DNA of 64,000 bases from assembly GCF_000172635.2 (NCBI RefSeq), contig NC_018632.1, positions 4,278,001-4,342,000 of the forward strand, in the 5' to 3' direction. A program made the translations under genes and the position numbers. Source of the DNA: Alteromonas macleodii ATCC 27126. Its GTDB lineage: Bacteria > Pseudomonadota > Gammaproteobacteria > Enterobacterales > Alteromonadaceae. Below are positions 1-64,000 of this stretch, piece after piece. The notes below the pieces were generated by a model. That model had not been told where the DNA came from. It saw only the letters and a list, made by a program, of their open reading frames with translations, and ran no database searches. Position 1 is the first letter of the stretch. Each line of letters opens with the position of its first letter.

Positions 1-232
1 TTGCCTGGCTTAACGGTTTTTCATCACTCAAAAGGGCCACGATTTCTTTGGGCAGCGCCACTGCTGTCGCTTTTTCAGCAGCCACCTTCACAACTCTATC
101 CACTTCTGCAAGTGCGGCGAGTCGGTCAGAGACGGTAACATCGTGTGCTATCGCTTCACGAACCAGATCCATCTCAGCGGTATCTAACTCTCCATCTAAA
201 AATGCTGAGAGTTTTTCGTCAGTTAAGATCAC
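1..232 (-). CDS. Anti-sigma factor, N-terminal part (cut by window edge)
   Basis: The reading frame begins with GTG at 232, whose bases overlap the TGA stop of the ECF sigma gene (GTGA overlap), and stays open to the left edge. The visible 77 residues begin with a DEKLSAFLDGEL-type segment, a common start of cytoplasmic anti-sigma domains that bind ECF sigma factors. They continue as a helical acidic/alanine-rich stretch. The overlap indicates translational coupling, so the pair is expected to be made in fixed ratio. A membrane segment and sensor domain would lie beyond the edge and cannot be seen. The role is inferred from position and the N-terminal motif. Confidence 0.7.
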   Translation of the reverse strand, partial: MILTDEKLSAFLDGELDTAEMDLVREAIAHDVTVSDRLAALAEVDRVVKVAAEKATAVALPKEIVALLSDEKPLSQA

Positions 233-732
233 AATAGCACCTCGTTTTGACCATTTAGTAAGTTTGATATTTTTGCTCTCGCTCTGGCAAGACGGCTCAT
301 AATGGTGCCCGTCGGTACCTGCAACACTTCAGAAGCATCCGCGTAACTCATCCCTTGTACAGCAACCAAAGAAAGGGTTTCTCTTTGCTCACAGGGTAAC
401 TCATCCATAGCGCTTGAGACTTGTTTAAGCGTAATTGTCTGCGTTATAGCGTCATCTATGTCATTGCAGCTATTCGCCGATTGCGCTTCATAGGAAAGGG
501 CATCAGTCGCATTGGTTCTAACTTTCTTCGCTCTGTATTCGTCTATCCAACAGTTGCGGCACACTCTAAATGCCCAAGCCATTAATGTAACTTGCTCAGG
601 AAGCGGTTTACTCAATAGCCGTTCAAGCGTGTTCTGAAGTAAATCATCAGCATCATGCATGTTACCCGTCAACGAATATGCAAACTTTCGCAATGACGGG
701 ACGAGTTCAGTCAACTCATCTTTCATTTTCAT
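229..732 (-). CDS. ECF-type RNA polymerase sigma factor
   Basis: This 167-residue protein has the usual size and two-domain layout of sigma-70 ECF factors. Region 2 is seen at about residues 10-75 (DADDLLQNTLERLL and AWAFRVCRNCWIDEYR). Region 4 is at about 110-160 (LPCEQRETLSLV, then the helix-turn-helix GMSYADASEVLQVPTGTIMSR). It would direct RNA polymerase to a small regulon. The anti-sigma gene overlaps its stop codon. The divergent subtilase gene at 1077 could be a regulon member, but no promoter match was established. The start ATG at 732 is used because the frame lacks N-terminal extension upstream of region 2. Confidence 0.9.
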   Translation of the reverse strand: MKMKDELTELVPSLRKFAYSLTGNMHDADDLLQNTLERLLSKPLPEQVTLMAWAFRVCRNCWIDEYRAKKVRTNATDALSYEAQSANSCNDIDDAITQTITLKQVSSAMDELPCEQRETLSLVAVQGMSYADASEVLQVPTGTIMSRLARARAKISNLLNGQNEVLL

Positions 733-1076
733 GTACCTTTGTGAGGTTTCCCGTTATCTCTAGTCTGTTAACGAGCCACTTTTGTTTTTATTCCACGTAC
801 TAAGACCTATTTTTTACTGCACTGTATTGCAGCGGTCTGTGAGCCATCTAGACAAGGCGAATGTTTAACAGTCTAAAGGGTCGCATTGGAATTTTTCTTC
901 TGTCTAATCGTCACTACACTGTAAGGTAGTGGTAAATGCCTGTTCGCCTTTAGCGCACATTTAGAACAACGTTTGTGCACAATGGACCACAGGCTTCTAA
1001 TAGAGGCTATGGCACAATTTATGCCATTCCTTCTTTAGGCACCGATCTGCCCCAACGTTAACGTAAAGGTAGTAAA
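733..1076. promoter_or_regulatory. Divergent intergenic region, sigma factor / subtilase
   Basis: This 344-bp gap separates the leftward sigma operon from the rightward protease gene and must hold both promoters. A 6-bp perfect inverted repeat (CACTAC, 8-nt spacer, GTAGTG) lies at 912-931. No open frame of note was seen. No specific promoter is claimed. Confidence 0.4.
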
Positions 1077-2453
1077 ATGAAGTACACACTCATTGTGGCG
1101 ATTTTGAGTTTGATTGCGGCACCAACATCACAAGCCCAACTAGCAGGAACATTGAATCAAGTGGTGTCTCCTGTGCGTCCGATAATTGATCGAACCTCCT
1201 CCGACCTAAACGCCATTCGCGAGGAAGCAAGACGAAAAGCGCAATCATCTATCGAAGGCGCCAGAGACTTATCAACAGTGGCGTCGGGCGTACTAGGCGA
1301 CATTCCTGCCCCCCAATTTATCGCTCCTGCAGCAACCACTATTTTATCGACTTCAGGCCAGGTAGTTGTTAATGAAGTAACGGTTGAAAGTGGCTTTCTG
1401 GCTGTCGAAAAGGAGTGGCTATTCCTAGGGGAAGAAGCCGACAAAGTACATTTTCAAGGTGCCAATATTGAAATACAAAAAGCTCAGTTTTTGCCCGCGC
1501 TCTCTCAGTGGCTTTTTAAAGTTAAAGTCACAGGAGATGAGAATGATGTGTCGTCTATTCGCAACAGTTTGCCCCATAATTTGCAGTCTCAAATTGGTCG
1601 AAATCATATTTATTTATCACAGACCAAGCCCACTTCGAACGGGTCTTTTCAAGAGATAAGCAGTGAAAAGCTGGAAACCTGTCCAACCCCACTGCGCATT
1701 GGAATGGTTGATACTCATGTAGCGTCCAATCACCCACTGCTCTCACACGTTAATTTAACGCAAGCGTCTTTTATTGTCGGTCATAATCAAGATCGAAATC
1801 AGGAGCAAGATGGCAATGCGGGCAGCGAAACTGACGTTGCCTTTTCGTCAGACCACGGTACCGCAGTAGCCAGCCTATTGGCGGCGTCGTTGCCTAAGTC
1901 TAGCCAGGTATTTAACGCCAGTGTGTTTTATTCGCGTAATAGCGTTAGCCAAGGCGCTACGCTAATGTCGTTAATTGAAGGTTTAAACTATCTTGCATCA
2001 CAGCAGGTAGACGCCATAAACATGAGCCTTGCAGGTCCCGACAACCCTATTTTAGCGCGGGTCATAAATCAATTGGATAAGAGCGGTATTCAAATCATTG
2101 CTGCGGTGGGCAACGAGGGGCCAGCCTCTTTACCCTTGTACCCCGCGGCTTATACAGAAACATTGGGCATTACGGCCGTTGATAAATCTAATGTAATTTA
2201 CCGGTGGGCAAACCAAGGGGATTACGTTGATTTTGCTGCGTTTGGCGTGTCGGTAGATGCCGCACATCCTAATGGAAAAACGATCAGGCAAACGGGAACC
2301 TCTATGGCTTCACCGCGCGCCACCGCTTTGTATGCATGCTTTTTGCGCGAAAAACAAGAAAGGAACGCTGCCTTGTTGAAACTTCAGCAGCTAGCTTTAG
2401 ATGCAGGGGCTCCCGGACGAGACAGCGTATTCGGTTTTGGTGTGCTGCCTTAA
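1077..2453 (+). CDS. Secreted S8 (subtilisin-like) serine peptidase
   Basis: A 458-residue subtilase begins with a signal peptide (residues 1-20, ending TSQAQ). After a poorly conserved region of about 180 residues comes the S8 domain. The catalytic triad is readable: Asp212 in GMVDTHVAS, His260 in DHGTAVAS and Ser409 in GTSMASP. The oxyanion Asn346 sits in AVGNEGPA. All active-site residues are present, so the enzyme should be active in the periplasm or outside the cell. The region before the domain may act as an inhibitory propeptide. The gene stands alone, divergent from the sigma/anti-sigma pair, which makes extracytoplasmic-stress control possible but unproven. Confidence 0.9.
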   Translation: MKYTLIVAILSLIAAPTSQAQLAGTLNQVVSPVRPIIDRTSSDLNAIREEARRKAQSSIEGARDLSTVASGVLGDIPAPQFIAPAATTILSTSGQVVVNEVTVESGFLAVEKEWLFLGEEADKVHFQGANIEIQKAQFLPALSQWLFKVKVTGDENDVSSIRNSLPHNLQSQIGRNHIYLSQTKPTSNGSFQEISSEKLETCPTPLRIGMVDTHVASNHPLLSHVNLTQASFIVGHNQDRNQEQDGNAGSETDVAFSSDHGTAVASLLAASLPKSSQVFNASVFYSRNSVSQGATLMSLIEGLNYLASQQVDAINMSLAGPDNPILARVINQLDKSGIQIIAAVGNEGPASLPLYPAAYTETLGITAVDKSNVIYRWANQGDYVDFAAFGVSVDAAHPNGKTIRQTGTSMASPRATALYACFLREKQERNAALLKLQQLALDAGAPGRDSVFGFGVLP

Positions 2454-2494
2454 ATTAAGCGTGCTGTTCATTATAGAACTTATATTAACGCCCA

Positions 2495-3514
2495 CTAAAA
2501 ATGAACGTTAATGCCTAACTCAGCAATGGTTTCTTGGTAATTTGCGCCATCGACACTAGAAGCAAAGTCTCCATATTGCGTAGACAGTTTGATATCAACA
2601 TTGTTGTGAATGGCGTAATCGGCACTCATCTCAACAACGTGTCTGTCGTCTTCCCTGCCTATACCTCCATCTTGTTCTGAGGCGTAATCTCTTACATCTA
2701 ATTGATAGGCAACCGTAAGCTTCAAGGGTTTACTAAACACCGCTAGAGGATAGGTGTACGCTAGATCCATCCCGATACCGGTGTAATCGAACACATTATT
2801 TTGGGCATTTTCATTTTGATACTTAAGTGCGATTTGGAAGAAGTCTTCCCCTTCGAAGAAGTAAAATAGGTCACTGCGCACAGCAGCTGCTTCACTATCT
2901 CGAATTGGCGCACCTTCAGGCGTGTTCTCGAATTGTTTATCGATTAGGTCGCTACTAACACGCAAGTAAGTGCGCTGCCCCAACAATTTTCCGACAGATA
3001 ATCCAGACTGTTGATAGGTGAGGAAGTCACGCCCGTCTAGCTCAGCGCTAGCGTGATAGTAGTGCGCTCCTAGTTTGGCGAAGTCAAACGCATAGCTGGT
3101 GCTAACGGACAGTGTGGTAAGGCCAAGATCGAACTCGCTTAGCGTTTGATAGTTGGTATTCGCCTGACTTACCGACAGTACATTTTCCCATTTCGCTGTG
3201 GGCTTCACCAGCACCTTTAGCTGAGCTTCTGACTGTACCGCGCCGTCGGCCACATCTGAATTCGTATCGAGCTCGCTAACGCTCACATTGCTATCAGAGC
3301 GGTACCCTAAATAGCCAGACCCTGAGAATGAAATCGTTTGGTGTTTTGCGTTTGTATGATTCGCATCTTCATCATTGTGCGAGTGACTGTCAGAGCCCGC
3401 ATAAGCAGCGCTACTACCGAGTAAAACAGCTGCCACGGACAGCGATAGGCATTTGCGGCCGCCACGAATAAGGTTGTTTGTTGTTGATGAGTGTTGAAGT
3501 ATTTGCGTATTCAT
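2495..3514 (-). CDS. Outer-membrane beta-barrel protein of unknown role
   Basis: The 339-residue product has a long N-region and signal peptide ending near AAYAGS. A His/Asp-rich stretch (DSHSHNDEDANHTNAKH) follows, then alternating polar/hydrophobic strands throughout, ending in a terminal Phe (GINVHF) as in BAM-assembled barrels. Strands with Tyr/Phe-rich girdles (LFYFFEGEDFF, LAYTYPLAVF) support a barrel of about 12-14 strands. The His-rich segment could bind metal. The fold resembles surface lipoprotein assembly modifier C-terminal barrels, but that link is a guess. Lies 250 bp from the repeat protein on the same strand, with no evidence of co-transcription. Confidence 0.6.
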   Translation of the reverse strand: MNTQILQHSSTTNNLIRGGRKCLSLSVAAVLLGSSAAYAGSDSHSHNDEDANHTNAKHQTISFSGSGYLGYRSDSNVSVSELDTNSDVADGAVQSEAQLKVLVKPTAKWENVLSVSQANTNYQTLSEFDLGLTTLSVSTSYAFDFAKLGAHYYHASAELDGRDFLTYQQSGLSVGKLLGQRTYLRVSSDLIDKQFENTPEGAPIRDSEAAAVRSDLFYFFEGEDFFQIALKYQNENAQNNVFDYTGIGMDLAYTYPLAVFSKPLKLTVAYQLDVRDYASEQDGGIGREDDRHVVEMSADYAIHNNVDIKLSTQYGDFASSVDGANYQETIAELGINVHF

Positions 3515-3763
3515 TGTTGTTACCTACCACAGAGAAAGTGAAACTTAGCGATTGCTGTTTTTAAGGAGAGACGTGAGATTTGACTTGAGGTGCTCGCTTT
3601 AGGGAATGCACGATAGCGAGGCAGTGTATTCGCACCTGCAGCCTAGACCTTAAATAGCGGCTTGCCTTTCTATTTGGACAAGCCGCACTCAGACTTTAAG
3701 GTGGCTATTTAACGTGCTAGCTCAAGGTTGCTCTGCGCCCACCTAGTGGTTTAGGCCTTTATA

Positions 3764-4210
3764 TTAAAGGCCAAGCGCACCTGAAATACTTGAAGCTACG
3801 TTGTCGTTTACAGTGCTTGTTACGGCGCTTTCAACCGAACTCGCCACGGTATTATTTACCGTACTTGCTACGGTGCTATCCACCGTGTTTGCTACCGTGC
3901 CTTCTACCGTACCTTCTACCGTATTTCCTACCGTATTTGCGACTGTTGCTGACACAGTTTGCTCGACTGTATTTGAAACTGCGCCTTCTACAGAGCTATT
4001 CACCGTACTTGCTACCGTGCTTTCTACCGTATTTCCTACCGTGTCAGTAATCGTTCCTTCGACAGCGGTGCCAACCGTTCCGGTTACAGAACTGGTCATT
4101 GAGCTTGCTACGGTGCTGGCTGCTGTATTGGCTACGCCGCCGTTTACCGCACTTTCGATGGTGCCTGCAGCCGTGTTCGATAAGGTACTGCCTGCTGCTG
4201 TTTCTGCAGT
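3764..4210 (-). repeat. 12-bp (tetrapeptide) coding repeat array
   Basis: The 3' part of the secreted protein gene is a degenerate tandem array with a 12-base period, read on the plus strand as recurring ACCGTA/ACCGTG plus variable triplets. It encodes the V-x-x-T/S tetrapeptides. Such an array can gain or lose units by slippage without shifting the frame, since 12 is a multiple of three. Confidence 0.7.
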
Positions 4211-4771
4211 ATTGTTTAGTGCACCACTTACACTGCCAGCTAGCGAACCTCCTGGGGTATTTTCCGCACCATTGTTTGTTAGTGAACCGATTTGGTTCAA
4301 TGCCAAGCTTGGCGCTGCCTGCGCTGTACTTTCTGCTTCACTTTCTGCTCCATCGACTTGTTCTGCATTTCCAGACGCTGATGACAGTACAGATAATGAC
4401 CCAGACACACTACTTGTCAGTGCGCCTGCCACTGGCGAAGTTATCGAGTTCGCCATATCTGATGTTGCAGAAACTTGACTCACTCCCTGATCGGCAGATA
4501 GATCGTTGCTTGTTTGGTTTGCGGATAATTGTTCACCGGTATCGGCTGAGCTCTCGGTGGACATTTGGCTCTGCGTAGATGCTTCGCCTTCGGCAGAAGT
4601 CTGTGTATTAACCCGATTTGCAGACTGTGTAGTTGCACCGCTTGTTAGTGAAAGCGATGCAGAAGTCGACGCATTAGCTGATGTGTTAGCAGAGAACGTG
4701 GTTTCTTGAGCCAACACAGACGTTGACGCGATACCTAAAGCCAGTGCAATTGCAGTATTTAACTTTTTCAT
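3764..4771 (-). CDS. Secreted low-complexity Val-x-x-Thr/Ser repeat protein
   Basis: The start is placed at the ATG at 4771, where a CGGAGAT ribosome site lies just upstream and a signal peptide begins (MKKLNTAIALALGIASTSVLAQ). A longer frame to 4837 lacks such a site. The mature protein is almost wholly Ser, Thr, Ala, Val, Asn, Gly and Gln. The last 140 or so residues repeat a four-residue unit, V-x-x-T/S, more than thirty times (for example VEGTVANTVDSTVASTV). No cysteine or aromatic core is visible. It is probably an exported fibrous or matrix protein. No family was recognised. Its function is unknown. Confidence 0.7.
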   Translation of the reverse strand: MKKLNTAIALALGIASTSVLAQETTFSANTSANASTSASLSLTSGATTQSANRVNTQTSAEGEASTQSQMSTESSADTGEQLSANQTSNDLSADQGVSQVSATSDMANSITSPVAGALTSSVSGSLSVLSSASGNAEQVDGAESEAESTAQAAPSLALNQIGSLTNNGAENTPGGSLAGSVSGALNNTAETAAGSTLSNTAAGTIESAVNGGVANTAASTVASSMTSSVTGTVGTAVEGTITDTVGNTVESTVASTVNSSVEGAVSNTVEQTVSATVANTVGNTVEGTVEGTVANTVDSTVASTVNNTVASSVESAVTSTVNDNVASSISGALGL

Positions 4772-4864
4772 CCGTTTATCTCCGTTTTTCATAAAGGACA
4801 CTGAGATAACGATTGAAGAAAAGTTTTTATTCCGCACTGAGTTTGATTTTTTTAAAAGAATTAA

Positions 4865-4890
4865 AAAAGCCCTGTAAAAACAGGGCTTTT
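4865..4890 (-). terminator. Rho-independent terminator after the 4895-5572 gene
   Basis: A 10-bp perfect stem (AAAAGCCCTG / CAGGGCTTTT) with a 6-nt loop lies a few bases past the stop of the leftward gene. Its A/T flanks make it work in both directions. Confidence 0.8.
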
Positions 4891-4894
4891 CGAA

Positions 4895-5572
4895 CTATTT
4901 TTCTGAAGCAGTCATGCTCTTTTCCCACCAGGGAAGTGAAAAATCTATATTATCTGGGTCGTAAGTTTTGGCATATTTCATTTTAACTGAACTCCAAAAC
5001 GCAGCTTTGAAAGCAGGGTCGTAAATAACAAACTCCCCCTTTTCGCGATACTGTTCAAACAGTTTTTGATAAGCTCCTACCGGTGTTAACGGGTTATCCT
5101 GTTGAAAAACCACATCTCCGCCGTACGCTTCGTAAAGGGCTTTCGATACTTTCCAGCTTTTTGCCATGCCTTCCGCCATTGCGAAACGGTAACGCTCTAG
5201 CTCTTCATCTTGATAGGCGCCATCGCTGTCCAAATCAACGGTCCATAATTTTATTACAGAATACGCAGATTGAATTTCGCTTTCATTTGGCTCTATCGCA
5301 TTTTTATCGGCAAAATCTGAAAGAACAGACTCGGTAATTTTATTACCAAGTGCACGCTGAGCTAAAATAGCTCGTACTTCTTTCTCAGACTTGTCAGTTA
5401 AAATAGACTGAAAACGGTCAACATCAGCCTGTGAAGGCTGTAGTTCAGTATTAGAAATAGATTTGTTGAACAAACGAGCAATAATCTCGTTTGCGGCTTG
5501 CGGTGTATTAATCCCAAGCGAAACCACTATGGCTGCAAATAGCACCATAGGAATAACGTTCGAACGCGTCAC
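4895..5572 (-). CDS. Hypothetical membrane-anchored protein, rotamase-N-like
   Basis: The GTG at 5572 is preferred because AGGGAAG lies about 9 bases ahead of it. A TTG at 5596 is the longer alternative. The roughly 225-residue product has one N-terminal hydrophobic segment (VIPMVLFAAIVVSLGI) that serves as an anchor or signal. A helical, charged soluble domain follows, with short motifs (ARLFNKSISNTEL, SQADVDRFQSIL) loosely like the N-terminal domains of periplasmic SurA/PpiD proteins. No catalytic motif or rotamase domain is visible. Single gene with its own terminator. Function not recognised. Confidence 0.5.
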   Translation of the reverse strand: MTRSNVIPMVLFAAIVVSLGINTPQAANEIIARLFNKSISNTELQPSQADVDRFQSILTDKSEKEVRAILAQRALGNKITESVLSDFADKNAIEPNESEIQSAYSVIKLWTVDLDSDGAYQDEELERYRFAMAEGMAKSWKVSKALYEAYGGDVVFQQDNPLTPVGAYQKLFEQYREKGEFVIYDPAFKAAFWSSVKMKYAKTYDPDNIDFSLPWWEKSMTASEK

Positions 5573-5698
5573 TTTGTATGCTTCCCTAAGTTCCAATAAT
5601 TAGCATAAGCACAAGACACATTCATTTATTATTGTAAGAATTTTCCGTTGTCTTGCGAAATGACATCTATAAGGCTTTATACTTTAGATTAGTTTTGT

Positions 5699-6115
5699 TT
5701 AAAATTCCACTTTCTTACGCATAGATTTTTTAGCACCTTGTTGTTTTTTTACATCTACACGACGTGCTTTTGCCGCACGGCTCACCTTTGTTTTTATGCG
5801 CGGTTTTTGTTCAATTGTCGCAGCCTTTATCCACGCAACAAGTCGCGCTAGCGCATCTTCTCTGTTTTGTTCTTGCGTTCGATAATTTTGCGCTTTAAGC
5901 ACAAAAACACCGTCGTTGGTAACGCGACTATCTTTAAGCTGAAGTAGCTTTTCTTTCAGCTTTTCAGGCAGCGATGATCCATTTATGTCGAAGCGTAAAT
6001 GTATGGCGCTACTTACTTTGTTCACATTCTGCCCACCGCTACCTTGTGCTCGAATAGCTTGCAATTCAGCTTCGCTTTCATCTATCGCGATAGAAGGGGT
6101 TATTATTAATTCCAT
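5699..6115 (-). CDS. arfB: Peptidyl-tRNA hydrolase ArfB (ribosome rescue)
   Basis: ArfB hydrolyses peptidyl-tRNA on ribosomes stalled without a stop codon. The ATG at 6115 gives 138 residues, the normal size. The longer frame adds 26 residues that do not belong to the family. The GGQ catalytic motif is in RAQGSGGQNVNKV near residue 25. The basic C-terminal tail (KPRIKTKVSRAAKARRVDVKKQQGAKK) is the segment that enters the empty mRNA channel in this family. It is complete and expected to be functional. Confidence 0.93.
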   Translation of the reverse strand: MELIITPSIAIDESEAELQAIRAQGSGGQNVNKVSSAIHLRFDINGSSLPEKLKEKLLQLKDSRVTNDGVFVLKAQNYRTQEQNREDALARLVAWIKAATIEQKPRIKTKVSRAAKARRVDVKKQQGAKKSMRKKVEF

Positions 6116-6261
6116 CTCAAATCCTAATACGTCATGGCGTAACCACGTAAACGTTGCAGCACTAGCGGCCCTACATCTATAGGTCACTATCACTACTGCT
6201 TACTTGACCATTTTTGCGTTAACCGATAGGTTGTTTTTTATCCTTATTTTGGACATAAAAC

Positions 6262-7191
6262 ATGATCATCGCATTGCTCATCATTATTTGTATCTTTGTA
6301 GCGCTTATTTGGTTTACCGCCAAAATGGACAGCAATATCGAAGCTTCATTCACACCATCAGGAAAACTTACGCCTGTTGATGGTGGAATTATTCACTGGC
6401 AAAAGCAAGGAAACGGTCCGGCGCTTGTGCTGATTCATGGGTTACTTGGCAATAGTAACAATTTTAGCGAATTAGCAAAAACCCTCGCTTCCCGCTACAC
6501 GGTCTATACCGTTGATCGTCCAGGCAGCGGATTTTCGAGCCGCTACAAAAGCACATCCGCTAGCTTCGAACAGCAAAGTAAAATGATACTCGAGTGGATG
6601 CAAAAAGAGGGAATAGGTAGTGCGAGCATCGCTGGGCATTCAATGGGAGGAGGAATTGCACTGAGGATGGCAATCGATGCACCTGACAAAATAAAATCGG
6701 TTTCGCTTCTATGCCCGTTAACTACACCACTAAAAGGTGGTGCCGGGCCTCTTTCGGTGCTTTACATACCCAATGAATGGGTACGCAGCAGTGTTGCAAA
6801 AACCATTGCCAGTCCACTGCGTGCAAAGTTAGGTAGAAAACAAGTCGCACAAATTTTTCACCCCGAACCTGTCCCCCCGTCCTTTTCAACTGAAGGCGGT
6901 GGTTTGTTAGCGCTTCACTCTCGAAGCTTTTATGAAGGTAGCAGAGATACAGTATCTGCGCAGGGCAGTCTGCACCGTCAGCAAACTCGTTATGAAGAGA
7001 TTCAATGCCCTGTTGGGGTATTGTATGGTGAAAAAGATACTATCTTGAGGCCCGACGAGCACATCACCGCGGTAACAAAGGCAATAGGAAGTGCGGTACA
7101 CAAAATTATTTCTGGCGCTGGCCACATGATCCCCGTTACTCAGGTGCAAGCGTGCGCAGACTTTATAATATCGATTGACGAAAGCGCTTAA
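6262..7191 (+). CDS. Alpha/beta hydrolase, membrane-anchored
   Basis: The 309-residue protein starts with one transmembrane helix (IIALLIIICIFVALIWF), then a full alpha/beta-hydrolase fold. HGLLGNSNNF gives the HG oxyanion motif near residue 60. GHSMGGG at about 130 holds the nucleophile Ser. An Asp lies in YGEKDTILRPDE, and the catalytic His in GAGHMIPVTQ near 294. The triad is therefore complete. The substrate cannot be predicted. The arrangement resembles lipolytic or carboxylesterase members attached to the inner membrane. It stands alone between arfB and a leftward antitoxin-like gene. Confidence 0.85.
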   Translation: MIIALLIIICIFVALIWFTAKMDSNIEASFTPSGKLTPVDGGIIHWQKQGNGPALVLIHGLLGNSNNFSELAKTLASRYTVYTVDRPGSGFSSRYKSTSASFEQQSKMILEWMQKEGIGSASIAGHSMGGGIALRMAIDAPDKIKSVSLLCPLTTPLKGGAGPLSVLYIPNEWVRSSVAKTIASPLRAKLGRKQVAQIFHPEPVPPSFSTEGGGLLALHSRSFYEGSRDTVSAQGSLHRQQTRYEEIQCPVGVLYGEKDTILRPDEHITAVTKAIGSAVHKIISGAGHMIPVTQVQACADFIISIDESA

Positions 7192-7200
7192 GTAAGTGGC

Positions 7201-7635
7201 TTAGTGAAGCCTTGCACCTGCCTTTTCAACGTGCTCTTTATGAGAAAACTCAACAACGGCGAGTGTGCGCTCTCGACCATAAGTCGACTGCTTCAGTTTA
7301 CGAAGCTGATCGGCGACTCTCTCAATGCCGTCATACGCTTTACACATTTCAAAAGGGGTCGCGCCCAGCGTTATATTGTAACTGCTAAACCACGCCTTCA
7401 TTTGCTCACTGTCCCCATCTGACAATGAAATGAGTAAATGATACATACGAATAAAAGCGAGCTGCTTTCTGTACTCTGATGTGCCACTCTCAAACCCAAG
7501 TAGCGTAGTCTGCGCCAAAGAAGATGGAGAAATACCCAATATTTCAGAAGCTTGCTTGATATTTAAACCGAGTTCCTGGTATGCCCAAGTGAAGGCTTTC
7601 GTAACAACGCTGGTAGGAAATAGTGATCTATTCAT
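7201..7635 (-). CDS. MbcA/ParS/Xre-type antitoxin-like DNA-binding protein
   Basis: The start is set at ATG 7635, where GAGGCG precedes by 7 bases. An upstream ATG at 7653 has no such site. The 144-residue product has an Xre-like helix-turn-helix (LNIKQASEILGISPSSLAQT). A C-terminal segment (MKAWFSSYNITLGATPFEMC, then GIERVADQL) matches the toxin-binding domain of MbcA/ParS/Xre antitoxins, with its W-x-N-x-x-LG-x-x-P signature. The usual RES-type toxin gene is not beside it. It may be a stand-alone regulator. No partner with an obvious toxin fold is adjacent. Confidence 0.7.
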   Translation of the reverse strand: MNRSLFPTSVVTKAFTWAYQELGLNIKQASEILGISPSSLAQTTLLGFESGTSEYRKQLAFIRMYHLLISLSDGDSEQMKAWFSSYNITLGATPFEMCKAYDGIERVADQLRKLKQSTYGRERTLAVVEFSHKEHVEKAGARLH

Positions 7636-7708
7636 AATATCGCCTCGTTTCATCGAACAATGTTATACAGATGTTATGAAACGTTGCGAAATGCGTACCA
7701 AGTTTTAT

Positions 7709-8155
7709 CTACAGCTTCATTGCTACTTTCTCACGATGCAAATCGATGCCATCTTTATCGACGGAAAATCCTTTTGAAGACAACCAATCAACAGCATCTT
7801 CTATGGAATCCACAAAAATATAATCAATATTGGTATCGCGATACACGCGTTTAAGTTGCGCCTGCGTGGTTGCTCGAACGCTTGACTCTCCCATCACTAA
7901 TGCCACATGAGTGAGCCCTATGGGATTTACCGAAGCCACACGTTCGTGAAGCAGCGCTTCAGCATCAGGAATGAGTAGTGATTCGCCAACAACACTAACA
8001 ATATCGCACCAAGCTTTCCCATGTAAGCACTCGGAAAGCGTGCGATACTCACTGGCAAAGCTATTTACACACTCTCTGTTCCACGGCCCATAAGCTTGCG
8101 TTAGCACCGCATCACCACAGCGTGTAATAATAAATTCGCCATGAGCATACTGCAT
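7709..8155 (-). CDS. Hypothetical protein, STAS/SpoIIAA-like
   Basis: The 148-residue cytoplasmic protein has alternating strands and helices (HGEFIITRCGDAVLTQAYGPW, then THVALVMGES and YIFVDSIEDAVDWLSSKGF). This is a pattern common in small STAS or SpoIIAA-like proteins of marine bacteria. The final helix with DAVDWL is typical of that group. No catalytic residues or phosphorylation site can be named. It lies downstream of, and on the same strand as, the CBS-domain gene, separated by a strong hairpin. Assignment is tentative. Confidence 0.45.
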   Translation of the reverse strand: MQYAHGEFIITRCGDAVLTQAYGPWNRECVNSFASEYRTLSECLHGKAWCDIVSVVGESLLIPDAEALLHERVASVNPIGLTHVALVMGESSVRATTQAQLKRVYRDTNIDYIFVDSIEDAVDWLSSKGFSVDKDGIDLHREKVAMKL

Positions 8156-8217
8156 ATAACCACCTAACTACTTCGATAAAATATTAAGCTAGCAAATACC
8201 GTTAAGGCGATATATGC

Positions 8218-8257
8218 CTTTGACTACGAGTTGTTTTGAAACAACACGTAGTCAAAG
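8218..8257. terminator. Long near-perfect hairpin between two leftward genes
   Basis: A 19-bp stem (CTTTGACTACGAGTTGTTT against its complement, one mismatch) with a 2-nt loop lies between the CBS gene and the next leftward gene. There is no U-tract. It may act as an attenuating hairpin, a processing site or a terminator. Confidence 0.55.
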
Positions 8258-8285
8258 TATGGTTCAGTATTGAGAAAATTGAAAA

Positions 8286-8849
8286 TTAAGCGGCAAGAAT
8301 GTTGATCAGCTCAGCAAACGTAGGGCGGCCCTGTATATCAAGCGGCAAACGCAGCTCTCTAGCAATGTCACTCACGCTGATTACGCCACGAATTTCATGG
8401 CTGTCTCTGTCCATGACAAGGCAATGGTGCTGCCCGTAGTCTTTGAGTGTTTCTATCACGTCCCCCACTGATGAACGTATTAGCTCACTGAAATCGAACG
8501 ACATGAGCGAGGTTTTAGGACGCATGAAATCATGAACAGTGAGCTCTTCTCGCTTAATCTTAAGCTCGCTCACACGCTGAATGATTTGCTGTTCACCGAC
8601 ATCGTGACTGGTCACAATACCAATGAAACGGTTCTCACTGTTTACCACCAGCATCATACGAACATGAGACTGACGCATAATCGACTCTATTTTCGTCGCT
8701 GGAGTTCGAGCATCAATAACGTGTGGTAAGTGCTGCTTAAAGTCAGTGAAGACCGCCATAGCAGATGATTTTACAGTAATGGTGTTTTCAACAACCGGCC
8801 ATGCCAATGTATCGATAGCTTCGGTTTTATATAGATTTAAGGCGTGCAT
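8286..8849 (-). CDS. Tandem CBS-domain protein
   Basis: The 187-residue protein carries two CBS motifs that form one Bateman module. The first is at about residues 45-95 (DARTPATKIESIMRQ, then VNSENRFIGIVTSHDV). The second is at about 110-170 (LIRSSVGDVIETLKDYGQ, then HEIRGVISVSDIAREL). Such modules bind adenine nucleotides and regulate partner proteins. No effector domain is fused here, so it must act on another protein. The start is preceded by an AGGAGAAAG-like site on the minus strand. Soluble, cytoplasmic. Specific target unknown. Confidence 0.85.
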   Translation of the reverse strand: MHALNLYKTEAIDTLAWPVVENTITVKSSAMAVFTDFKQHLPHVIDARTPATKIESIMRQSHVRMMLVVNSENRFIGIVTSHDVGEQQIIQRVSELKIKREELTVHDFMRPKTSLMSFDFSELIRSSVGDVIETLKDYGQHHCLVMDRDSHEIRGVISVSDIARELRLPLDIQGRPTFAELINILAA

Positions 8850-8892
8850 ACCTTTCTCCTAATCAAAAATAAAAAATTCAGTTTTTTAATGA

Positions 8893-9216
8893 TTAAGTGA
8901 AAGAAGGTGGCCCTCGAATGATGTTATCGCGCTGCCTAGTAAAAGCTTTTGCATCAATCGTTTTTCCAGCCGAAAACCGGTATTTTTCCAAGCCGCTGGT
9001 GATGTCGACAAACGAAATGCCATCATCAATGTCGTCGTCAGATACTTCAAAAGCGGTGCTTTCCCATTCGCTAATGAGGGTTGAGAGCGTATTTGCACTG
9101 TTCGACTGCCCCGCAATATTTTGCACACTTCTCCCCTCTCCCAATACGGAGACGGATACTAGTGATGAAAATAACGCTGGCAGAATAACGGCCAACAAAA
9201 CGTACGAAACGCGCAA
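8893..9216 (-). CDS. Small exported hypothetical protein
   Basis: The likely start is the TTG at 9216, about 9 bases after AGAGG. A TTG at 9225 abuts that ribosome site and is less likely. The product, about 107 residues, opens with a clear signal peptide (VSYVLLAVILPALFSSLV). It continues as a short acidic/polar domain (FEVSDDDIDDGISFVDI). No family recognised. An overlapping plus-strand frame is treated as its shadow because it lacks a signal or ribosome site. Confidence 0.5.
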   Translation of the reverse strand: MRVSYVLLAVILPALFSSLVSVSVLGEGRSVQNIAGQSNSANTLSTLISEWESTAFEVSDDDIDDGISFVDITSGLEKYRFSAGKTIDAKAFTRQRDNIIRGPPSFT

Positions 9217-9585
9217 AGCGTACAACCTCTACTGAACTAAACAACATTGAAGCAAAGCAGTCACTTTTGTTACTGCCTATTTAAACTATAAGAGTATTTA
9301 GCGCGTTTAATAGAGGTGTTTAGCGCATTTTATCGACCATTAAACGACGCGTCTTCGAAAACTAACCGTGTCGCGACTCAGGTTTGGTGGGTTGTTTGCT
9401 GTACATTCGTTCTAAAAACAAGAACGAACACTCCCATTAAATGTGATGTTTAGCCAACGTAATTAGAAATACACTAGATTCAACTGATCCATAAGGTGTT
9501 TTTCAGCGGTCATTTAGCGTTTGAGATAACGCATTAACTGAAGGTCTAAACAACCTGATTGCAAGTAAGTAATAACGGAAGTGAT
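9217..9585. promoter_or_regulatory. Divergent promoter region with TTTAGCGC repeats
   Basis: This gap lies between a leftward small gene and the cytochrome b561 gene. The motif TTTAGCGCGTTT/TTTAGCGCATTT occurs at 9298 and 9321. A shorter copy, TTTAGCG, lies at 9513. These may be operator half-sites. No gene is seen. Confidence 0.35.
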
Positions 9586-10113
9586 ATGAAACCAAGATGG
9601 TCCAGACCTATAGTTATTTTGCATTGGATATCTGCCATTGCCATTGTCGGCATGTTTGCTTCAGGGCTGTGGATGGTCGACCTCACATATTACAGCGACT
9701 GGTATAAGACGGCACCGCATTGGCACAAGAGTGTTGGATTAATTTTGCTTGCCATCACTGTTATTCGCTTAGTCACGCGCGTTGTTACTTCACGGCCGCC
9801 GTCACATGGCACCCCGTTAGAAAAAAGGTTAAGTCGCATAGGTCATGGGCTTTTGTACACCTTGATTATCATGCTATTCGCGAGCGGCTATTTAATTTCA
9901 ACGGCCGATGGAAGAAGCATCGACGTATTTAATTGGTTTTCTGTACCTGCAATGGGCGAGTTCTTTGAAAATCAAGAAGACATTGCAGGAGAGGCCCATT
10001 TTTATATTGCGTGGTCAGTGATTGTATTGGCGATCATTCACGCGCTGGCTGCGCTGAAACACCACTTTATTAGTAACGATGACACACTGAAGCAGATGTT
10101 ACGGCTTCGATGA
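9586..10113 (+). CDS. Cytochrome b561-family di-heme membrane protein
   Basis: ATG 9586 is preceded by GGAAG. A TTG at 9559 would only add nine residues. The 175-residue protein has four transmembrane helices and the bacterial b561 heme-ligand histidines. The first is in [14 protein letters not shown] near residue 14, another in [10 protein letters not shown] near 45. The rest are in the last two helices ([25 protein letters not shown]). It moves electrons between quinol and a periplasmic acceptor. The YceI gene follows after 22 bases, an arrangement seen widely. The two are probably one operon ending at the terminator at 10745. Confidence 0.9.
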
Positions 10114-10135
10114 TATTGAGAAGAAAGGAGAAATG

Positions 10136-10702
10136 ATGAAGAAGTTAACACTTGCCCTGGCCGCTGCGCTGTCTTTAAGCACCGCTAACGCCGCAGATTA
10201 TGTGATTGATAGCAAAGGCGCCCACGCGTCTATCAACTTTAAAATTCAACACTTGGGCTACTCGTGGCTTACTGGTCGCTTCAACGATTTTAAAGGTACT
10301 TTTAGTTACGACGACGCAGCACCTAGTGCAGCAAAAATTATGGTGACTATCGATACCGACAGTATCGACTCAAACCACGCAGAGCGTGACAAGCACCTTA
10401 AGAGCGACGATTTCTTAAACGTTGACGACTTTCCAGAGGCGAAGTTTGTCAGCACAAAAATTGTCGATAAAGGCAATGGCATGATGGATGTAATGGGTGA
10501 CTTCACGCTTCATGGTGTGACAAAGCCTATTACAATTGAAGCCAAAAAGATTGGCGAAGGCAAAGACCCATGGGGCGGCTATCGTGCAGGCTTTATGGGC
10601 ACAACGACGATTGCACTTAAAGATTATGGCATCGACTATGATTTAGGCCCAGCATCGCAGACGGTAGAATTAGAGCTTCACGTTGAAGGCGTGAAACAAT
10701 AG
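10136..10702 (+). CDS. YceI family periplasmic isoprenoid-binding protein
   Basis: The product has a signal peptide (residues 1-20, ending TANAAD) and a lipocalin-like YceI domain covering the rest. Typical segments are [20 protein letters not shown] at the start and [14 protein letters not shown] in the middle. YceI proteins bind a long polyprenyl chain in a beta-barrel. The second of two adjacent ATGs (10136) has the better spacing from AAGGAG. It follows cytochrome b561 as an operon partner, which suggests a role in quinone-like lipid handling at the membrane. Confidence 0.92.
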
Positions 10703-10744
10703 CTATTTACATTTAGTCCCAGCGAACTAAATTTATGATTTAAG

Positions 10745-10770
10745 AAAGCCCCAAACATGGGGCTTTTTTT
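10745..10770. terminator. Bidirectional rho-independent terminator
   Basis: AAGCCCC and GGGGCTT arms enclose a 6-nt loop, followed by a run of eight T on the plus strand. It ends the b561-yceI operon and also sits just beyond the stop of the convergent NADH dehydrogenase gene. Confidence 0.85.
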
Positions 10771-10778
10771 ACATGTGG

Positions 10779-12071
10779 TTAGTGAAGCTTCAGCTTAGGG
10801 CTGATGGCCTGACTTAACTTCTTCACAAGGAGCTTTAGAGCACCTTTAATTTTTCCGTGTACTGCAAACTGGTGCATATTATACAAAGAAACGTAAACCA
10901 ACTTAGCTAGACGCCCTTCAATGAACATACTGCTGTTTGACAGTGAGCCCATTAAGCTTCCAACAGTGCTGTATTTACTTAAGTGAACCAAGGATCCATA
11001 GTCCTTGTAAGTAAAATCTTTCGTGTCTTTTTGATTAAATAACGACGTTATATTATGCGCAACAATATCCGCCATTTGGTGGGCAGACTGCGCTCGAGGC
11101 GGCACCCACTTCCCATTTTCCTGCTGGAAACCGCAGCAATCGCCTAGCACCCAAATATTCTTATGAGATGAACTGCGAAGCTGCTTATCAACAAGAATTT
11201 GATTGGCTCTGTTCGTTTCAAAAAGCGCAAGCTTTGTTATGAAGTCCGGTGCTTTCACCCCCGCAGCCCACACCATTAAATCAGCGTCAATCCGACCACC
11301 GTCTTTTGTGATCAGCCCTTTCGCGTCGGCTTCTGCCACCATGGTTTGCTCTTTAATGTCTACGCCCAACTTATGCAGCGCTTTTCTTGCAGAGTTTGCT
11401 ATACGCTCAGGTAGCGCAGGCAATATACGCTCTCCCGCTTCTACGATCGTAATCTTAAGACGAGAAGCTGACATGTCTGGCATTCCGTACGCCTTGGACA
11501 AATTCGCCACATGGTGAAGTTGAGCGGCTAGCTCAGTACCTGTTGCTCCTGCCCCGACAATAGCGACATCAATTCTGGCGTCTTTATCTTCTTGCTGATT
11601 GATGCGGATTAGCTGATTAAGAAGCGCTCTGTGAAAACGTTCAGCTTGCTTTAACGAGTCAAGAAAGTAGCAATGCTCAGCAACGCCAGGTGTGCCAAAG
11701 TCGTTACTCACGCTGCCAACCGCCAGCACTAACTGGTCATAATGAATCTCGCGTTCAGGTAAAACCTGAGTCCCTTCTTCATCGATTAAAGGCGACAAGG
11801 TTATGGTTTGCGCTTGCGCGTTAAGCGAGCACATTTCACCTAATTGAAAGCGGTAGTGGTGAGCTGCAGCGTGGATGGCGTAGTCCACACCGTCTGAATG
11901 CTTATCAATTACACCGGCGGCCACTTCGTGTAATAGCGGCTTCCAGATATGGGTTCGACTGCGGTCGACGAGGGTAATTTCGGCTTGTTTCTTTCTCCCG
12001 AGGGTGCGGCTTAAGCGACTGGCTAATTCAAGACCACCAGCACCGCCACCAACAATTACTATTTTTTGCAT
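10779..12071 (-). CDS. ndh: Type II NADH:quinone oxidoreductase (NDH-2)
   Basis: This single-subunit flavoenzyme oxidises NADH and reduces quinone without pumping protons. The ATG at 12071 places the FAD-binding GGGAGG motif at residues 8-13 (IVIVGGGAGGLELA). The NAD-binding glycine motif appears near residue 170 (VAIVGAGATGTELAAQL). The conserved GDCCGFQ segment, contacting FAD, is near 310. The C-terminal amphipathic, basic stretch (KIKGALKLLVKKLSQAI) fits membrane attachment. About 430 residues is the family norm. A TTG at 12089 is an unlikely longer start. Confidence 0.9.
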   Translation of the reverse strand: MQKIVIVGGGAGGLELASRLSRTLGRKKQAEITLVDRSRTHIWKPLLHEVAAGVIDKHSDGVDYAIHAAAHHYRFQLGEMCSLNAQAQTITLSPLIDEEGTQVLPEREIHYDQLVLAVGSVSNDFGTPGVAEHCYFLDSLKQAERFHRALLNQLIRINQQEDKDARIDVAIVGAGATGTELAAQLHHVANLSKAYGMPDMSASRLKITIVEAGERILPALPERIANSARKALHKLGVDIKEQTMVAEADAKGLITKDGGRIDADLMVWAAGVKAPDFITKLALFETNRANQILVDKQLRSSSHKNIWVLGDCCGFQQENGKWVPPRAQSAHQMADIVAHNITSLFNQKDTKDFTYKDYGSLVHLSKYSTVGSLMGSLSNSSMFIEGRLAKLVYVSLYNMHQFAVHGKIKGALKLLVKKLSQAISPKLKLH

Positions 12072-12256
12072 GGGTATACCTATTAACAATCATTCCACGT
12101 ATGTCGCCTGACCTTTCCAAGCGCTATACATGGCGTGACTGAGACCCATGCTGATGCCTACAGACTACGCCTAATGCCGCTGGGGTACAAGCAAATCACG
12201 GCAATAGTCTGTATTTTCAAGATTAATAATTATCTATTATGGCTGCTTATTTGAAG

Positions 12257-14326
12257 CTATAACGTGAACGATGCCGTTATCATGAAGTTTCGAGGCCGCC
12301 CAGGAAAGTAGCGAGGTCCTGTGAAGCTAGTAAAATCAGCGCGTTCAGCGTAGTCCGTATCAAATACATTGTTAACCCGCGCATACAATGTGACGTCTTC
12401 GTTCACGCTGTAGCGTACGCGCGCATGTACCAAGTCATGCCCCTCGTACTCGTTGAGATTTTCAGCGTCGGTGAAATAGCTCGAAACATGCTGCCACTCT
12501 AGCTGCGTTTGTACTTTGCTCGACATCTCAAAGCTTAAACGAGCGTTAAACTGAAGCTTTGGCGCAGTATCAATATCATTACCTTTAATGTCTTGTTCAC
12601 CTGAGAGCTGACTGTGCTCGTAGGTATGCCTTGCGTATGTACCAGCAAAATCTAAGCGCAGTATATCGCTTAACGGTTGGTCAAAAGTAAGCTCTACGCC
12701 TCTATGCCACGTTTCGCCGTTGCTTACGTTGAAAAAGTCGCTGTCGCGGTAAATCACATTATCTTTTTGTAGGCTGTAAAGGCTAAGCGTATAGCTGCCG
12801 TCAAATAGTGTTCCTGTAACGCCCATCTCGATATTATCGGCCGTTACCGAGTCAAGATCAGTAACAGTTTGTGCACGCTGCAAACGATACAGCTCTGTTG
12901 CCTGAGGCGCGCGATAGCCTCTTGCGATGCCGCCAAATAACTGGGTTTGAGGGTTAAGTTGATAACGAAGTGAAAGCTTCGGACTAAAGTTATCAAAATC
13001 ATTTTCGCTGTCTGCTGGTCTGGAATATCTGCAGCCGCCAAAACCGCACTGCGTGCCATCCTCGCGAACACGACCAACATTCATATTGTTGGTGTAGTCG
13101 TATTGCATAGACTCAAAGCGCCCGCCGACAGAAATAGCCCAACGCTCAGCTTGCCAATTGAAGGTAAAGAAAGGCGCAAGTAGCGTGGCATCTACATCAT
13201 AATCATAGTGCTTTCCTACAGGTATGGTTTCAACCAAAAAGGCAGACCCTTCTGTGGCGCTGTCTTGTGACTGGGTTAATTCACCTTCTGTGTATTCTAC
13301 GTCTAATCCTATATCTGCACTTAGGCTGTCATTAATGACGTAATTGAACTGAGACAGCACACCAACGCCTTTTTGGGCATTCGTTTCAAGGGGTTTGCCT
13401 GGAAGAAAATGCATTCTAAAACGCATGTCCTGGTTGCGTAAGTAAGGTGTAATCGACAGTGCATGACCACCGCTAAAGCTTGTATCGAACTTGCTCCATA
13501 GCCTAAAACTTTCTGCTTTTCGAAACGCTTCGGGGTTTGGGTTGCTTTTGGCTATTTGTGTATTTTTGTAGCTTTCAAACCCTTCGATGTAGCCGGCAGT
13601 TTCTTGGTCCAGATGGGTATAGGTAAGGCCGCTCGTGATAACCGTGCTGTCCCACTCTAGCCTGTGGCGAAGCGAGACTTTCTCTTGGTCAACGCCCTCT
13701 TCATTTCGATATCCTGTATCTCTGGTAACACTGGCGGCGATACCCACGCCACTGTGACCAAAGTCTTTCCCTTCTTTAAGCTTTACGCGATGAAACCCAT
13801 AAGACCCGTAATCAACGCTAAGCTCTCCGTCGCCTTGGGTTGTGTCAGGGGTAATCACATTAATCACACCATGTATCGCATTAGAGCCATAAAGCGCTGA
13901 CGCAGGGCCTTTTATCACGTCAATACGCTGTGCAATTTCACCGTGTGCTTCAAACAGCTCATTAATATTGCAAAAACCTGCTGCGCGCAACGCAATACCG
14001 TCTTCTGCTGCTAAAATTCCGCCGCACGCGCCAGCGCCGGTTAACACTGGCGAACGAAGGGCAGGTAAATACTCTTGCCCATTGCCCCGCTGTACGCCGG
14101 CACCCGCAATGTAATTCAGCGACTCTTGGATATGTTGAAATGAAAGCAGCGAAAGCGTTTCTTCTGAAATAGACGACACTGCATAACCGGAAGCATTCAT
14201 ATTTCCCTGTATACGAGAAGACGTGGTCTCAATTCTTTCTATTTCATTGGTTTGTTGAGCGATGGCTGCATGCGATAGCAGAGACACAGCTAGCAACGAC
14301 AGAGGAAAGCTTGGGGCAAAGCGCAT
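12257..14326 (-). CDS. TonB-dependent outer-membrane receptor
   Basis: The 689-residue protein has a signal peptide ending in AIAQQ and a TonB-box-like start (IERIETTSSR). The plug domain is at about 35-155 (GEIAQRIDVIKGPASALYGS is diagnostic). A 22-strand barrel ends in the terminal FTL pattern. Two Cys in the plug (GAGACGG and AAGFCN) may form a disulfide, as may the pair in TQCGFGGCRY of an extracellular loop. The substrate is not evident. Candidates are iron chelates or other scarce solutes. No Fur box was sought beyond the upstream gap. The gene is single and divergent from a DUF2721 gene. Confidence 0.92.
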   Translation of the reverse strand: MRFAPSFPLSLLAVSLLSHAAIAQQTNEIERIETTSSRIQGNMNASGYAVSSISEETLSLLSFQHIQESLNYIAGAGVQRGNGQEYLPALRSPVLTGAGACGGILAAEDGIALRAAGFCNINELFEAHGEIAQRIDVIKGPASALYGSNAIHGVINVITPDTTQGDGELSVDYGSYGFHRVKLKEGKDFGHSGVGIAASVTRDTGYRNEEGVDQEKVSLRHRLEWDSTVITSGLTYTHLDQETAGYIEGFESYKNTQIAKSNPNPEAFRKAESFRLWSKFDTSFSGGHALSITPYLRNQDMRFRMHFLPGKPLETNAQKGVGVLSQFNYVINDSLSADIGLDVEYTEGELTQSQDSATEGSAFLVETIPVGKHYDYDVDATLLAPFFTFNWQAERWAISVGGRFESMQYDYTNNMNVGRVREDGTQCGFGGCRYSRPADSENDFDNFSPKLSLRYQLNPQTQLFGGIARGYRAPQATELYRLQRAQTVTDLDSVTADNIEMGVTGTLFDGSYTLSLYSLQKDNVIYRDSDFFNVSNGETWHRGVELTFDQPLSDILRLDFAGTYARHTYEHSQLSGEQDIKGNDIDTAPKLQFNARLSFEMSSKVQTQLEWQHVSSYFTDAENLNEYEGHDLVHARVRYSVNEDVTLYARVNNVFDTDYAERADFTSFTGPRYFPGRPRNFMITASFTL

Positions 14327-14641
14327 TATCTATCCTTATGATGACAAAATGTTTTTTTAGCAACTGATGCTAGTGTATCGTTAATTTAGGCAAGAATGGG
14401 TTAAAACTCGCTAAACTGTTGCGGCATTTTGACAATTACGTCATATCTCTGATTTAAGCGTTGGCGTAGACGTTGCAGTTCGCAGACTTTACTGTCACAA
14501 CACAAGTCTTAGTTTTATACACTATTTCTAATTTACGTGTATCTAACGCATATAGACTGGCAGTACGTTAGTAGATTGCAGCAATGGGTTAACCACTCTT
14601 TGCCTGAGTAAAACACCAAACTTTGTTCGCTGGAGGAACCA
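14327..14641. promoter_or_regulatory. Divergent intergenic region
   Basis: This 315-bp gap holds the promoters of the TonB receptor and of the DUF2721 gene. No strong dyad or operator was recognised. The right end carries the GGAGG ribosome site used by the TTG start at 14642. Confidence 0.4.
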
Positions 14642-15085
14642 TTGGACACACTTATTCCTAGTCTTTCACAGCTTATCGAATTCGCTGTTGCCCCCGTATT
14701 TTTACTTACCGGTATTGCGGGCTTCCTCAATGTTATGTCGTCTCGGCTGGGCCGAATATCAGACAGGGTGAGGGTGGCAGAAAGACAGATTCATACCCTT
14801 TCAGACCCGCATATTGTCGATCGCTCAAAGAAAGAAATTAAGGTGCTATGGCGCAGGGTAAAAGTGATTAACTGGGCGATTGGGCTGTGTGTCGCCGCTG
14901 GACTAATGGTGTGTACCGTCATTATGGCGCTGTTTTCTGGGTCGCTATGGGTTGTCGATTTAAAAACACCAGTCATCGTATTGTTCATACTGGCTATGAT
15001 GTTTCTAATCAGTGCGCTCATTGTTTTTCTGGTTGAAGTAAAACTTGCGACAAATACCATAAATATGGTCAGAACCATTCGTTAG
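14642..15085 (+). CDS. DUF2721 family membrane protein
   Basis: The start is TTG at 14642, preceded by GGAGGAACCA. No ATG fits the family start. The 147-residue protein has three transmembrane helices: FAVAPVFLLTGIAGFLNVM, then VINWAIGLCVAAGLMVCTVIM, and VIVLFILAMMFLISALIVFL. A basic cytoplasmic loop (SSRLGRISDRVRVAERQ) lies between the first two. This layout is that of DUF2721 proteins, whose function is not established. Its terminator follows at 15149. Confidence 0.85.
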   Translation: MDTLIPSLSQLIEFAVAPVFLLTGIAGFLNVMSSRLGRISDRVRVAERQIHTLSDPHIVDRSKKEIKVLWRRVKVINWAIGLCVAAGLMVCTVIMALFSGSLWVVDLKTPVIVLFILAMMFLISALIVFLVEVKLATNTINMVRTIR

Positions 15086-15148
15086 CCACGTATCGACAAC
15101 GGCTTACTCGCTGGCGTTCAATTGATCCCATCAGCGACACACCAAAAA

Positions 15149-15196
15149 GGCGGATAGAGCGCAATGTTTACCTTCTCTATCCGCCTACTTATTTTT
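15149..15196 (+). terminator. Rho-independent terminator, DUF2721 gene
   Basis: An 11-bp perfect stem (GGCGGATAGAG / CTCTATCCGCC) with a 15-nt loop is followed by a T-rich stretch. It probably also stops leftward transcripts poorly, because the left flank has five A. Confidence 0.8.
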
Positions 15197-15279
15197 AGGC
15201 TGTCGCGATTGGCTTAGTTTTGAAACTAACATTCATATGCAAAGAAGCAACGTTGCCTCAATGTTTGCCATACTATCTA

Positions 15280-16290
15280 CTACTCGTCCTCAGCGAGTGT
15301 ATCTAATACAGAAAACAGAACGTTAGCGCCAATTCGCGACACTTCATCGTCGTACTTGTTCTCTACGTTAACGCCTTCTTGACCGCCAGCCAAATCACTA
15401 ATAGCTCGAACAATAATCCAGTCAACGTCGTTAACGGTACATACTTGACCTATTGCGGCTGACTCCATCTCAGTTACTTCGGCATTGAACACGTCTCTTG
15501 TCCACTTTCGATACTCGCGGTTATCCATAAAGACAGACCCGGTAATACCATTTCCGCCTACAAAGAGCTCGGCATCCCGCTCACCAAGCACGCGCTGCGT
15601 TGGCATAGTGCTCATAGCTTGTTTCGCCGCAGTTAAAAGACGCGGTGTCGCGCTGAAATAGGCGGTATCTTGTGGTTTATCCATCCCCTCTTTCACAATA
15701 AGCACTTCGTCAGGATGAATGAAGTGAAAGGGCTTATATTTTGGTGTGTGAGGATCTTTAGCGCGGCGTTCATCTTGCTCTTCAATGAACTTTGCATAAT
15801 ATTCAGGCAGTATGTATTCCCCCGGAGCATTCGGATCTTCATTGGTGTACACACTCTCATCATGGTAGTACCAACGCGCCGGAACAATGACGTCACCCGG
15901 TTGCCATTTTGGGTTAACCGCTCCCGCAATCCCCATGTAAACCACTTGCTTAACCGGAAAGTAATCCAACGCCATCTGCATAGTCATAGCAGCGTTTGCA
16001 ATGCTCATTCCAGTAGCGAATATTAATATTGGCTCGTCGTGATAGGTACCTATGCGATACGTAACGCCTTTGATGGTTGTGGTTGTGTGAATGGATGCAT
16101 TGGGATCTTGCTCAATACGATTAAGGATACCCTGCATTTCGGGTGCGTAGGCTACGGTAACAGCAGTAAACGCAGGCTGTGAGAACGCGGCGGGCCCGTA
16201 TGAAGCGCCATCGGACGTTTTAGTAGAAGTACAACCGCCCATCCACGAGGTGGAGAGCAGAACAATAATCATCAAAGTAAACTGTTTCAT
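15280..16290 (-). CDS. Exported MTA/SAH nucleosidase-like lipoprotein
   Basis: The 336-residue protein has a lipoprotein signal (MKQFTLMIIVLLSTSWMGGC, lipobox MGGC). A PNP/UDP phosphorylase-type fold follows. The motifs of 5'-methylthioadenosine/S-adenosylhomocysteine nucleosidases are visible: YMGIAGAVNP, a TEMESAAIGQV segment with the ribose-binding Glu pair, and the catalytic-loop Asp in RAISDLAGG. An insert of about 60 residues (YHDESVYTNEDPNA through HFIHPDEVL) sets it apart from cytosolic enzymes. It should act on nucleosides in the periplasm. The exact substrate is uncertain, since MTA and SAH are normally cytosolic. Confidence 0.8.
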   Translation of the reverse strand: MKQFTLMIIVLLSTSWMGGCTSTKTSDGASYGPAAFSQPAFTAVTVAYAPEMQGILNRIEQDPNASIHTTTTIKGVTYRIGTYHDEPILIFATGMSIANAAMTMQMALDYFPVKQVVYMGIAGAVNPKWQPGDVIVPARWYYHDESVYTNEDPNAPGEYILPEYYAKFIEEQDERRAKDPHTPKYKPFHFIHPDEVLIVKEGMDKPQDTAYFSATPRLLTAAKQAMSTMPTQRVLGERDAELFVGGNGITGSVFMDNREYRKWTRDVFNAEVTEMESAAIGQVCTVNDVDWIIVRAISDLAGGQEGVNVENKYDDEVSRIGANVLFSVLDTLAEDE

Positions 16291-16604
16291 TCGCGATTCT
16301 CAGCTGCATAGTTAGTGAATAGTTAAACTAGCACTTTAATCGGGCAAAGAAACGCTGGATTTCAATAATTTACCATTTAAAAACATAAAGAAAACATCTT
16401 TAAAACAAGGCGAGCTCCAAAATTACTTTTAGCTACAAATGCGAAGAGAATGCATAACTTTCCAATGTAAGCATTGCGTAAAGACCTGCTTCAAAAGCGT
16501 TCATCAACGTTAAAATACGGTAGAATTCGACTATTTCCGTCGTTAATTTGCTACAAATGAACAGTCAAAATACTGCGGCCAATAAAAAGGATTAACTAAG
16601 CGCC
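16291..16604. promoter_or_regulatory. Divergent promoter region
   Basis: This 314-bp A/T-rich gap lies between the leftward nucleosidase gene and the rightward LysR gene. LysR proteins often control their divergent neighbour, so an operator is plausible here. No clear T-N11-A dyad was singled out. Confidence 0.35.
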
Positions 16605-17489
16605 ATGAATACTAAATTACTTCGCTCTCTTCAGGTTTTTGTTGCAGTAACCGATAGCGGTAGCATGAGTGTAGCTGCGAGAGAGCTGCACATGACTGTC
16701 TCTGCTATTAGTCAGCAGTTAAGAAAGCTAGAACACGATATCGGCCTTAGCCTTTTTAACCGAAATACCCGAAGTTTGAGCCTAACGGAAGCAGGGCGCA
16801 TCTATTACGAAACCAGTAAGCAAATGCTACAAACCGCAGAACTTGCCCAGCAAAAAATTGAAAGTCTGCAGGATGATCCCACAGGTAAAATAAACATCAT
16901 TGCGCCGGAGGGTTTTGGCGGAGGACTGTTAAGCGAGCCACTGAAAAAGCTTTGTGAAGAATTTCCTAAAATAACTATTTCTTTAACCGTAACTGACGAG
17001 CCTAAAGACATTATCGCTTCCAGTGCCGATCTTGTTCTTTGCTTCGCCCCAGTATCAGATACAAATTTCAGCAGTTTGGTACTCGCGACCTGGAAGCGCA
17101 TTTTATGTGTCTCTGCAGACCATCCACTTGCAAACGAAACTCTGACTTCGCCTGAAGCGCTTAACGCGCATACATACATTGCTCACAGACATATTGAAGA
17201 ATACGTCATGAAGCACGAAAGCGAAGGCGAGTATGAATTGGATACACAACGCATTGATGTCAACTCAATGCAGACATTGATTAAACTTACTCAAGATAGT
17301 GTTGGCTATGCGGTTCTTCCCGAACCAGAAGTGAGACATCTATTAAAGTCTGGTGAAATGAAGCAGCTCTTCACTGACTGGGAGTTACCAGATTATACGG
17401 TTTATGCGGTTACACCGAAAAGGGAGCTAATGCCTGCAAAAATCGGCGCAGCAATTACATGTCTTCAAGATTTATTTGCGCAAATTTAG
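16605..17489 (+). CDS. LysR family transcriptional regulator
   Basis: The 294-residue regulator has the standard winged helix-turn-helix at residues 5-65 (VAVTDSGSMSVAARELHMTV, then ISQQLRKLEHDIG and LFNRNTRSLSLTEAG). The periplasmic-binding-like effector domain runs from about 95 to 294. Length and layout are typical of the CrgA/AaeR-type branch. It may regulate the divergent nucleosidase lipoprotein. The effector is unknown. The terminator at 17569 lies between it and the convergent porin gene. Confidence 0.9.
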   Translation: MNTKLLRSLQVFVAVTDSGSMSVAARELHMTVSAISQQLRKLEHDIGLSLFNRNTRSLSLTEAGRIYYETSKQMLQTAELAQQKIESLQDDPTGKINIIAPEGFGGGLLSEPLKKLCEEFPKITISLTVTDEPKDIIASSADLVLCFAPVSDTNFSSLVLATWKRILCVSADHPLANETLTSPEALNAHTYIAHRHIEEYVMKHESEGEYELDTQRIDVNSMQTLIKLTQDSVGYAVLPEPEVRHLLKSGEMKQLFTDWELPDYTVYAVTPKRELMPAKIGAAITCLQDLFAQI

Positions 17490-17568
17490 TCGTTAAACAG
17501 CGCACAAGAACCCCATCGCACATAAAAAATGCGACGTTATACCAGTGTGCATAGGTCATTACCAAAAA

Positions 17569-17592
17569 GGCAGCGTAAATACGCTGCCTTTC
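17569..17592. terminator. Bidirectional terminator
   Basis: An 8-bp perfect stem (GGCAGCGT / ACGCTGCC) with an AAAT loop is flanked by AAAAA on the left and TTTCTT on the right. It serves both the LysR gene and the convergent FadL-type gene. Confidence 0.8.
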
Positions 17593-17616
17593 TTATTTAA
17601 CTTGGCTTCTTTGAAA

Positions 17617-18975
17617 TTAGAAACGAGTGTTCATTTGAACACTTAGAATGTGCGCAGTAGCTGACTGTGTGCCTGAGAAGTTAGTGGTAAAGTCAGTACC
17701 AGGAAGAACATTGCTTAGAATCGTTCTATCTTTGTCGATATTCGCTTCACGGCCATCTATGAATACGTAAGCCACGTCTATTGATGTATCTTCGCTAACC
17801 GTGTAAGTCATACCACCAGAGAACCAATGACGGTCTGTATCTGGGATACTTAGTGAGCGGTTTTCTACCGATACCACACCGTCATCATAAGCATAGCCAG
17901 CACGAAGGGTAATTTCATCGTTTAGGATGTAAGTTACACCAAGCGCTGCACGCCATGAGTCGTCGAAATTCTCTTCTTTAATTAGGAAATCGATGCCGTC
18001 TTCTAGGTTAGCTTCAAGCTTCTCAAACGTACTCCAGTCAGTGAAAGTAACACTTGCTTGTACAGACCACTGATTGTCAATTTTTTGATCAATCGCTAGC
18101 TCTGTAATCGCAGCAAGGTTCAAATCTAGACTACCAGGCTGGTTTAAGTTGATAGGAAACACTGGCGTCTCTGAAGATACCGCGCCTTCAAGTTCTAGTT
18201 TCGTTTCTGCACGGTATGAAAGCGCAACATTAGTCATATCAGTTGGTTGCCAGAAAATACCAGCGTTCCAACCATAGCCCCAATCGTCACCTTCCATGCT
18301 AAACAGTGAATTGCCAGGAGTAAGCGTAGGCAATGTAATACCTAATGCTTCTGCTGTTGGCGCTAGGCCTGCAACAGTGCCCGCTAGCGTGTTTGATACA
18401 CCAGAACCAATTTCAGCTTCAGCGTAAGTGATGTTTAAACCAAAACCTACCATAAGCTGCTTATTCACTTTATAAGATACAGCAGGGTTTAGGGTTACCG
18501 TTTTTACTTCAGCTGTGTCAGCAAAATGCAGCGCACCAAAATCATCAGAGTAATCTGAACGAAGACCGTAGGTTGTAAATACACCTACACCAGCAGATAG
18601 CTTTTCATTAATTGGGCTTACATAAAAGAATCCTGGAACAAAAGCAGTATCTGCAATGTTGTCTTCTGCTGCTGGCATAGGTTGGCCAACTGGGGCTTCG
18701 CCTAACGCATAGCTAACATCACCATCGATATCTACGTTCGGATCGATAAAGCTTACTGATGCACTGAACTCAGCTTCTTTAAATACACCAATCGCTGCAG
18801 GGTTAGTTGCTAAAATGGAGGCATTCTCTGGCTTAGCCGCTTGACCAGCCATGGCACGGCCTAGACCGTTTGCACTGTGTTCATTAACTTGGAAACCAGC
18901 TGCCAGCGCAGAAGAAGAGGCTAAGGTAGCAAGCGCTAAGCAAACTGAGGCACGTAAAGAAAACTGTTGCTTCAT
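17617..18975 (-). CDS. OmpP1/FadL family outer-membrane transporter
   Basis: The ATG at 18975 begins a signal peptide (MKQQFSLRASVCLALATLAS). The longer frame to 19065 adds 30 residues before it and is rejected. The mature N-terminus AGFQVNEHSANGLGRAMAG is the plug segment of FadL-like channels and carries the NGLGRA motif. The NPA motif follows in ILATNPAAIGVF. The C-terminus ends in Phe (VQMNTRF). At about 452 residues it matches long-chain fatty-acid or hydrophobic-compound porins. It would let hydrophobic substrates cross the outer membrane. The gene is single, with its own terminator. Confidence 0.92.
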   Translation of the reverse strand: MKQQFSLRASVCLALATLASSSALAAGFQVNEHSANGLGRAMAGQAAKPENASILATNPAAIGVFKEAEFSASVSFIDPNVDIDGDVSYALGEAPVGQPMPAAEDNIADTAFVPGFFYVSPINEKLSAGVGVFTTYGLRSDYSDDFGALHFADTAEVKTVTLNPAVSYKVNKQLMVGFGLNITYAEAEIGSGVSNTLAGTVAGLAPTAEALGITLPTLTPGNSLFSMEGDDWGYGWNAGIFWQPTDMTNVALSYRAETKLELEGAVSSETPVFPINLNQPGSLDLNLAAITELAIDQKIDNQWSVQASVTFTDWSTFEKLEANLEDGIDFLIKEENFDDSWRAALGVTYILNDEITLRAGYAYDDGVVSVENRSLSIPDTDRHWFSGGMTYTVSEDTSIDVAYVFIDGREANIDKDRTILSNVLPGTDFTTNFSGTQSATAHILSVQMNTRF

Positions 18976-19362
18976 AAGATACTCATTGTAAAAGGGGAAA
19001 ATTGCATCGGGCATTCTACGGATCTGAGTACTTTTGTTCAATGCAAGTAAACGCCATTTACGCACTTTTATCTCATTTTTTACAATTATAGCTACAACTT
19101 CGACGCATTTATAAGCAACTTTGATAAAACAGCGTTAACGAAAGATCTCAATATTGTTAACGCCATTTTAATTAACTATCACTAACACCTATTGGAAATG
19201 CAAAAAGGTTTCACTCAAATTTATAAACAGGCTGAGTTATAGGTTGTGTTTATGTCTATAACCCCCACCCTATTTTAAACAGCGCAGATGCAACCGTGTT
19301 TAGCGACGCGCTTTTACATTCGATAAGACGTCGACCATTTGTGCTTGTAACAGGAGGACACC
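18976..19362. promoter_or_regulatory. Divergent promoter region
   Basis: This 387-bp A/T-rich gap lies between the leftward FadL-type gene and a rightward reductase. No gene was seen. An AGGAGGA ribosome site for the reductase is at its right end. Confidence 0.4.
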
Positions 19363-20361
19363 ATGTCAACATACAAAGCAATTACACTCGTTAATCGCCC
19401 CCATGACAGAAAAATTGGGCCACATTTATTTGAAAGCAAAGAGCTCGAAATTCCCACGCCTAAAGACGGTCAAATTTTGATAAAGCAAACTCACATGTCT
19501 TTAGACCCTGCGATGTTAGGTTGGATGAGTGAAGACAGAGAGAGCTATATTCCACCTGTGGAGCTTGGCGATGTAATGCGCTCAAGCGGTGTGGGCGAAG
19601 TGGTTGAGTCTAACAACCCTAATTTTTCGGTTGGCGACAAAGTTATGGGAATGACTGGCTGGAGTGAATATGTGCTCAGCGACGGTTCTGGTTTTAACAA
19701 ACTTCAGCCTGGCATTATTGAGGAAATGGCCCTTTGTGTTTTTGCACTACCAGGCCTAACGGCCACAACAGGTTTATATAATTTTGGCGAGCCCAAAGAA
19801 GGTGAGACACTTATTGTTACGGGTGCAGCAGGTTCTGTAGGCTCAATTGTAGGTCAGCTTGCTAAAGCAGACGGGCTGCGTGTAATTGGCGTAGTAGGAA
19901 GCAAAGACAAAGCCGATTGGATTGTTAACGAGCTTGGGTTTGATGGCGCTATAAACTACAAAACTGACAATTTAGAAGAAAAGTTAGCCGAACTAACACC
20001 AAATAAAATAGACGTCTTCTTTGAAAATACGGGCGGTCCTATTCAGCAGCACATTTTTAACAGAATGAATGCCCATGGCCGAATTGTGGTATGTGGAATG
20101 ATTGCCGATTACCAGTCTGAAAAGCCGTCACCGGGCCCGAACTGGATCCCCCTGATTAAAAAGCGAATTAACATTCGCGGTTTTGCTATGCCTGATCACT
20201 GGGGTGAAATTCCACAACTACTGCAAAAGCTTTCACCTTATGTTCAACAAGGTAAAATCAAGTACCGTGCACACACTGTGAAAGGCTTAGAGAACGCCGA
20301 GAAGGGCCTAAATATGTTGTTTGAAGGCAAGAACACCGGCAAGATGATTGTGAAGCTGTAA
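19363..20361 (+). CDS. NADP-dependent medium-chain dehydrogenase/reductase (CurA-like)
   Basis: The 332-residue protein is a zinc-independent MDR reductase of the leukotriene B4 12-hydroxydehydrogenase/CurA group. The start (VNRPHDRKIGPHLFE) and the SLDPAMLGWMSE segment are typical of that group. The NADPH motif is in VTGAAGSVGSIVGQLAK near residue 148. NTGGPIQQHIFNRMN follows near 226. No zinc ligands are present. It should reduce conjugated enones or related aldehydes in the cytosol. A strong AGGAGG site precedes the ATG. Confidence 0.88.
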   Translation: MSTYKAITLVNRPHDRKIGPHLFESKELEIPTPKDGQILIKQTHMSLDPAMLGWMSEDRESYIPPVELGDVMRSSGVGEVVESNNPNFSVGDKVMGMTGWSEYVLSDGSGFNKLQPGIIEEMALCVFALPGLTATTGLYNFGEPKEGETLIVTGAAGSVGSIVGQLAKADGLRVIGVVGSKDKADWIVNELGFDGAINYKTDNLEEKLAELTPNKIDVFFENTGGPIQQHIFNRMNAHGRIVVCGMIADYQSEKPSPGPNWIPLIKKRINIRGFAMPDHWGEIPQLLQKLSPYVQQGKIKYRAHTVKGLENAEKGLNMLFEGKNTGKMIVKL

Positions 20362-20384
20362 GCCAATCGTGAAAAAGCGCAGTG

Positions 20385-21461
20385 TTATTCTAAGCACTGC
20401 GCCTGATTTAATACAAACTGGGCTTTACCTTTTTCTTTTGCTTCGTAAAGTGCTTTATCTGCTTCGTCAATAAGGCAATCAATAGACATGTTCTCGGCCG
20501 ACTTGGCAAACACCACACCAATGGAACAACTCATTAAAGGATGCTTTGCATCTTGTGCATGTTCTAGTGCTGCTTCTGTCCACTTATTCAAAAGTGCATC
20601 ACAGTGCTTCTCAACTTGTTCTTTCTGAATGTCGCTCAATACAACAATAAACTCTTCCCCACCGTACCGACCTAATATGTCTGTCTCTCGCTTAAAGACC
20701 TGCTTCATAATGCGGGCTTGTATTTTTATGGCTTCATCCCCCTGCTGATGACCAAAACAGTCGTTATATTTTTTAAAGTCGTCTAAGTCGAGCATCATCA
20801 CGGCCATCGACACTTTATGACGCTTACTCAACGCCAACAGTTTTTCACTCTGCTCTCGTAACGCACGCCGATTCAATAAATCAGATAAGGGGTCAAATTT
20901 GCTAAGTTTAAGTAGCCTGTCATTGGTTTCTTTTAACATGCGTACGCTGCGATCTAACCGATAACGGGCATAGACACAAATAAACAAAGACCCAGATACA
21001 AATGCCATTGAAATTGGAACTCTGTCACCATAAACCGGCGCAACCCACATTAACCCCAAAAAACCCAGAATGTTGATGACGTTGGCTGCTAGCGCTAATT
21101 TAAAGGCAATGCCCAGCGCAAACACACAGAAGAAAGCATATAAAATGGTGCCCTCGTAGGGGAAAATGAAGCTGTGCTCTTCCCAGCAAACCCATATTAA
21201 CCAGTAGTTGCTGTAAGAAAGCGCAATAAGTAACCCTGCGAAAATGTAGGCTCGATGCTGAATGAACCTGCGCCAGAAGGAGAGTACAACAACGACGAGT
21301 ATAATAGGGAATTGAAGAAGTAAGCGATCGAATATGTACAGCTCGTACATGCTGCTTGGTAATAGCATCAAGTCAGCAGCCATAAAGGCAAGCACAAGTA
21401 GAGCACCAATGATCAGCGCAATTCTCAGCCGAAGTAGCTCGCGGGGTTTATTGATTTGCAC
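20385..21461 (-). CDS. Membrane-bound diguanylate cyclase (GGDEF)
   Basis: The N-terminal half (about residues 1-170) has six hydrophobic segments forming a membrane sensor of the MASE type. The C-terminal half is a GGDEF domain with the active signature GGEEF (ILGRYGGEEFIVVL) near residue 265. It also has substrate-binding DFKKYNDCFGHQQGD. It is predicted to make cyclic di-GMP. No EAL domain is present. The gene lies between a reductase and a hybrid histidine kinase but on the kinase strand. Spacing of about 100 bases leaves co-transcription open. Confidence 0.92.
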   Translation of the reverse strand: MQINKPRELLRLRIALIIGALLVLAFMAADLMLLPSSMYELYIFDRLLLQFPIILVVVVLSFWRRFIQHRAYIFAGLLIALSYSNYWLIWVCWEEHSFIFPYEGTILYAFFCVFALGIAFKLALAANVINILGFLGLMWVAPVYGDRVPISMAFVSGSLFICVYARYRLDRSVRMLKETNDRLLKLSKFDPLSDLLNRRALREQSEKLLALSKRHKVSMAVMMLDLDDFKKYNDCFGHQQGDEAIKIQARIMKQVFKRETDILGRYGGEEFIVVLSDIQKEQVEKHCDALLNKWTEAALEHAQDAKHPLMSCSIGVVFAKSAENMSIDCLIDEADKALYEAKEKGKAQFVLNQAQCLE

Positions 21462-21565
21462 ACGCCACCTTAAGCAATAAGTTACTGTTAAAGCATCTAT
21501 ATATTAGCCCATGGTGAAATCACCCACGGGCTCTTACAACTTCAAATTACTGAAGCTGCATCACT

Positions 21566-23491
21566 TTAACTATTATCAGTGACTTCTTGATTAAGCGCCA
21601 GTTTTGACAAACTTTCTTGCAGTGCCTCAACGGTGACAGGTTTGGTAACGATGTCGTCCATCCCCGCTTCTTTAAATGACACGTGCCGCTCTTTGAATGC
21701 TTCGGCGGTAAGCCCTATAACCGGGATTTTGCTAAGCTCTCCATCAAGCTTTCGAATGCGTTTTGTCGCTTCAATGCCGTCCATCACTGGCATGTGCACA
21801 TCCATGAAAACAACATCAATACCGCCCTCTTCTACTCGTGCAGCGGCTTTCAATCCATTATCAACGTGCTCAACATCACATTTCAGCTGTTCTAAGAGTG
21901 CCTGTGCTACCACAGCATTAATGGCATTATCTTCAGCCAACAGAACTTTAATACCTTCTGGTAAGCTAGCGCGCTCTGCTTGTCGCGCGGAATCCGAATC
22001 GGCCGACGACTCCACCACGCGACGACTCTGCACCTTGGCGGTAACGGTGAAACATGAACCTTCACCTACTTTGCTCACCACCTTAATATCACCACCTAAT
22101 ATTTGTGCAAGCTGCTTTGCAATAGCAAGACCTAGCCCAGTGCCACCGTATTTACGCGTAATTGATGAATCGGACTGCGTAAACTTATCAAAAATATGCT
22201 CGAGTCTGTCTGGCTCAATACCAATACCGGTATCTTTAACCGCAATTACCAAATGGTTCTCGCTCACGGTATCCTGTGAAGGCTGTTTGAGTTTGGCGGA
22301 AATAGTCACCGTGCCCTTATGAGTAAACTTAATTGCGTTACTCACCAAGTTAATGATTATCTGGCGTAACTTCGTAATATCACTGGTTACTGCCACCGAT
22401 TCCATGTTCTTACTTTTGTAAACCAAACGCGTACTATTGGCGCTAGCATTGGTACCCAGTAGCGTAATAAGGTCATTCAGCATTGCGTCAAGATCGAACT
22501 CTGTAACGTCAACTTCTGACATACCTGATTCAATTTTTGAGAGATCCAGAACATCGTTGATAACGGTCGCTAGAATAGACGCCGATGATTTCAAATCGCT
22601 GGCATACTGATGCTGTTTATCCGACAGTTGCGTATCAAGAAGTAGCGTTGCTAATCCCTGAATACCGTTCAGTGGGGTGCGAATTTCGTGGCTCATTACT
22701 GCAAGAAAATCCGTTTTTGCGCGGTTTGCTTGCTGAGCTTGAGCAACGTATTGCTCTATTTCACCAGACATTGCCTCAACGTCTCGCGCTAAACTACCTA
22801 ACTCGTCGTTTTGCTGTAAGTCTATACTGACCTTCTTATGGTCAACCGCAATGCGACTTGCTGCTGATTTTATTTTTTCGATAGGAGAAACAACAAACAC
22901 CTGTGTGACTCTTCCCATAAGCAAACTGACAATAACGACAGCAAATAGCGTCACTAATGACGTTAGCCACGCAATAGTAGATAGGAAAGATTGCAGTGCG
23001 TCAGCAGGCTGTAATACGGTAACTTTCCAATTCCATGGCGCAAATTCCGCACACGCAAATAACACGTCAGCATCGTTAATATTCGACTCACCAAAGGCGA
23101 CCTTACGACTGGCAATGGTTGCGATTGTCGCATCTTCGACATTAGGAACCACAGTGTGCTCCATCGTACTAAACACCACAGTATCGGCACTCTTGTCACT
23201 GATCGCAAAGTGGCGGTCGGTGGCTTGCTGCAACGACTTTAACTCTTCAAACACTTCCTTTTGATAGGCCTCGCGAAACACAGGCACATTCTCTAGGCCC
23301 GACTCAATAAGCAGTTCACGTCTTTCGTCAATGATCTCTAAAACGTTTAATGTAAGCGTCTGAGTGAGGAGCTGATATTCTCTTTCGCGTACTGAATCGT
23401 ACGCCGTCAAATAAGCCCAATACCCAGTAAGTGCCATACCAATTAATAAAATTGGAATGTAGATAACCAGCAGTTTCGATTTAATCCGCAT
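21566..23491 (-). CDS. Hybrid sensor histidine kinase with receiver domain
   Basis: The 641-residue protein has a transmembrane helix at about 7-27, a periplasmic cache-like sensor, and a second helix at about 170-190. A HAMP linker, a HisKA domain with His268 (MSHEIRTPLNG) and an HATPase domain (GGTGLGLAIAKQL) follow. A C-terminal receiver has its phospho-accepting Asp564 in VVFMDVHMPVMDG. All key residues are present. The upstream gene, 19 bases away, encodes a periplasmic binding protein, so the two probably form one operon. In that arrangement the binding protein could supply the signal. No HPt protein is nearby. Confidence 0.92.
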   Translation of the reverse strand: MRIKSKLLVIYIPILLIGMALTGYWAYLTAYDSVREREYQLLTQTLTLNVLEIIDERRELLIESGLENVPVFREAYQKEVFEELKSLQQATDRHFAISDKSADTVVFSTMEHTVVPNVEDATIATIASRKVAFGESNINDADVLFACAEFAPWNWKVTVLQPADALQSFLSTIAWLTSLVTLFAVVIVSLLMGRVTQVFVVSPIEKIKSAASRIAVDHKKVSIDLQQNDELGSLARDVEAMSGEIEQYVAQAQQANRAKTDFLAVMSHEIRTPLNGIQGLATLLLDTQLSDKQHQYASDLKSSASILATVINDVLDLSKIESGMSEVDVTEFDLDAMLNDLITLLGTNASANSTRLVYKSKNMESVAVTSDITKLRQIIINLVSNAIKFTHKGTVTISAKLKQPSQDTVSENHLVIAVKDTGIGIEPDRLEHIFDKFTQSDSSITRKYGGTGLGLAIAKQLAQILGGDIKVVSKVGEGSCFTVTAKVQSRRVVESSADSDSARQAERASLPEGIKVLLAEDNAINAVVAQALLEQLKCDVEHVDNGLKAAARVEEGGIDVVFMDVHMPVMDGIEATKRIRKLDGELSKIPVIGLTAEAFKERHVSFKEAGMDDIVTKPVTVEALQESLSKLALNQEVTDNS

Positions 23492-23510
23492 ACTTACTTC
23501 TAATTAGGCC

Positions 23511-24533
23511 TTATTGATACACATGTTTTTTCGACAGCTTCAAGTAGTTTGAAGGAATGGGCAACTGCAGTTTGATTGCTGTAGACACATTTACCGCTAC
23601 AGTGTACGTATCCATTTTATCAACGGGAATGTCCCTCGCCGATTTTTTCTCAAGAATTAGCTTGGCTTTTCTTGCAGCTGATTTGCCAATACTCGCTGGC
23701 TCAGATACTACGCCAAGAAGCGCTCCTTCTTTCACAGAGGAAATGCTTTCTGCGAATAAAGGAAGCAGTCCCGTAGCTTCCTTTACCTTTGTTACTAAGC
23801 CATTCGATTCCGCGAGCGGCCCAGATGAAAGCCAGTAACCATCCAGCTCGTTTGTTTTTTGCTGCAAGCTGTTGATGATGCTGTCAGTCATTTCAACCAG
23901 TCCATCATCGCCTTCTATATACGGTGTACTAACAGCAACAAGATTTATGTTCTCGTAGTCACCATTCAGTGCCAGAAGTTGATTAACCAAGTTACTTGAC
24001 GATGGGTATGTAGAATGGACTAGACCGATGGTAAAAAGCGATGAGGGCTTAGACGCTCTGAGCACGCCCTCTAACATATCTAGCTTTACCTTTGCGTCTA
24101 GCACGTGTGACTCGCCCGTCATGTTGCGTTCACTAACCGCACCAATAGCAGAAACTATTCCTTCTTCAACCGGTGCTGAGACCGCCATAAACAGCTTAGG
24201 TACATCAACAAACTCTTCAGACGCATTCAGCGCTCTGGTGGCAAGGGTCGCCACCGATACAATAAGGTCAGGCGCTGGGTTTTGTGCAAGCTCGGTAAGT
24301 ATCTCCTTAGCACGAACTTCAGAGCCTTCGGCGTTATACGATGTTACGTTAATCTCGTGATCGGGCATAATCCGCGCAAGTTCCTTTTCGAACTCGGCCC
24401 GCGAATCAGCGACAATGGGAACAGGCAGTGTTTCAAGAACAATTAGGTCCAGGGTTTCTTTCGCAAAAGCAGCACTAGCGCCCCACATCAAAGATGATAA
24501 AGCTAAAAGAAGGGAAAACCAGACCTTTGTCAT
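23511..24533 (-). CDS. ABC-type periplasmic substrate-binding protein (signalling partner)
   Basis: The ATG at 24533 begins a signal peptide (MTKVWFSLLLALSSLMWGASAAFA). The earlier ATG at 24572 would precede it with 13 non-signal residues. The remaining 310 or so residues resemble the ABC_sub_bind family, with two Rossmann-like lobes (ILTELAQNPAPDLIVSVATL, then YPSSSNLVNQLLALN). No ABC permease or ATPase lies nearby. The gene is 19 bases upstream of the hybrid kinase. It therefore probably presents a ligand to the kinase sensor, as with other kinases that use a solute-binding partner. The ligand is unknown. Confidence 0.75.
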   Translation of the reverse strand: MTKVWFSLLLALSSLMWGASAAFAKETLDLIVLETLPVPIVADSRAEFEKELARIMPDHEINVTSYNAEGSEVRAKEILTELAQNPAPDLIVSVATLATRALNASEEFVDVPKLFMAVSAPVEEGIVSAIGAVSERNMTGESHVLDAKVKLDMLEGVLRASKPSSLFTIGLVHSTYPSSSNLVNQLLALNGDYENINLVAVSTPYIEGDDGLVEMTDSIINSLQQKTNELDGYWLSSGPLAESNGLVTKVKEATGLLPLFAESISSVKEGALLGVVSEPASIGKSAARKAKLILEKKSARDIPVDKMDTYTVAVNVSTAIKLQLPIPSNYLKLSKKHVYQ

Positions 24534-24657
24534 GACTGTGAACCTAACACAACTAACTGAAAATACGCACATATAGACGTATCATAAAGTTATTCGAAGG
24601 TCATTCATAGTGGAAGTTATAACCAAATATTCAATACTGGGAATAGCTTTCTTAAAA

Positions 24658-25644
24658 CTAAGATGCGATTTCCGCAAATGCGTTAACACTAAACAGGCGC
24701 GCTTCTATATCGTAAATCGGCATCGACACGATAATTTCATCAACATCCGTCGCTTCAACAAACTGAGCTAGCTTGTTTTGCACCGTTTCTTTCGACCCTA
24801 CCAACGCATACCTCAATACATTCGATAACATTGCTTCGTCAGTCGCCGTACAATATTCGTCAAAGTTAGGCATAGGCTTAGCGAAAGGCCTATTAAGACC
24901 ACGTCGCATGTTCATAAATTGCTGCTTCACTGACGTGAATAGGAGTTCAGCCTCTTCATCGGTTTCAGCAATCACCACCATTACACCAGCCATCGCTTTT
25001 GGCGCTGATAACTGAGGCGACGGTTTGAACATATTGCGGTACACATGAAGCGCATCGAATAGCGCATCGGGCGCAAAATGCGAGGCGAACGAATATGGCA
25101 GCCCCATCTTTGCCGCCACTTGGGCACTGTATAAGCTAGAGCCAAGCAACCACAGGGGGACGTGTGTATTCGCCCCAGGTACTGCAACAATTGGCTGCCC
25201 GTCTTGCGGTGTACCCAAGTAGTGCTGAAGTTCTTGAATATCTTCTGGGTAACTGTCCACATCGCTTTGCAAATTACGACGAAGCGCGCGTGCGGTTGCC
25301 ATATCAGTGCCTGGTGCACGGCCAAGTCCAAGCTCTATGCGATTGGGAAATAATTCAGCCAAGGTGCCAAACTGTTCAGCAATGACCAAAGGTGCATGGT
25401 TAGGCAGCATAATACCGCCCGCACCAACTTTAATGGTAGCGGTGGCGTTAGCAATGTGCGTTAACACTACTGAGGTGGCAGAACTGGCAACACCATGCAT
25501 GCCGTGATGCTCGGCTAACCACACACGTTCATAGCCACAGCGCTCAGCTTCCACAGCCATTAACTTTGAATTGTTTAACGCGTCTTTTACGCCAAACCCT
25601 TCAGATATTGGCGCTAAATCTAGCAGTGAGTATGGAATAGCCAT
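24658..25644 (-). CDS. LLM class flavin-dependent oxidoreductase
   Basis: The ATG at 25644 follows a GAGG site. The frame to 25656 adds four residues. The protein, about 328 residues, is a luciferase-like monooxygenase (bacterial luciferase TIM barrel). Typical segments are [17 protein letters not shown] near residue 38, [15 protein letters not shown] near 75 and [14 protein letters not shown] near 105. Such enzymes use reduced flavin on varied substrates. The substrate here cannot be told. It is the last chromosomal gene before the island. Its 5' end faces the island. Confidence 0.9.
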
Positions 25645-25851
25645 GTTGCCTCGCAATTTTGAAACTTGGTATGACTTATAGGTATGACCTTACTCCTCGT
25701 TTTACAACTGCCTTACCTGACAAAGTAAGACGGATGGAGAAGGTTTATCGATAAAGTGAGAGTGGTGGAAAGAGAAGTGAAATAATAGTGAGTCATGGGC
25801 TTGCAGAAAAGCCACTTAATTAGCAGCCAATAATCGCCTATTGAAAACAAA

Positions 25852-25882
25852 AAAGCCTGCGCTTTTGTCAGCCGCAGGCTTT
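25852..25882 (-). terminator. Orphan leftward terminator at island border
   Basis: A 10-bp perfect stem (AAAGCCTGCG / CGCAGGCTTT) with an 11-nt loop is followed, in the leftward direction, by a T-rich run. No leftward gene ends here: the nearest minus-strand gene to the right is the IS transposase, several kb away. It may be the terminator of a gene that was moved to the far side of the island by insertion. Confidence 0.6.
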
Positions 25883-25961
25883 GTTTGTGAGCACGAATTG
25901 TAGGCGAGCATTAATTTAGGTTCACAAATGTATATTATATTTGGTTTGCTATATCGCTATT

Positions 25962-26050
25962 TGAGTTAGTCTCAGCTTGATCTCCATATTCGAATAAAAT
26001 AACTCAATCAAATCTGACAGTCGCATATGTGCCAATAGTTGCCGTTGGAA
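25962..26050 (+). repeat. 89-bp dispersed repeat, copy 0
   Basis: This stretch aligns without gaps to the repeat at 26777. The two share TTAGTC at offset 5 and ATCTGACAGTC against ATCTAACAGTC at offset 51. About 34 of the 57 bases between these marks are the same, and CGTT follows at the same place. It is the most diverged plus-strand copy and lies nearest to the chromosome. Confidence 0.5.
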
Positions 26051-26187
26051 AAGCGGCACCTGCGTACATGAATCGGACATTTCATGTTCTTTCTCATGAA
26101 AGCACAAAGTGTGATTTTTCAGTAGTAACGAGCGTCACTATGAATTCGCAGTAGAAAGCTGCCAGATAAAAATAAACCCCACCCACT

Positions 26188-26217
26188 TTACAATATACCG
26201 GGGTGGGTATATTGTAA
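26188..26217. promoter_or_regulatory. Perfect 12-bp palindrome, likely operator
   Basis: TTACAATATACC and GGTATATTGTAA flank a 6-nt G-rich spacer (GGGGTG), ending 28 bases before the start codon of the 172-residue gene. The right arm contains a possible -10 (TATATT), so a bound repressor would block it. Confidence 0.6.
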
Positions 26218-26245
26218 TTATGTAACCCCAATACGGAGAATAATA

Positions 26246-26764
26246 ATGGCCCGAAAACTCAAATCCAGTTCTTTGGCTGACTTTTCAACTAAGTTAGTAA
26301 GATTTCATAAGTTACCTAATGGCACGGAAATTAGATTGTACCGAAAAAAAACGGAAAGAAGAGTCAGGTCTGATTTGACTGTAAAAAGAAAGGGCATTAA
26401 CTCGAAGAATATTGAGGTGTTCAAAGATTCGTGGAATGTAAGAGACTTTCTGGATGAGGCAAGAGCACTATTATCAACTGACGTAGAAGCTCGGGGTCTT
26501 GAAATGCAGCTGTTCGCGCCTGATGGTTCAAGAATCTACGGAAACACTTTGTTAGGTAACGTTAGAAAGTTAGAGCCAAAAATAGAAGAAGATAGCGGAA
26601 AACCACTGAATTTGTTTCTTATGCTGCTTGAGAATAGTGGCCTCGAGGATATTTCTTTACGTCAAGCTGGTAACTTATATCGTCAGATTAACGAAATCAT
26701 TGACAGTTCGTTAGAATTCTCACTGTTGGAGAATGAAAGCAAAATTATATCTGAGAGCTTATAA
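26246..26764 (+). CDS. Hypothetical accessory protein (172 aa)
   Basis: The ATG at 26246 follows ACGGAGAATAATA, a good ribosome site. The product is basic at its start (MARKLKSSSLADFSTKLVRF, then YRKKTERRVRSD) and becomes acidic and helical toward its end (LFLMLLENSGLEDIS). The N-terminal charge suggests nucleic-acid binding, but no helix-turn-helix or other fold is recognisable. It has its own palindromic operator. The 89-bp repeat begins 12 bases after its stop. It looks like a single-gene cassette. Function unknown. Confidence 0.55.
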   Translation: MARKLKSSSLADFSTKLVRFHKLPNGTEIRLYRKKTERRVRSDLTVKRKGINSKNIEVFKDSWNVRDFLDEARALLSTDVEARGLEMQLFAPDGSRIYGNTLLGNVRKLEPKIEEDSGKPLNLFLMLLENSGLEDISLRQAGNLYRQINEIIDSSLEFSLLENESKIISESL

Positions 26765-26776
26765 AAGCCCCTAACA

Positions 26777-26865
26777 TGGATTAGTCGTCACTTAACCTGA
26801 CACTTTCAGAGATAGAGCTAGACCAAATCTAACAGTCTCTTGTGTACGTACTCCGGTCGTTCAGG
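26777..26865 (+). repeat. 89-bp dispersed repeat, copy A (candidate left end of inner transposon)
   Basis: It starts TGGATTAGTC and contains CTGACACTTT at offset 21, CTAACAGTC near offset 53 and CGTTCAGG at the end. The first 73 bases match the copy at 32592 at 69 positions. CCTAACA lies directly before it, and the same seven bases directly follow the inverted copy at 41512. Confidence 0.75.
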
Positions 26866-26884
26866 AATGTTTGGTGCAATCAGC

Positions 26885-26944
26885 GCTTAACGGGTCAATA
26901 GGTCCAAATTTTCACAACATCGCCTACCTGACTAAAAGTTAAAC
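26885..26944. other. attC-like imperfect hairpin
   Basis: GCTTAAC (R''-like, RYYYAAC) and GTTAAAC (R'-like, GTTRRRY) bound a 60-bp imperfect inverted repeat. Inner arms GTCA-TAGG and CCTA-TGAC carry an unpaired base, around a 20-nt loop. The size and asymmetry resemble an integron attC. No integrase gene is in view, so this may be chance. Confidence 0.3.
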
Positions 26945-27002
26945 TTGCTAATACTATATGTTGCATTGTTTAATATGATTATGCATACGGAGGCGTGTAT
27001 AA

Positions 27003-27800
27003 ATGGCAAAAGGAAAGCTAATTTGGCATATTGCCTGTGACGAATCTGGTATAGATGGGCAGGTATACTACGGTTTTGGTTCCTTGTGGATGAAGTACCA
27101 ACGTCGCGGCGATTTTGTTCGTATCATCAGAAATCTTAGGGAAAAGTATCGATATACAAACGAAATTAAATGGCAACGTGCTCATCAGAAAAATAACATT
27201 GATTTTTACAAAGAGCTTGCCGATGTATTTTTCAAACACGCGTGGCTGGCTTTTCATTGCATAGTTATTAGAAAAGGATTGGTAGATAAATCATTTCATG
27301 ACGGTGACTACGACCTTGCAATGCGAAAACACTTCACAACTCTTATTTCTTCAAAAATAAAAGCAGTTAAAAAAGCACATCCTAATCAGTTATCAGAATT
27401 TCGAGTCGAAGTCGACCCATTACCGTCGCGATACAATAAGGCTGACGAAGCGTTTCATACAATCGCTAACAATATCCTAAAACAAGAATTAGGCGGTGAT
27501 GCTCTGATTCAAACAGTTGTGACTAAAGACTCAAAAGATTCTCAGCAAATACAGCTGGCTGACTTTCTGTTGGGAGCAGTTATGAGCGCGTTTCAAGGAA
27601 AAGTAACCTCTGATAGAAAGCGAGATATGGCGAATCATATTGCATCATATTTAGGCTGGGACTCGCTCAAACACGACACTTGGGACTATGAGCGAAAATT
27701 TAATATTTGGTATTTTCATGATATCAGGCGAGATCAACGTGAAATTCATACGAAGAATGTAGAGCTGAGATATCCGCTCCCTGCAAAATCACTTAAGTGA
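27003..27800 (+). CDS. DUF3800 protein (RNase H-like fold)
   Basis: The 265-residue protein starts with the DUF3800 signature of an acidic pair (HIACDESGIDG, Asp13-Glu14). It ends the core with QLADFLLGAVMSAFQGK, whose Asp is the other conserved acidic residue. FRVEVDPLP holds a further Asp. These fit an RNase H-like active site. A GGAGG site lies 8 bases ahead of the ATG. It is first of three genes that probably form one operon. DUF3800 proteins occur often in defence islands and on mobile elements. A nuclease function is plausible but unproven for this protein. Confidence 0.85.
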   Translation: MAKGKLIWHIACDESGIDGQVYYGFGSLWMKYQRRGDFVRIIRNLREKYRYTNEIKWQRAHQKNNIDFYKELADVFFKHAWLAFHCIVIRKGLVDKSFHDGDYDLAMRKHFTTLISSKIKAVKKAHPNQLSEFRVEVDPLPSRYNKADEAFHTIANNILKQELGGDALIQTVVTKDSKDSQQIQLADFLLGAVMSAFQGKVTSDRKRDMANHIASYLGWDSLKHDTWDYERKFNIWYFHDIRRDQREIHTKNVELRYPLPAKSLK

Positions 27801-27814
27801 AGTAGAAAAAAAGA

Positions 27815-28570
27815 ATGAAAAAAAGTAACCACCAAGGAAAGGTGTTAAAAGATCATAAAAAAGTGGGCAAAAAGTTCATCCCCCCTTTAATGCAAATCGA
27901 CAAGATGAGAGAAACATCGTTTGTAAACGACCGGCTTCCGTGCTTAATTTGGATGTCGTCATTATATCTTCGTCTTGGCGATAGGAATGCAACTAAAGTC
28001 ATTGTTGATTTTATTGATACTGCGTATAACTGCTTTGAGGGTGAAAAAATTGCGCCGCTTCAATACATGGGTAGCTATACAACTCTGTCAGATTCAAAAA
28101 AGAATGAATTGTATGAGACATTAAGAACGAAACCATATTTCAACGACGTTTTAAGTAATCTCGAACATCAGTATCACTTATTAAAGAGCTATCCATTAGC
28201 GTTTCTTTTTTCTGAGCACCAGTATGGTGTTGACCGTGAAGATGCCATTGAAATGCTGAAAGAGGATGTAGAGGCGCTTTTGGATAGACTGTCATCAAAA
28301 GCGACCAAAGTTCAGGTTACTGCGGTTTACGCAGAGATAATATCTGGGCGAATGAAAATTTCTGCTCATATCGACTTGCCTGACTTCAATGCAATATTCA
28401 AAGCGCCAGAGTCTGATGATGCAAAGCGTGTTGCAAGTTTTGCTCGCGCTCATATCAACGGATTTGCAGCAGCTTCTTTTTTGAAAGAAATAGGGGTTCC
28501 TGAAAACAATTGGCCAGAGACTTTTTGGAATGAGGCTTTTGATTTAGATGGATGCGACAATGGATATTGA
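27815..28570 (+). CDS. Unknown protein, middle gene of DUF3800 module
   Basis: The 251-residue protein begins with a Lys-rich segment (MKKSNHQGKVLKDHKKVGKKF), then a mostly helical soluble body (LPCLIWMSSLYLRLGDRN, and EDAIEMLKEDVEALLDRLSS). No catalytic motif or membrane segment is seen. It starts 14 bases after the DUF3800 stop, and the next gene starts inside its 3' end, so the three are translationally linked. The KKVGKKFIPP start is often followed by a helical domain in proteins found next to DUF5677 proteins, but I cannot assign a family. Confidence 0.6.
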   Translation: MKKSNHQGKVLKDHKKVGKKFIPPLMQIDKMRETSFVNDRLPCLIWMSSLYLRLGDRNATKVIVDFIDTAYNCFEGEKIAPLQYMGSYTTLSDSKKNELYETLRTKPYFNDVLSNLEHQYHLLKSYPLAFLFSEHQYGVDREDAIEMLKEDVEALLDRLSSKATKVQVTAVYAEIISGRMKISAHIDLPDFNAIFKAPESDDAKRVASFARAHINGFAAASFLKEIGVPENNWPETFWNEAFDLDGCDNGY

Positions 28571-29345
28571 AGAATTAGTAAGTGGCTACGTCGATTATCT
28601 AGTGGACAGTTTCGATGAAGTTTGGACTAAAGTTAAAATTCCCGCGGATAAACTGGAGGCATTATCTGCCATTGGTGGTCTTTTATCTCGACAAATTACT
28701 CTCTCCATCGAGTTGGCTCAAGCTCCCTCAACATGGAACGGACATTCTGCACCATTATTCTTACGCTCTATGACCGATTTATATATCACGCTTGCGTGGA
28801 TGATGGATGATTTGGAAGAGCGACCCCATAAATACATTATGCATGGTCTGGGTGAAGCAAAGTTACTTATCGAACACTACAAGCTCCTGTTAGAAAAGGA
28901 GGAATATCAAGAAGACAAAGAAGATCTTCAACAAATGATAGAGTTTAGAGAGCATTGGATTAATTCACAACGCAATGAATTTTTTGTCGAAGTGGATGTT
29001 GGAACGTGGTCGAATTTAAATTGTAGGAAAATGGCGCAAGAGGCAGATTGCGAAGACCTTTATAATTTTGCTTACACGCCCTTTAGCCAAGTGGCGCATA
29101 GCATGTGGCCCCATGTTTCAGTTTACAATATGACTCGTTGCAAAAATCCACTACATAAGCACCACTTGATTCCTGCTCTACTAGACGTGCCGCTCGACCC
29201 CGACTACTTGTATAGATCCTGCAAATACGTTGACAAGACTTATCGGTTGTTTGAAAAGCACTTTGAAGTATCAATAAAACTAATGCCGCTCGATTGGTGG
29301 AACAACTATTGGGAATCTATTCCAATAGAAGAAGATGTAAAGTAG
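28548..29345 (+). CDS. DUF5677-like helical protein
   Basis: This 265-residue soluble helical protein resembles the DUF5677 family. Its segments are GGLLSRQITLSIELAQAPST, LFLRSMTDLYITLAWM, and the SQVAHSMWPHV His-containing stretch near residue 185. The frame overlaps the previous gene by 23 bases. A second ATG at 28560 is a possible start. The R-S-x-x-D-L-Y motif near residue 72 is the family hallmark. Its biochemical role is unknown. Its fixed place behind the DUF3800 gene suggests a three-part system. Confidence 0.65.
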   Translation: MDATMDIEELVSGYVDYLVDSFDEVWTKVKIPADKLEALSAIGGLLSRQITLSIELAQAPSTWNGHSAPLFLRSMTDLYITLAWMMDDLEERPHKYIMHGLGEAKLLIEHYKLLLEKEEYQEDKEDLQQMIEFREHWINSQRNEFFVEVDVGTWSNLNCRKMAQEADCEDLYNFAYTPFSQVAHSMWPHVSVYNMTRCKNPLHKHHLIPALLDVPLDPDYLYRSCKYVDKTYRLFEKHFEVSIKLMPLDWWNNYWESIPIEEDVK

Positions 29346-29361
29346 CGCCTTTGAAGAAGTC

Positions 29362-29377
29362 CGCTAAACTGGATTAG
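29362..29377 (+). repeat. 16-bp direct repeat, left border of mer IS
   Basis: CGCTAAACTGGATTAG lies directly before the IS tip. The identical 16 bases follow the other tip at 32584-32599. This is the expected target-site duplication, and its length is within the broad range seen for ISNCY-type elements. Confidence 0.85.
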
Positions 29378-29545
29378 TGTGATTACCAAGGGATTATGTC
29401 GGTCTAATTACCGAGCGACTTTGTCGCATTTAAGGTAACAGTTAGTATTATCCACTTCAATAAATATGCAAATATTTCCTTTGAAGCATGAGTTAATTAG
29501 ACGTTTTGTATATTATTGAATTAACCAGAATATTAAAGGTAGCCA

Positions 29546-29929
29546 ATGTATACAATCAGTAAACTCGCCAAAGAGGCAAATGTTGGTGTAGAGACCGTTC
29601 GTTTCTATGAACGCAAAGGCTTACTTGAACAACCCATCAAACCGATACAGGGATACAGGCAATATACAGAACAAGCACTTTCAAGACTATTGTTCATAAA
29701 GCGTGCACAGTATTTAGGTTTTACATTGGCGGAAATATCATCATTATTAATATTAAGTGCTAGTAATTGTGAAGATGTTCAGCAACTCGCTGAGCAAAAG
29801 CTTGCAGTAATTGAAGATAAGTTAAGAGATTTGCTTAACCTTAAAGACAGCCTTGTCTCGCTCATTTCAGACTGTAAAACTAATCCAAGTGATAAAGATT
29901 GCCCAATCATTCAGTCACTTCAACCGTAA
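29546..29929 (+). CDS. merR: Mercury-responsive MerR regulator
   Basis: The 127-residue regulator has the MerR winged helix at residues 1-65 (ANVGVETVRFYERKGLL). All three mercury-binding cysteines are in place: one in SNCEDVQQLAEQKL, and a pair nine apart in DCKTNPSDKDCPII. It binds the 20-bp-spaced promoter at 29943, located just past its own stop, and drives merT onward. Unlike most mer operons it is not divergent from merT but co-directional. Slightly shorter than Tn501 MerR. Expected to be functional. Confidence 0.9.
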   Translation: MYTISKLAKEANVGVETVRFYERKGLLEQPIKPIQGYRQYTEQALSRLLFIKRAQYLGFTLAEISSLLILSASNCEDVQQLAEQKLAVIEDKLRDLLNLKDSLVSLISDCKTNPSDKDCPIIQSLQP

Positions 29930-29942
29930 AATGACTCATCAC

Positions 29943-29974
29943 TTGACTCCGTACCCATATACGGAGTTTATGCT
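29943..29974 (+). promoter_or_regulatory. MerR-type promoter/operator for merT
   Basis: TTGACT (-35, 29943-29948) and TATGCT (-10, 29969-29974) are 20 bases apart. That is longer than usual and typical of MerR-activated promoters. Between them lies the dyad ACTCCGTA / TACGGAGT with a 6-nt spacer, as in mer operators. Confidence 0.9.
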
Positions 29975-30006
29975 GTGCTTAAAAGAACAGTGTAATAAAC
30001 GTAAAT

Positions 30007-30351
30007 ATGGCAAAAAGTAGTCAACTATCAATCTTAGGCGGGCTTGCCGCAGCAATCGGTGCAAGTGCCTGCTGTGCCGGGCCTCTTGTTTTACTTTTAT
30101 TGGGTATAAGTGGTTCATGGATTAGTCATTTAACACTCTTAGACCCTTATCGTCCTATTTTTATATTCGTGGTTGTAGTTTTATTTGGCTTTGCTGGGTG
30201 GAAGATACATCAGCCTGTTGAAAACTGTGCGGATGACGAGGCTTGTGCAGTCCCAAAGGTAAGAACACGACGAAAAGCAGTATTTTGGTTTACCACACTG
30301 TTGGCGTTTGTTTTTGTTACCAGCAACTACTGGATCATATGGGTCGTGTAG
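30007..30351 (+). CDS. merT: Mercuric ion membrane transporter MerT
   Basis: The 114-residue inner-membrane protein has three predicted helices. The first carries the vicinal Cys pair (IGASACCAGPLVLLLLG). The cytoplasmic loop has a second pair (NCADDEAC). Both pairs are the mercury relay of MerT. It takes Hg(II) from MerP and passes it into the cytoplasm. The merP gene follows after 32 bases. The element has no merA, so the fate of imported mercury is unclear unless a reductase lies elsewhere in the genome. Confidence 0.9.
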   Translation: MAKSSQLSILGGLAAAIGASACCAGPLVLLLLGISGSWISHLTLLDPYRPIFIFVVVVLFGFAGWKIHQPVENCADDEACAVPKVRTRRKAVFWFTTLLAFVFVTSNYWIIWVV

Positions 30352-30383
30352 GTGCTACCACTTAACTCTAATTGGAGAGAAAA

Positions 30384-30659
30384 ATGAAGAAGTTATTGAT
30401 TACAACTTTATTGTTGATAAGCAGCACGGCGACGTTTGCAAAAGATGTAACTGTTACGTTAGAAGTTCCGTCTATGGATTGTGTAACGTGCCCGATAACA
30501 GTAGAAAAAGCACTTGAGCGCGTTAAAGGCGTTAAACAAGTGGAAGTGACATTTGAAAATAAACTTGCTGTTGTAACATTTGACGATGAGATAACAAATC
30601 CTGATGCACTAACAAAGGCTACAAAGAATGCTGGTTATCCTTCATTAGTGAAGTCGTAA
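30384..30659 (+). CDS. merP: Periplasmic mercury-binding protein MerP
   Basis: The ATG at 30384 has a GGAGAG site 8 bases ahead. An earlier frame start at 30372 is rejected. The 91-residue protein has a signal peptide (MKKLLITTLLLISSTATFA) and an HMA domain with the metal motif MDCVTCPITVEKAL (two Cys, three apart). MerP binds Hg(II) in the periplasm and hands it to MerT. It is complete. Confidence 0.92.
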   Translation: MKKLLITTLLLISSTATFAKDVTVTLEVPSMDCVTCPITVEKALERVKGVKQVEVTFENKLAVVTFDDEITNPDALTKATKNAGYPSLVKS

Positions 30660-30708
30660 GGCCGTCGCTAGTTGAACGATATTGAAACCCTCAGAGGAAC
30701 ACAAAACT

Positions 30709-30921
30709 ATGGCGAAAATAGAACTCTCATCGACGATTACTTGCCCACATTGCGATTACAGCCAGCAAGAAGAAATGCCAACCACTGCATGCCAATTTTT
30801 TTATGAATGCACTAAATGTAAAACACTGCTAAAGCCTTTGAGCGGCGACTGCTGCGTTTATTGCTCATATGGAACAGTGAAGTGCCCTCCAATTCAAGAG
30901 GGCAACAGTTGTTGTAATTGA
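30709..30921 (+). CDS. GDCCVxC domain protein of mer operons
   Basis: The ATG at 30709 gives a 70-residue cysteine-rich protein, after AGAGGA a short way upstream. It has CPHCD near the start, CTKC in the middle and the diagnostic GDCCVYC, with CCN at the end. The family is linked to mercury operons. Its mechanism is not settled, but the Cys spacing suggests binding of Hg(II). It is last in the passenger operon. Confidence 0.9.
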   Translation: MAKIELSSTITCPHCDYSQQEEMPTTACQFFYECTKCKTLLKPLSGDCCVYCSYGTVKCPPIQEGNSCCN

Positions 30922-30951
30922 AAAGTAGTCAGTTAAACAACTGGCTATTTA

Positions 30952-32463
30952 TTATGCTGATTCATGCAAAGCTAGTGATCTCTCAATTCTCAGTGCGGTT
31001 GTATTCATATCATTTCTCAACCACATACTGCGCACGCCATTTGGGCTAACATCAATGCCTAATGCTTCTGTTAGCTTATGTGCCACCTTCTGCTGACCAA
31101 GGTGAGGATGTTCAAGAGAGAACTCGATTACCGCTTTCTCGATTTCCATATCTACACAGTTTTTATGCCGTATGTTAGGCGTTTCTTGCCGTTTTAGCGC
31201 ATCAGGGCCACCTCGCTTAACCATTCTTAAGTGCCGATGAATAGTGTCTCGTGAGACGCCACTTTGGCGTGATGCAGCACTGACGCTTCCGAGCTTTTCG
31301 ATTAACGCTAATACTTCAAGTTTCTTCTGTACTGCCAAGTCTTCTGATGCCAGTTTGCTTGGCTCATTAACTTCCGAGATCTTCAGTTTGCGACCAGCGA
31401 AGTGAGCGGTAAACCCTTTTTTACTCGTGTTCCTTATCTCGATTTTCTGATTGGCAATGGAGTGCTTGAGCGGTGAATCAATGAGGTAGAATTTGTTGCC
31501 ATAACTGAAGGTATGGTCGTTACGTATTTTACGATGGTCTTTAATGACGCAGATATCATCAAGGTTGATGTGTTTTGACAGAGGCGTAAATTCAGGTGCT
31601 TGCTTTGATTTCACTTGGACTTTCGACTGCCAGAACTGCGGAATGAAGACATGCTTAAGGTAAGCATTGGCAGCGGCGATATCGTTGATATTGTTCAACC
31701 TAAGTTCGGGCACCAACCTGTCTTGGAAGGTTTCGAACGCTCGTTCAACGCGCCCTTTACCTTGTGGGGAATTGGCAAAGATAATTTCAATGCCCAGCTC
31801 CTCACAAGCGCGTTGCATTTGTGAGAAGTTACAACGCTTAGGCCCACCATAGATTCCGGCTCTGTCCACATAAAGTGTTTTAAACACACCTTTCTTTTCA
31901 AGGCAGTCACGCATGACTTTCAAACATCCAACGGTGGTCTCTGATGGGAAGAATTCAGCATAAACTTCACTGGTGGCATCATCTATCATCGCAATGAGAC
32001 AATGCTTTTTGTTACCAAACCAACGGTGCGGACTACCATCCATTTGCATCATTAAGCCCGGTGCGGCCATACGTTCTCTGCGTTTACGAACATGGCTACG
32101 ACGACGCTTAGCTCGCTTTACATGATGAATATCGTGCGCCCAACCACGTAAGGTCTCACGCTTAACAACAATGTGTTCATTCTCAGCCAACTGCTCGGCT
32201 AAGTGCAGTAAATTCAAATCAAAATACTTATCCTTAATTAACGCTTGAACGGCTTTTTTTATCGAAATAGGCGTTTTATTCGGGGGTGATTTACCGCAAT
32301 TACCATGCACCACAAACTGAATACCGACTTCTTGATAGCGTTTTATATAGCGTTCAATTGAACGTCGGGATTTATTGAGTAACTTGGTAGCATTGGCAAT
32401 CGATATTTTACCTTCAACCACTTTAGCTATTATATCAACGGTGAGTTGAGCTTTAGAATCCAT
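30952..32463 (-). CDS. ISNCY family DDE transposase
   Basis: The ATG at 32463 has a GAGG site 9 bases ahead. The protein is 503 residues. An N-terminal helix-turn-helix (KISIANATKLLNKSRRSIER) binds the ends. The RNase H-like core has the DDE triad at Asp142 (MMQMDGSPHRWFG), Asp200 (YVDRAG) and Glu240 (GRVERAFE). A second helix-turn-helix lies near 390 (GSVSAASRQSGVSRDTI). All catalytic residues are present, with no frameshift, so the element may still be mobile. Read inward from the right tip, toward the mer genes. Confidence 0.92.
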   Translation of the reverse strand: MDSKAQLTVDIIAKVVEGKISIANATKLLNKSRRSIERYIKRYQEVGIQFVVHGNCGKSPPNKTPISIKKAVQALIKDKYFDLNLLHLAEQLAENEHIVVKRETLRGWAHDIHHVKRAKRRRSHVRKRRERMAAPGLMMQMDGSPHRWFGNKKHCLIAMIDDATSEVYAEFFPSETTVGCLKVMRDCLEKKGVFKTLYVDRAGIYGGPKRCNFSQMQRACEELGIEIIFANSPQGKGRVERAFETFQDRLVPELRLNNINDIAAANAYLKHVFIPQFWQSKVQVKSKQAPEFTPLSKHINLDDICVIKDHRKIRNDHTFSYGNKFYLIDSPLKHSIANQKIEIRNTSKKGFTAHFAGRKLKISEVNEPSKLASEDLAVQKKLEVLALIEKLGSVSAASRQSGVSRDTIHRHLRMVKRGGPDALKRQETPNIRHKNCVDMEIEKAVIEFSLEHPHLGQQKVAHKLTEALGIDVSPNGVRSMWLRNDMNTTALRIERSLALHESA

Positions 32464-32583
32464 CACAATCATCCTCAACATGCCTTCTAGTATTCAAAAA
32501 ACAAAACACTAACAGGCACATAAAAAAATGACCGACAGAATCGCTTGGTAATTAAGATACGACAAAGTCGCTTGGTGTTAACA

Positions 32584-32599
32584 CGCTAAACTGGATTAG
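32584..32599 (+). repeat. 16-bp direct repeat, right border of mer IS
   Basis: This is identical to 29362-29377 and directly follows the right IS tip. The last eight bases are also the start of repeat copy B. Confidence 0.85.
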
Positions 32600-32680
32600 T
32601 CGTCACTTAACCTGACACTTTCAGAGATAGAGCTAGACCAAAATTGACAGTCTCTTGTGCACGTGAAGCAGACCTTGGCT
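32592..32680 (+). repeat. 89-bp dispersed repeat, copy B
   Basis: The first 73 bases match copy A at 69 positions. After the mer IS is removed, this copy directly follows the DUF5677 gene. A further TGACAC lies about 43 bases beyond the second internal site. This may be a third protein-binding site. Confidence 0.7.
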
Positions 32681-32799
32681 CATTAAGATTTTAATGACAC
32701 GAATGAGGTAATCAACGGTCATGCTACTAATAAAAATTGAATGGCTGCTTTAGCCGAATACCTATGACAAAGCTCCAACATAAAACTGATAATTCGAGA

Positions 32800-33222
32800 C
32801 TAATTCTCCGTACTAGAAGAACACACTTCTGCAATGCTATCTAATTGATGCAATACCCCGCACTCTTTAACCTTCTTATCATGATCGCAAGCAGAACGAA
32901 TTGAAATCAGTGTTTCTTGTAGTACTTTTAATTCAGCTATCCGATGTTCGATATCGTCAACATGCTTATCTATTGTAGTATTAACGTTTTCGCAGCTATT
33001 CTCTGGGTTTGCTCGGGTTTCCAGTACTAATTTAATTTCCTCGATTGTCATATCTAATGCGCGACATTGCTTTATAAACAATAACTGCTTCAGTGCATCT
33101 TCAGAGTAGCTTCGATAATTCGATGCCGTTCGCTCAGGTGCAGCCAATAGTGATTTACGCTCATAAAAACGAATTGTCTGAATACTTAACCCTGTCTTAG
33201 CTGCCAGAAGCCCAATTTTCAT
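32800..33222 (-). CDS. cadR: CadR/PbrR-type MerR regulator
   Basis: The 140-residue protein has the MerR helix-turn-helix (KTGLSIQTIRFYERKSLL). Its cysteines suit Cd/Pb sensing: one in NSCENVN near residue 77, and a pair in ACDHDKKVKECGV near 112. A Cys/Ser-rich tail (EVCSSSTEN) follows. It faces the CDF gene, and its operator (33240-33270) lies in the shared gap. It probably switches the efflux operon on when cadmium, lead or zinc is high. Confidence 0.85.
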   Translation of the reverse strand: MKIGLLAAKTGLSIQTIRFYERKSLLAAPERTASNYRSYSEDALKQLLFIKQCRALDMTIEEIKLVLETRANPENSCENVNTTIDKHVDDIEHRIAELKVLQETLISIRSACDHDKKVKECGVLHQLDSIAEVCSSSTEN

Positions 33223-33239
33223 TTTAACTTGCCTAAAGC

Positions 33240-33270
33240 TTGACTCTATACCAAGTATAGAGTTTACACT
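33240..33270 (+). promoter_or_regulatory. CadR-type promoter/operator
   Basis: TTGACT and TACACT are 19 bases apart. Between them lies the dyad ACTCTATA / TATAGAGT with a 5-nt spacer, as expected for a MerR-family regulator that twists DNA. Confidence 0.9.
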
Positions 33271-33301
33271 CGCGTTATAGGTGAGTAAAGCGAGTGTTTT
33301 T

Positions 33302-33928
33302 ATGAGTGGTTGTGGGTGCGAAATTGAGATAAAAGACCAAGAACAAAAGGCAGTTCTCTACTGGCTATTGGGCATCAATGCTGTGATGTTTATCATTGAA
33401 ATGAGTGTAGGGTTACTCGCTGACTCAACAGCACTTATTGCAGACTCCCTTGATATGTTGGCTGACGCAGTCGTTTACGGTGTTGGTATATATGCAGTAG
33501 GGAAAACAATTGTTCACAAAGCCAATGCTGCAAAGGTAAGTGGATATTTTCAATTGGCATTAGGCCTATTAATTTTGTTTGACATAGCTCGTCGCGCAAC
33601 CTTTGGAAGTGGGCCTGAATCTATGCTTATGATGGGCATGGGCGGTGTTGCACTTATCGCTAACGTTATATGTTTGGCGATAATCAGAAAACAAAAAAAT
33701 GGCGAGGTGCATATGCGAGCAAGTTGGATATTCTCGGCAAACGACGTCATTGCAAACATAGGAGTGATATTGGCGGGTGTGATGGTTTATCTATTCGATA
33801 CTCGTTGGCCTGATTTGGTCATAGGTTTTATTGTGTCTATCGTTGTGTTACGAGGCGCAGTCTTAATTCTAAAAGACGCCAGACAGGAATTCCGTGAAAA
33901 CAGCTCGACGAATGGAGAGATCGTATGA
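33302..33928 (+). CDS. Cation diffusion facilitator-type transporter (short)
   Basis: ATG 33302 starts MSGCGCEIE. A GTG at 33281 lies only 11 bases past the -10 and is unlikely. The product is a membrane protein of about 208 residues with six helices. It has CDF-like acidic motifs (ADSLDMLADAVVYG and FSANDVIANIG). The usual C-terminal metal-binding domain is missing. The N-terminal CGC could bind metal. It is first of an operon with DUF3703, a full CDF and czcCBA. Export of Cd, Zn or Co is likely. Confidence 0.8.
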   Translation: MSGCGCEIEIKDQEQKAVLYWLLGINAVMFIIEMSVGLLADSTALIADSLDMLADAVVYGVGIYAVGKTIVHKANAAKVSGYFQLALGLLILFDIARRATFGSGPESMLMMGMGGVALIANVICLAIIRKQKNGEVHMRASWIFSANDVIANIGVILAGVMVYLFDTRWPDLVIGFIVSIVVLRGAVLILKDARQEFRENSSTNGEIV

Positions 33929-34290
33929 ATTTCACTCAAGCAGCAAAACCTTACATACTTCAAAAACTGAGCGCCGCGCATCAATCCCTTTCGAACAATG
34001 ACAATAAAGCAGGATTTAAGGCCTTAGAGGATGCTCATGTCATCGGTCAGCACTCAACATACCACCACACACGAGTGCATTATGAAATGCTTAAATTTGG
34101 AATAGAACGCCGCGACCTTAAAGAGATATTTGGACAAATTTTTAGAATGCTAGGTGCGCTGACTAAAACTCCAATTGGCTTATTGCCTGAGGGCAATACT
34201 GGTGGGGCAAACGTGAGTCCATTCAAGTCAATGTCTATTTCACCCGAAAACAAAGCCATATTGGAAAAAATTAGAAATGCACAGTCATAA
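33925..34290 (+). CDS. DUF3703 family protein
   Basis: The 121-residue soluble protein overlaps the CDF stop by 4 bases. It has the family pattern: a helical start with AHVIGQHSTYHHTRVHYEML, and the C-terminal GNTGGANVSPFK motif. DUF3703 genes are usually found in metal-resistance operons, but the function is not known. Histidines in the middle could bind metal. The following CDF gene overlaps by 14 bases, so translation is coupled. Confidence 0.85.
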   Translation: MNFTQAAKPYILQKLSAAHQSLSNNDNKAGFKALEDAHVIGQHSTYHHTRVHYEMLKFGIERRDLKEIFGQIFRMLGALTKTPIGLLPEGNTGGANVSPFKSMSISPENKAILEKIRNAQS

Positions 34291-35176
34291 CCATTCACAC
34301 TCGCAAGAGAATTCAACCGACGCGTCTAAACGTATTGGATGGGCGTTTTTCTTAAATGTGGTGTTCACTGTTATTGAATTCATTGGTGGATGGCTTACCA
34401 ACAGCACCGCTATTATGGCTGACGCAGTGCACGATTTGGGTGATAGTCTTTCCATTGGTACAGCGTGGGGATTAAACAAGCTTAGCGATAAAGATTCTAA
34501 TCAAACATTCTCATACGGCTACAAAAGATTTTCCTTACTCGGTGCATTGATTAACGGTATTGTGCTGACGGTAGGCTCCATTTGGATATTGCTTGAAGCG
34601 ATACCTCGTTTGGCTGAGCCTGAAATGCCCCAAGTTGAAGGGATGGTTTTATTGTCTATCTTTGGGATGGCAGTAAACGGCTTTGCGGCTTATAAACTGA
34701 GTGAGGGAGACTCATTAAATGAGCGAGTCCTCAACTGGCATTTGCTGGAAGATGTGCTTGGTTGGGTAGCAGTATTTATCGTGTCCATCGTCTTAATGTT
34801 TAAGCCTTGGCCTATTTTAGATCCAATCTTATCCATTGGCTTTACTTTGTTCATCCTTTTCAATGTGTTCCGCAATCTCAAAGAAACCCTAATGCTGTTT
34901 TTGCAAGCAACGCCCGATGAAGAACAGCTTTCAAAGATTCGAAGCGATTTACTGGCAAACGATAAGGTAAGTGATCTTCATCATTTTCATATTTGGTCTC
35001 TAGACGGTGAGCGTAACGTAATGACGGTCCATCTTGTTCTTGATGAAGATGTCAGTCTTGAGCACCTCCAATCACTCAAAGAAAACATACACAGTTCGTT
35101 AGAAAAGTATAAATTTGAACATACGACAGTTGAGCTGGAGTTTGCTAATGAACAATGTCGTGACGAAGTGAATTAG
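34277..35176 (+). CDS. czcD: CzcD/ZitB-type cation diffusion facilitator
   Basis: The 299-residue transporter has six helices. The paired metal-site motifs are present: HDLGDSLSIG (helix 2) and HLLEDVLGW (helix 5). A cytoplasmic domain carries HHFHIWSLDGERN. An N-terminal His tail (MHSHNHSHSQ) is typical of zinc exporters. It expels Zn(II), Cd(II) or Co(II) in exchange for protons. It overlaps DUF3703 and precedes the periplasmic His-rich protein, all in one operon. Confidence 0.9.
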   Translation: MHSHNHSHSQENSTDASKRIGWAFFLNVVFTVIEFIGGWLTNSTAIMADAVHDLGDSLSIGTAWGLNKLSDKDSNQTFSYGYKRFSLLGALINGIVLTVGSIWILLEAIPRLAEPEMPQVEGMVLLSIFGMAVNGFAAYKLSEGDSLNERVLNWHLLEDVLGWVAVFIVSIVLMFKPWPILDPILSIGFTLFILFNVFRNLKETLMLFLQATPDEEQLSKIRSDLLANDKVSDLHHFHIWSLDGERNVMTVHLVLDEDVSLEHLQSLKENIHSSLEKYKFEHTTVELEFANEQCRDEVN

Positions 35177-35195
35177 GCTTGGTAACCTTTCATAC

Positions 35196-35573
35196 ATGAA
35201 AAATCTAAAACGCATAAGTTACATCGTGATCTCGCTGATACTCTTTCAGTCGTTTTCTGCTGTGGCGAATTCGTTAGATTTTCATGCAATAGACATTCAG
35301 CACTTGCAACACGAGCATAAGCATTCTGAGCACGAGCAAGTGCAGTCTGAGCTGTCTGCCAATGAAACCAGTGATAAAGTAAGTACAGAGCACCACAATC
35401 CTGCTGATTGTCACCATTGCGGCCACTGCCATGGCACACATGCACAATGGGTCAGTCAGAGTCATATCAACAGTCTGAAAACAGTGGTTTCAGTCCACAA
35501 TTTCAACTATTTAGATGCGGTAATTGACGCACCTATTAACCGCTTACTTCGCCCCCCCAAAATTACTTCCTAG
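35196..35573 (+). CDS. His-rich periplasmic protein, CzcI-like
   Basis: The 125-residue protein has a signal peptide (residues 1-24, ending SAVANS). Its mature part is full of histidine (HLQHEHKHSEHEQ, and HNPADCHHCGHCHGTH). It lies between czcD and czcC, where metal-inducible periplasmic proteins such as CzcI are found. Sequence similarity to CzcI is weak, so the name rests on position and composition. It probably binds or buffers zinc or cobalt in the periplasm. Confidence 0.6.
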   Translation: MKNLKRISYIVISLILFQSFSAVANSLDFHAIDIQHLQHEHKHSEHEQVQSELSANETSDKVSTEHHNPADCHHCGHCHGTHAQWVSQSHINSLKTVVSVHNFNYLDAVIDAPINRLLRPPKITS

Positions 35574-35645
35574 TACGTTTTTTCGATAGCACCGCGCTGA
35601 TAACACTCGCGATGCTAAATATTGATAAATTATTAGGATATTCCA

Positions 35646-37043
35646 ATGAAAATGTTTCCTATTTTCGGGCATGCATCTGCCATTGTGTGCAGTTGCATAC
35701 TGGGCTTATTACTCAGTCCACCGACCGCTCATGCGGCGAAAACCAACAGATTTGTAGACAAAAGTGTCCAAGCGCCCATACGAGAAACGCTGACTCTTGA
35801 GGACGCTATTAGACTAACACTTGCCAATAATCCAAGTCTGTATGAGTTTAAATTTAAACAACGTGTTATAGACGGAGAGTCAAAAACGGCGGCGCTTAAA
35901 CCCGCATTGAATGCAGGGGTTGAATTAGAGAACTTTTTGGGAACTGGCGAGGTATCAGGTCTCAAAGAGCTTGAAGTTACCTTGACATTATCATCAGTGT
36001 TACAGCTCAATGATAAGCCAGCAGCAAGGTTGAATGTACTCTCTGAACGAAGAATACAGCAAGATGTTGAAAAGCGAATACTCACCTTAGATATCCTCGG
36101 TGAGCTTAATCGTCGTTACATCAAAGTACTCGTATTGCAGGCGAACTTAGACGTCATAAAAGATGCAGAGGCACTTGCACTTTATACATTGAATGCCGTA
36201 ACGAAACGCGTTGAAGCAGGCGCGTCCCCCTTGTTAGAACAAAAACGTGCCCAAGCTGCGCTGGCCCAAGCAAAGCTCGATGTTAATCTAGCTCAACAGG
36301 ACCTAACGTTTGCCTTGCGCAGTTTATCCATCATGTGGGGGGAGCAGGTACCGAGCTTTAAGCGTGTGGAAGGCGATCTTTTTGCTTTTAATAAGATTGA
36401 GTCGTTTGATGCGCTGGCAGTCGCAATCCAAAATAGCCCTCACATTGACCTATACGCTAAACAAAGCCGTGTGCAAGCGGCGCAGCTTCGTTTAGTGCAA
36501 GCGAATAACCGCGCTGATATTGAGTGGTCAGCGGGGCTTCGCAGAATGCAAGGTATTGATGAAACAGCACTGGTTGCCGGAGTAAGCGTTCCATTGTTTC
36601 AAAAAGAACGAAACCTTGGTGAATATGAAGCAAACAGGGCACGTCTTGACGCAATAGAGCAGCAAAGACAAAGCAACGTTCGAAGCCTATTACATTCAGT
36701 TAATCAAGCGTTAGGCGAACATACACGAGCATTGCTAGAGATTGACACACTTCAGCGCAAGGTGATTCCTCCGTTAAAGGGCGCGTTAGATTTAGTCGAG
36801 AACGCCTATTTGGAGGGCCGTTTCAGCTACTTGGAATGGGTAACTACTCGACAAGAATTTCTGACAACCCGGCTGACATTAATAGAGGCAGCGTCTCAAG
36901 TTCACTTAAGCAAAACAGAAATTGAAACACTCACAGGTCTCGCGCTGACGAATGAGCACAATGATGACTCATTTCACCCAAGTCACAAAAGCAATTGGCA
37001 GCAGTCATCTAACATTTCGATAAGAAGTCATGATTATGAATAA
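35646..37043 (+). CDS. czcC: TolC-family outer-membrane efflux protein (CzcC-like)
   Basis: The 465-residue protein has a signal peptide ending in AHAAK, then two TolC-type repeats with long coiled coils (LTLEDAIRLTLANNPSLYEF, then VNAVTKR and EGRFSYLEWVTTRQEFLTTR). It forms the outer-membrane channel for the CzcBA pump. The adaptor gene overlaps by 14 bases. Position before czcB and czcA matches the usual czcCBA order. Confidence 0.9.
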   Translation: MKMFPIFGHASAIVCSCILGLLLSPPTAHAAKTNRFVDKSVQAPIRETLTLEDAIRLTLANNPSLYEFKFKQRVIDGESKTAALKPALNAGVELENFLGTGEVSGLKELEVTLTLSSVLQLNDKPAARLNVLSERRIQQDVEKRILTLDILGELNRRYIKVLVLQANLDVIKDAEALALYTLNAVTKRVEAGASPLLEQKRAQAALAQAKLDVNLAQQDLTFALRSLSIMWGEQVPSFKRVEGDLFAFNKIESFDALAVAIQNSPHIDLYAKQSRVQAAQLRLVQANNRADIEWSAGLRRMQGIDETALVAGVSVPLFQKERNLGEYEANRARLDAIEQQRQSNVRSLLHSVNQALGEHTRALLEIDTLQRKVIPPLKGALDLVENAYLEGRFSYLEWVTTRQEFLTTRLTLIEAASQVHLSKTEIETLTGLALTNEHNDDSFHPSHKSNWQQSSNISIRSHDYE

Positions 37044-37965
37044 ATTCACAATACAAAAAGTACTTATTTCTATCTTCACCCTTAGCCTTTATAGCCTAAC
37101 CGCAATCGCAGGAGGTAAACACAGTGATGTAAGTTCCAGCGATCAAGACAATCACGCAGGTGAAGTCGTAAGAATGAGCAATGAAACAGCAATTCAGAAT
37201 GGTATTTCTGCAACTCCCGTGCTCGCACGCGATATTGCGTTAACGAGTACGCTTTATGGGCGAATTAGTGCAGACCCCGCCTCATTAAGTCATATAAGAG
37301 CACGGTTTGACGGTGTTATTAAAGATGTAAAAGTCAACATTGGCGATTCCGTTAAGAAAGGTGATATTTTAGCGGTTGTTGAGTCCAATGAGAGTTTAAA
37401 AAGTTATTCCATCACGTCACCTTTTGATGGCAATGTGATTGCGCGACATGCGAATAATGGTGAGTTATCAAACGGGCAAGTACTTTTTTCGTTAGCTAAC
37501 TATAAAAACGTATGGGCACAGCTGACCGTTTTTTCACAAATGCTTAGCAGCATCAAGGTTGGACAGTCAGTTGAACTAAGCCACGCAGGTTTCAACCAAA
37601 CCTCCAAGATTGCATATATTACGCCTTCAGCTGATGGCAATCCACACTCTCTTGCCAATGTAGCTGTCGATAATAGTACTGGATATTGGCCACTCGGTAC
37701 GCTGGTCAAAGCACAAGTTACGACGTCAACTAAGTCAGTAAGTCATTCGGTTCCTCTATCTTCTGTGCAAGAGTATGAAGCCAAACAAGTTGTTTTTGTG
37801 GTTGAGGGTGATGAGTATGCGCCCAGAGCGGTAGAGCTTGGTGTCTCAGATGGTCACTATATCGAGGTTATCAGTGGCCTTGAAGCAGGCGAACGCGTCG
37901 TGGCTTCCAATAGCTACATAATTAAAGCAGATTTGGAAAAATCGGAGGCAGGCCATGATCATTAA
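37030..37965 (+). CDS. czcB: RND periplasmic adaptor (CzcB-like)
   Basis: The 311-residue adaptor has a signal peptide (LISIFTLSLYSLTAIAGG) followed by a short His/Asp stretch. The lipoyl domain is split (RFDGVIKDVKVNIGDSVKKG, then GDILAVVESNE). A beta-barrel and a final membrane-proximal domain (GLEAGERVVAS) follow. It links CzcA to CzcC. ATG 37030 overlaps czcC. ATG 37036 is possible. Confidence 0.9.
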   Translation: MIMNKFTIQKVLISIFTLSLYSLTAIAGGKHSDVSSSDQDNHAGEVVRMSNETAIQNGISATPVLARDIALTSTLYGRISADPASLSHIRARFDGVIKDVKVNIGDSVKKGDILAVVESNESLKSYSITSPFDGNVIARHANNGELSNGQVLFSLANYKNVWAQLTVFSQMLSSIKVGQSVELSHAGFNQTSKIAYITPSADGNPHSLANVAVDNSTGYWPLGTLVKAQVTTSTKSVSHSVPLSSVQEYEAKQVVFVVEGDEYAPRAVELGVSDGHYIEVISGLEAGERVVASNSYIIKADLEKSEAGHDH

Positions 37966-38025
37966 TGCCTCACTACAACTGATATTTCCCTGTCAAATGG
38001 CGTGTAGTTCTAAGGGAGGTTTAAG

Positions 38026-41000
38026 ATGCTAGTTTCCATTATTCGTACCGCAATCGAAAAGCGCGGTATTTTTCTGATGCTTTCCTTTTTGGTGATTGGA
38101 TTAGGCCTATTCAGTTATCAAAAGCTGCCTATTGATGCCGTACCCGATATCACCAACGTTCAGGTACAAATCAACACACAAGCAGAAGGTTATTCACCGC
38201 TTGAAACTGAACAACGTATCACCTTTTTGGTAGAAAACGCTTTGGCAGGATTACCAAACTTGGACTACACACGTTCACTATCGCGCTATGGCTTATCACA
38301 AGTGACGGCCGTTTTTGAAGAAGGCACGGATCTCTATTTTGCCAGAAACCTCATAAACGAACGGCTAGGCATTATCAAAAGCCAATTGCCCGATGGTATT
38401 GAGCCTAAGATGGGGCCGATTGCCACAGGTTTGGGTGAAATTTACATGTACACGCTTAGCGCGAAGCCCGGCACAGTAACTGTCGATGGCAGAAAATTTG
38501 ATGCAATGGCGCTTCGAGAGTTACACGATTGGGTGGTGAAACCTCAACTGGCCTTGGTGAAAGGGGTAACAGAGGTTAATGCTATTGGGGGGTTTACCAA
38601 ACAGTATCATGTGAAGCCTAATCCTCAACTTATGCTTAATTACGGCGTTAGTACTGACGATTTATTGCGGGCATTAAATCGAAATAACGCTAATCAGGGC
38701 GCTGGGTACATTGAACGCAACGGCCAGCAAATACTAGTACGTTCACAAGCGAGACTTTCGAGCGTTGAGGACATCGGTAACGTGGTGGTAACGCTTACAA
38801 ACCGATCTCCCGTCACGGTAAGTGACATTGCAGAGGTCGCCATCGGTAAGGAGCTTAGAACGGGCGCTGCAACACGAGAAGGTCAAGAGACGGTGTTGGG
38901 CACAGCTATGATGCTAATAGGCGAAAATAGCCGAGCTGTTGCGCTAGACGTGGCTGATAAAGTGGATGAAATCCAAGCAAGCCTGCCAGAGGGCGTAATT
39001 ATCCAAAGTGTATACGATCGCACTACGCTCGTGGATAAAGCCATCAATACAGTACAAAAAAACCTTGTTGAAGGCGCACTACTCGTTATTGTTGTCTTAT
39101 TTTTATTGCTGGGCAATATACGGGCAGCAATTATCACCGCCGCTGTCATCCCACTTGCCATGCTTGCCACAATAATAGGCATGGTACAAACGGGCGTTAG
39201 CGCGAACCTAATGAGCTTAGGTGCGTTAGACTTTGGACTGATTGTTGACGGAGCGGTTATTATCGTCGAGAACTGTATTAGGCGATTAAGTGAATCGCAG
39301 CGGCGAACGGGTGCAATACTGCCTCTTAAAGAACGGCTGGAAGTCGTATTTGAGGCAACGAATGAGGTGATACGCCCAAGTCTATTTGGCGTGATGATAA
39401 TCACGATTGTGTACATTCCTATCTTTAGCTTAACAGGTGTCGAAGGGAAGATGTTTCACCCAATGGCGGCTACCGTAATATTGGCATTGCTAGCGGCAAT
39501 GGTATTTTCAATCACCATTGTGCCCGCAGCTGTTGCTATGTTTATGTCAGGCAAAGTCAGTGAAAAAGCGAGTCCAATAATCACTGGGGCTAAATCAGTT
39601 TACCGCCCTGTACTGGAGTGGGCATTAAAATTACGATGGTTGGTAGTAAGTGCAGCAACATTACTCGTAGTTATCAGTGTTTGGTTTGGGATGCGCCTAG
39701 GTTCTGAATTTGTGCCGCAACTAGATGAGGGTGACATAGCCCTTCATGCAATGAGAGTGCCCGGCACAGGAATTGAACAAGCTGTCGATATGCAAAAACG
39801 GCTTGAACAGGTCATTATGCAATACCCACAGGTAAACACCGTATTTGCTAAAACGGGTACTGCTGAGGTGGCTACTGATGCTATGCCACCCAACGTCACT
39901 GACACTTTTGTAATGCTAAAACCAATTGATGAATGGCCAAACCCTGCATTATCGAAAACGGAATTTGTCGAGCAATTGGAGAGGGATCTTCAAAATGTAC
40001 CCGGCAATAACTATGAGTTTACGCAACCTATACAGATGCGCTTTAACGAATTAATTAGTGGCGTTAGGGCAGATTTAGGGATCAAGATATATGGTGATGA
40101 TCTGGATAAGCTGCGGGATTCAGCTGGTGATGTTTTATCCGTATTACAAGATATTCCGGGCGCTGCTGATGCACGAGTAGAACAAGTAGATGAGATCCCC
40201 ATCTTCACGGTGAACCCGAAGCCTTATGCGCTGGCGCGTTACAACTTAGACGTAACTGACTTGCAAACGTGGTTAAGTGCATCAGTTGGCGGCAAAGAAG
40301 CTGGTTTGGTATTTGAAGGCGACAGACGCTTTGAGATTGTTGTTCGTTATCCTGAAGAGATTCGCAATGATTTAGAAGCGCTGGGAAATATACCCATCAT
40401 GACCAATGATGGTGAGTATGTGCCAATCGCCGAGGTGGCTGAGCTTGAATATACCAATATACCCAGTCAAATAAGTCGAGAAAACGCAAAACGCCGTATC
40501 GTCGTCACAGCAAATGTGAGAGATCGTGATTTAGGCTCTTTTGTCAATGATGCTAAAGAGCAAATCGCAGCCAATGTGGCACTGCCGAGTGGTTATTGGA
40601 TAAGTTATGGTGGAACGTTTGAGCAATTGGAAAGTGCAAGTCAACGACTGAGCTTGGTTGTGCCCGCAACGCTTTTCCTGATCCTTGCATTACTTGTGAT
40701 TGCATTTGGCTCAGTCAAAGACGCCTTGATAATTTTCACAGGCGTCCCTTTGGCATTAACTGGCGGCATCTTTGCTCTTTGGGTCAGAGATATGCCTCTT
40801 TCAATATCGGCAGGGATTGGTTTTATCGCGCTCTCTGGTATTGCTGTATTGAATGGTCTGGTAATGCTGTCTTTTATCAGGCAGAGGATGGAAGAGACTG
40901 GCGAGTTGGTAAACTCGATTATTGATGGTGCAATGACTCGCTTGCGGCCAGTGCTGATGACAGCGTTAGTGGCGAGTCTTGGTTTCGTGCCCATGGCGCT

Positions 41001-41133
41001 TAACGTAGGTACTGGCGCAGAGGTGCAGCGACCTCTGGCAACGGTGGTCATTGGTGGGATCATATCCTCTACCTTGTTAACTCTGGTTGTACTACCTGTA
41101 CTCTATAGACTCGTTCACTATAAGGTGAATTAG
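38026..41133 (+). CDS. czcA: Heavy-metal RND efflux pump (CzcA/CusA family)
   Basis: The 1035-residue inner-membrane pump has 12 helices and the HME-RND signature (ALDFGLIVDGAVIIVEN, holding the proton-relay Asp) near residue 405. The pore region and repeats are typical. The start (AIEKRGIFLMLSFLVIGLGL) is normal, and GGGAGG precedes the ATG. It expels divalent metals from the periplasm. Motifs fit the Co/Zn/Cd group (CzcA), but Cu/Ag cannot be excluded from sequence alone. Last gene of the metal operon. Confidence 0.92.
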   Translation: MLVSIIRTAIEKRGIFLMLSFLVIGLGLFSYQKLPIDAVPDITNVQVQINTQAEGYSPLETEQRITFLVENALAGLPNLDYTRSLSRYGLSQVTAVFEEGTDLYFARNLINERLGIIKSQLPDGIEPKMGPIATGLGEIYMYTLSAKPGTVTVDGRKFDAMALRELHDWVVKPQLALVKGVTEVNAIGGFTKQYHVKPNPQLMLNYGVSTDDLLRALNRNNANQGAGYIERNGQQILVRSQARLSSVEDIGNVVVTLTNRSPVTVSDIAEVAIGKELRTGAATREGQETVLGTAMMLIGENSRAVALDVADKVDEIQASLPEGVIIQSVYDRTTLVDKAINTVQKNLVEGALLVIVVLFLLLGNIRAAIITAAVIPLAMLATIIGMVQTGVSANLMSLGALDFGLIVDGAVIIVENCIRRLSESQRRTGAILPLKERLEVVFEATNEVIRPSLFGVMIITIVYIPIFSLTGVEGKMFHPMAATVILALLAAMVFSITIVPAAVAMFMSGKVSEKASPIITGAKSVYRPVLEWALKLRWLVVSAATLLVVISVWFGMRLGSEFVPQLDEGDIALHAMRVPGTGIEQAVDMQKRLEQVIMQYPQVNTVFAKTGTAEVATDAMPPNVTDTFVMLKPIDEWPNPALSKTEFVEQLERDLQNVPGNNYEFTQPIQMRFNELISGVRADLGIKIYGDDLDKLRDSAGDVLSVLQDIPGAADARVEQVDEIPIFTVNPKPYALARYNLDVTDLQTWLSASVGGKEAGLVFEGDRRFEIVVRYPEEIRNDLEALGNIPIMTNDGEYVPIAEVAELEYTNIPSQISRENAKRRIVVTANVRDRDLGSFVNDAKEQIAANVALPSGYWISYGGTFEQLESASQRLSLVVPATLFLILALLVIAFGSVKDALIIFTGVPLALTGGIFALWVRDMPLSISAGIGFIALSGIAVLNGLVMLSFIRQRMEETGELVNSIIDGAMTRLRPVLMTALVASLGFVPMALNVGTGAEVQRPLATVVIGGIISSTLLTLVVLPVLYRLVHYKVN

Positions 41134-41773
41134 CAGCACTGGGGCATTTGGGTTTATAAATCAATGCCCCGGATTTACTTACCCCCATGACGATCATTCG
41201 ACTTCTTTTGACAAAATGGGGAGGTGGCTCGTAAATCGCTTTGTAATAAAAATTTGGAGTTGTAGGGTTGGTTATCAATTGTAATATTCAACATTCGGCT
41301 TTTGGAGGCGCATCCTGTGGACTATTGTGGTCTGAATAACTGCTTTATGCCACTGAAGAGTCAGTCAGAATAAAGCATATTAACTTCCGCTTATGGTAAA
41401 TATCGGAATCAAGAGCAGAGAGCCCTGAACGTCTGCTGTTTGTCTATTGCCGACTGTCAGGGCAAGTCGAGACCTTTAAATCAAAGTGTCAGATTAGATA
41501 TGAGCCACTACACCTAACAATTAACTGCAAGGGACAAAGTTACGCTCCAGCCATATATGGTTTAGCATATATTGCTTCCACTCACTCCGCCCATGAGTAA
41601 GGTAATGAATGTCTTTTGCTTGTCTGAAGCGGATTTACGCAAAAATTATGTCTAATGTTCGCTTTACGCCTCATAACTGCGTGTCAGATGAGGCCTAAAA
41701 CTATTCATAAAAACTGTAGGGGCAAATATGAGCTGCTACACTTTACCCACTCGTTTTAGTTAATTTTGAATGA
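41134..41773. other. Intergenic region with repeat C and attC-like flank
   Basis: This 640-bp gap between czcA and the leftward NTPase holds copy C (41424-41512). An attC-like half (CCTAACAATTAACTGCAAGG, then GAC) runs from 41513. A 7-bp stem (GCCTCAT / ATGAGGC) lies at 41668-41694. One more CTGACAC is seen on the minus strand near 41680. No gene found. Confidence 0.5.
41424..41512 (-). repeat. 89-bp dispersed repeat, copy C (candidate right end of inner transposon)
   Basis: On the minus strand it starts TGTAGTGGCT and has CTGACACTTT at offset 21, CTGACAGTC near 53 and CGTTCAGG at the end. The spacing is identical to copy A with no gap. About 36 of 61 bases match A up to the second site. CCTAACA follows directly on the plus strand. 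Confidence 0.65.
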
Positions 41774-44700
41774 TTACTTTTTCTTGGGAATAACTCTAAA
41801 TCCCCCGAAAGTTTTCGTATAAGATGAAATAAGATTATGTTCCTGCAAAAGGTCTAGCATTCTTTTCATCACTGGGGTTTGATTCACTACCGGCCTTTTG
41901 TTATCGACAATAGCGCTGTAGATATTTTCGTTAATATACGGTAATAGCGCTATTACCTCTTCCGATTCTAAATCTCCAAGCTGCTGGAGAAACAGTTCGA
42001 TTCTCACTTCTACTTCTTTTGAGCTAATTGATTGAATTAGCAATTTTAAAATCTCATAGCCAATTTTTATCTCTTTGTTACTATCTTTAGTAAACTTTAA
42101 GACCCACTCTGCTATTTCTTCATTGTCTTCTTTTTCAGATAGTAGATAGCCATAGTTTTCTAACAAGAATTTTTTGAATTCTGCCGAAAAATCTCCACCC
42201 ATTACTTCGTAGAAGTCATCCTCGATAAAATTAATTCCTTCAGAGCTAAAATCCGCTGTTTCATAATGTTTATTAAGTAACATATAAGCTAAGTGAGCAT
42301 CATGTGAGTAAAGCAACCGATAATTTGAAACACTCATGTCAACACGATCAGCTTTTATATACTTGGATAATGACTCAACAGGAGCTAGGTTAATAAGGAA
42401 CTCATCAAATTCAAGTTTAAAAAGATCAATAACTTTTTCCGCGAAGCTTGCAGCTTCATTGTTAAAAAGAATGCTTACTAAACGTTGGATGTTACTGAGG
42501 TCAAGATCTTTACAAAGACTATTGCTATCGATTGCTTTCTCAAAATAGCCTGCCAGATAACTTTCACCAACTTCAATTTTCGTGCCAAGAAGGTCAATTT
42601 GATTCTTACAGTTAAATGCTAGTTTTTGCTCTGCTATGAGGCTTTGGACGATATCTTCGAAGTAATCAGTTTCTAAACTGCCTGAATACCCGATGTTTTC
42701 TAGATCTGATATGTCTACAGCAATTGTTTTAATCAATAACTTTTTCATCTCCAAGTCAATTTCGTCGCTGTTTAGTAACTTTGACAAAACCTTCTCTGTA
42801 TTGACTATGAGTTGCCTATTAATGACACAGCTAGCAAGAAACTCGTCTTCATTTTCCAGTATACGTTTGACCGTATCATTCTCTATATTGAACAGATCAT
42901 CGAGTATCAAAGCGCCGTCGTTATCCTGCTCTATGCCGAAACAAACTGTCAACAATGCACTAAAGTTAGGGTAGTTGAGCTGAAACAATTTATCTTTGAG
43001 AATACGCTTCATCTCATTTTTAAGGTGCTTGCTGTTATCTAGGTTTTCAAAGTGAACATCTAATTCCTTGAGCTTCCTTAAGTAGACGTGTGGCTGCTCA
43101 TATTGCGAAACGTAAGTTATGAAAGACTGATTCGCTGATATGTATTTAGATAACAGTGATTTTTCTTCGGTGAATCGAAGGTCCGATTTGCATGAGTACA
43201 TGACTAGATCATTAATAAATACAGAGATATGTGCATCGATGGTGTTCGAGCTAAAGGCTTTTGTGATAAAACTTTCTACTTCTGTAAATATTATCCACGC
43301 AATGCGTTGCGGGTCTTGAAACTTGTCGCGATAATTTATGAAGAGCGAAAGCAACTCTGACTCATCTTCATAAGCTGAGTTAAAGTGAAGTCTAACTATA
43401 TTCTCTCCATTAGTTTTCAATAACAGGTAATTGATTATTTCTGTGTTAAAAAATGCTTTCTGAGAGTAGTCGTGATTGTCGAAATACTTTATGAACTCTG
43501 AGATATTCGTAGGTAGATAATCCGCCAGTACCTTTTCATCGCGCTTTACAACCCTTAAGTAGGCCATATCCTCTGAGGTAAGTATCCCATCCCTGTGATG
43601 GTATATGTACAAATCATAGTGCTGGTCGATATATCCCTTCTCTATCATATGAATTAATAAGTTGTACTTCTCTTTTTTGATGTCTTCGTCAAGCTCAAAA
43701 GCCTCGAAAATAAAATCTCTACCGTGAACTTCACAAAGCTCAAAGATACTATCTTGATAGATCTTTGAATCCTCTCTTTTACGTTCGGTAATTTTAGTTT
43801 CAAGAGTCTGTCGTTTGCCAGACGTCTTATCTCTTATAAACCCTAGCCTTTTTTCGAAATCAGGGAATATGGCCAAAATATAATCTTTAAATGACATGTT
43901 CTGATTAAAATTGTTCGTATGAGAAGGTGGGAAGCTATATTTCTTGTCACTTTCATAATGTGACATAAACGTCTCATATCTAAATAAATCAGATATATCT
44001 AAATTTTGTATAATCTGTCTAACACGCCTCTGTTGTATGTTGTAATATTGATCAAAGACCTTTTTAAAACACAAGGAAATAAGCTCTTCTTCGCTTTCTA
44101 TCTTTTCGTTTTCAATTTCCTTAATTTGATCTTCTAACCGCTTAACTTCTTCTGCTATTTTCTTTCTAGCACTATCTTTGAATTCTTGTATGGACTTGAA
44201 AAAATCCGCAAGCTTTCCAGAACCTTCATTGAGAAGCGCAAAATCATCGCTATAGTTGTTTTTATATACGACGAACGCGAAGATTTTTTCTAAGTCTCTT
44301 TTATCAGATGAACGAGCTAATACATCTTTATAAATACCATACTCTGCAACGATATTATTAATCATCCGCATATCGTCTAAGAACACTGATACATCACGGA
44401 TAAGCTCTTCACTAAGCTCATTATCAAACCCACACCTTTTTAGCAGCTTTTCTAATTGTGGATAAGAGTTTGAGCTACTCGCATATGGGACTATCGGGAT
44501 TATTGAGTCAAAGAATTTTGTTCTGGTTTTTCCTTTGAAAACATCATCTTTGAGGGCATAGATGAATCTGACATACTGCTTAACGTCAAGACTATCATTT
44601 ATCAACTTGTTTAATTCTTTAAGGCTTACAAATATCTCTGTTGAGCCAAAGCGGTCTAAATCCTCGAAAACTACAATGTCTGTTTCCTGCACGGCAAAAT

Positions 44701-45550
44701 AATAGATGATTTCCTCTAGGTACTTATTGAAAACCGAATCATTAGACTTCTCTGAAAATGCAAACTCCCCTTTAAGGGGATTTAGTTTTGTTAATGAGTA
44801 AGAACGTGAAAACTTAATTACATCTTTGAGAACCAAGATTGGTAATGATATTGTGGAAACGATACAGATGAACTCAAAAGACAGATATCGCTTCCAAGAA
44901 AAAGCGTCATATCTAAAAAGTGCCTGAATAACATCATTTAAATTTATCTGTCCTACTAAAAGAACATACAGAGAGGCGACTACAGTTAGTAGCCAACATG
45001 AAAGAAGAGTGGTTTGTACACTTCCAAGGGGTTGAGGAAAAATCCTTCTAAATCTGGAGTATGTAGCCTTATTAGAACTCGTTCTATAAAGCAATTGCTG
45101 CAATATGCTCTTCTCTATTTTATTTTCACGGCTTGTAGTATTAATCTCACTCCCATTTGATTCCGTTTCTTGGTCGCCATCTTCACTCGCTATAGTATTT
45201 TTATTCTCGTCTTTAAAAGCAGCAAGAGAGATTACCTCAATAAGAAGTGATGGGCGTTGCTTCATGTAAGTCCGTAAAAATGAACTTTTCCCTCCCGAAA
45301 ATGGCGCAGTAACTGCAATTTCTTTTACTTTTTCAGCTCGCGAAAAAATAAGGTCGTCCAATCTCTCGATATAGTCTTGGACTAGTTCTGCATTTTCATT
45401 AGGGGCAAGATCGGGGAAGTCTCGATTGGGAGTAAACGTAAGCTGCTTGAAAGCTTTGAATATCTGCCACTTTGTATTTAGTTTACACCTAACAAATATG
45501 TAGCGCTTTTTTAACCAAATACGGGCACGCTTGGCCTTTTCCTTGAACAT
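41774..45550 (-). CDS. YobI/KAP-like P-loop NTPase, 1258 aa
   Basis: The large protein has FPDLAPNENAE at about 45-54, the YobI-like signature. Walker A follows at about 82-90 (APFSGGKSS), with Ala in place of the first Gly. Two membrane helices sit in an insertion (LLSCWLLTVVASLYVLLVG near 182-200, and FICIVSTISLPILVL near 227-241). Walker B is at about 290-300 (TDIVVFEDLDR). The remaining 900 residues are helical and without known domain. Two membrane helices inside the ATPase domain are a KAP trait. Such proteins are often in defence islands. Activity here is a hypothesis. Confidence 0.75.
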   Translation of the reverse strand: MFKEKAKRARIWLKKRYIFVRCKLNTKWQIFKAFKQLTFTPNRDFPDLAPNENAELVQDYIERLDDLIFSRAEKVKEIAVTAPFSGGKSSFLRTYMKQRPSLLIEVISLAAFKDENKNTIASEDGDQETESNGSEINTTSRENKIEKSILQQLLYRTSSNKATYSRFRRIFPQPLGSVQTTLLSCWLLTVVASLYVLLVGQINLNDVIQALFRYDAFSWKRYLSFEFICIVSTISLPILVLKDVIKFSRSYSLTKLNPLKGEFAFSEKSNDSVFNKYLEEIIYYFAVQETDIVVFEDLDRFGSTEIFVSLKELNKLINDSLDVKQYVRFIYALKDDVFKGKTRTKFFDSIIPIVPYASSSNSYPQLEKLLKRCGFDNELSEELIRDVSVFLDDMRMINNIVAEYGIYKDVLARSSDKRDLEKIFAFVVYKNNYSDDFALLNEGSGKLADFFKSIQEFKDSARKKIAEEVKRLEDQIKEIENEKIESEEELISLCFKKVFDQYYNIQQRRVRQIIQNLDISDLFRYETFMSHYESDKKYSFPPSHTNNFNQNMSFKDYILAIFPDFEKRLGFIRDKTSGKRQTLETKITERKREDSKIYQDSIFELCEVHGRDFIFEAFELDEDIKKEKYNLLIHMIEKGYIDQHYDLYIYHHRDGILTSEDMAYLRVVKRDEKVLADYLPTNISEFIKYFDNHDYSQKAFFNTEIINYLLLKTNGENIVRLHFNSAYEDESELLSLFINYRDKFQDPQRIAWIIFTEVESFITKAFSSNTIDAHISVFINDLVMYSCKSDLRFTEEKSLLSKYISANQSFITYVSQYEQPHVYLRKLKELDVHFENLDNSKHLKNEMKRILKDKLFQLNYPNFSALLTVCFGIEQDNDGALILDDLFNIENDTVKRILENEDEFLASCVINRQLIVNTEKVLSKLLNSDEIDLEMKKLLIKTIAVDISDLENIGYSGSLETDYFEDIVQSLIAEQKLAFNCKNQIDLLGTKIEVGESYLAGYFEKAIDSNSLCKDLDLSNIQRLVSILFNNEAASFAEKVIDLFKLEFDEFLINLAPVESLSKYIKADRVDMSVSNYRLLYSHDAHLAYMLLNKHYETADFSSEGINFIEDDFYEVMGGDFSAEFKKFLLENYGYLLSEKEDNEEIAEWVLKFTKDSNKEIKIGYEILKLLIQSISSKEVEVRIELFLQQLGDLESEEVIALLPYINENIYSAIVDNKRPVVNQTPVMKRMLDLLQEHNLISSYTKTFGGFRVIPKKK

Positions 45551-45622
45551 GTATCAACTCCATGATTATTAGCCGTACTTCAAATTCTTTACTTTGACGG
45601 TGTGTCCATAAAACTCATTAAC

Positions 45623-45868
45623 TTATCGCTGCTTATTGCCACATAATAAGTCTAATCCAGTCTGGGAATTTTCCCCCAAAGCCTCACAATACTGCACATA
45701 CTCATGCACAGACAAATTTCTTTGTCCTTTCTCTACCTTACTTACGAACTGAAACGGTTCGTCTAGCAACTCGCCAAGCTGCCTTACTGTTAAGCCACGG
45801 TCAAGACGCGCCTTTTTAAGCCAAGCAATCAGCTTTTGATAATCCTGATGATTAGTTGATTTGATCAT
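45623..45868 (-). CDS. Xre family regulator next to tniQ
   Basis: ATG 45868 gives an 81-residue protein. It is almost entirely a helix-turn-helix of the Cro/CI type (LDRGLTVRQLGELLDEPFQF, then VSKVEKGQRNLS). A longer frame to 45889 overlaps the operator. It is divergent from tniQ, and the first unit of the 27-bp operator array covers its start codon. It probably represses itself and the tniQ-tnsE operon. Confidence 0.85.
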   Translation of the reverse strand: MIKSTNHQDYQKLIAWLKKARLDRGLTVRQLGELLDEPFQFVSKVEKGQRNLSVHEYVQYCEALGENSQTGLDLLCGNKQR

Positions 45869-45947
45869 TTGTCCCGAAAAAAGTGACAAAACTATTTGTC
45901 CCTATTATGATGACAAAAACAAATGTCCCGAAATTAGGGACTAGAGT
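45867..45947. promoter_or_regulatory. 27-bp tandem operator array between xre and tniQ
   Basis: Three units begin ATTTGTCCC (45867, 45894) and AAATGTCCC (45921), exactly 27 bp apart. The first two also have TGACAAAA at the same offset (45884, 45911), giving an inverted pair with TTTGTC. The third has GGGAC forming an inverted repeat with GTCCC. The array spans both start regions, so a bound Xre dimer could block both genes. Confidence 0.8.
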
Positions 45948-45951
45948 ACAA

Positions 45952-47505
45952 ATGGTCACATTACCGTTTTTCCCGTCCCCATATCCGAATGAGCTTTTTT
46001 ATAGCGTGTTAGCTCGCTATAAAGTCCGATGTGGATACATTTCTGACAGGCACCTTCTCCATGAAGTATTCAATAGATATACAACGCTCGCATCACCTGA
46101 AATGCCCAACTGTATTTCACTAGCCGTTGATAATATAAGACCTACTATCGCCTCAACAGCCAAAGAAATAATACGCGACCACACCTTATACCCTCTCTAT
46201 ACCTCATTCAGCCCGTCGAATATCAAGCAAAAAGTTGAGGCGGAGATGTTAGGCCATAACAGCAATACGTACATGGTGACTTTAGGTATAGCAAGATGCT
46301 TTTTGCCGCAGAATACTTGGTTTCGATATTGCCCTCTCTGTGTTGAAGAACAGCTTGTGAAGTATGGTGAGCCCTATTGGGACAGGCGTTGGTTTAATTT
46401 ATTTACTCAGTATTGCCCAATACATGGCGTGGCATTTGTTCCCACACCCCGTGCTACTCATAATTCTTCTAGGCATGAGTTGCGCCCCTTGCTAGAAGAT
46501 TTAGTCAATAAAAGTAAAATTCAAACCGCACTAGTTCAGGCTACATGGCAAGATAATTTGGTGTCTAAAGTAGCTAAACATTTACTTTCTCATCAAAACA
46601 CATTTAGTTATTCCCAGCTAACCAACTTCTACCGTAGTCGGGCCGCTTATGCCGACTTCAGTAGAGGGCAAAAAATTAAGCAAGAAGAAGTGGCCTACTA
46701 TGTCAAAAGCTTTTGGTCGTGGCACTGGTTAACAAAACAAGGCTTCTTTGACGATTATTTTAATAACATGATTTGCACGTTATTTAGAAAACACCGAAAG
46801 CAACATCAATACATTATGCACGCGATTGCAGGGCTTCCGTTCTTCAATGGTGATATACAGAAATGGTGGTCAACGCTCGTAAAGACGCCAAGTCCCTCGC
46901 ATCAATCTAATCAGAAACACCATTCTACTGACACGCGAAAAACCTCAACATCTCTTGAAACAAGTAAGCAAGCTTGGTTGAAACTAGTTAAATCCTTAGG
47001 TCCCAAAGAAGCCCGGTATGCAACCAAGAGCGGTAGAAAGTTGTATATCAAAATATATCGCGCTGATAAGAAGTGGCTATTGGACGTAAATAAGCAGTAC
47101 AGGGTTAAACGAGCAACACCCAAAAATCGCGTTTCATGGCGTAAGCGCGATTTTGAAACTGTTAAGGCGATGTTCCATCACCTTTATCAATCGCATGACA
47201 TGACTACGCCACGGCGCTCTAAGCGATGGTTTTTGTCACAGCTACACAACTCCGCAACTATCGAAAATAATTTATATCGCTTACCAAAAACAACTGCATT
47301 CTTAACTCGCTATACCGAGTCATATCAAGATTACCAAAGTCGTCGTTTAGTAATCACTGCCATAGAATTCGCTAAGATTAAAAAACGAGCAAAAAAATGG
47401 CAGCTTTACCGCAATGCTAGAATCAATACGCAAAGATCAATATCATCTCAGGTCAGAAGAACTTGCGATTGGTGCGTTGATTGGCTGGAACAAAATATAA
47501 AATAA
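45952..47505 (+). CDS. tnsD: TnsD/TniQ family target-selection protein
   Basis: ATG 45952 gives 517 residues starting MVTLPFFPSPYPNELFYSV, a classic TniQ start. The frame to 45883 adds 23 residues inside the operator array. A zinc-binding set (FRYCPLCVEEQ, then YCPIHGVAF) lies near residues 125-165. The rest is the DNA-binding, helical C-terminal part. Length is close to Tn7 TnsD (508), which reads a fixed chromosomal site and recruits TnsC. tnsE overlaps its 3' end. Which site it reads is not known. Confidence 0.9.
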   Translation: MVTLPFFPSPYPNELFYSVLARYKVRCGYISDRHLLHEVFNRYTTLASPEMPNCISLAVDNIRPTIASTAKEIIRDHTLYPLYTSFSPSNIKQKVEAEMLGHNSNTYMVTLGIARCFLPQNTWFRYCPLCVEEQLVKYGEPYWDRRWFNLFTQYCPIHGVAFVPTPRATHNSSRHELRPLLEDLVNKSKIQTALVQATWQDNLVSKVAKHLLSHQNTFSYSQLTNFYRSRAAYADFSRGQKIKQEEVAYYVKSFWSWHWLTKQGFFDDYFNNMICTLFRKHRKQHQYIMHAIAGLPFFNGDIQKWWSTLVKTPSPSHQSNQKHHSTDTRKTSTSLETSKQAWLKLVKSLGPKEARYATKSGRKLYIKIYRADKKWLLDVNKQYRVKRATPKNRVSWRKRDFETVKAMFHHLYQSHDMTTPRRSKRWFLSQLHNSATIENNLYRLPKTTAFLTRYTESYQDYQSRRLVITAIEFAKIKKRAKKWQLYRNARINTQRSISSQVRRTCDWCVDWLEQNIK

Positions 47506-49091
47506 AGGGTGTGGAAGATAACGACACACTCATTTACATTGGCTCACTTTTTCGCCACGCCTTCAGTGCAGACTGGCATGTTCAGGTTCGCTTTAAAAAG
47601 TCGAACAAAAGATCTGTACTTGCCTCATTGTTACCAGACCTCGTTATAGGTCGCACCTATAACAGAACCGATGATAGTGGCACTGAATCTCCATCTAAAA
47701 AAATTAAGTGGAGCAGAATTGTTGCACATGCATCAGGAAAGGAACTTGGTTTAAGTCCGCCAAAGAACTTAAATCGAAATGAACGCTATTTTATTCTGTC
47801 CCGTGGTGAAGTGTATTTAGCTATTCCCCAGCTTGAGTTAGCTAGAGTTTTGTTTTTACAAAACAGTAAGATGTTTCACTACGCCATTGACCCTGTAGCT
47901 CTCGGGATAGACTTTCAATACTTTACACCCGACCAACAGAATCTGCTTGTAGAAGTAAACGACAGTGCACAGCTTTCAAGAAGTCGGTTCAACCAGTTGT
48001 TTAACCAAAGCAAGCTCGCTTACACACTATGTGACGATAGTGGAAAAAAAGCATTTCTATCAATTAAAGCAAGCTTAATTAACAATCGATCTGATAAGAA
48101 GGATAGTAGTGGTAATACTTCTACTTGGTGGACGTTTACCTTTGATGCCCCTGACTTAAAAGGGAGTATTCTTGAAATAACGGCTTATCGCTCACCCAAG
48201 CTTTGGAATCAAAAAAAGGTATTTGTGGTTAAGGAGATAACAGGGTTAACCCAAATACCCAATTCACTACCAAATAATATTAAATTTTTTAGTCGAGGTT
48301 GGTTCAACGCATCTTCTCAAGGCGGCAAAGAAACACCTTCCGAAAAACAACAAGCGCCTAATTTGTATGAAGTAGATGATCAAGCTACCGCAAGCAGCTT
48401 CTTACCAGAACGAACTATTGCTTCTGGAGGAACATGCGGCTTTTCGCTGGAGCCCAAAAGAAATACGGAATCCGTTACTGCTAACAAAAAAATTCATCTA
48501 GTCGTCGACGGAAAAGAGCACCAAATCAGTGGTGCTGAACTTGCAAGCACAGAGCTACCCTCATTTTTAGGGCAAAGTACACCAGTCGTTACGTCGGATA
48601 ATACTAAGGAAGAGGTAAATGAGACTATTTTTAGTGCCTTCAAAGCGATGGTGGATAACCTTAAACTTTCAGAACATTTACACTTTGTCAGTTATGAAGT
48701 AAGGCAGTTGCCAAAAGTAGGAAGATCAAAGTGTCAAAAAAAGAAAAATGGTAACGGCTGTCGTTGCGCGGCAATAGCACATTTTAAACTAGTGAATTCT
48801 CTAGATTCATTGTCGTTAATTGAAATAGATTTGAGTGACGTAAAGAAAACAAGGCGATTGTCTACACTTATCTTTAAGCATGGTTGTTTAGATGAGGCTC
48901 GCAGCCGGGCAGATTCTATTTTGACTGCGCTAGTGGCGGCCTCTTTAACATGGCCGACAAAGTACTTCAAAAAGAATGATATTCATGTACAGCGCGTTAA
49001 ACATCCGCAAGCATATAACCCACTAGAAAATGACAATACTTCTATTGAACTTTGGACAAAGACCGTAAAAGACACGATAGAGTTATTTTAG
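47481..49091 (+). CDS. tnsE: Tn7 TnsE homologue
   Basis: The 536-residue protein matches Tn7 TnsE (538 residues) in segments I know well: YIGSLFRHAF at the start, IPQLELARVLFLQNS near 115, LPKVGRSKC near 410, SLTWPTKYF near 485 and VKHPQAY near 505. TnsE steers transposition to replicating DNA, such as conjugal plasmids. A TTG at 47481 overlaps tnsD. GTG at 47511 is an alternative, closer to the known start. tnsDE is thus a complete pair, apart from tnsBC. Confidence 0.92.
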   Translation: MAGTKYKIKGVEDNDTLIYIGSLFRHAFSADWHVQVRFKKSNKRSVLASLLPDLVIGRTYNRTDDSGTESPSKKIKWSRIVAHASGKELGLSPPKNLNRNERYFILSRGEVYLAIPQLELARVLFLQNSKMFHYAIDPVALGIDFQYFTPDQQNLLVEVNDSAQLSRSRFNQLFNQSKLAYTLCDDSGKKAFLSIKASLINNRSDKKDSSGNTSTWWTFTFDAPDLKGSILEITAYRSPKLWNQKKVFVVKEITGLTQIPNSLPNNIKFFSRGWFNASSQGGKETPSEKQQAPNLYEVDDQATASSFLPERTIASGGTCGFSLEPKRNTESVTANKKIHLVVDGKEHQISGAELASTELPSFLGQSTPVVTSDNTKEEVNETIFSAFKAMVDNLKLSEHLHFVSYEVRQLPKVGRSKCQKKKNGNGCRCAAIAHFKLVNSLDSLSLIEIDLSDVKKTRRLSTLIFKHGCLDEARSRADSILTALVAASLTWPTKYFKKNDIHVQRVKHPQAYNPLENDNTSIELWTKTVKDTIELF

Positions 49092-49259
49092 GTAGTACGT
49101 GAAGTTAGATAAAATGACTAAGAAAACGCAAAGTTTTACGTTAATCAATGTACTAAATAGTGCCAAAGTCAGTCAGTGTGTTAAATTGCACCTAGCGGTT
49201 TGATACAGGCTAAAAGTAATGTGAACACTTTTACCTAGTTACTAACAAGGAAGTAAACG

Positions 49260-50180
49260 TTGAGTGACATTAAATTATTTAAGTTAGGCCCAAACAGTGT
49301 CTCTGAATTAATGAGTCAGGCTGCAAGATACGAAAAGGACTTACAAGAACTGTTAGAACAACAGATGGAAACCTTTTTAGGTGTTTCTTTTCTGGCAACT
49401 GAGTTCACCACTTCCAATGGTGGGCGCATCGACTCATTAGGGCTTGATGAAAACCGATGCCCGGTAATCATCGAATATAAGCGCCACACCAATGAAAATG
49501 TTATCAACCAAGGCTTATTCTATTACGATTGGCTGCTTGATCATAAAGCCGAATTTCAACTACTGGTGATGAAAGAATTAGGCCCTGAAATAGCTGAAGA
49601 TATTGAATGGGACGGTGCACGACTAATTTGTATTGCCAGTGATTTCACCAAGTATGACGAACACGCCATAAAGCAGATTGATAAAAATATTGAGTTAATG
49701 CGCTATAAGTATTTTGGCGAAGATTTGCTTATGCTTGAACTTGTAAATACACAGTCTACAAAAGCAAATCACCCGACAAAAATATCCAAACCATCTACCA
49801 CAAAAAGTACTAAGCAGGATAAAAGCCACCAGCAGGCACTGAGTAATTCAAGTGCAAACCTTCTCAAGCTTTACAGTGAAATATGCGAATTCTGTGAGTC
49901 ACTCGGTGACGATTCTCAGCGAAAAGAGCTAAAACTGTACACTGCGTTTAAACGCATAAAGAACTTTGCAAGTTTTCATGTGCTTCCCCAGAAGAAAGAT
50001 GAGCGCATTGTGATGTATCTAAAAGTTGATCCCAGCGAAATTTCGCTTGAGGAAGGCTTTAGTCACGACGTGACTAACAAAGGGCATTGGGGCACAGGCA
50101 ACTTAGAAGTTGTAATACGAAACCAACAAGACATCGAAAAAGCAAAGCCGTTAATTAAACAGAGCTTTGATATTAATTAA
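49260..50180 (+). CDS. PD-(D/E)XK-like nuclease with DUF5655 domain
   Basis: TTG 49260 is preceded by AAGGAAG. The 306-residue protein has an N-terminal endonuclease-like part with RIDSLGLDENRCPVIIEYKR, whose Asp, Glu and Lys suit PD-(D/E)XK. A Ser/Lys-rich linker (about 175-200) and a C-terminal DUF5655 part (LYTAFKRIKNFASFHVLPQK, then GHWGTGNLEV) follow. It lies 18 bases upstream of hsdM and probably belongs to that operon. Role unclear: auxiliary nuclease or substrate-binding protein of the restriction system. Confidence 0.75.
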   Translation: MSDIKLFKLGPNSVSELMSQAARYEKDLQELLEQQMETFLGVSFLATEFTTSNGGRIDSLGLDENRCPVIIEYKRHTNENVINQGLFYYDWLLDHKAEFQLLVMKELGPEIAEDIEWDGARLICIASDFTKYDEHAIKQIDKNIELMRYKYFGEDLLMLELVNTQSTKANHPTKISKPSTTKSTKQDKSHQQALSNSSANLLKLYSEICEFCESLGDDSQRKELKLYTAFKRIKNFASFHVLPQKKDERIVMYLKVDPSEISLEEGFSHDVTNKGHWGTGNLEVVIRNQQDIEKAKPLIKQSFDIN

Positions 50181-50198
50181 TTTGGAATAAAACAAAAA

Positions 50199-51791
50199 AT
50201 GGTTGAGCAGCATAAAAAGGCACTAGAAAAACAACTATGGAACATTGCGAATTCCATGCGCGGAAACATGAGTGCCGACGAGTTCCGTGACTACATCCTA
50301 GGCTTTATTTTCTATAAATACCTGTCTGAGCGTATGGATATTTACGCCGATGAACTGCTTAAAGCTGACGATATTAAATTTGATGCTATCGACGAGACTA
50401 CTGACGAAGGCCAAGAATACCTAAGCGCCATTCAAGAAGAAGCCATCGACCATTTAGGTTACTTTTTAAAACCCAGTGAGCTGTTTCATGTGCTAGCGCA
50501 AAAAGGCGAAGCGGGTGAGTTCATTCTGCAACCGCTTACCGAAGTGCTGAATCACATTGAACAAAGCACTATGGGCACAGCCGCTGAAGACGATTTCAAC
50601 GGCCTGTTTGATGACATCGACCTTACTTCGAACAAACTGGGTAAAACTGAAAAAGCCAAAAACGAGTTAGTCTCAAAAATCCTAGCTCACTTAGACGCCA
50701 TCGACTTTTTACATCACGAAACCGATATCGATGTACTCGGCGATGCCTACGAATATCTTATTGGTATGTTTGCCTCAGGTGCAGGCAAAAAAGCGGGCGA
50801 GTTCTATACGCCACCAATGGTATCGAAGCTACTAGCAAAGCTGGTAACCATGGGTAAAACCAAGCTTAAAAGCGTTTACGACCCAACCTGTGGCTCAGGC
50901 TCTTTGTTGTTGCGTGTAGCTAAAGAGGTTAAAGAAGTCGGTAAGTACTGTGGGCAAGAGTCTAACCCCAGTACATATAACCTTGCACGAATGAATATGA
51001 TTCTGCACGGTGTACATTACCGCCAATTTGATATTCAGCAAGATGATACGCTAGAAACACCGCACCACATTGAAGAACGTTTTGAGGCGGTAGTTGCAAA
51101 CCCACCCTTTTCAGCCAATTGGAGTGCAAGCCAAGGCTTTTTATCCGATGAACGTTTTCAAGATTACGGCAAGCTTGCCCCAAAATCTAAAGCCGACTTT
51201 GCTTTCGTGCAGCACATGGTTCATCAATTAGACGAAAACGGAACAATGGCGGTAGTACTTCCACATGGGGTGCTATTTCGAGGAGCTGCCGAGGGGCACA
51301 TACGCAAGCATCTTATCAAGAACAAGAATTACTTGGATGTAGTCATCGGACTGCCAGCTAACATATTTTACGGCACCTCAATCCCTACTTGTATTTTGGT
51401 ATTGAAAAAACACCGTCAACATAAAGACAACATCTTGTTTATAGATGCTAGCCAGAACTTCGGCAAAGCAACAAATCAGAATTACATTCGTGAAGAAGAC
51501 TTAGCTAGAATTCTCGAAGCAGTAGATGAGCGTGAGCAGTTAGCGCCAGAGAAAGCAAACAAGTTTGCTTATGTCGCTAGTATCAGTGAGATTGCCGAAA
51601 ACAACGACTTCAACTTAAACATCCCAAGGTATGTAGACACATTTGAGGATGAAGAAGAAATTTGCTTGCGTACAGTGGTTGAAGGCTTGAACGAAGTTAA
51701 TATAAAAATCAACAATGTAGACGAACTTATATCAAATACATGTATGGAACTGGGTATTCAATCTCCTTTCGGAGTAATCAATGAGCTATAA
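50199..51791 (+). CDS. hsdM: Type I restriction-modification methyltransferase HsdM
   Basis: The 530-residue subunit has the N6-adenine methylase motifs: the SAM-binding DPTCGSGSLLL at about 228-238 and the catalytic NPPF at 301-304. The HsdM N-terminal domain (KQLWNIANSMRGNMSADEF) is typical. It pairs with HsdS to methylate an adenine in a bipartite site. Its 3' end overlaps hsdS by 11 bases. Confidence 0.95.
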   Translation: MVEQHKKALEKQLWNIANSMRGNMSADEFRDYILGFIFYKYLSERMDIYADELLKADDIKFDAIDETTDEGQEYLSAIQEEAIDHLGYFLKPSELFHVLAQKGEAGEFILQPLTEVLNHIEQSTMGTAAEDDFNGLFDDIDLTSNKLGKTEKAKNELVSKILAHLDAIDFLHHETDIDVLGDAYEYLIGMFASGAGKKAGEFYTPPMVSKLLAKLVTMGKTKLKSVYDPTCGSGSLLLRVAKEVKEVGKYCGQESNPSTYNLARMNMILHGVHYRQFDIQQDDTLETPHHIEERFEAVVANPPFSANWSASQGFLSDERFQDYGKLAPKSKADFAFVQHMVHQLDENGTMAVVLPHGVLFRGAAEGHIRKHLIKNKNYLDVVIGLPANIFYGTSIPTCILVLKKHRQHKDNILFIDASQNFGKATNQNYIREEDLARILEAVDEREQLAPEKANKFAYVASISEIAENNDFNLNIPRYVDTFEDEEEICLRTVVEGLNEVNIKINNVDELISNTCMELGIQSPFGVINEL

Positions 51792-52992
51792 AAAGTCCGT
51801 CCCATCATTGAGATTCAAACAATTTAAAAATTTGTGGGAACGGAAAGTTTTCGGCAGTGGCGTCGAACCGTATATAGAGAGAGTCGATTCCTCAACAGAC
51901 TTACCAGTTTATTCGTCATCAAGAGCGGGGCTTTTGGCTCAGGAAAGTTATTTCTCTAATCGTCGTGTTACCAACGAGGGGGAGTACGGAATTGTACCAT
52001 ACGGTTACTTCGTCTATCGCCACATGAGTGATGATCTCACATTTATGTTTAATATAAATGATGTCTCGCCCAAAATTGCCGTAAGCAAGGAGTATCCCGT
52101 TTTTTGCGTAAGAGACTGGGATGCCAGATTCATACGCTACAAATTAAATTATTCCAATGATTTTAAAAAATTTGCAGCAACTCAAAAGCTGGGAGGGACT
52201 AGAACTCGACTTTACTTCAAAAATCTCTGCCTTTGGGAAACCTTGATCCCGAATATAAGAGAGCAACAGAAAATAGCAGACTTTCTGTCGGCAGTAGATG
52301 AAAAAATCACTCTTCTCAAAGAAAAGTATGCGCTGCTCCAGCAATACAAAAAAGGGGTAGTGCAGAAGCTGTTCAGCCAAGAGAACCGCTTTAAAGACGA
52401 CGACGGCCAAGCGTTTCCTGATTGGATCGAGCTACCTTTCGCAGAATGTTTTGAAAGAGTTACTCGTAAAAACAAAATAGATAATCGAAATGTACTGACA
52501 ATCTCCGCTCAACACGGTCTTATTAATCAAGAGAAGTATTTTAATAAATCGGTTGCGGCAGCCAACTTAACTGGTTATTACCTTTTAGACAAAGGCGAGT
52601 TTGCCTACAACAAAAGCTATTCGAAGGGCTATCCAATGGGGGCGATTAAGCGTCTCAATAATTATGACCTAGGAGTAGTTTCCACTCTGTATATTTGCTT
52701 TAAATCTAAGCACGAACAAATTGATGAATTTTGGGAGCAGTTTTTTGAAGGGGGGATGCTCAATCGGCAAATCAGTAAAATAGCTCAGGAAGGTGCTCGC
52801 AATCATGGGCTCTTAAATATAAGTGTGACCGAATTTTTTGAGGATATAAAGGTAATGGTTCCCTCAATAGAAGAACAAAGAAAAATTGCTAATTTCTTAC
52901 AAGCATTAGACAAAAAATTAGACGCCGTTCAGCAACAAATCGACCTTACCCAAACCTTCAAAAAAGGCCTGTTACAACAGATGTTTGTGTAG
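51781..52992 (+). CDS. hsdS: Type I restriction-modification specificity subunit HsdS
   Basis: The 403-residue protein has two target-recognition domains, each followed by a coiled-coil spacer. The spacers are at about 160-200 (EQQKIADFLSAVDEKITLLK) and 360-403 (EQRKIANFLQALDKKLDAV). The recognition sequence cannot be read. Its first domain is rather unlike the second, as expected. It overlaps hsdM. hsdR follows after 23 bases. Confidence 0.93.
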   Translation: MSYKKSVPSLRFKQFKNLWERKVFGSGVEPYIERVDSSTDLPVYSSSRAGLLAQESYFSNRRVTNEGEYGIVPYGYFVYRHMSDDLTFMFNINDVSPKIAVSKEYPVFCVRDWDARFIRYKLNYSNDFKKFAATQKLGGTRTRLYFKNLCLWETLIPNIREQQKIADFLSAVDEKITLLKEKYALLQQYKKGVVQKLFSQENRFKDDDGQAFPDWIELPFAECFERVTRKNKIDNRNVLTISAQHGLINQEKYFNKSVAAANLTGYYLLDKGEFAYNKSYSKGYPMGAIKRLNNYDLGVVSTLYICFKSKHEQIDEFWEQFFEGGMLNRQISKIAQEGARNHGLLNISVTEFFEDIKVMVPSIEEQRKIANFLQALDKKLDAVQQQIDLTQTFKKGLLQQMFV

Positions 52993-53015
52993 CCATTAGC
53001 AAGAAAGGAATCTAT

Positions 53016-55988
53016 GTGAGCTATCAGTCAGAACAACAATTAGAAGATAACTTTATTGCTCAGTTGCAGCAGCAAGACTATGAGCGCATTCAACTAAACG
53101 ATGCGCAGGCTTTAAAGGATAACCTGCGCAAGCAATTATCTGCGCTAAACAAGCTAGAGATAAGCGAAACCGAGTTTAGGCAGGTACGCAACGCCTTAAT
53201 AAAGGGCAATGTGTTTGATAAGGCAAAGCTTCTGCGAGACCGCATTAGCATAACCCGTGATGATGGTAGCACCGCATACATTCGTTTTTTGGCCGACAGC
53301 CATGAAGAGAATATCTTACAGGTAACTAATCAGGTTACTATTAAAGGCAGGTACAAAAACCGCTATGACGTAACGGTGTTGGTTAATGGCTTACCGCTGA
53401 TTCAAATTGAGTTAAAGCGCCGGGGCCTTGAACTTAAAGAGGCCTTTAACCAAGTAAATCGCTACCAACGACATTCTTACTGGGCTGAAGATGGCATTTT
53501 TCAGTTTGTGCAGATATTTGTCATCTCTAATGGTGTGAACACTAAGTATTACGCCAACTTCCCAAGTAATCGCAAGCCCAGCTTCAAACAGACCTTTTAT
53601 TGGGCGGATGTCGATAACCACCGTTATGCAAAACTAGATCAGTTCACATCGCAGTTTTTAACCCAAAAGCACATAACCGATATGATCACCAAGTATGTGG
53701 TGATTAACGAAACTGATCGTATGCTGATGGTAATGCGCCCATACCAAATTTACGCTACAGAGGCGATTATTGCTCGGGTAGGTGAACGAGCAGCATTACC
53801 TCAAGAACGCCAAATAACCGAAGATTTAAATGGCTATATTTGGCACACCACTGGCTCAGGAAAAACGTTAACCTCGTTTAAAACTGCGCAGTTACTCACT
53901 ACAGACCCAAGTATTGACCGAGTTGTGTTCGTGGTAGACCGTAAAGATTTGGATTACCAAACAGCCAAGGAGTTTAATAACTTCAAAAAAGGCTGTGTGG
54001 ATGGCACAGACAAAACCAATATCTTGGTAAAGCAATTTTTGGGTAAAGAAGTTTATTACATTGAAGAAGATGGCGTGCGTAAGTCCGCTAGCCAAAACGA
54101 TGGTGGTAAGCTTAACGAGCTGCGCAATGAAAAACTGATAGTAACCACCATACAGAAGCTTAACCATGCGATTAGCCGCAAGCGTTATAAAGCGCAAATG
54201 GAGCGTGTGCGAGAGCAGAACATCGTCTTTATTTTTGATGAATGTCATCGTAGCCAATTTGGTGAAACCCATCACCGCATTTGTGACTTCTTTACTAACC
54301 ACCAAATGTTTGGCTTTACGGGTACGCCTATTATGGCGAAAAACGCTATTTCTAAGTCTGGTCGAAAGTACACAACAACCGATTTATTTCATAAAGCGCT
54401 ACACAAATACACCATTGTAGATGCTATTAAGGATGAAAACGTTTTACGATTTGGCGTGGAATATGTGGGCCGCTACAGGAAAAAAGACAGCGCCAACGAA
54501 GTAGACATCGAAGTTCAAAACATTGATACCAAGGAGTTAATGGAATCTGACGCACGTCTGGAAAAGATTGTAGATTACATTATCGAGCAACATGGTCGTA
54601 AAACACACTCCAAAAGCTTCACGAGTATGTTCTGTGTTTCTAGTGTGCCTGCCTTAACTAAATACTATGAGCTGTTTGCTAAGAAAAAAGCTGAGGGCCA
54701 ACACGACTTACGTATAGCCACGATATTTTCTTATAGCGATAACGAGGAAGACCCCGATGCAGACGGTGTATTTGACTTTACCGAGCTAACGCAAAAAGAG
54801 AGTTCTGCCGTAGCCGAAATGCCTGCCCAATATACCCACAGTCGCGACAAGCTAGAAAGCTACATAGGTGATTACAATGCTATGTTTGGCTGTAACTACA
54901 CTACCAAAGACAGCGAGTCATACTACAACTATTACAATGACATCTCTAAAAAGGTTCGTGAACGTAAAATTGACTTGTTGCTAGTGGTGAACATGTTCTT
55001 AACCGGGTTTGATAGTAAAACCCTGAACACTCTATTTGTTGATAAAAATCTAAAGTTCCACGGCTTAGTGCAAGCGTATTCGCGCACAAACCGAATTCTT
55101 AACGAGCAAAAATCGCAAGGTAACATTGTTTGTTTCCGTAATTTAAAGAAGCGTACCGATGAAGCTTTAGCGCTATTTTCAAATAAAGACGCGAAAGATA
55201 CGGTCATCATGCCGCCCTACAGTGAGTTCGTTAAGCTATTTAAAGAGGCACTGCAAAAGCTTGAAGCCATTGCCCCAGATGTAGACAGCGTAGATGATTT
55301 AGTTGATGAAGATGCAGAGCTAGAGTTTATAAAAGCATTTCGTGAGTTAATGCGTTTGCGTAACGTATTATCGACCTTTGCAGACTTTGATTTTGATGAC
55401 ATTGGTATAGAAGAACAAACATTCGAAGACTACAAGAGTAAATACCTAGACCTGTACGACAAGGTGAAAACAAATACTGGCGGCGATAAGGAATCTATTC
55501 TAGAAGAGGTTGATTTTGAGCTAGAGCTGCTCGCTATGGACGTGATAAACGTTACATACATTCTAAACCTTCTTGCCAAGCTCAAAGAAGCCGAAAACGA
55601 AGAGCAGTACCAATATCAGTATAAAGCACTAATGCAGGCCGTTGGAGGCGACCCAGAGCTGCGTAGCAAACAAGAATTGATTGATAAATTTATAAAAGAA
55701 AACCTACCAGACGTGAAAAACGCCGAGGACGTCGGTGAAGCATTTAGCGCATATTGGGAAGTCGAGAAAGATAAAGCAATTAAACAACTAGCCACTGAAG
55801 AAGACCTAGATGAAGAAGCCGTAATTGATGTTGTCGAACGGATTGAATATACCAGTCAGGAACCGCTACGCGAAGACGTAGTTAAAACAATGAAAAAACC
55901 ACCTAGCGTGCTACAGCGCCGCAAGGTAATACCGCGAATTGCCGATAAATTTAAACAGTTTGTAGATACGTTTTATAAGGGAATTTAG
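53016..55988 (+). CDS. hsdR: Type I restriction endonuclease subunit HsdR
   Basis: The 990-residue motor/nuclease has a PD-(D/E)XK domain (YDVTVLVNG, then IQIELKRRG: Asp118, Glu132, Lys134). Helicase Walker A is at about 278-286 (HTTGSGKTLTSF), the DECH box at 408-411 and motif III TGTPI near 429. The C-terminal part is acidic and helical, for binding HsdM/S. GTG start with AAGGAA ahead. All motifs are intact, so the system should be active. Confidence 0.95.
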   Translation: MSYQSEQQLEDNFIAQLQQQDYERIQLNDAQALKDNLRKQLSALNKLEISETEFRQVRNALIKGNVFDKAKLLRDRISITRDDGSTAYIRFLADSHEENILQVTNQVTIKGRYKNRYDVTVLVNGLPLIQIELKRRGLELKEAFNQVNRYQRHSYWAEDGIFQFVQIFVISNGVNTKYYANFPSNRKPSFKQTFYWADVDNHRYAKLDQFTSQFLTQKHITDMITKYVVINETDRMLMVMRPYQIYATEAIIARVGERAALPQERQITEDLNGYIWHTTGSGKTLTSFKTAQLLTTDPSIDRVVFVVDRKDLDYQTAKEFNNFKKGCVDGTDKTNILVKQFLGKEVYYIEEDGVRKSASQNDGGKLNELRNEKLIVTTIQKLNHAISRKRYKAQMERVREQNIVFIFDECHRSQFGETHHRICDFFTNHQMFGFTGTPIMAKNAISKSGRKYTTTDLFHKALHKYTIVDAIKDENVLRFGVEYVGRYRKKDSANEVDIEVQNIDTKELMESDARLEKIVDYIIEQHGRKTHSKSFTSMFCVSSVPALTKYYELFAKKKAEGQHDLRIATIFSYSDNEEDPDADGVFDFTELTQKESSAVAEMPAQYTHSRDKLESYIGDYNAMFGCNYTTKDSESYYNYYNDISKKVRERKIDLLLVVNMFLTGFDSKTLNTLFVDKNLKFHGLVQAYSRTNRILNEQKSQGNIVCFRNLKKRTDEALALFSNKDAKDTVIMPPYSEFVKLFKEALQKLEAIAPDVDSVDDLVDEDAELEFIKAFRELMRLRNVLSTFADFDFDDIGIEEQTFEDYKSKYLDLYDKVKTNTGGDKESILEEVDFELELLAMDVINVTYILNLLAKLKEAENEEQYQYQYKALMQAVGGDPELRSKQELIDKFIKENLPDVKNAEDVGEAFSAYWEVEKDKAIKQLATEEDLDEEAVIDVVERIEYTSQEPLREDVVKTMKKPPSVLQRRKVIPRIADKFKQFVDTFYKGI

Positions 55989-56037
55989 CCATACTAACTT
56001 TGGCCCAACGTTAAAAAGCTAGTAAAGGGAATTATTT

Positions 56038-57321
56038 ATGTCGAACACACTGGCTCAGAGCGTCGCACAGCAAATTTACAAAAAGAATTATCAAAGCTGC
56101 CTCGCTCTGCCTAATAATGATGGGCCCAAAGCATTAAAGTTGTTGCTAGAGGAATTTATGGCGTTGACTCAACCCCGGAAGCACGCCATTTTAAAATGGA
56201 ACCTTAATGCAATTACATGCAACTATCCCGCTAACTTACTACAAAGCATTTGGTGGAATTCTCCGCAGGGTGCTGAAGCGCTTCCGACTGATCTTGAAAG
56301 TTTGTCTGACACAAAACTTTGCGTTGGGAGTGCCGATGGCTTCACTCCCCTGTCTAAAGTTGAGATACGACGTCAGGTTGTCGATATCTTATGTTCCGAG
56401 CTAATGCCTATAATTGAAGATGACTACATTAAAAAAGCACAAATAGACCTAGGCTATGTGCATATTAAGCATGAAGAGCTTAAAGAGACATTTGACTCGT
56501 TGATCAACCTCACATCTACCTATAAGGGGTCTCGACGGTTTTTAGAGTTTTTAAACTTCACATCAAAAATAAAGAATTACTCTGCTTTTAATGTCGCTTT
56601 AATTCATGCCCAGAATCCAAATGTAGAATACGTGGCTACGAGCAATGACTGGGAGAGACGGCATAAGAGAAAAATTAAGGCTAATGCAAAGCCGATAGTT
56701 ATCTTAGCCCCTTTCCATCCTATTTTAATGGTATTCGATGTCAACGACACCGACGGAGCTCCATTACCAAATCGATGCTTTTCAGCATTCTGGGCAGAAG
56801 GATACGAGCCTTACGAAGAATTAGAAACGCTAGTTGATTACTTGGGCAAGGAAGGCGTAAAGGTTACCTATAAAGAGCTCCCAAAAAACTTGGCTGGCTG
56901 TATTGCTAGAAATATAGGTAAGACGCCTGAGTACTCAATGAAGATAAATAAGAATCATACAATAGCGGTTAGATTCGCAACTGTTATTCATGAAATAGGA
57001 CATTGGCTGTGCGGCCATCTTGGCGAAGCCAAAGGCGTGCCTAACCGCGATCATCTCGATCTAACACAAAAAGAGTTTGAAGCAGAGTCCATTTCTTATG
57101 TGGTTTGCAAAAGGTTTGGCATTCGAAGCAACTCAGAAGAATATTTAGCAGATTACGTAGATCGGCAGTCATTAATACCTTCTGAAGTATCAGTGGACTT
57201 GATTTTAAAAGCTGCGTCAAAAATCGAAACGCTCATCAAATCAGGCCCTAGCAAAAAAGAGCGCTCCTCGAACAAAATCAAGAAGGCAGCTCAGTTGGGG
57301 TTTGAACTAGTGCCCTTTTGA
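56038..57321 (+). CDS. ArdC-like protein with ImmA/IrrE-type metallopeptidase
   Basis: The 427-residue protein has an N-terminal helical part and a middle portion like ArdC ssDNA-binding domains (FTSKIKNYSAFNVALIHAQN, then WERRHKRKIKANAKPI). A C-terminal zinc peptidase follows with HEIGH at 318-322 and a third-ligand Glu in QKEFEAESISYVV. ArdC-type proteins protect entering DNA from restriction. This gene follows hsdR after 49 bases on the same strand. It may guard or regulate the restriction system. Alternatively it is a repressor-cleaving peptidase. Function inferred. Confidence 0.75.
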   Translation: MSNTLAQSVAQQIYKKNYQSCLALPNNDGPKALKLLLEEFMALTQPRKHAILKWNLNAITCNYPANLLQSIWWNSPQGAEALPTDLESLSDTKLCVGSADGFTPLSKVEIRRQVVDILCSELMPIIEDDYIKKAQIDLGYVHIKHEELKETFDSLINLTSTYKGSRRFLEFLNFTSKIKNYSAFNVALIHAQNPNVEYVATSNDWERRHKRKIKANAKPIVILAPFHPILMVFDVNDTDGAPLPNRCFSAFWAEGYEPYEELETLVDYLGKEGVKVTYKELPKNLAGCIARNIGKTPEYSMKINKNHTIAVRFATVIHEIGHWLCGHLGEAKGVPNRDHLDLTQKEFEAESISYVVCKRFGIRSNSEEYLADYVDRQSLIPSEVSVDLILKAASKIETLIKSGPSKKERSSNKIKKAAQLGFELVPF

Positions 57322-57438
57322 AAGGAATGAATAGTGACTGCTTTATCGAGAAATAATTCACCAACACAAAAACATGTTTCACTTTCAACTGAGAAAGCTA
57401 GTACGAAGACAACACTTTACATCTAGAGTAAAAAATTA

Positions 57439-58554
57439 ATGAATTTAAAAAATATTAAGCTGACAATCGCAGCATTGACGATCTTTACTATGACAGGGTG
57501 CAATTCAACATCGAACTCGTCAAATATCGACTCTCTTAAAAACCAGCCCGAAATAAATGTTGGCACATCGCTAACCGAATTATCACCTTCTGACAGGAAT
57601 GCTTTTATAGGTTTATTGTTGGCTCGCCTATCTGAAAAAAAGATGGAAGACAACGGTCCTGCATTTGAGTATTTTGATAACAACTATCAAGTCAATTCAG
57701 CAAACGGTCGAGTTGTTGTTAAAATTTCCGCTAACGATGATGGACAGTTAGAACGCTCATTTCAGTCAACCTGCAAGCCCTGTAGCGAAGCTACACTTAC
57801 TCAGGCTAGTACTATTTACGAACAGTTGGGAGAGTGGTACTTAAAATACGGTGAAAAATATTTAAAGTTTGTAAGTGCTTATCGTAAGCAGGAAAGCCTT
57901 GTTACAAACTTAATAGAAACGACAGAAATTAAAGTAATAGACGAGAAAGCCCGCCTCTCGGAAGCTAGCCTTAAAAGGCTGGCTGACTCCATAAAAGTTT
58001 TAAAAGTAATGGAGGGTGAGAAACATAATGTTTTCCAACTCGATGAGCCCACTAATCTTGATATGGCAATGAAAATTGCCTTTCTTAACAGGGCCAACAT
58101 TGGGAAACTCAGCGTTACGTATAAGAACGTGCCAGCAACATTTTATCCGTCAACACTTCCTAACGTGGTAAAAGCTTATGTGGACGAGGTAAAGGTAGAC
58201 CTTTTTCCTCAAAATTTCAGTGCTAGTAACGAAGATCTAGAACTTTATATGGAAGGCAGTAGTCTAGTCGTTTTAAACATGACTCCAGAATTTATAGAGC
58301 TTAAAAACTTATCAATGTACTACGGCGGAAAAATTACAACGTTTGAACCAGAACGTTCATTGCTCCCACCACAATCAGAAAGCATAGAGTTGTTTTCAGA
58401 GCTTCCATACTATTCTAGGTACAATCATAAAAGGCTAGTGAAAATAGAAGACGAGCATGACTCCGTAACTTTTGGGTTTGCAATCAAATACAGCATAAAC
58501 AACGATGAAAAGACACTCTTCCACACAGTGAATTTGCACCAAGAGAGGCTGTAG
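57439..58554 (+). CDS. Predicted lipoprotein of unknown role
   Basis: The 371-residue protein has a lipoprotein signal (MNLKNIKLTIAALTIFTMTGC, with Cys at about 21). The mature part has a helical region (EKKMEDNGPAFEYFDNNY, and SLKRLADSIKVLKVMEG) and a beta-rich C-terminal part. A CKPC motif lies near residue 115. No family is recognised. The next gene is an integral membrane protein on the same strand. The two could act together at the envelope. Confidence 0.55.
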   Translation: MNLKNIKLTIAALTIFTMTGCNSTSNSSNIDSLKNQPEINVGTSLTELSPSDRNAFIGLLLARLSEKKMEDNGPAFEYFDNNYQVNSANGRVVVKISANDDGQLERSFQSTCKPCSEATLTQASTIYEQLGEWYLKYGEKYLKFVSAYRKQESLVTNLIETTEIKVIDEKARLSEASLKRLADSIKVLKVMEGEKHNVFQLDEPTNLDMAMKIAFLNRANIGKLSVTYKNVPATFYPSTLPNVVKAYVDEVKVDLFPQNFSASNEDLELYMEGSSLVVLNMTPEFIELKNLSMYYGGKITTFEPERSLLPPQSESIELFSELPYYSRYNHKRLVKIEDEHDSVTFGFAIKYSINNDEKTLFHTVNLHQERL

Positions 58555-58628
58555 CTTAAAAGCATTAAGGACGCTATGCTTTGTCGTCGTGACTGGATAG
58601 CAGTTTGTACACTGCTTAAGAGTTTAGA

Positions 58629-59282
58629 TTGACCAAGCTTGAATTACTCATAGCTAGCCTAAAGAAGAGCATTATGCATAGGAAGAACATGAAACAGTAT
58701 TTTTCTGAAAAATTTAGTATTTTTGACAAAAACGATATTCTTCCAAGAAAGCAGATAATAGAAGCTATAAAAGTTTTCTCAGCGTGGGCTGTACCCGCCT
58801 TTATATTTGTGCTTTGGGCGGACACTTACTATCCAGATGTAGAGTTTTATAAAAAAGCTATAACTGAGGGCATCGGACCAAATCTATGGAATGCGATTGG
58901 TTCTTTTGGTCTTTTTTCGTTTGGTATAGCCCTTGCCTTTTCACCGTTAAAAACACCATCACTTTTAGCCACTCAGTTACTCTCGAATACCTATGCTATC
59001 GGCTGCCTAACTTTTGGACTTTTGGTTGGACAATGGTGTCTACTTCCCTTTTCAGAATTAGTATGGTGGCAACAGGGGCTATTTGGAGTCACTTCAGTAT
59101 TTTTACTGTTGTTGGTTTTTGTGTACAACCTCTTTGTATGGTATCTGAGTTTTCTGATACACAGTTCTAGAAATCATAAGTCAAAATTTTTAGGTAAGTT
59201 CGAGCAGTTGCATTGGGTTTGGAGAGCGGGGATTGGCACTTTCTTATCTGCTATCTCTCTTGCAGCTTTCTTGAATGCTTAA
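58629..59282 (+). CDS. Integral membrane protein, five helices
   Basis: TTG 58629 has AAGAG 8 bases ahead. ATG 58674 has AGAAGAG ahead and may be the real start. The product has hydrophobic helices at WAVPAFIFVLWADTYY, LWNAIGSFGLFSFGIALAF, YAIGCLTFGLLVGQWCLLPF, GVTSVFLLLLVFVYNLFVW and GTFLSAISLAAFL. No known family. It is convergent with a small leftward gene. Role unknown. Confidence 0.55.
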   Translation: MTKLELLIASLKKSIMHRKNMKQYFSEKFSIFDKNDILPRKQIIEAIKVFSAWAVPAFIFVLWADTYYPDVEFYKKAITEGIGPNLWNAIGSFGLFSFGIALAFSPLKTPSLLATQLLSNTYAIGCLTFGLLVGQWCLLPFSELVWWQQGLFGVTSVFLLLLVFVYNLFVWYLSFLIHSSRNHKSKFLGKFEQLHWVWRAGIGTFLSAISLAAFLNA

Positions 59283-59432
59283 CAAAACATTTGCCATGTT
59301 TAACGCTGTGTTTCCAGCTAGGAGGTTTCGCGAATCGTTATCGAAAAAACTCTTTTGCGCATGCTTCATCTTGGCGTTTTAAATTCTTTTGAGGCGGCGA
59401 AATTGCACGCAGTTATTGGCTGCGTAGGAAAC

Positions 59433-59636
59433 TTAAAGTTGCTCTACTAGAAACCTTCCGTCTTTGATACAACCTACCTCGATAGCACCACATGGGCTAA
59501 AGCGCTTTAGCTTCCCTATTTGCTGTAAAGGCTCATATAAATCATTACCGTCGCGCAAAAGTTCACGTGTAATTTCACCTGAGACAGAGGCTTGCGCTAC
59601 TGTTTCAGCTAGCGAGAAGACGTCTAATTTTTTCAT
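59433..59636 (-). CDS. Small hypothetical protein (67 aa)
   Basis: The ATG at 59636 has a strong AGGAGG site 6 bases ahead. The frame to 59723 is not used. The 67 residues are helical at first (LDVFSLAETVAQASVSGEI), then mixed with GAIEVGCIKDGRFLVEQL. It lies downstream of the membrane protein at 59821 on the same strand. No family assigned. Confidence 0.55.
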   Translation of the reverse strand: MKKLDVFSLAETVAQASVSGEITRELLRDGNDLYEPLQQIGKLKRFSPCGAIEVGCIKDGRFLVEQL

Positions 59637-59820
59637 TCGATACCTCCTACAGACTATTTGAAAATTAAGTGGGAGTGAGAGGCGTAGGTAGCGCTTCAAC
59701 TCCCTGATAATACACAACCTCACTATAATGATAGCTATGATATGTCACAAAGCAAACTACATGCTTCATCAATAATATTGCTCCTTTCTTACAGGGCCTT
59801 GAGAATTTAGACAAGTTCAC

Positions 59821-60729
59821 TCAGAAAGTGGTTGAGTATGAAATACCATAATTAGGCGAAAATGGAGTTAAGAGGGGCTGATCATTAAAGCTTCGGCTGA
59901 ATTCAGCGTATTGAGTTTGTCCACTAAAACCCGAATGATAATACTGACCATTAGACCAATTCGGAGCAAACTCTCCAATAGTACTGTTTAATAACAAACC
60001 AGACTGATAATACTGACCATTAGACCCGTTCGGAGCAAACTCTCCAATAGTACTGCTTAATAACCAACCAGACTGAATTCTCTGTGCTGCAATTTCCCAA
60101 CTAGATTCGTGTGGCCATAAAGAGATAGCCGCGTACTCTTCAGTATTAATTGGCTTTATATACCCGCTTAGTGCAAGTGCCGCTTGATTACCTTCATCCG
60201 CTAGCCTATGAATCTTCTCAATATACTCCTTTTTTGGGTTGCTCAAATTACTATTAGGCACCCTCTCGATATATCTATTGTAAGATTCATCAAAGTTTTG
60301 AATAGTATGGGCTATCTGGCTTTCTTCTATCATCTCGCCATTCTCAACATCGTTTACAAGCGATTCAAGCTCTTTCTTTTGTAATTTAAAATCCGCTAAA
60401 GCAACTCTATTTTTTGTATCATTTACGAGGCCACCACTCTCACTCAAAATAGATGGAAAGGCAAGCCCACAAGTAAATGCGAAAAAGAAGGCCTTCTTTT
60501 TCTGATTTGGGTCAAACGTTGTTAAAACATAAACGCCAACACCAGCCGCCATAGCCCCGCTTACAAATGGCACAGCGACAAGGTTTAATAACTTAATGGC
60601 AGTTAAAGGAAATGTACTTGGCTCATTCCAAGCTGATGCAACTGAAAGCATCCCTCCAACTGCGCCACCAATGAGTATCAAAGAAATCTCCAATGAATGA
60701 TCTAATATTGACCTATCGCCAGTTGTCAT
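59821..60729 (-). CDS. Membrane protein with C-terminal 23-residue repeats
   Basis: The ATG at 60729 has AAGGGAG 7 bases ahead. The 302-residue protein has three hydrophobic helices in its first third (SLEISLILIGGAVGGML, LLNLVAVPFVSGAMAAGVGV, and AFFFAFTCGLAFPSIL). A helical soluble part follows. Near the end are two full copies and one partial copy of the unit GQYYQSGLLLNSTIGEFAPN plus three residues. Tyr/Gly/Ser-rich repeats of this kind are unusual. It lies 130 bases past tnsC on the same strand, so it may be cargo carried by the tns operon. Function unknown. Confidence 0.6.
   Translation of the reverse strand: MTTGDRSILDHSLEISLILIGGAVGGMLSVASAWNEPSTFPLTAIKLLNLVAVPFVSGAMAAGVGVYVLTTFDPNQKKKAFFFAFTCGLAFPSILSESGGLVNDTKNRVALADFKLQKKELESLVNDVENGEMIEESQIAHTIQNFDESYNRYIERVPNSNLSNPKKEYIEKIHRLADEGNQAALALSGYIKPINTEEYAAISLWPHESSWEIAAQRIQSGWLLSSTIGEFAPNGSNGQYYQSGLLLNSTIGEFAPNWSNGQYYHSGFSGQTQYAEFSRSFNDQPLLTPFSPNYGISYSTTF
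59940..60080 (-). repeat. 69-bp coding tandem repeat
   Basis: Two near-identical units, 69 bp apart (TACTGACCATTAGACC at 59942 and 60011), plus a third partial unit. They code for the 23-residue repeat in the neighbouring membrane protein. Confidence 0.75.
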
Positions 60730-60859
60730 GCCAATCTCCCTTTGCTCAATTTTTAGAACCAGAATAGTACAATTATTGACCACCAACAAACATTTGATAA
60801 ACATGATTGGGCCGCTGGATTTAGTAATATGTCACATTATTTTATGATTTCGTGTCTCT

Positions 60860-62482
60860 TTACACTTTAATAATTAAATCCTTTTCAACTAGGCTTTTAT
60901 GCAGCTCAGAAGTCGTTTTAGACTGCGAGTGAATATAACGTAAGTCGTCATGTGCGAGCTTGCTCCACTTTCTAAATGGAACTACTTTACTTTCACTAGT
61001 TGCCTCTTTAGCTCTAATTGACTTTAAGCTTTGCGAACTAGTTTCAATTTGTGCGGCAAGCTTTCTAGCAAGTACGGTATTATCGATATCAGGGTACTCG
61101 TCTTTCAACAGTGCAATTTCTGTAGCATAGTCTTTGAAATCTAACCCGAAGATTTTAAGGAGCGACTTAAGTTCTGTGTCTTCAACTTCGCTAATATTTT
61201 CTTCAAGTTCTTGTTCTACATTTTCGTACAGCTCTTCAACTATACTATCCACATCGACAGTAGGGAGTGTTAAATCAGAGTACTTTTCTATTTCACTGAC
61301 TCTACCTGAGCGGAGCGCATCCAGCATAGGATGAACACTTTTCATTTCTTCTTTGTACACTGTGTCCAACAACGGGATAGTTAACTCTTCAGCTCCAGAA
61401 ACGATTGCTCTTATTTGAGCAATAACAAAGATTTTTACGGTTATATCTAAAATCCCTTGCGATAAAACAAATAAATGGGTGAGGATGTCTTCTGAGGGCT
61501 TTTTTGTACGTTTCTGAACCCACTGGAACCTCCATAAGCGTCTTACAAAACCTCTCCAGCGATCTAAGTCCTTTTCTGTCTTTGAAATACCCCAATGCAT
61601 GCTACCAAAACCAATTTCTCTTCTCGCGCCACGCAAATCCTTCGAAATACCAGTTGCTTTTGGTGTACCTACAACAAGAACAGGAATTCCGAGGGTATTA
61701 GTGAGCTCGGTAAAGAAATTGATCAAAAAGTCACGTTTTTCTTTGGTGTCTTGTAAATGCTGTATTTCGTCAATAACAAGCACGCCTATAGAGTGGTCAA
61801 CTGCTATCTGCTTCATAGCTTGTAATAAGGTTTTCTCACCAATTCTGATTTTCTGAGTGTACCGACGGTGATAAACAGTCCCTAACACTTCATCTACTGC
61901 ATGGAAAAAATTACTGCAAAGACTTGCTAAGTCACCATTAGACGGACATTCAACAAATACGTAAGTGAGTTGTTGGTGCATGTTGTATTTAGGGTGCTCA
62001 ATAAGTTGCGGATAAGTCGAAAGAATCTTCTTTACCGCCGTTGTTTTTCCGCTACCTGAACAGCCTATAAGCGTTGTGCTTTGGACTGAGCGATCTGTTG
62101 TGGGGAAAACGTTAATAGTCGCCTCTTTTCCTTGGGTTTTTAGATAGTTTTCTTGGATAACTTCTTTATCTAGGTTCTTTGCGGGGTTCCGTTTAACATA
62201 GCCGCTACGAATCATAAGCGATAGCTTCTTTTCCAAATTTAAATGACTTGGAAGAGGGTGAAAAAAATCACCATCCATAAGCTTGGCAATAGCGTGAATT
62301 CTTAAATTAGCATGCATATTTAGCTCTGCTTCGCTATGCGCAGGCCTTGATGCAAGAGCCTTTGCGAGAGCAATATCATCAACGCAGATTTGGGGCAACG
62401 CTTCAATAAGCGGATTACCTCGGTATTCAGCTAAGCCCGGGTCGCTATAGCTTGCCGTTACTGATGTTTGAGTAGTTTTCAT
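60860..62482 (-). CDS. tnsC: Tn7 TnsC homologue (AAA+ regulator of transposition)
   Basis: The 540-residue protein has Walker A at about 140-148 (GCSGSGKTT), Walker B near 236 (VLVIDEIQHL), and segments that match Tn7 TnsC (VHPMLDALRSG, KEEMKSVHPML, LSQGILDITVKIFVIAQIRA). TnsC links the target-selection proteins to TnsAB. Its ATG overlaps the tnsB stop (ATGA), so the two are coupled. Length matches Tn7 TnsC (555). Complete. Confidence 0.95.
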   Translation of the reverse strand: MKTTQTSVTASYSDPGLAEYRGNPLIEALPQICVDDIALAKALASRPAHSEAELNMHANLRIHAIAKLMDGDFFHPLPSHLNLEKKLSLMIRSGYVKRNPAKNLDKEVIQENYLKTQGKEATINVFPTTDRSVQSTTLIGCSGSGKTTAVKKILSTYPQLIEHPKYNMHQQLTYVFVECPSNGDLASLCSNFFHAVDEVLGTVYHRRYTQKIRIGEKTLLQAMKQIAVDHSIGVLVIDEIQHLQDTKEKRDFLINFFTELTNTLGIPVLVVGTPKATGISKDLRGARREIGFGSMHWGISKTEKDLDRWRGFVRRLWRFQWVQKRTKKPSEDILTHLFVLSQGILDITVKIFVIAQIRAIVSGAEELTIPLLDTVYKEEMKSVHPMLDALRSGRVSEIEKYSDLTLPTVDVDSIVEELYENVEQELEENISEVEDTELKSLLKIFGLDFKDYATEIALLKDEYPDIDNTVLARKLAAQIETSSQSLKSIRAKEATSESKVVPFRKWSKLAHDDLRYIHSQSKTTSELHKSLVEKDLIIKV

Positions 62483-64000
62483 TCGTCATCTCCAAAAATG
62501 TCATCTGGAATTTCGGGTGCCTCAAAGCTGGCAGGCTTTTTTATCGGTTCTACGTTATTTGGTATTTTTTGATTCGGGCTATGCTTTTTCGCTCCGACAG
62601 AGCGAGATTTTCGTTCATCAGCCAGCGCTTGCTTTTTATTTGCCTTTATCGCACTCACTCTCGAACGCGCAGATGCGTCTGAGGTATTTCCTTTGTGACG
62701 TTTCATCGCCGCTCTTATACGGTTTTCAATTCCTTCTTCCGCATCAAGCTGTTTGCTTTTATTAGCTTTTGCTTCAATATCGCCCATTAGCTTCACAGCA
62801 CGATTTGTTTGCTTGGCTTCATAAAACGTCATGTCTTGAAATGCACGGCTACGTTCAGTGAGGTTAGCGGCCCAGAACACTTGCTCTTGTTCTTTGGGAA
62901 ATATGTATATGCTGTTTGTGCTGCGTGGGTCGTAAGCAATTTCAACTTTTTTAGGCCTTGTACGATGCTTATCCCTTAAAAACCAACCAGCCTTAAATGC
63001 TTCAGGGCAGCTAAACGTCAAAGACTGAAACTTTATTCCCTCATTAGAAACTGTAGCCATTTCTCTTGGCAGAGTGTGAACTTTGAACTCTTTAACACCA
63101 GCGCTCCTCAACAGACCAGACCGATTCTCTATACCCCACTGCCACAAATTCTTTGGAGTACGTGGTAATTCGTCAGGTATACCAGCGTCAGCATCATACT
63201 TTTTCATAACACTTAAATTGTGCTTATAGATTAGTAATACAAGAATTTCTTCCAGCTCTAAAAGTGTTAATTGAGCGTCAAGACGATAGTCTTTTCCTCC
63301 ACGCTTTTTCACCGTTTCTGACGTTACTGCACCGGGAGTGTATGGTATGAAGTCGGCTTGGAGTGTCCTAAATCTTTGCTCGACTATACCCTTAGCGTCA
63401 CCTCTGCGAGCTTTAGCATTCTCGATACGAACGTTATAAGTGTTAACTAACGATTCCGATTGATGAGTAAGTAGCTCACCTTTGTCAGCTAGAATAGCAG
63501 TAGGTAGACCAATTGCTGGCCAGTCTTCAAATTCAATTGGTATACCTAGTCTCTTACAAACGTCGACTTTGTTCTCTAGACAATTTGCAATGCACATCAT
63601 GGCAAGCACATATGAAGGAGGTTCAAACGTCAGATAATAACCTACGACTAACCGAGAAAAGACGTCAATAGTTAGCATAAGTGTTGGTCGGCCTATGATT
63701 TTGGTAGAGTCTTTATCGCTAACTAAATATAAATCAACAATCGTAGCATCGAACTCAAATCTATCACCGGGCGCAAGTACTTGTGCCGTAGCAGTACTTT
63801 TTAGAGGCCTAATATCCTTTTCGTAGTCAATTTTTGAGCTTCTCAATTTTGCGGTATCAGAAGCGTCATACTCCATTTTAAAAAAATGTTTTAACTGTAG
63901 GATCGTCGGATAATCTTGGCTTTGGATGTCGGGATACTTCTTTCTAAATTCCAGCTCTACTTTACTCTGGACTTTAGTCCAAGGCATTCGCGTCACTTTT
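62479..64000 (-). CDS. tnsB: Tn7 TnsB homologue, C-terminal 500 or so residues (cut by window edge)
   Basis: The frame is open to the right edge. The true start lies some 190 residues further on, judged from Tn7 TnsB (702). A GTG at 63996 is in frame but probably internal. DDE residues, counted from that codon, are Asp83 (EFDATIVDLYLV), Asp171 (ILADKGEL) and Glu206 (GIVEQRFRTLQ). RRGDAKGIVE, LTERSRAF and NKKQALADERKSR match TnsB closely. It cuts and joins the 3' ends. tnsA should lie beyond. Confidence 0.95.
   Translation of the reverse strand, partial: KVTRMPWTKVQSKVELEFRKKYPDIQSQDYPTILQLKHFFKMEYDASDTAKLRSSKIDYEKDIRPLKSTATAQVLAPGDRFEFDATIVDLYLVSDKDSTKIIGRPTLMLTIDVFSRLVVGYYLTFEPPSYVLAMMCIANCLENKVDVCKRLGIPIEFEDWPAIGLPTAILADKGELLTHQSESLVNTYNVRIENAKARRGDAKGIVEQRFRTLQADFIPYTPGAVTSETVKKRGGKDYRLDAQLTLLELEEILVLLIYKHNLSVMKKYDADAGIPDELPRTPKNLWQWGIENRSGLLRSAGVKEFKVHTLPREMATVSNEGIKFQSLTFSCPEAFKAGWFLRDKHRTRPKKVEIAYDPRSTNSIYIFPKEQEQVFWAANLTERSRAFQDMTFYEAKQTNRAVKLMGDIEAKANKSKQLDAEEGIENRIRAAMKRHKGNTSDASARSRVSAIKANKKQALADERKSRSVGAKKHSPNQKIPNNVEPIKKPASFEAPEIPDDIFGDDE

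Follow-up and report, generated by a model that had tools for sequence, protein, structure and literature searches.

Conserved units of 88 to 89 bp in the window (the whole stretch of Alteromonas macleodii ATCC 27126 DNA that was analysed, 64,000 nucleotides) are the left and right ends of gene-cassette transposons that carry no transposase. In the window they lie within a Tn7-like element beside glmS, nested in its left part. Judging from sequence comparisons, we put a probability of roughly 75% on the reading that they are non-autonomous, moved in trans by an IS481-type transposase and nested in one another, with a mer transposon inserted beside one of their ends.

Cassette ends and their arrangement in the window

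The preliminary description of the window listed four 89-bp copies (0, A, B and C), and their coordinates, strands and TG starts were all borne out, as were CTGACACTTT at offset 21 in copies A, B and C and a box at offset 53, which reads (C/T)T(G/A)ACAGTC in all four. Copies 0 and C, said to be about 60% identical to A with no gaps, are 54-57% identical (48/89 and 51/89 positions, ungapped). A and B share 74/89 positions, and 69 of the first 73; randomly chosen window positions gave 22.6 ± 4.1 identical positions of 89. The idea that the units are transposon ends whose boxes keep a constant spacing was likewise upheld, and these boxes presumably bind protein.

Copies 0, A and B are left-type ends and copy C is a right-type end. 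The decayed copy 0 (25962..26050, plus strand) was found at E 8.2e-7 by a left-end model built without it. A second right-type end (41653..41740, minus strand), overlooked at first reading, was recovered by the right model at E 4.7e-6, itself outside that model's sequences and just 32/89 identical to copy C. Another overlooked copy, left-type, lies elsewhere in the chromosome (G000:C1:2224943). When up to 3 mismatches were allowed, the two-box pattern occurred four times in the 4.65-Mb genome, at A, B, C and this distant copy, and not once in the reversed control. Left ends were present in 44 of the 59 genomes of the genus and right ends in 33 (E <= 1e-6). Plasmid searches found ends, partly incomplete, on Alteromonas, Pseudoalteromonas, Photobacterium, Pantoea and Klebsiella plasmids. 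Rfam matched nothing in four loci bearing these ends.

The A-C cassette is bounded by the 7-bp target-site duplication CCTAACA (26770..26776 and 41513..41519, plus strand). Copy A (26777..26864, plus; left model E 4.6e-24) and copy C (41424..41512, minus; right model E 1.9e-25) form its ends, each being among the sequences of the model that scored it. The cargo begins with genes for a DUF3800 protein (PADLOC PDC-M04A), a hypothetical protein and a DUF5677 protein with a partial DitA match (27003..29345, plus). Copy B (32592..32679, plus) is a left end adjoining metal-efflux genes, and within 32800..41133 lie a MerR-type regulator on the minus strand and, on the plus strand, two cation-efflux genes, a DUF3703 gene and genes for an outer membrane efflux protein, an HlyD-type protein and a CusA/CzcA-type RND pump. 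The 7-bp flanks of B and C differ at 3 of 7 positions. The probable partner of copy 0 is the end at 41740; since the flanks of this pair hold no matching duplication, we only infer that the pair encloses the A-C cassette. A 172-aa open reading frame from the ORF list (26246..26764, plus), which matched no Pfam family, is probably cargo of this outer cassette.

Target duplication and candidate mobilising transposases

In general, a cassette has a conserved end of about 88 bp at either side and arbitrary passenger genes between, the cargo reaching about 14.7 kb. Left and right ends from many genomes were paired, leaving unpaired those whose model match started past position 8. Forty-one pairs were listed, and 38 distinct pairs remained after L197 (a repeat of L054) was dropped together with 0-C and B-C, because both of the latter share C with A-C. 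An exact 7-bp duplication flanked 17 of the 38 pairs and was missing from 21, and exact duplications of 4, 5, 6, 8, 9 or 10 bp flanked none, while shuffled pairings yielded a mean of 0.5 exact 7-bp duplications. T at position 3 and A at position 5 were found in 17/17 exact duplications, which places T-N-A at the centre of the target. Of 7 empty-site constructs, 6 found no empty site; one cassette has its natural empty site in another genome. Inspection and cross-BLAST of cargo ORFs, not all of which were profiled, found no transposase common to the elements examined and no IS481 transposase in the cargo of any element listed.

A 1.2-kb IS481-family insertion sequence, whose transposase scored 289 bits and thus over the IS481 cut-off, shares the duplication length and the T-N-A preference. 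Exact 7-bp duplications flanked 14 of its 25 end pairs, and 11 of these 14 had T3/A5 when counted by eye. The left model scored the left end of an IS481 copy above the right end of the same copy in 12/12 cases, three of them slightly (6.0-6.1 versus 5.4 bits), and the right model scored the right end above the left in 12/12. The resemblance to cassette ends covers the outer ~27 bp only, in the same polarity. Because the match extends to the outer ends and their polarity as well as to the length of the duplication and the preferred target, movement in trans is the best explanation: an IS481-type transposase supplied from elsewhere would bind the TGACA boxes and move the cassettes. Two other candidates were set aside, namely a second IS481 subgroup (1023 bp, ends TGTGTGATTCATAGAC), with ends unlike those of the cassettes and exact 7-bp duplications in 2 of 5 copies inspected, and, as distant mobilisers, ISNCY-type proteins matched by the IS481 query, against which duplications of 16-17 bp speak.

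The inner boxes could be read differently. Both the left and the right end types conserve the boxes at +53 and +78, which the 1.2-kb insertion sequence lacks, and intact IS481 copies are uncommon across the genus: close full-length transposases were found in only 5/59 genomes, no close one was found in the present genome, and the cassette genomes G010, G018, G041, G043 and G058 gave no IS481 transposase match at all. These observations would suit an unseen transposase outside the IS481 family that binds boxes at +21, +53 and +78, the IS481 likeness then reflecting remote common descent. We consider this unlikely, as cassettes and insertion sequence have duplication length, T-N-A centre and polarity in common, IS1202-type elements make no distinction between cassette and IS481 ends (see below), and the elements share no other transposase. 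Moreover, Mu-transpos_C proteins (TnsB/TniA type) occur in only 17/59 genomes, against 44 with left and 33 with right ends, a distribution that also led us to reject a Tn552/Tn402-type TniA as mobiliser. None was found in the cassette-bearing genomes G006, G010, G015, G017, G018, G026, G032, G041, G043 and G058; the cassette genomes G000, G029 and G052 do have one.

Somewhat less probable again, though compatible with mobilisation by an IS481-type transposase, is that the ends also serve as a docking frame, with cargo joined by site-specific recombination at the inner box (about +68 to +88). The core of the A-C cassette (about window 26846 to 41445) is found at different places in G022, G032, G033 and G038, in 4/4 of them its homology breaks off inside A and C, in their inner portion, and integron integrases are encoded by two cassettes (L047 and L066). 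However, recombination between related ends could give the same pattern, and in the cargo that L043 and L071 have in common, as in that of L064 and L349, homology is lost deeper inside, at 126-260 bp from the ends by partly manual arithmetic. Most elements have no recognised recombinase, and the junction hairpin is unexceptional (z -1.7; 10 of 200 shuffles fold as well).

The Tn7-like element that surrounds the cassettes spans window position 25899 to G000:C1:4343517, its right end lying outside the window. Its left end (25899..25960, plus) is not of the 89-bp family; the element is flanked by a 5-bp duplication, CGAAT (left copy at 25894-25898), and has, at each end, TATTATATTTGGTT-like repeats of its own. 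The units had initially been taken for TnsB-binding sites or old ends of Tn7-like elements, a reading suggested by their TG starts, repeated boxes and position within this element. We regard it as next to untenable: the ends, repeats and 5-bp duplication that belong to the element are found at other positions, its right end has no copy (no match in L003, which contains that end), an absence named beforehand as refuting the reading, and the cassette duplication is 7 bp.

An IS1202-type mer transposon beside copy B

The mer transposon, an IS1202-type (ISNCY) element of 3205 bp (29379..32583, minus), sits 8 bp outside copy B. Its 17-bp duplication consists of CGCTAAACTGGATTAGT on the left (29362..29378, plus) and, on the right, of 8 bp of flank and the first 9 bp of B (32584..32600, plus). 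The transposase (30952-32481, minus) scored 420 bits with NF033594 (cut-off 250), a model that we take to cover the IS1202 group; transposase type and duplication length agree with the long-duplication (16-28 bp) members of that group. The element carries merR-like, merT-like, merP and GDCCVxC genes (29546-30921, plus), of which MerP and GDCCVxC scored over the model cut-offs and MerR and MerT below them. Residues 384-500 of the transposase (30982..31332, minus) make up an additional domain at the C-terminus, which is homologous to the IS481 transposase over residues 9-124 of the latter (38% identity, E 1e-21).

We compared 22 insertion sites of such elements, 15 with transposases at least about 67% identical to that of the window over the aligned part and 7 with transposases at 58-65%; G015 (contig edge), G324, G297 and partial or truncated copies, which have no assessable 5' flank, were left out. 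Of the 15 insertions of close relatives, twelve are separated from an IS481-type end by exactly 8 bp and one by 9 bp, and two are not beside such an end. All 7 distant relatives had inserted at other sites. Their catalytic part is 65-69% identical and their C-terminal domain has diverged to 34-40% in the five compared, G055 contributing a 36-aa fragment only and G029, G395, G085 and G431 not being included. The flanks of distant relatives of the G160 type seem, by eye, to have a GGACA/GCCCC-like motif in common, some 30 bp out.

The register in which IS1202-type elements insert is the same at cassette ends as at IS481 ends, which points to recognition of both by a single kind of domain, and a conserved catalytic part with a diverged C-terminus in non-targeting relatives is expected if target choice follows the C-terminal domain. 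The mer transposon was thus probably guided to its position outside B by its IS481-like domain, which may have been captured as an end-binding domain and may direct one transposon to the ends of another. We consider it reasonably likely that this is a three-layer system, in which cassettes move by a transposase that is not their own, while an IS1202-type transposase, with a captured IS481 end-binding domain as its C-terminus, directs its transposon to sites 8 bp outside IS481-type ends, so that this transposon rides with the cargo of the other.

Comparison with known systems

The cassettes, which can be recognised by their end sequences alone, offer a means of transport for some of the genes that are interchangeable in Alteromonas and its relatives, including metal efflux, defence, toxin-antitoxin and integron functions. 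Literature searches of open-licence PMC found no description of them or of IS481-end targeting. Integron gene cassettes are small interchangeable passenger modules with conserved borders, as are dif modules according to excerpts of PMC10132070. The present cassettes differ from both by transposon-type ends, a target duplication and dispersed sites. Mobile insertion cassettes, for example those with qnrS2 or qnrD, hold passenger genes between transposon ends and obtain transposase from elsewhere; we know of no IS481-type example, and the same open-licence searches found none. TIME-COMPs are built alike in the excerpted text of PMC13367494. As in mobile insertion cassettes, insertion sequence ends, no transposase and a target duplication come together here, the match to the insertion sequence being confined to its outer part. 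Unlike mobile insertion cassettes and TIME-COMPs, the cassettes are end-to-end elements with asymmetric ends of ~88 bp, genus-wide occurrence and diverse cargo.

In the IS481 family the commonest duplication is 6 bp, as given in excerpts of PMC10045372. The 1.2-kb subgroup has the outer ~27 bp, polarity, 7-bp duplication and T-N-A centre of the cassettes, which differ in having no transposase, extra conserved boxes and long cargo. Within the IS1202 family, the ISAjo2 group inserts 5 bp away from dif sites, and for the long-duplication members ISShha1, ISVbsp4 and ISVisp7 (16-28 bp) the excerpts of PMC10132070 report no target; what these members target is a question raised there to which our results offer an answer. 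If true, the idea is simple: the target selector of a transposase would be a captured DNA-binding domain. The mer transposon shares with the IS1202 family an ISNCY-type transposase, a TGT end, a 17-bp duplication and one-sided insertion at a fixed distance. It differs from the ISAjo2 group in its target, an IS481-type end at 8 bp instead of dif at 5 bp, and a further difference is its C-terminal IS481-like domain.

Cassette ends and the Tn7-like element

Four 89-bp copies had been described in the window, three on the plus strand (0 at 25962, A at 26777 and B at 32592) and one on the minus strand (C at 41512), and their positions and boxes agreed with the sequence. A and B were identical at 69 of their first 73 bases. 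A matched C at 51 and 0 at 48 of 89 bases, compared with 22.6 +/- 4.1 at random window positions. With up to three mismatches, the two-box pattern matched the ATCC 27126 genome four times (A, B, C and one other), and the reversed control of that genome gave 0 matches. Across 59 genomes of the genus, the pattern search recovered oppositely oriented pairs with a few kb between them; the reversed control also matched in many genomes, and the weaker rows were partly chance. The fetched pairs joined a left-type (A-like) to a right-type (C-like) end, conserved over about 88 bp and unrelated beyond.

Pairing of the ends gave 41 pairs, 38 of them distinct. Exactly identical 7-bp flanks were found in 17, including A-C, and no flank matches of 4, 5, 6, 8, 9 or 10 bp occurred among the paired ends. 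Shuffled pairings gave a mean of 0.5 exact matches at 7 bp. In all 17 duplications, position 3 was T and position 5 was A. In G004, the site of a G026 cassette was empty and the duplicated bases occurred there once (218-bp alignment spanning the junction); no empty site was found for the other six constructs tried. The 89-bp units are very likely the ends of non-autonomous cassette transposons. Sequence-only end models, whose training sequences came partly from the same 59 genomes, matched 54 (left; this model also picks up some IS481 ends) and 53 (right) of them at E <= 0.01, and 44 and 33 at E <= 1e-6 by our own count. In a sample of 394 genomes of the order, 30 matched the right model at E <= 1e-5, and these were spread over 21 of 114 genera. 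One cassette (G052) agreed at 3873/3873 bases with contig NZ_JAPFRE010000041.1 of Alteromonas sp. ASW11-130, a match that identifies the genus as Alteromonas.

The preliminary description had suggested that the copies are transposase-binding sites, with TnsB of a Tn7-like element as the candidate protein. This 39.6-kb element adjoins glmS and runs from window position 25899 to G000:C1:4343517 in the same genome; its TniQ/TnsD-, TnsE-, TnsC- and TnsB-type genes lie inside the window, and tnsA and glmS (both named by inspection) lie past the window end. Its termini are elsewhere than the 89-bp copies; each is flanked by CGAAT and bears TATTATATTTGGTT-like repeats. The copy predicted for its right end was absent, as that locus (L003) had no match to the 89-bp end models. 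The copies are not the ends of this element. Also on the element are a type I restriction-modification system (50199-55988) and, at 41774-45550, a gene for a YobI-type ATPase (PADLOC Tmn, 254 bits).

Cargo and probable assembly of the window

The smallest cassette elements were about 190 bp long and the largest 14.7 kb. Profiled cargo included a CzcA-type pump and, in a 9.7-kb cassette with an exact 7-bp duplication (L073:1377-11060), CBASS-type cyclase and E1-E2 genes; other genes, named by inspection, were of the DHFR-like, toxin-antitoxin and acetyltransferase kinds. Two cassettes held integron integrases (L047:3416-4387 and L066:4506-5465; TIGR02249, 464 and 425 bits, cut-off 265) and are possibly mobile integrons on cassette ends. 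When 29 elements were cross-compared, czc sets, regulators, integron integrases and a few others were common to several, and no transposase was common to the cassettes. Unrelated IS110-, IS30- and IS21-like transposases (by inspection) lay inside some elements. Two very short, MITE-like elements with both end types (L142:14854-15041, 188 bp; L067:1097-1402, 306 bp) had no exact duplication. A 1349-bp cassette with an exact duplication spanned the ends of a 4550-bp contig (L046, G032:C16), perhaps a small circular plasmid.

In the window, an outer decayed cassette, from 0 to a second right-type end at 41740 (minus strand), seems to enclose A-C. The A-C cassette itself contains another left end, B, with a flank that does not match that of C. 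The 14.6-kb core (about 26846-41445) was about 99.9% identical at other places in G022, G032, G033 and G038 (L311, L312, L313, L082, L366-L369; four places), with an additional interruption near 28174 in G033. Homology stopped within the inner part of A and C in 4/4 genomes, and hence the cargo and the outer ends are separable.

Probable relation of the cassettes to IS481

When public genomes were scanned for exact matches to a 26-base part of the right end, at least 120 stretches were found, of which 80 were viewed. Among the matches listed, most were from Gammaproteobacteria, and 16/80 loci held 17 end pairs about 1.2 kb apart. The transposase of this 1.2-kb IS belongs to the IS481 family (289 bits, cut-off 224). 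With 8 pairs from separately fetched Alteromonas genomes, the set comprised 25 pairs, 14 with an exact 7-bp duplication (8/8 fetched separately and 6/17 from the scan loci among the matches listed); a named Alteromonas contig (L229) was among the 11 without one. By our count, 11 of the 14 shared this T and A at positions 3 and 5. The left cassette model scored left above right IS ends in 12/12 copies (6.0-17.7 versus 5.3-7.0 bits), slightly in three of them, and the right model scored right above left in 12/12 (10.3-13.5 versus 6.4-8.8). It is likely that an IS481-type transposase moves the cassettes. Against this link, boxes at about +53 and +78 are missing from the IS, and a close full-length IS481 transposase was found in only 5/59 genomes, the ATCC 27126 genome having none.

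Insertion of IS1202-type transposons beside IS481-type ends

Outside end B lies a 3205-bp mer transposon (29379-32583), whose 509-aa transposase is of the ISNCY type and whose other genes are merR-like, merT-like, merP and GDCCVxC. A 17-bp duplication borders both sides, its right copy consisting of 8 bp of flank and the first 9 bp of B. We assessed 15 close-relative insertions, counting once the window's insertion, which is common to G022, G032, G033, G038 and G044. An IS481-type end lay exactly 8 bp off in 12/15 and 9 bp off in one (G023), and no convincing end lay beside the other two (G034 and G024). Besides the window's insertion, these 8-bp (once 9-bp) sites were in L357, L360, L139, L350, L290, L343, L399, L345, L381, L390, L358 and L300. 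Two of the 12 (G021 at 3.88 Mb and G044:C22) adjoined the inverted copy of its right end that IS481 has internally, and there the matches were weaker (0.76 and 0.72). The best-of-41-offsets background at random window positions had a median of 0.52, a 99% level of 0.65 and a maximum of 0.96, the window itself containing true ends. Targets were cassette left ends, one cassette right end, and IS481 left and right ends, and the transposons near such ends had a single orientation. Among distant relatives, the end was at 8 bp in 0/7; in G305, the element was abutted in another register by a sequence resembling the outermost 14 bases of an IS481 right end. These distant relatives (L378, L379, L380, L382, L383, L384, L385) adjoined other sequences. 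Often these were small hairpins that showed, by eye, a GGACA/GCCCC-like motif some 30 bp outward, perhaps another target.

The ISNCY family match on the mer-transposon transposase stopped at residue 368. The C-terminal domain of this transposase resembles the IS481 DNA-binding domain, residues 377-500 being 38% identical to residues 2-124 of the IS481 transposase (E 1e-21). When compared with the IS481 domain, 11 close relatives, G034 and G024 included, scored 83-96 bits and 5 distant relatives 58-71 bits; the distant ones were still 65-69% identical to the window's transposase over the first 370 residues but 34-40% at the C-terminus. Together, the insertion register and the correlation with the domain suggest that a captured end-binding domain in the IS1202-type transposase picks the target; the G034 and G024 insertions would then be strays. 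For the IS1202 family, dif targeting is described in the ISAjo2 group, and no target is reported for those members whose duplications are longer or absent (PMC10132070). By length and duplication, the mer transposon would group with ISShha1, ISVbsp4 and ISVisp7.
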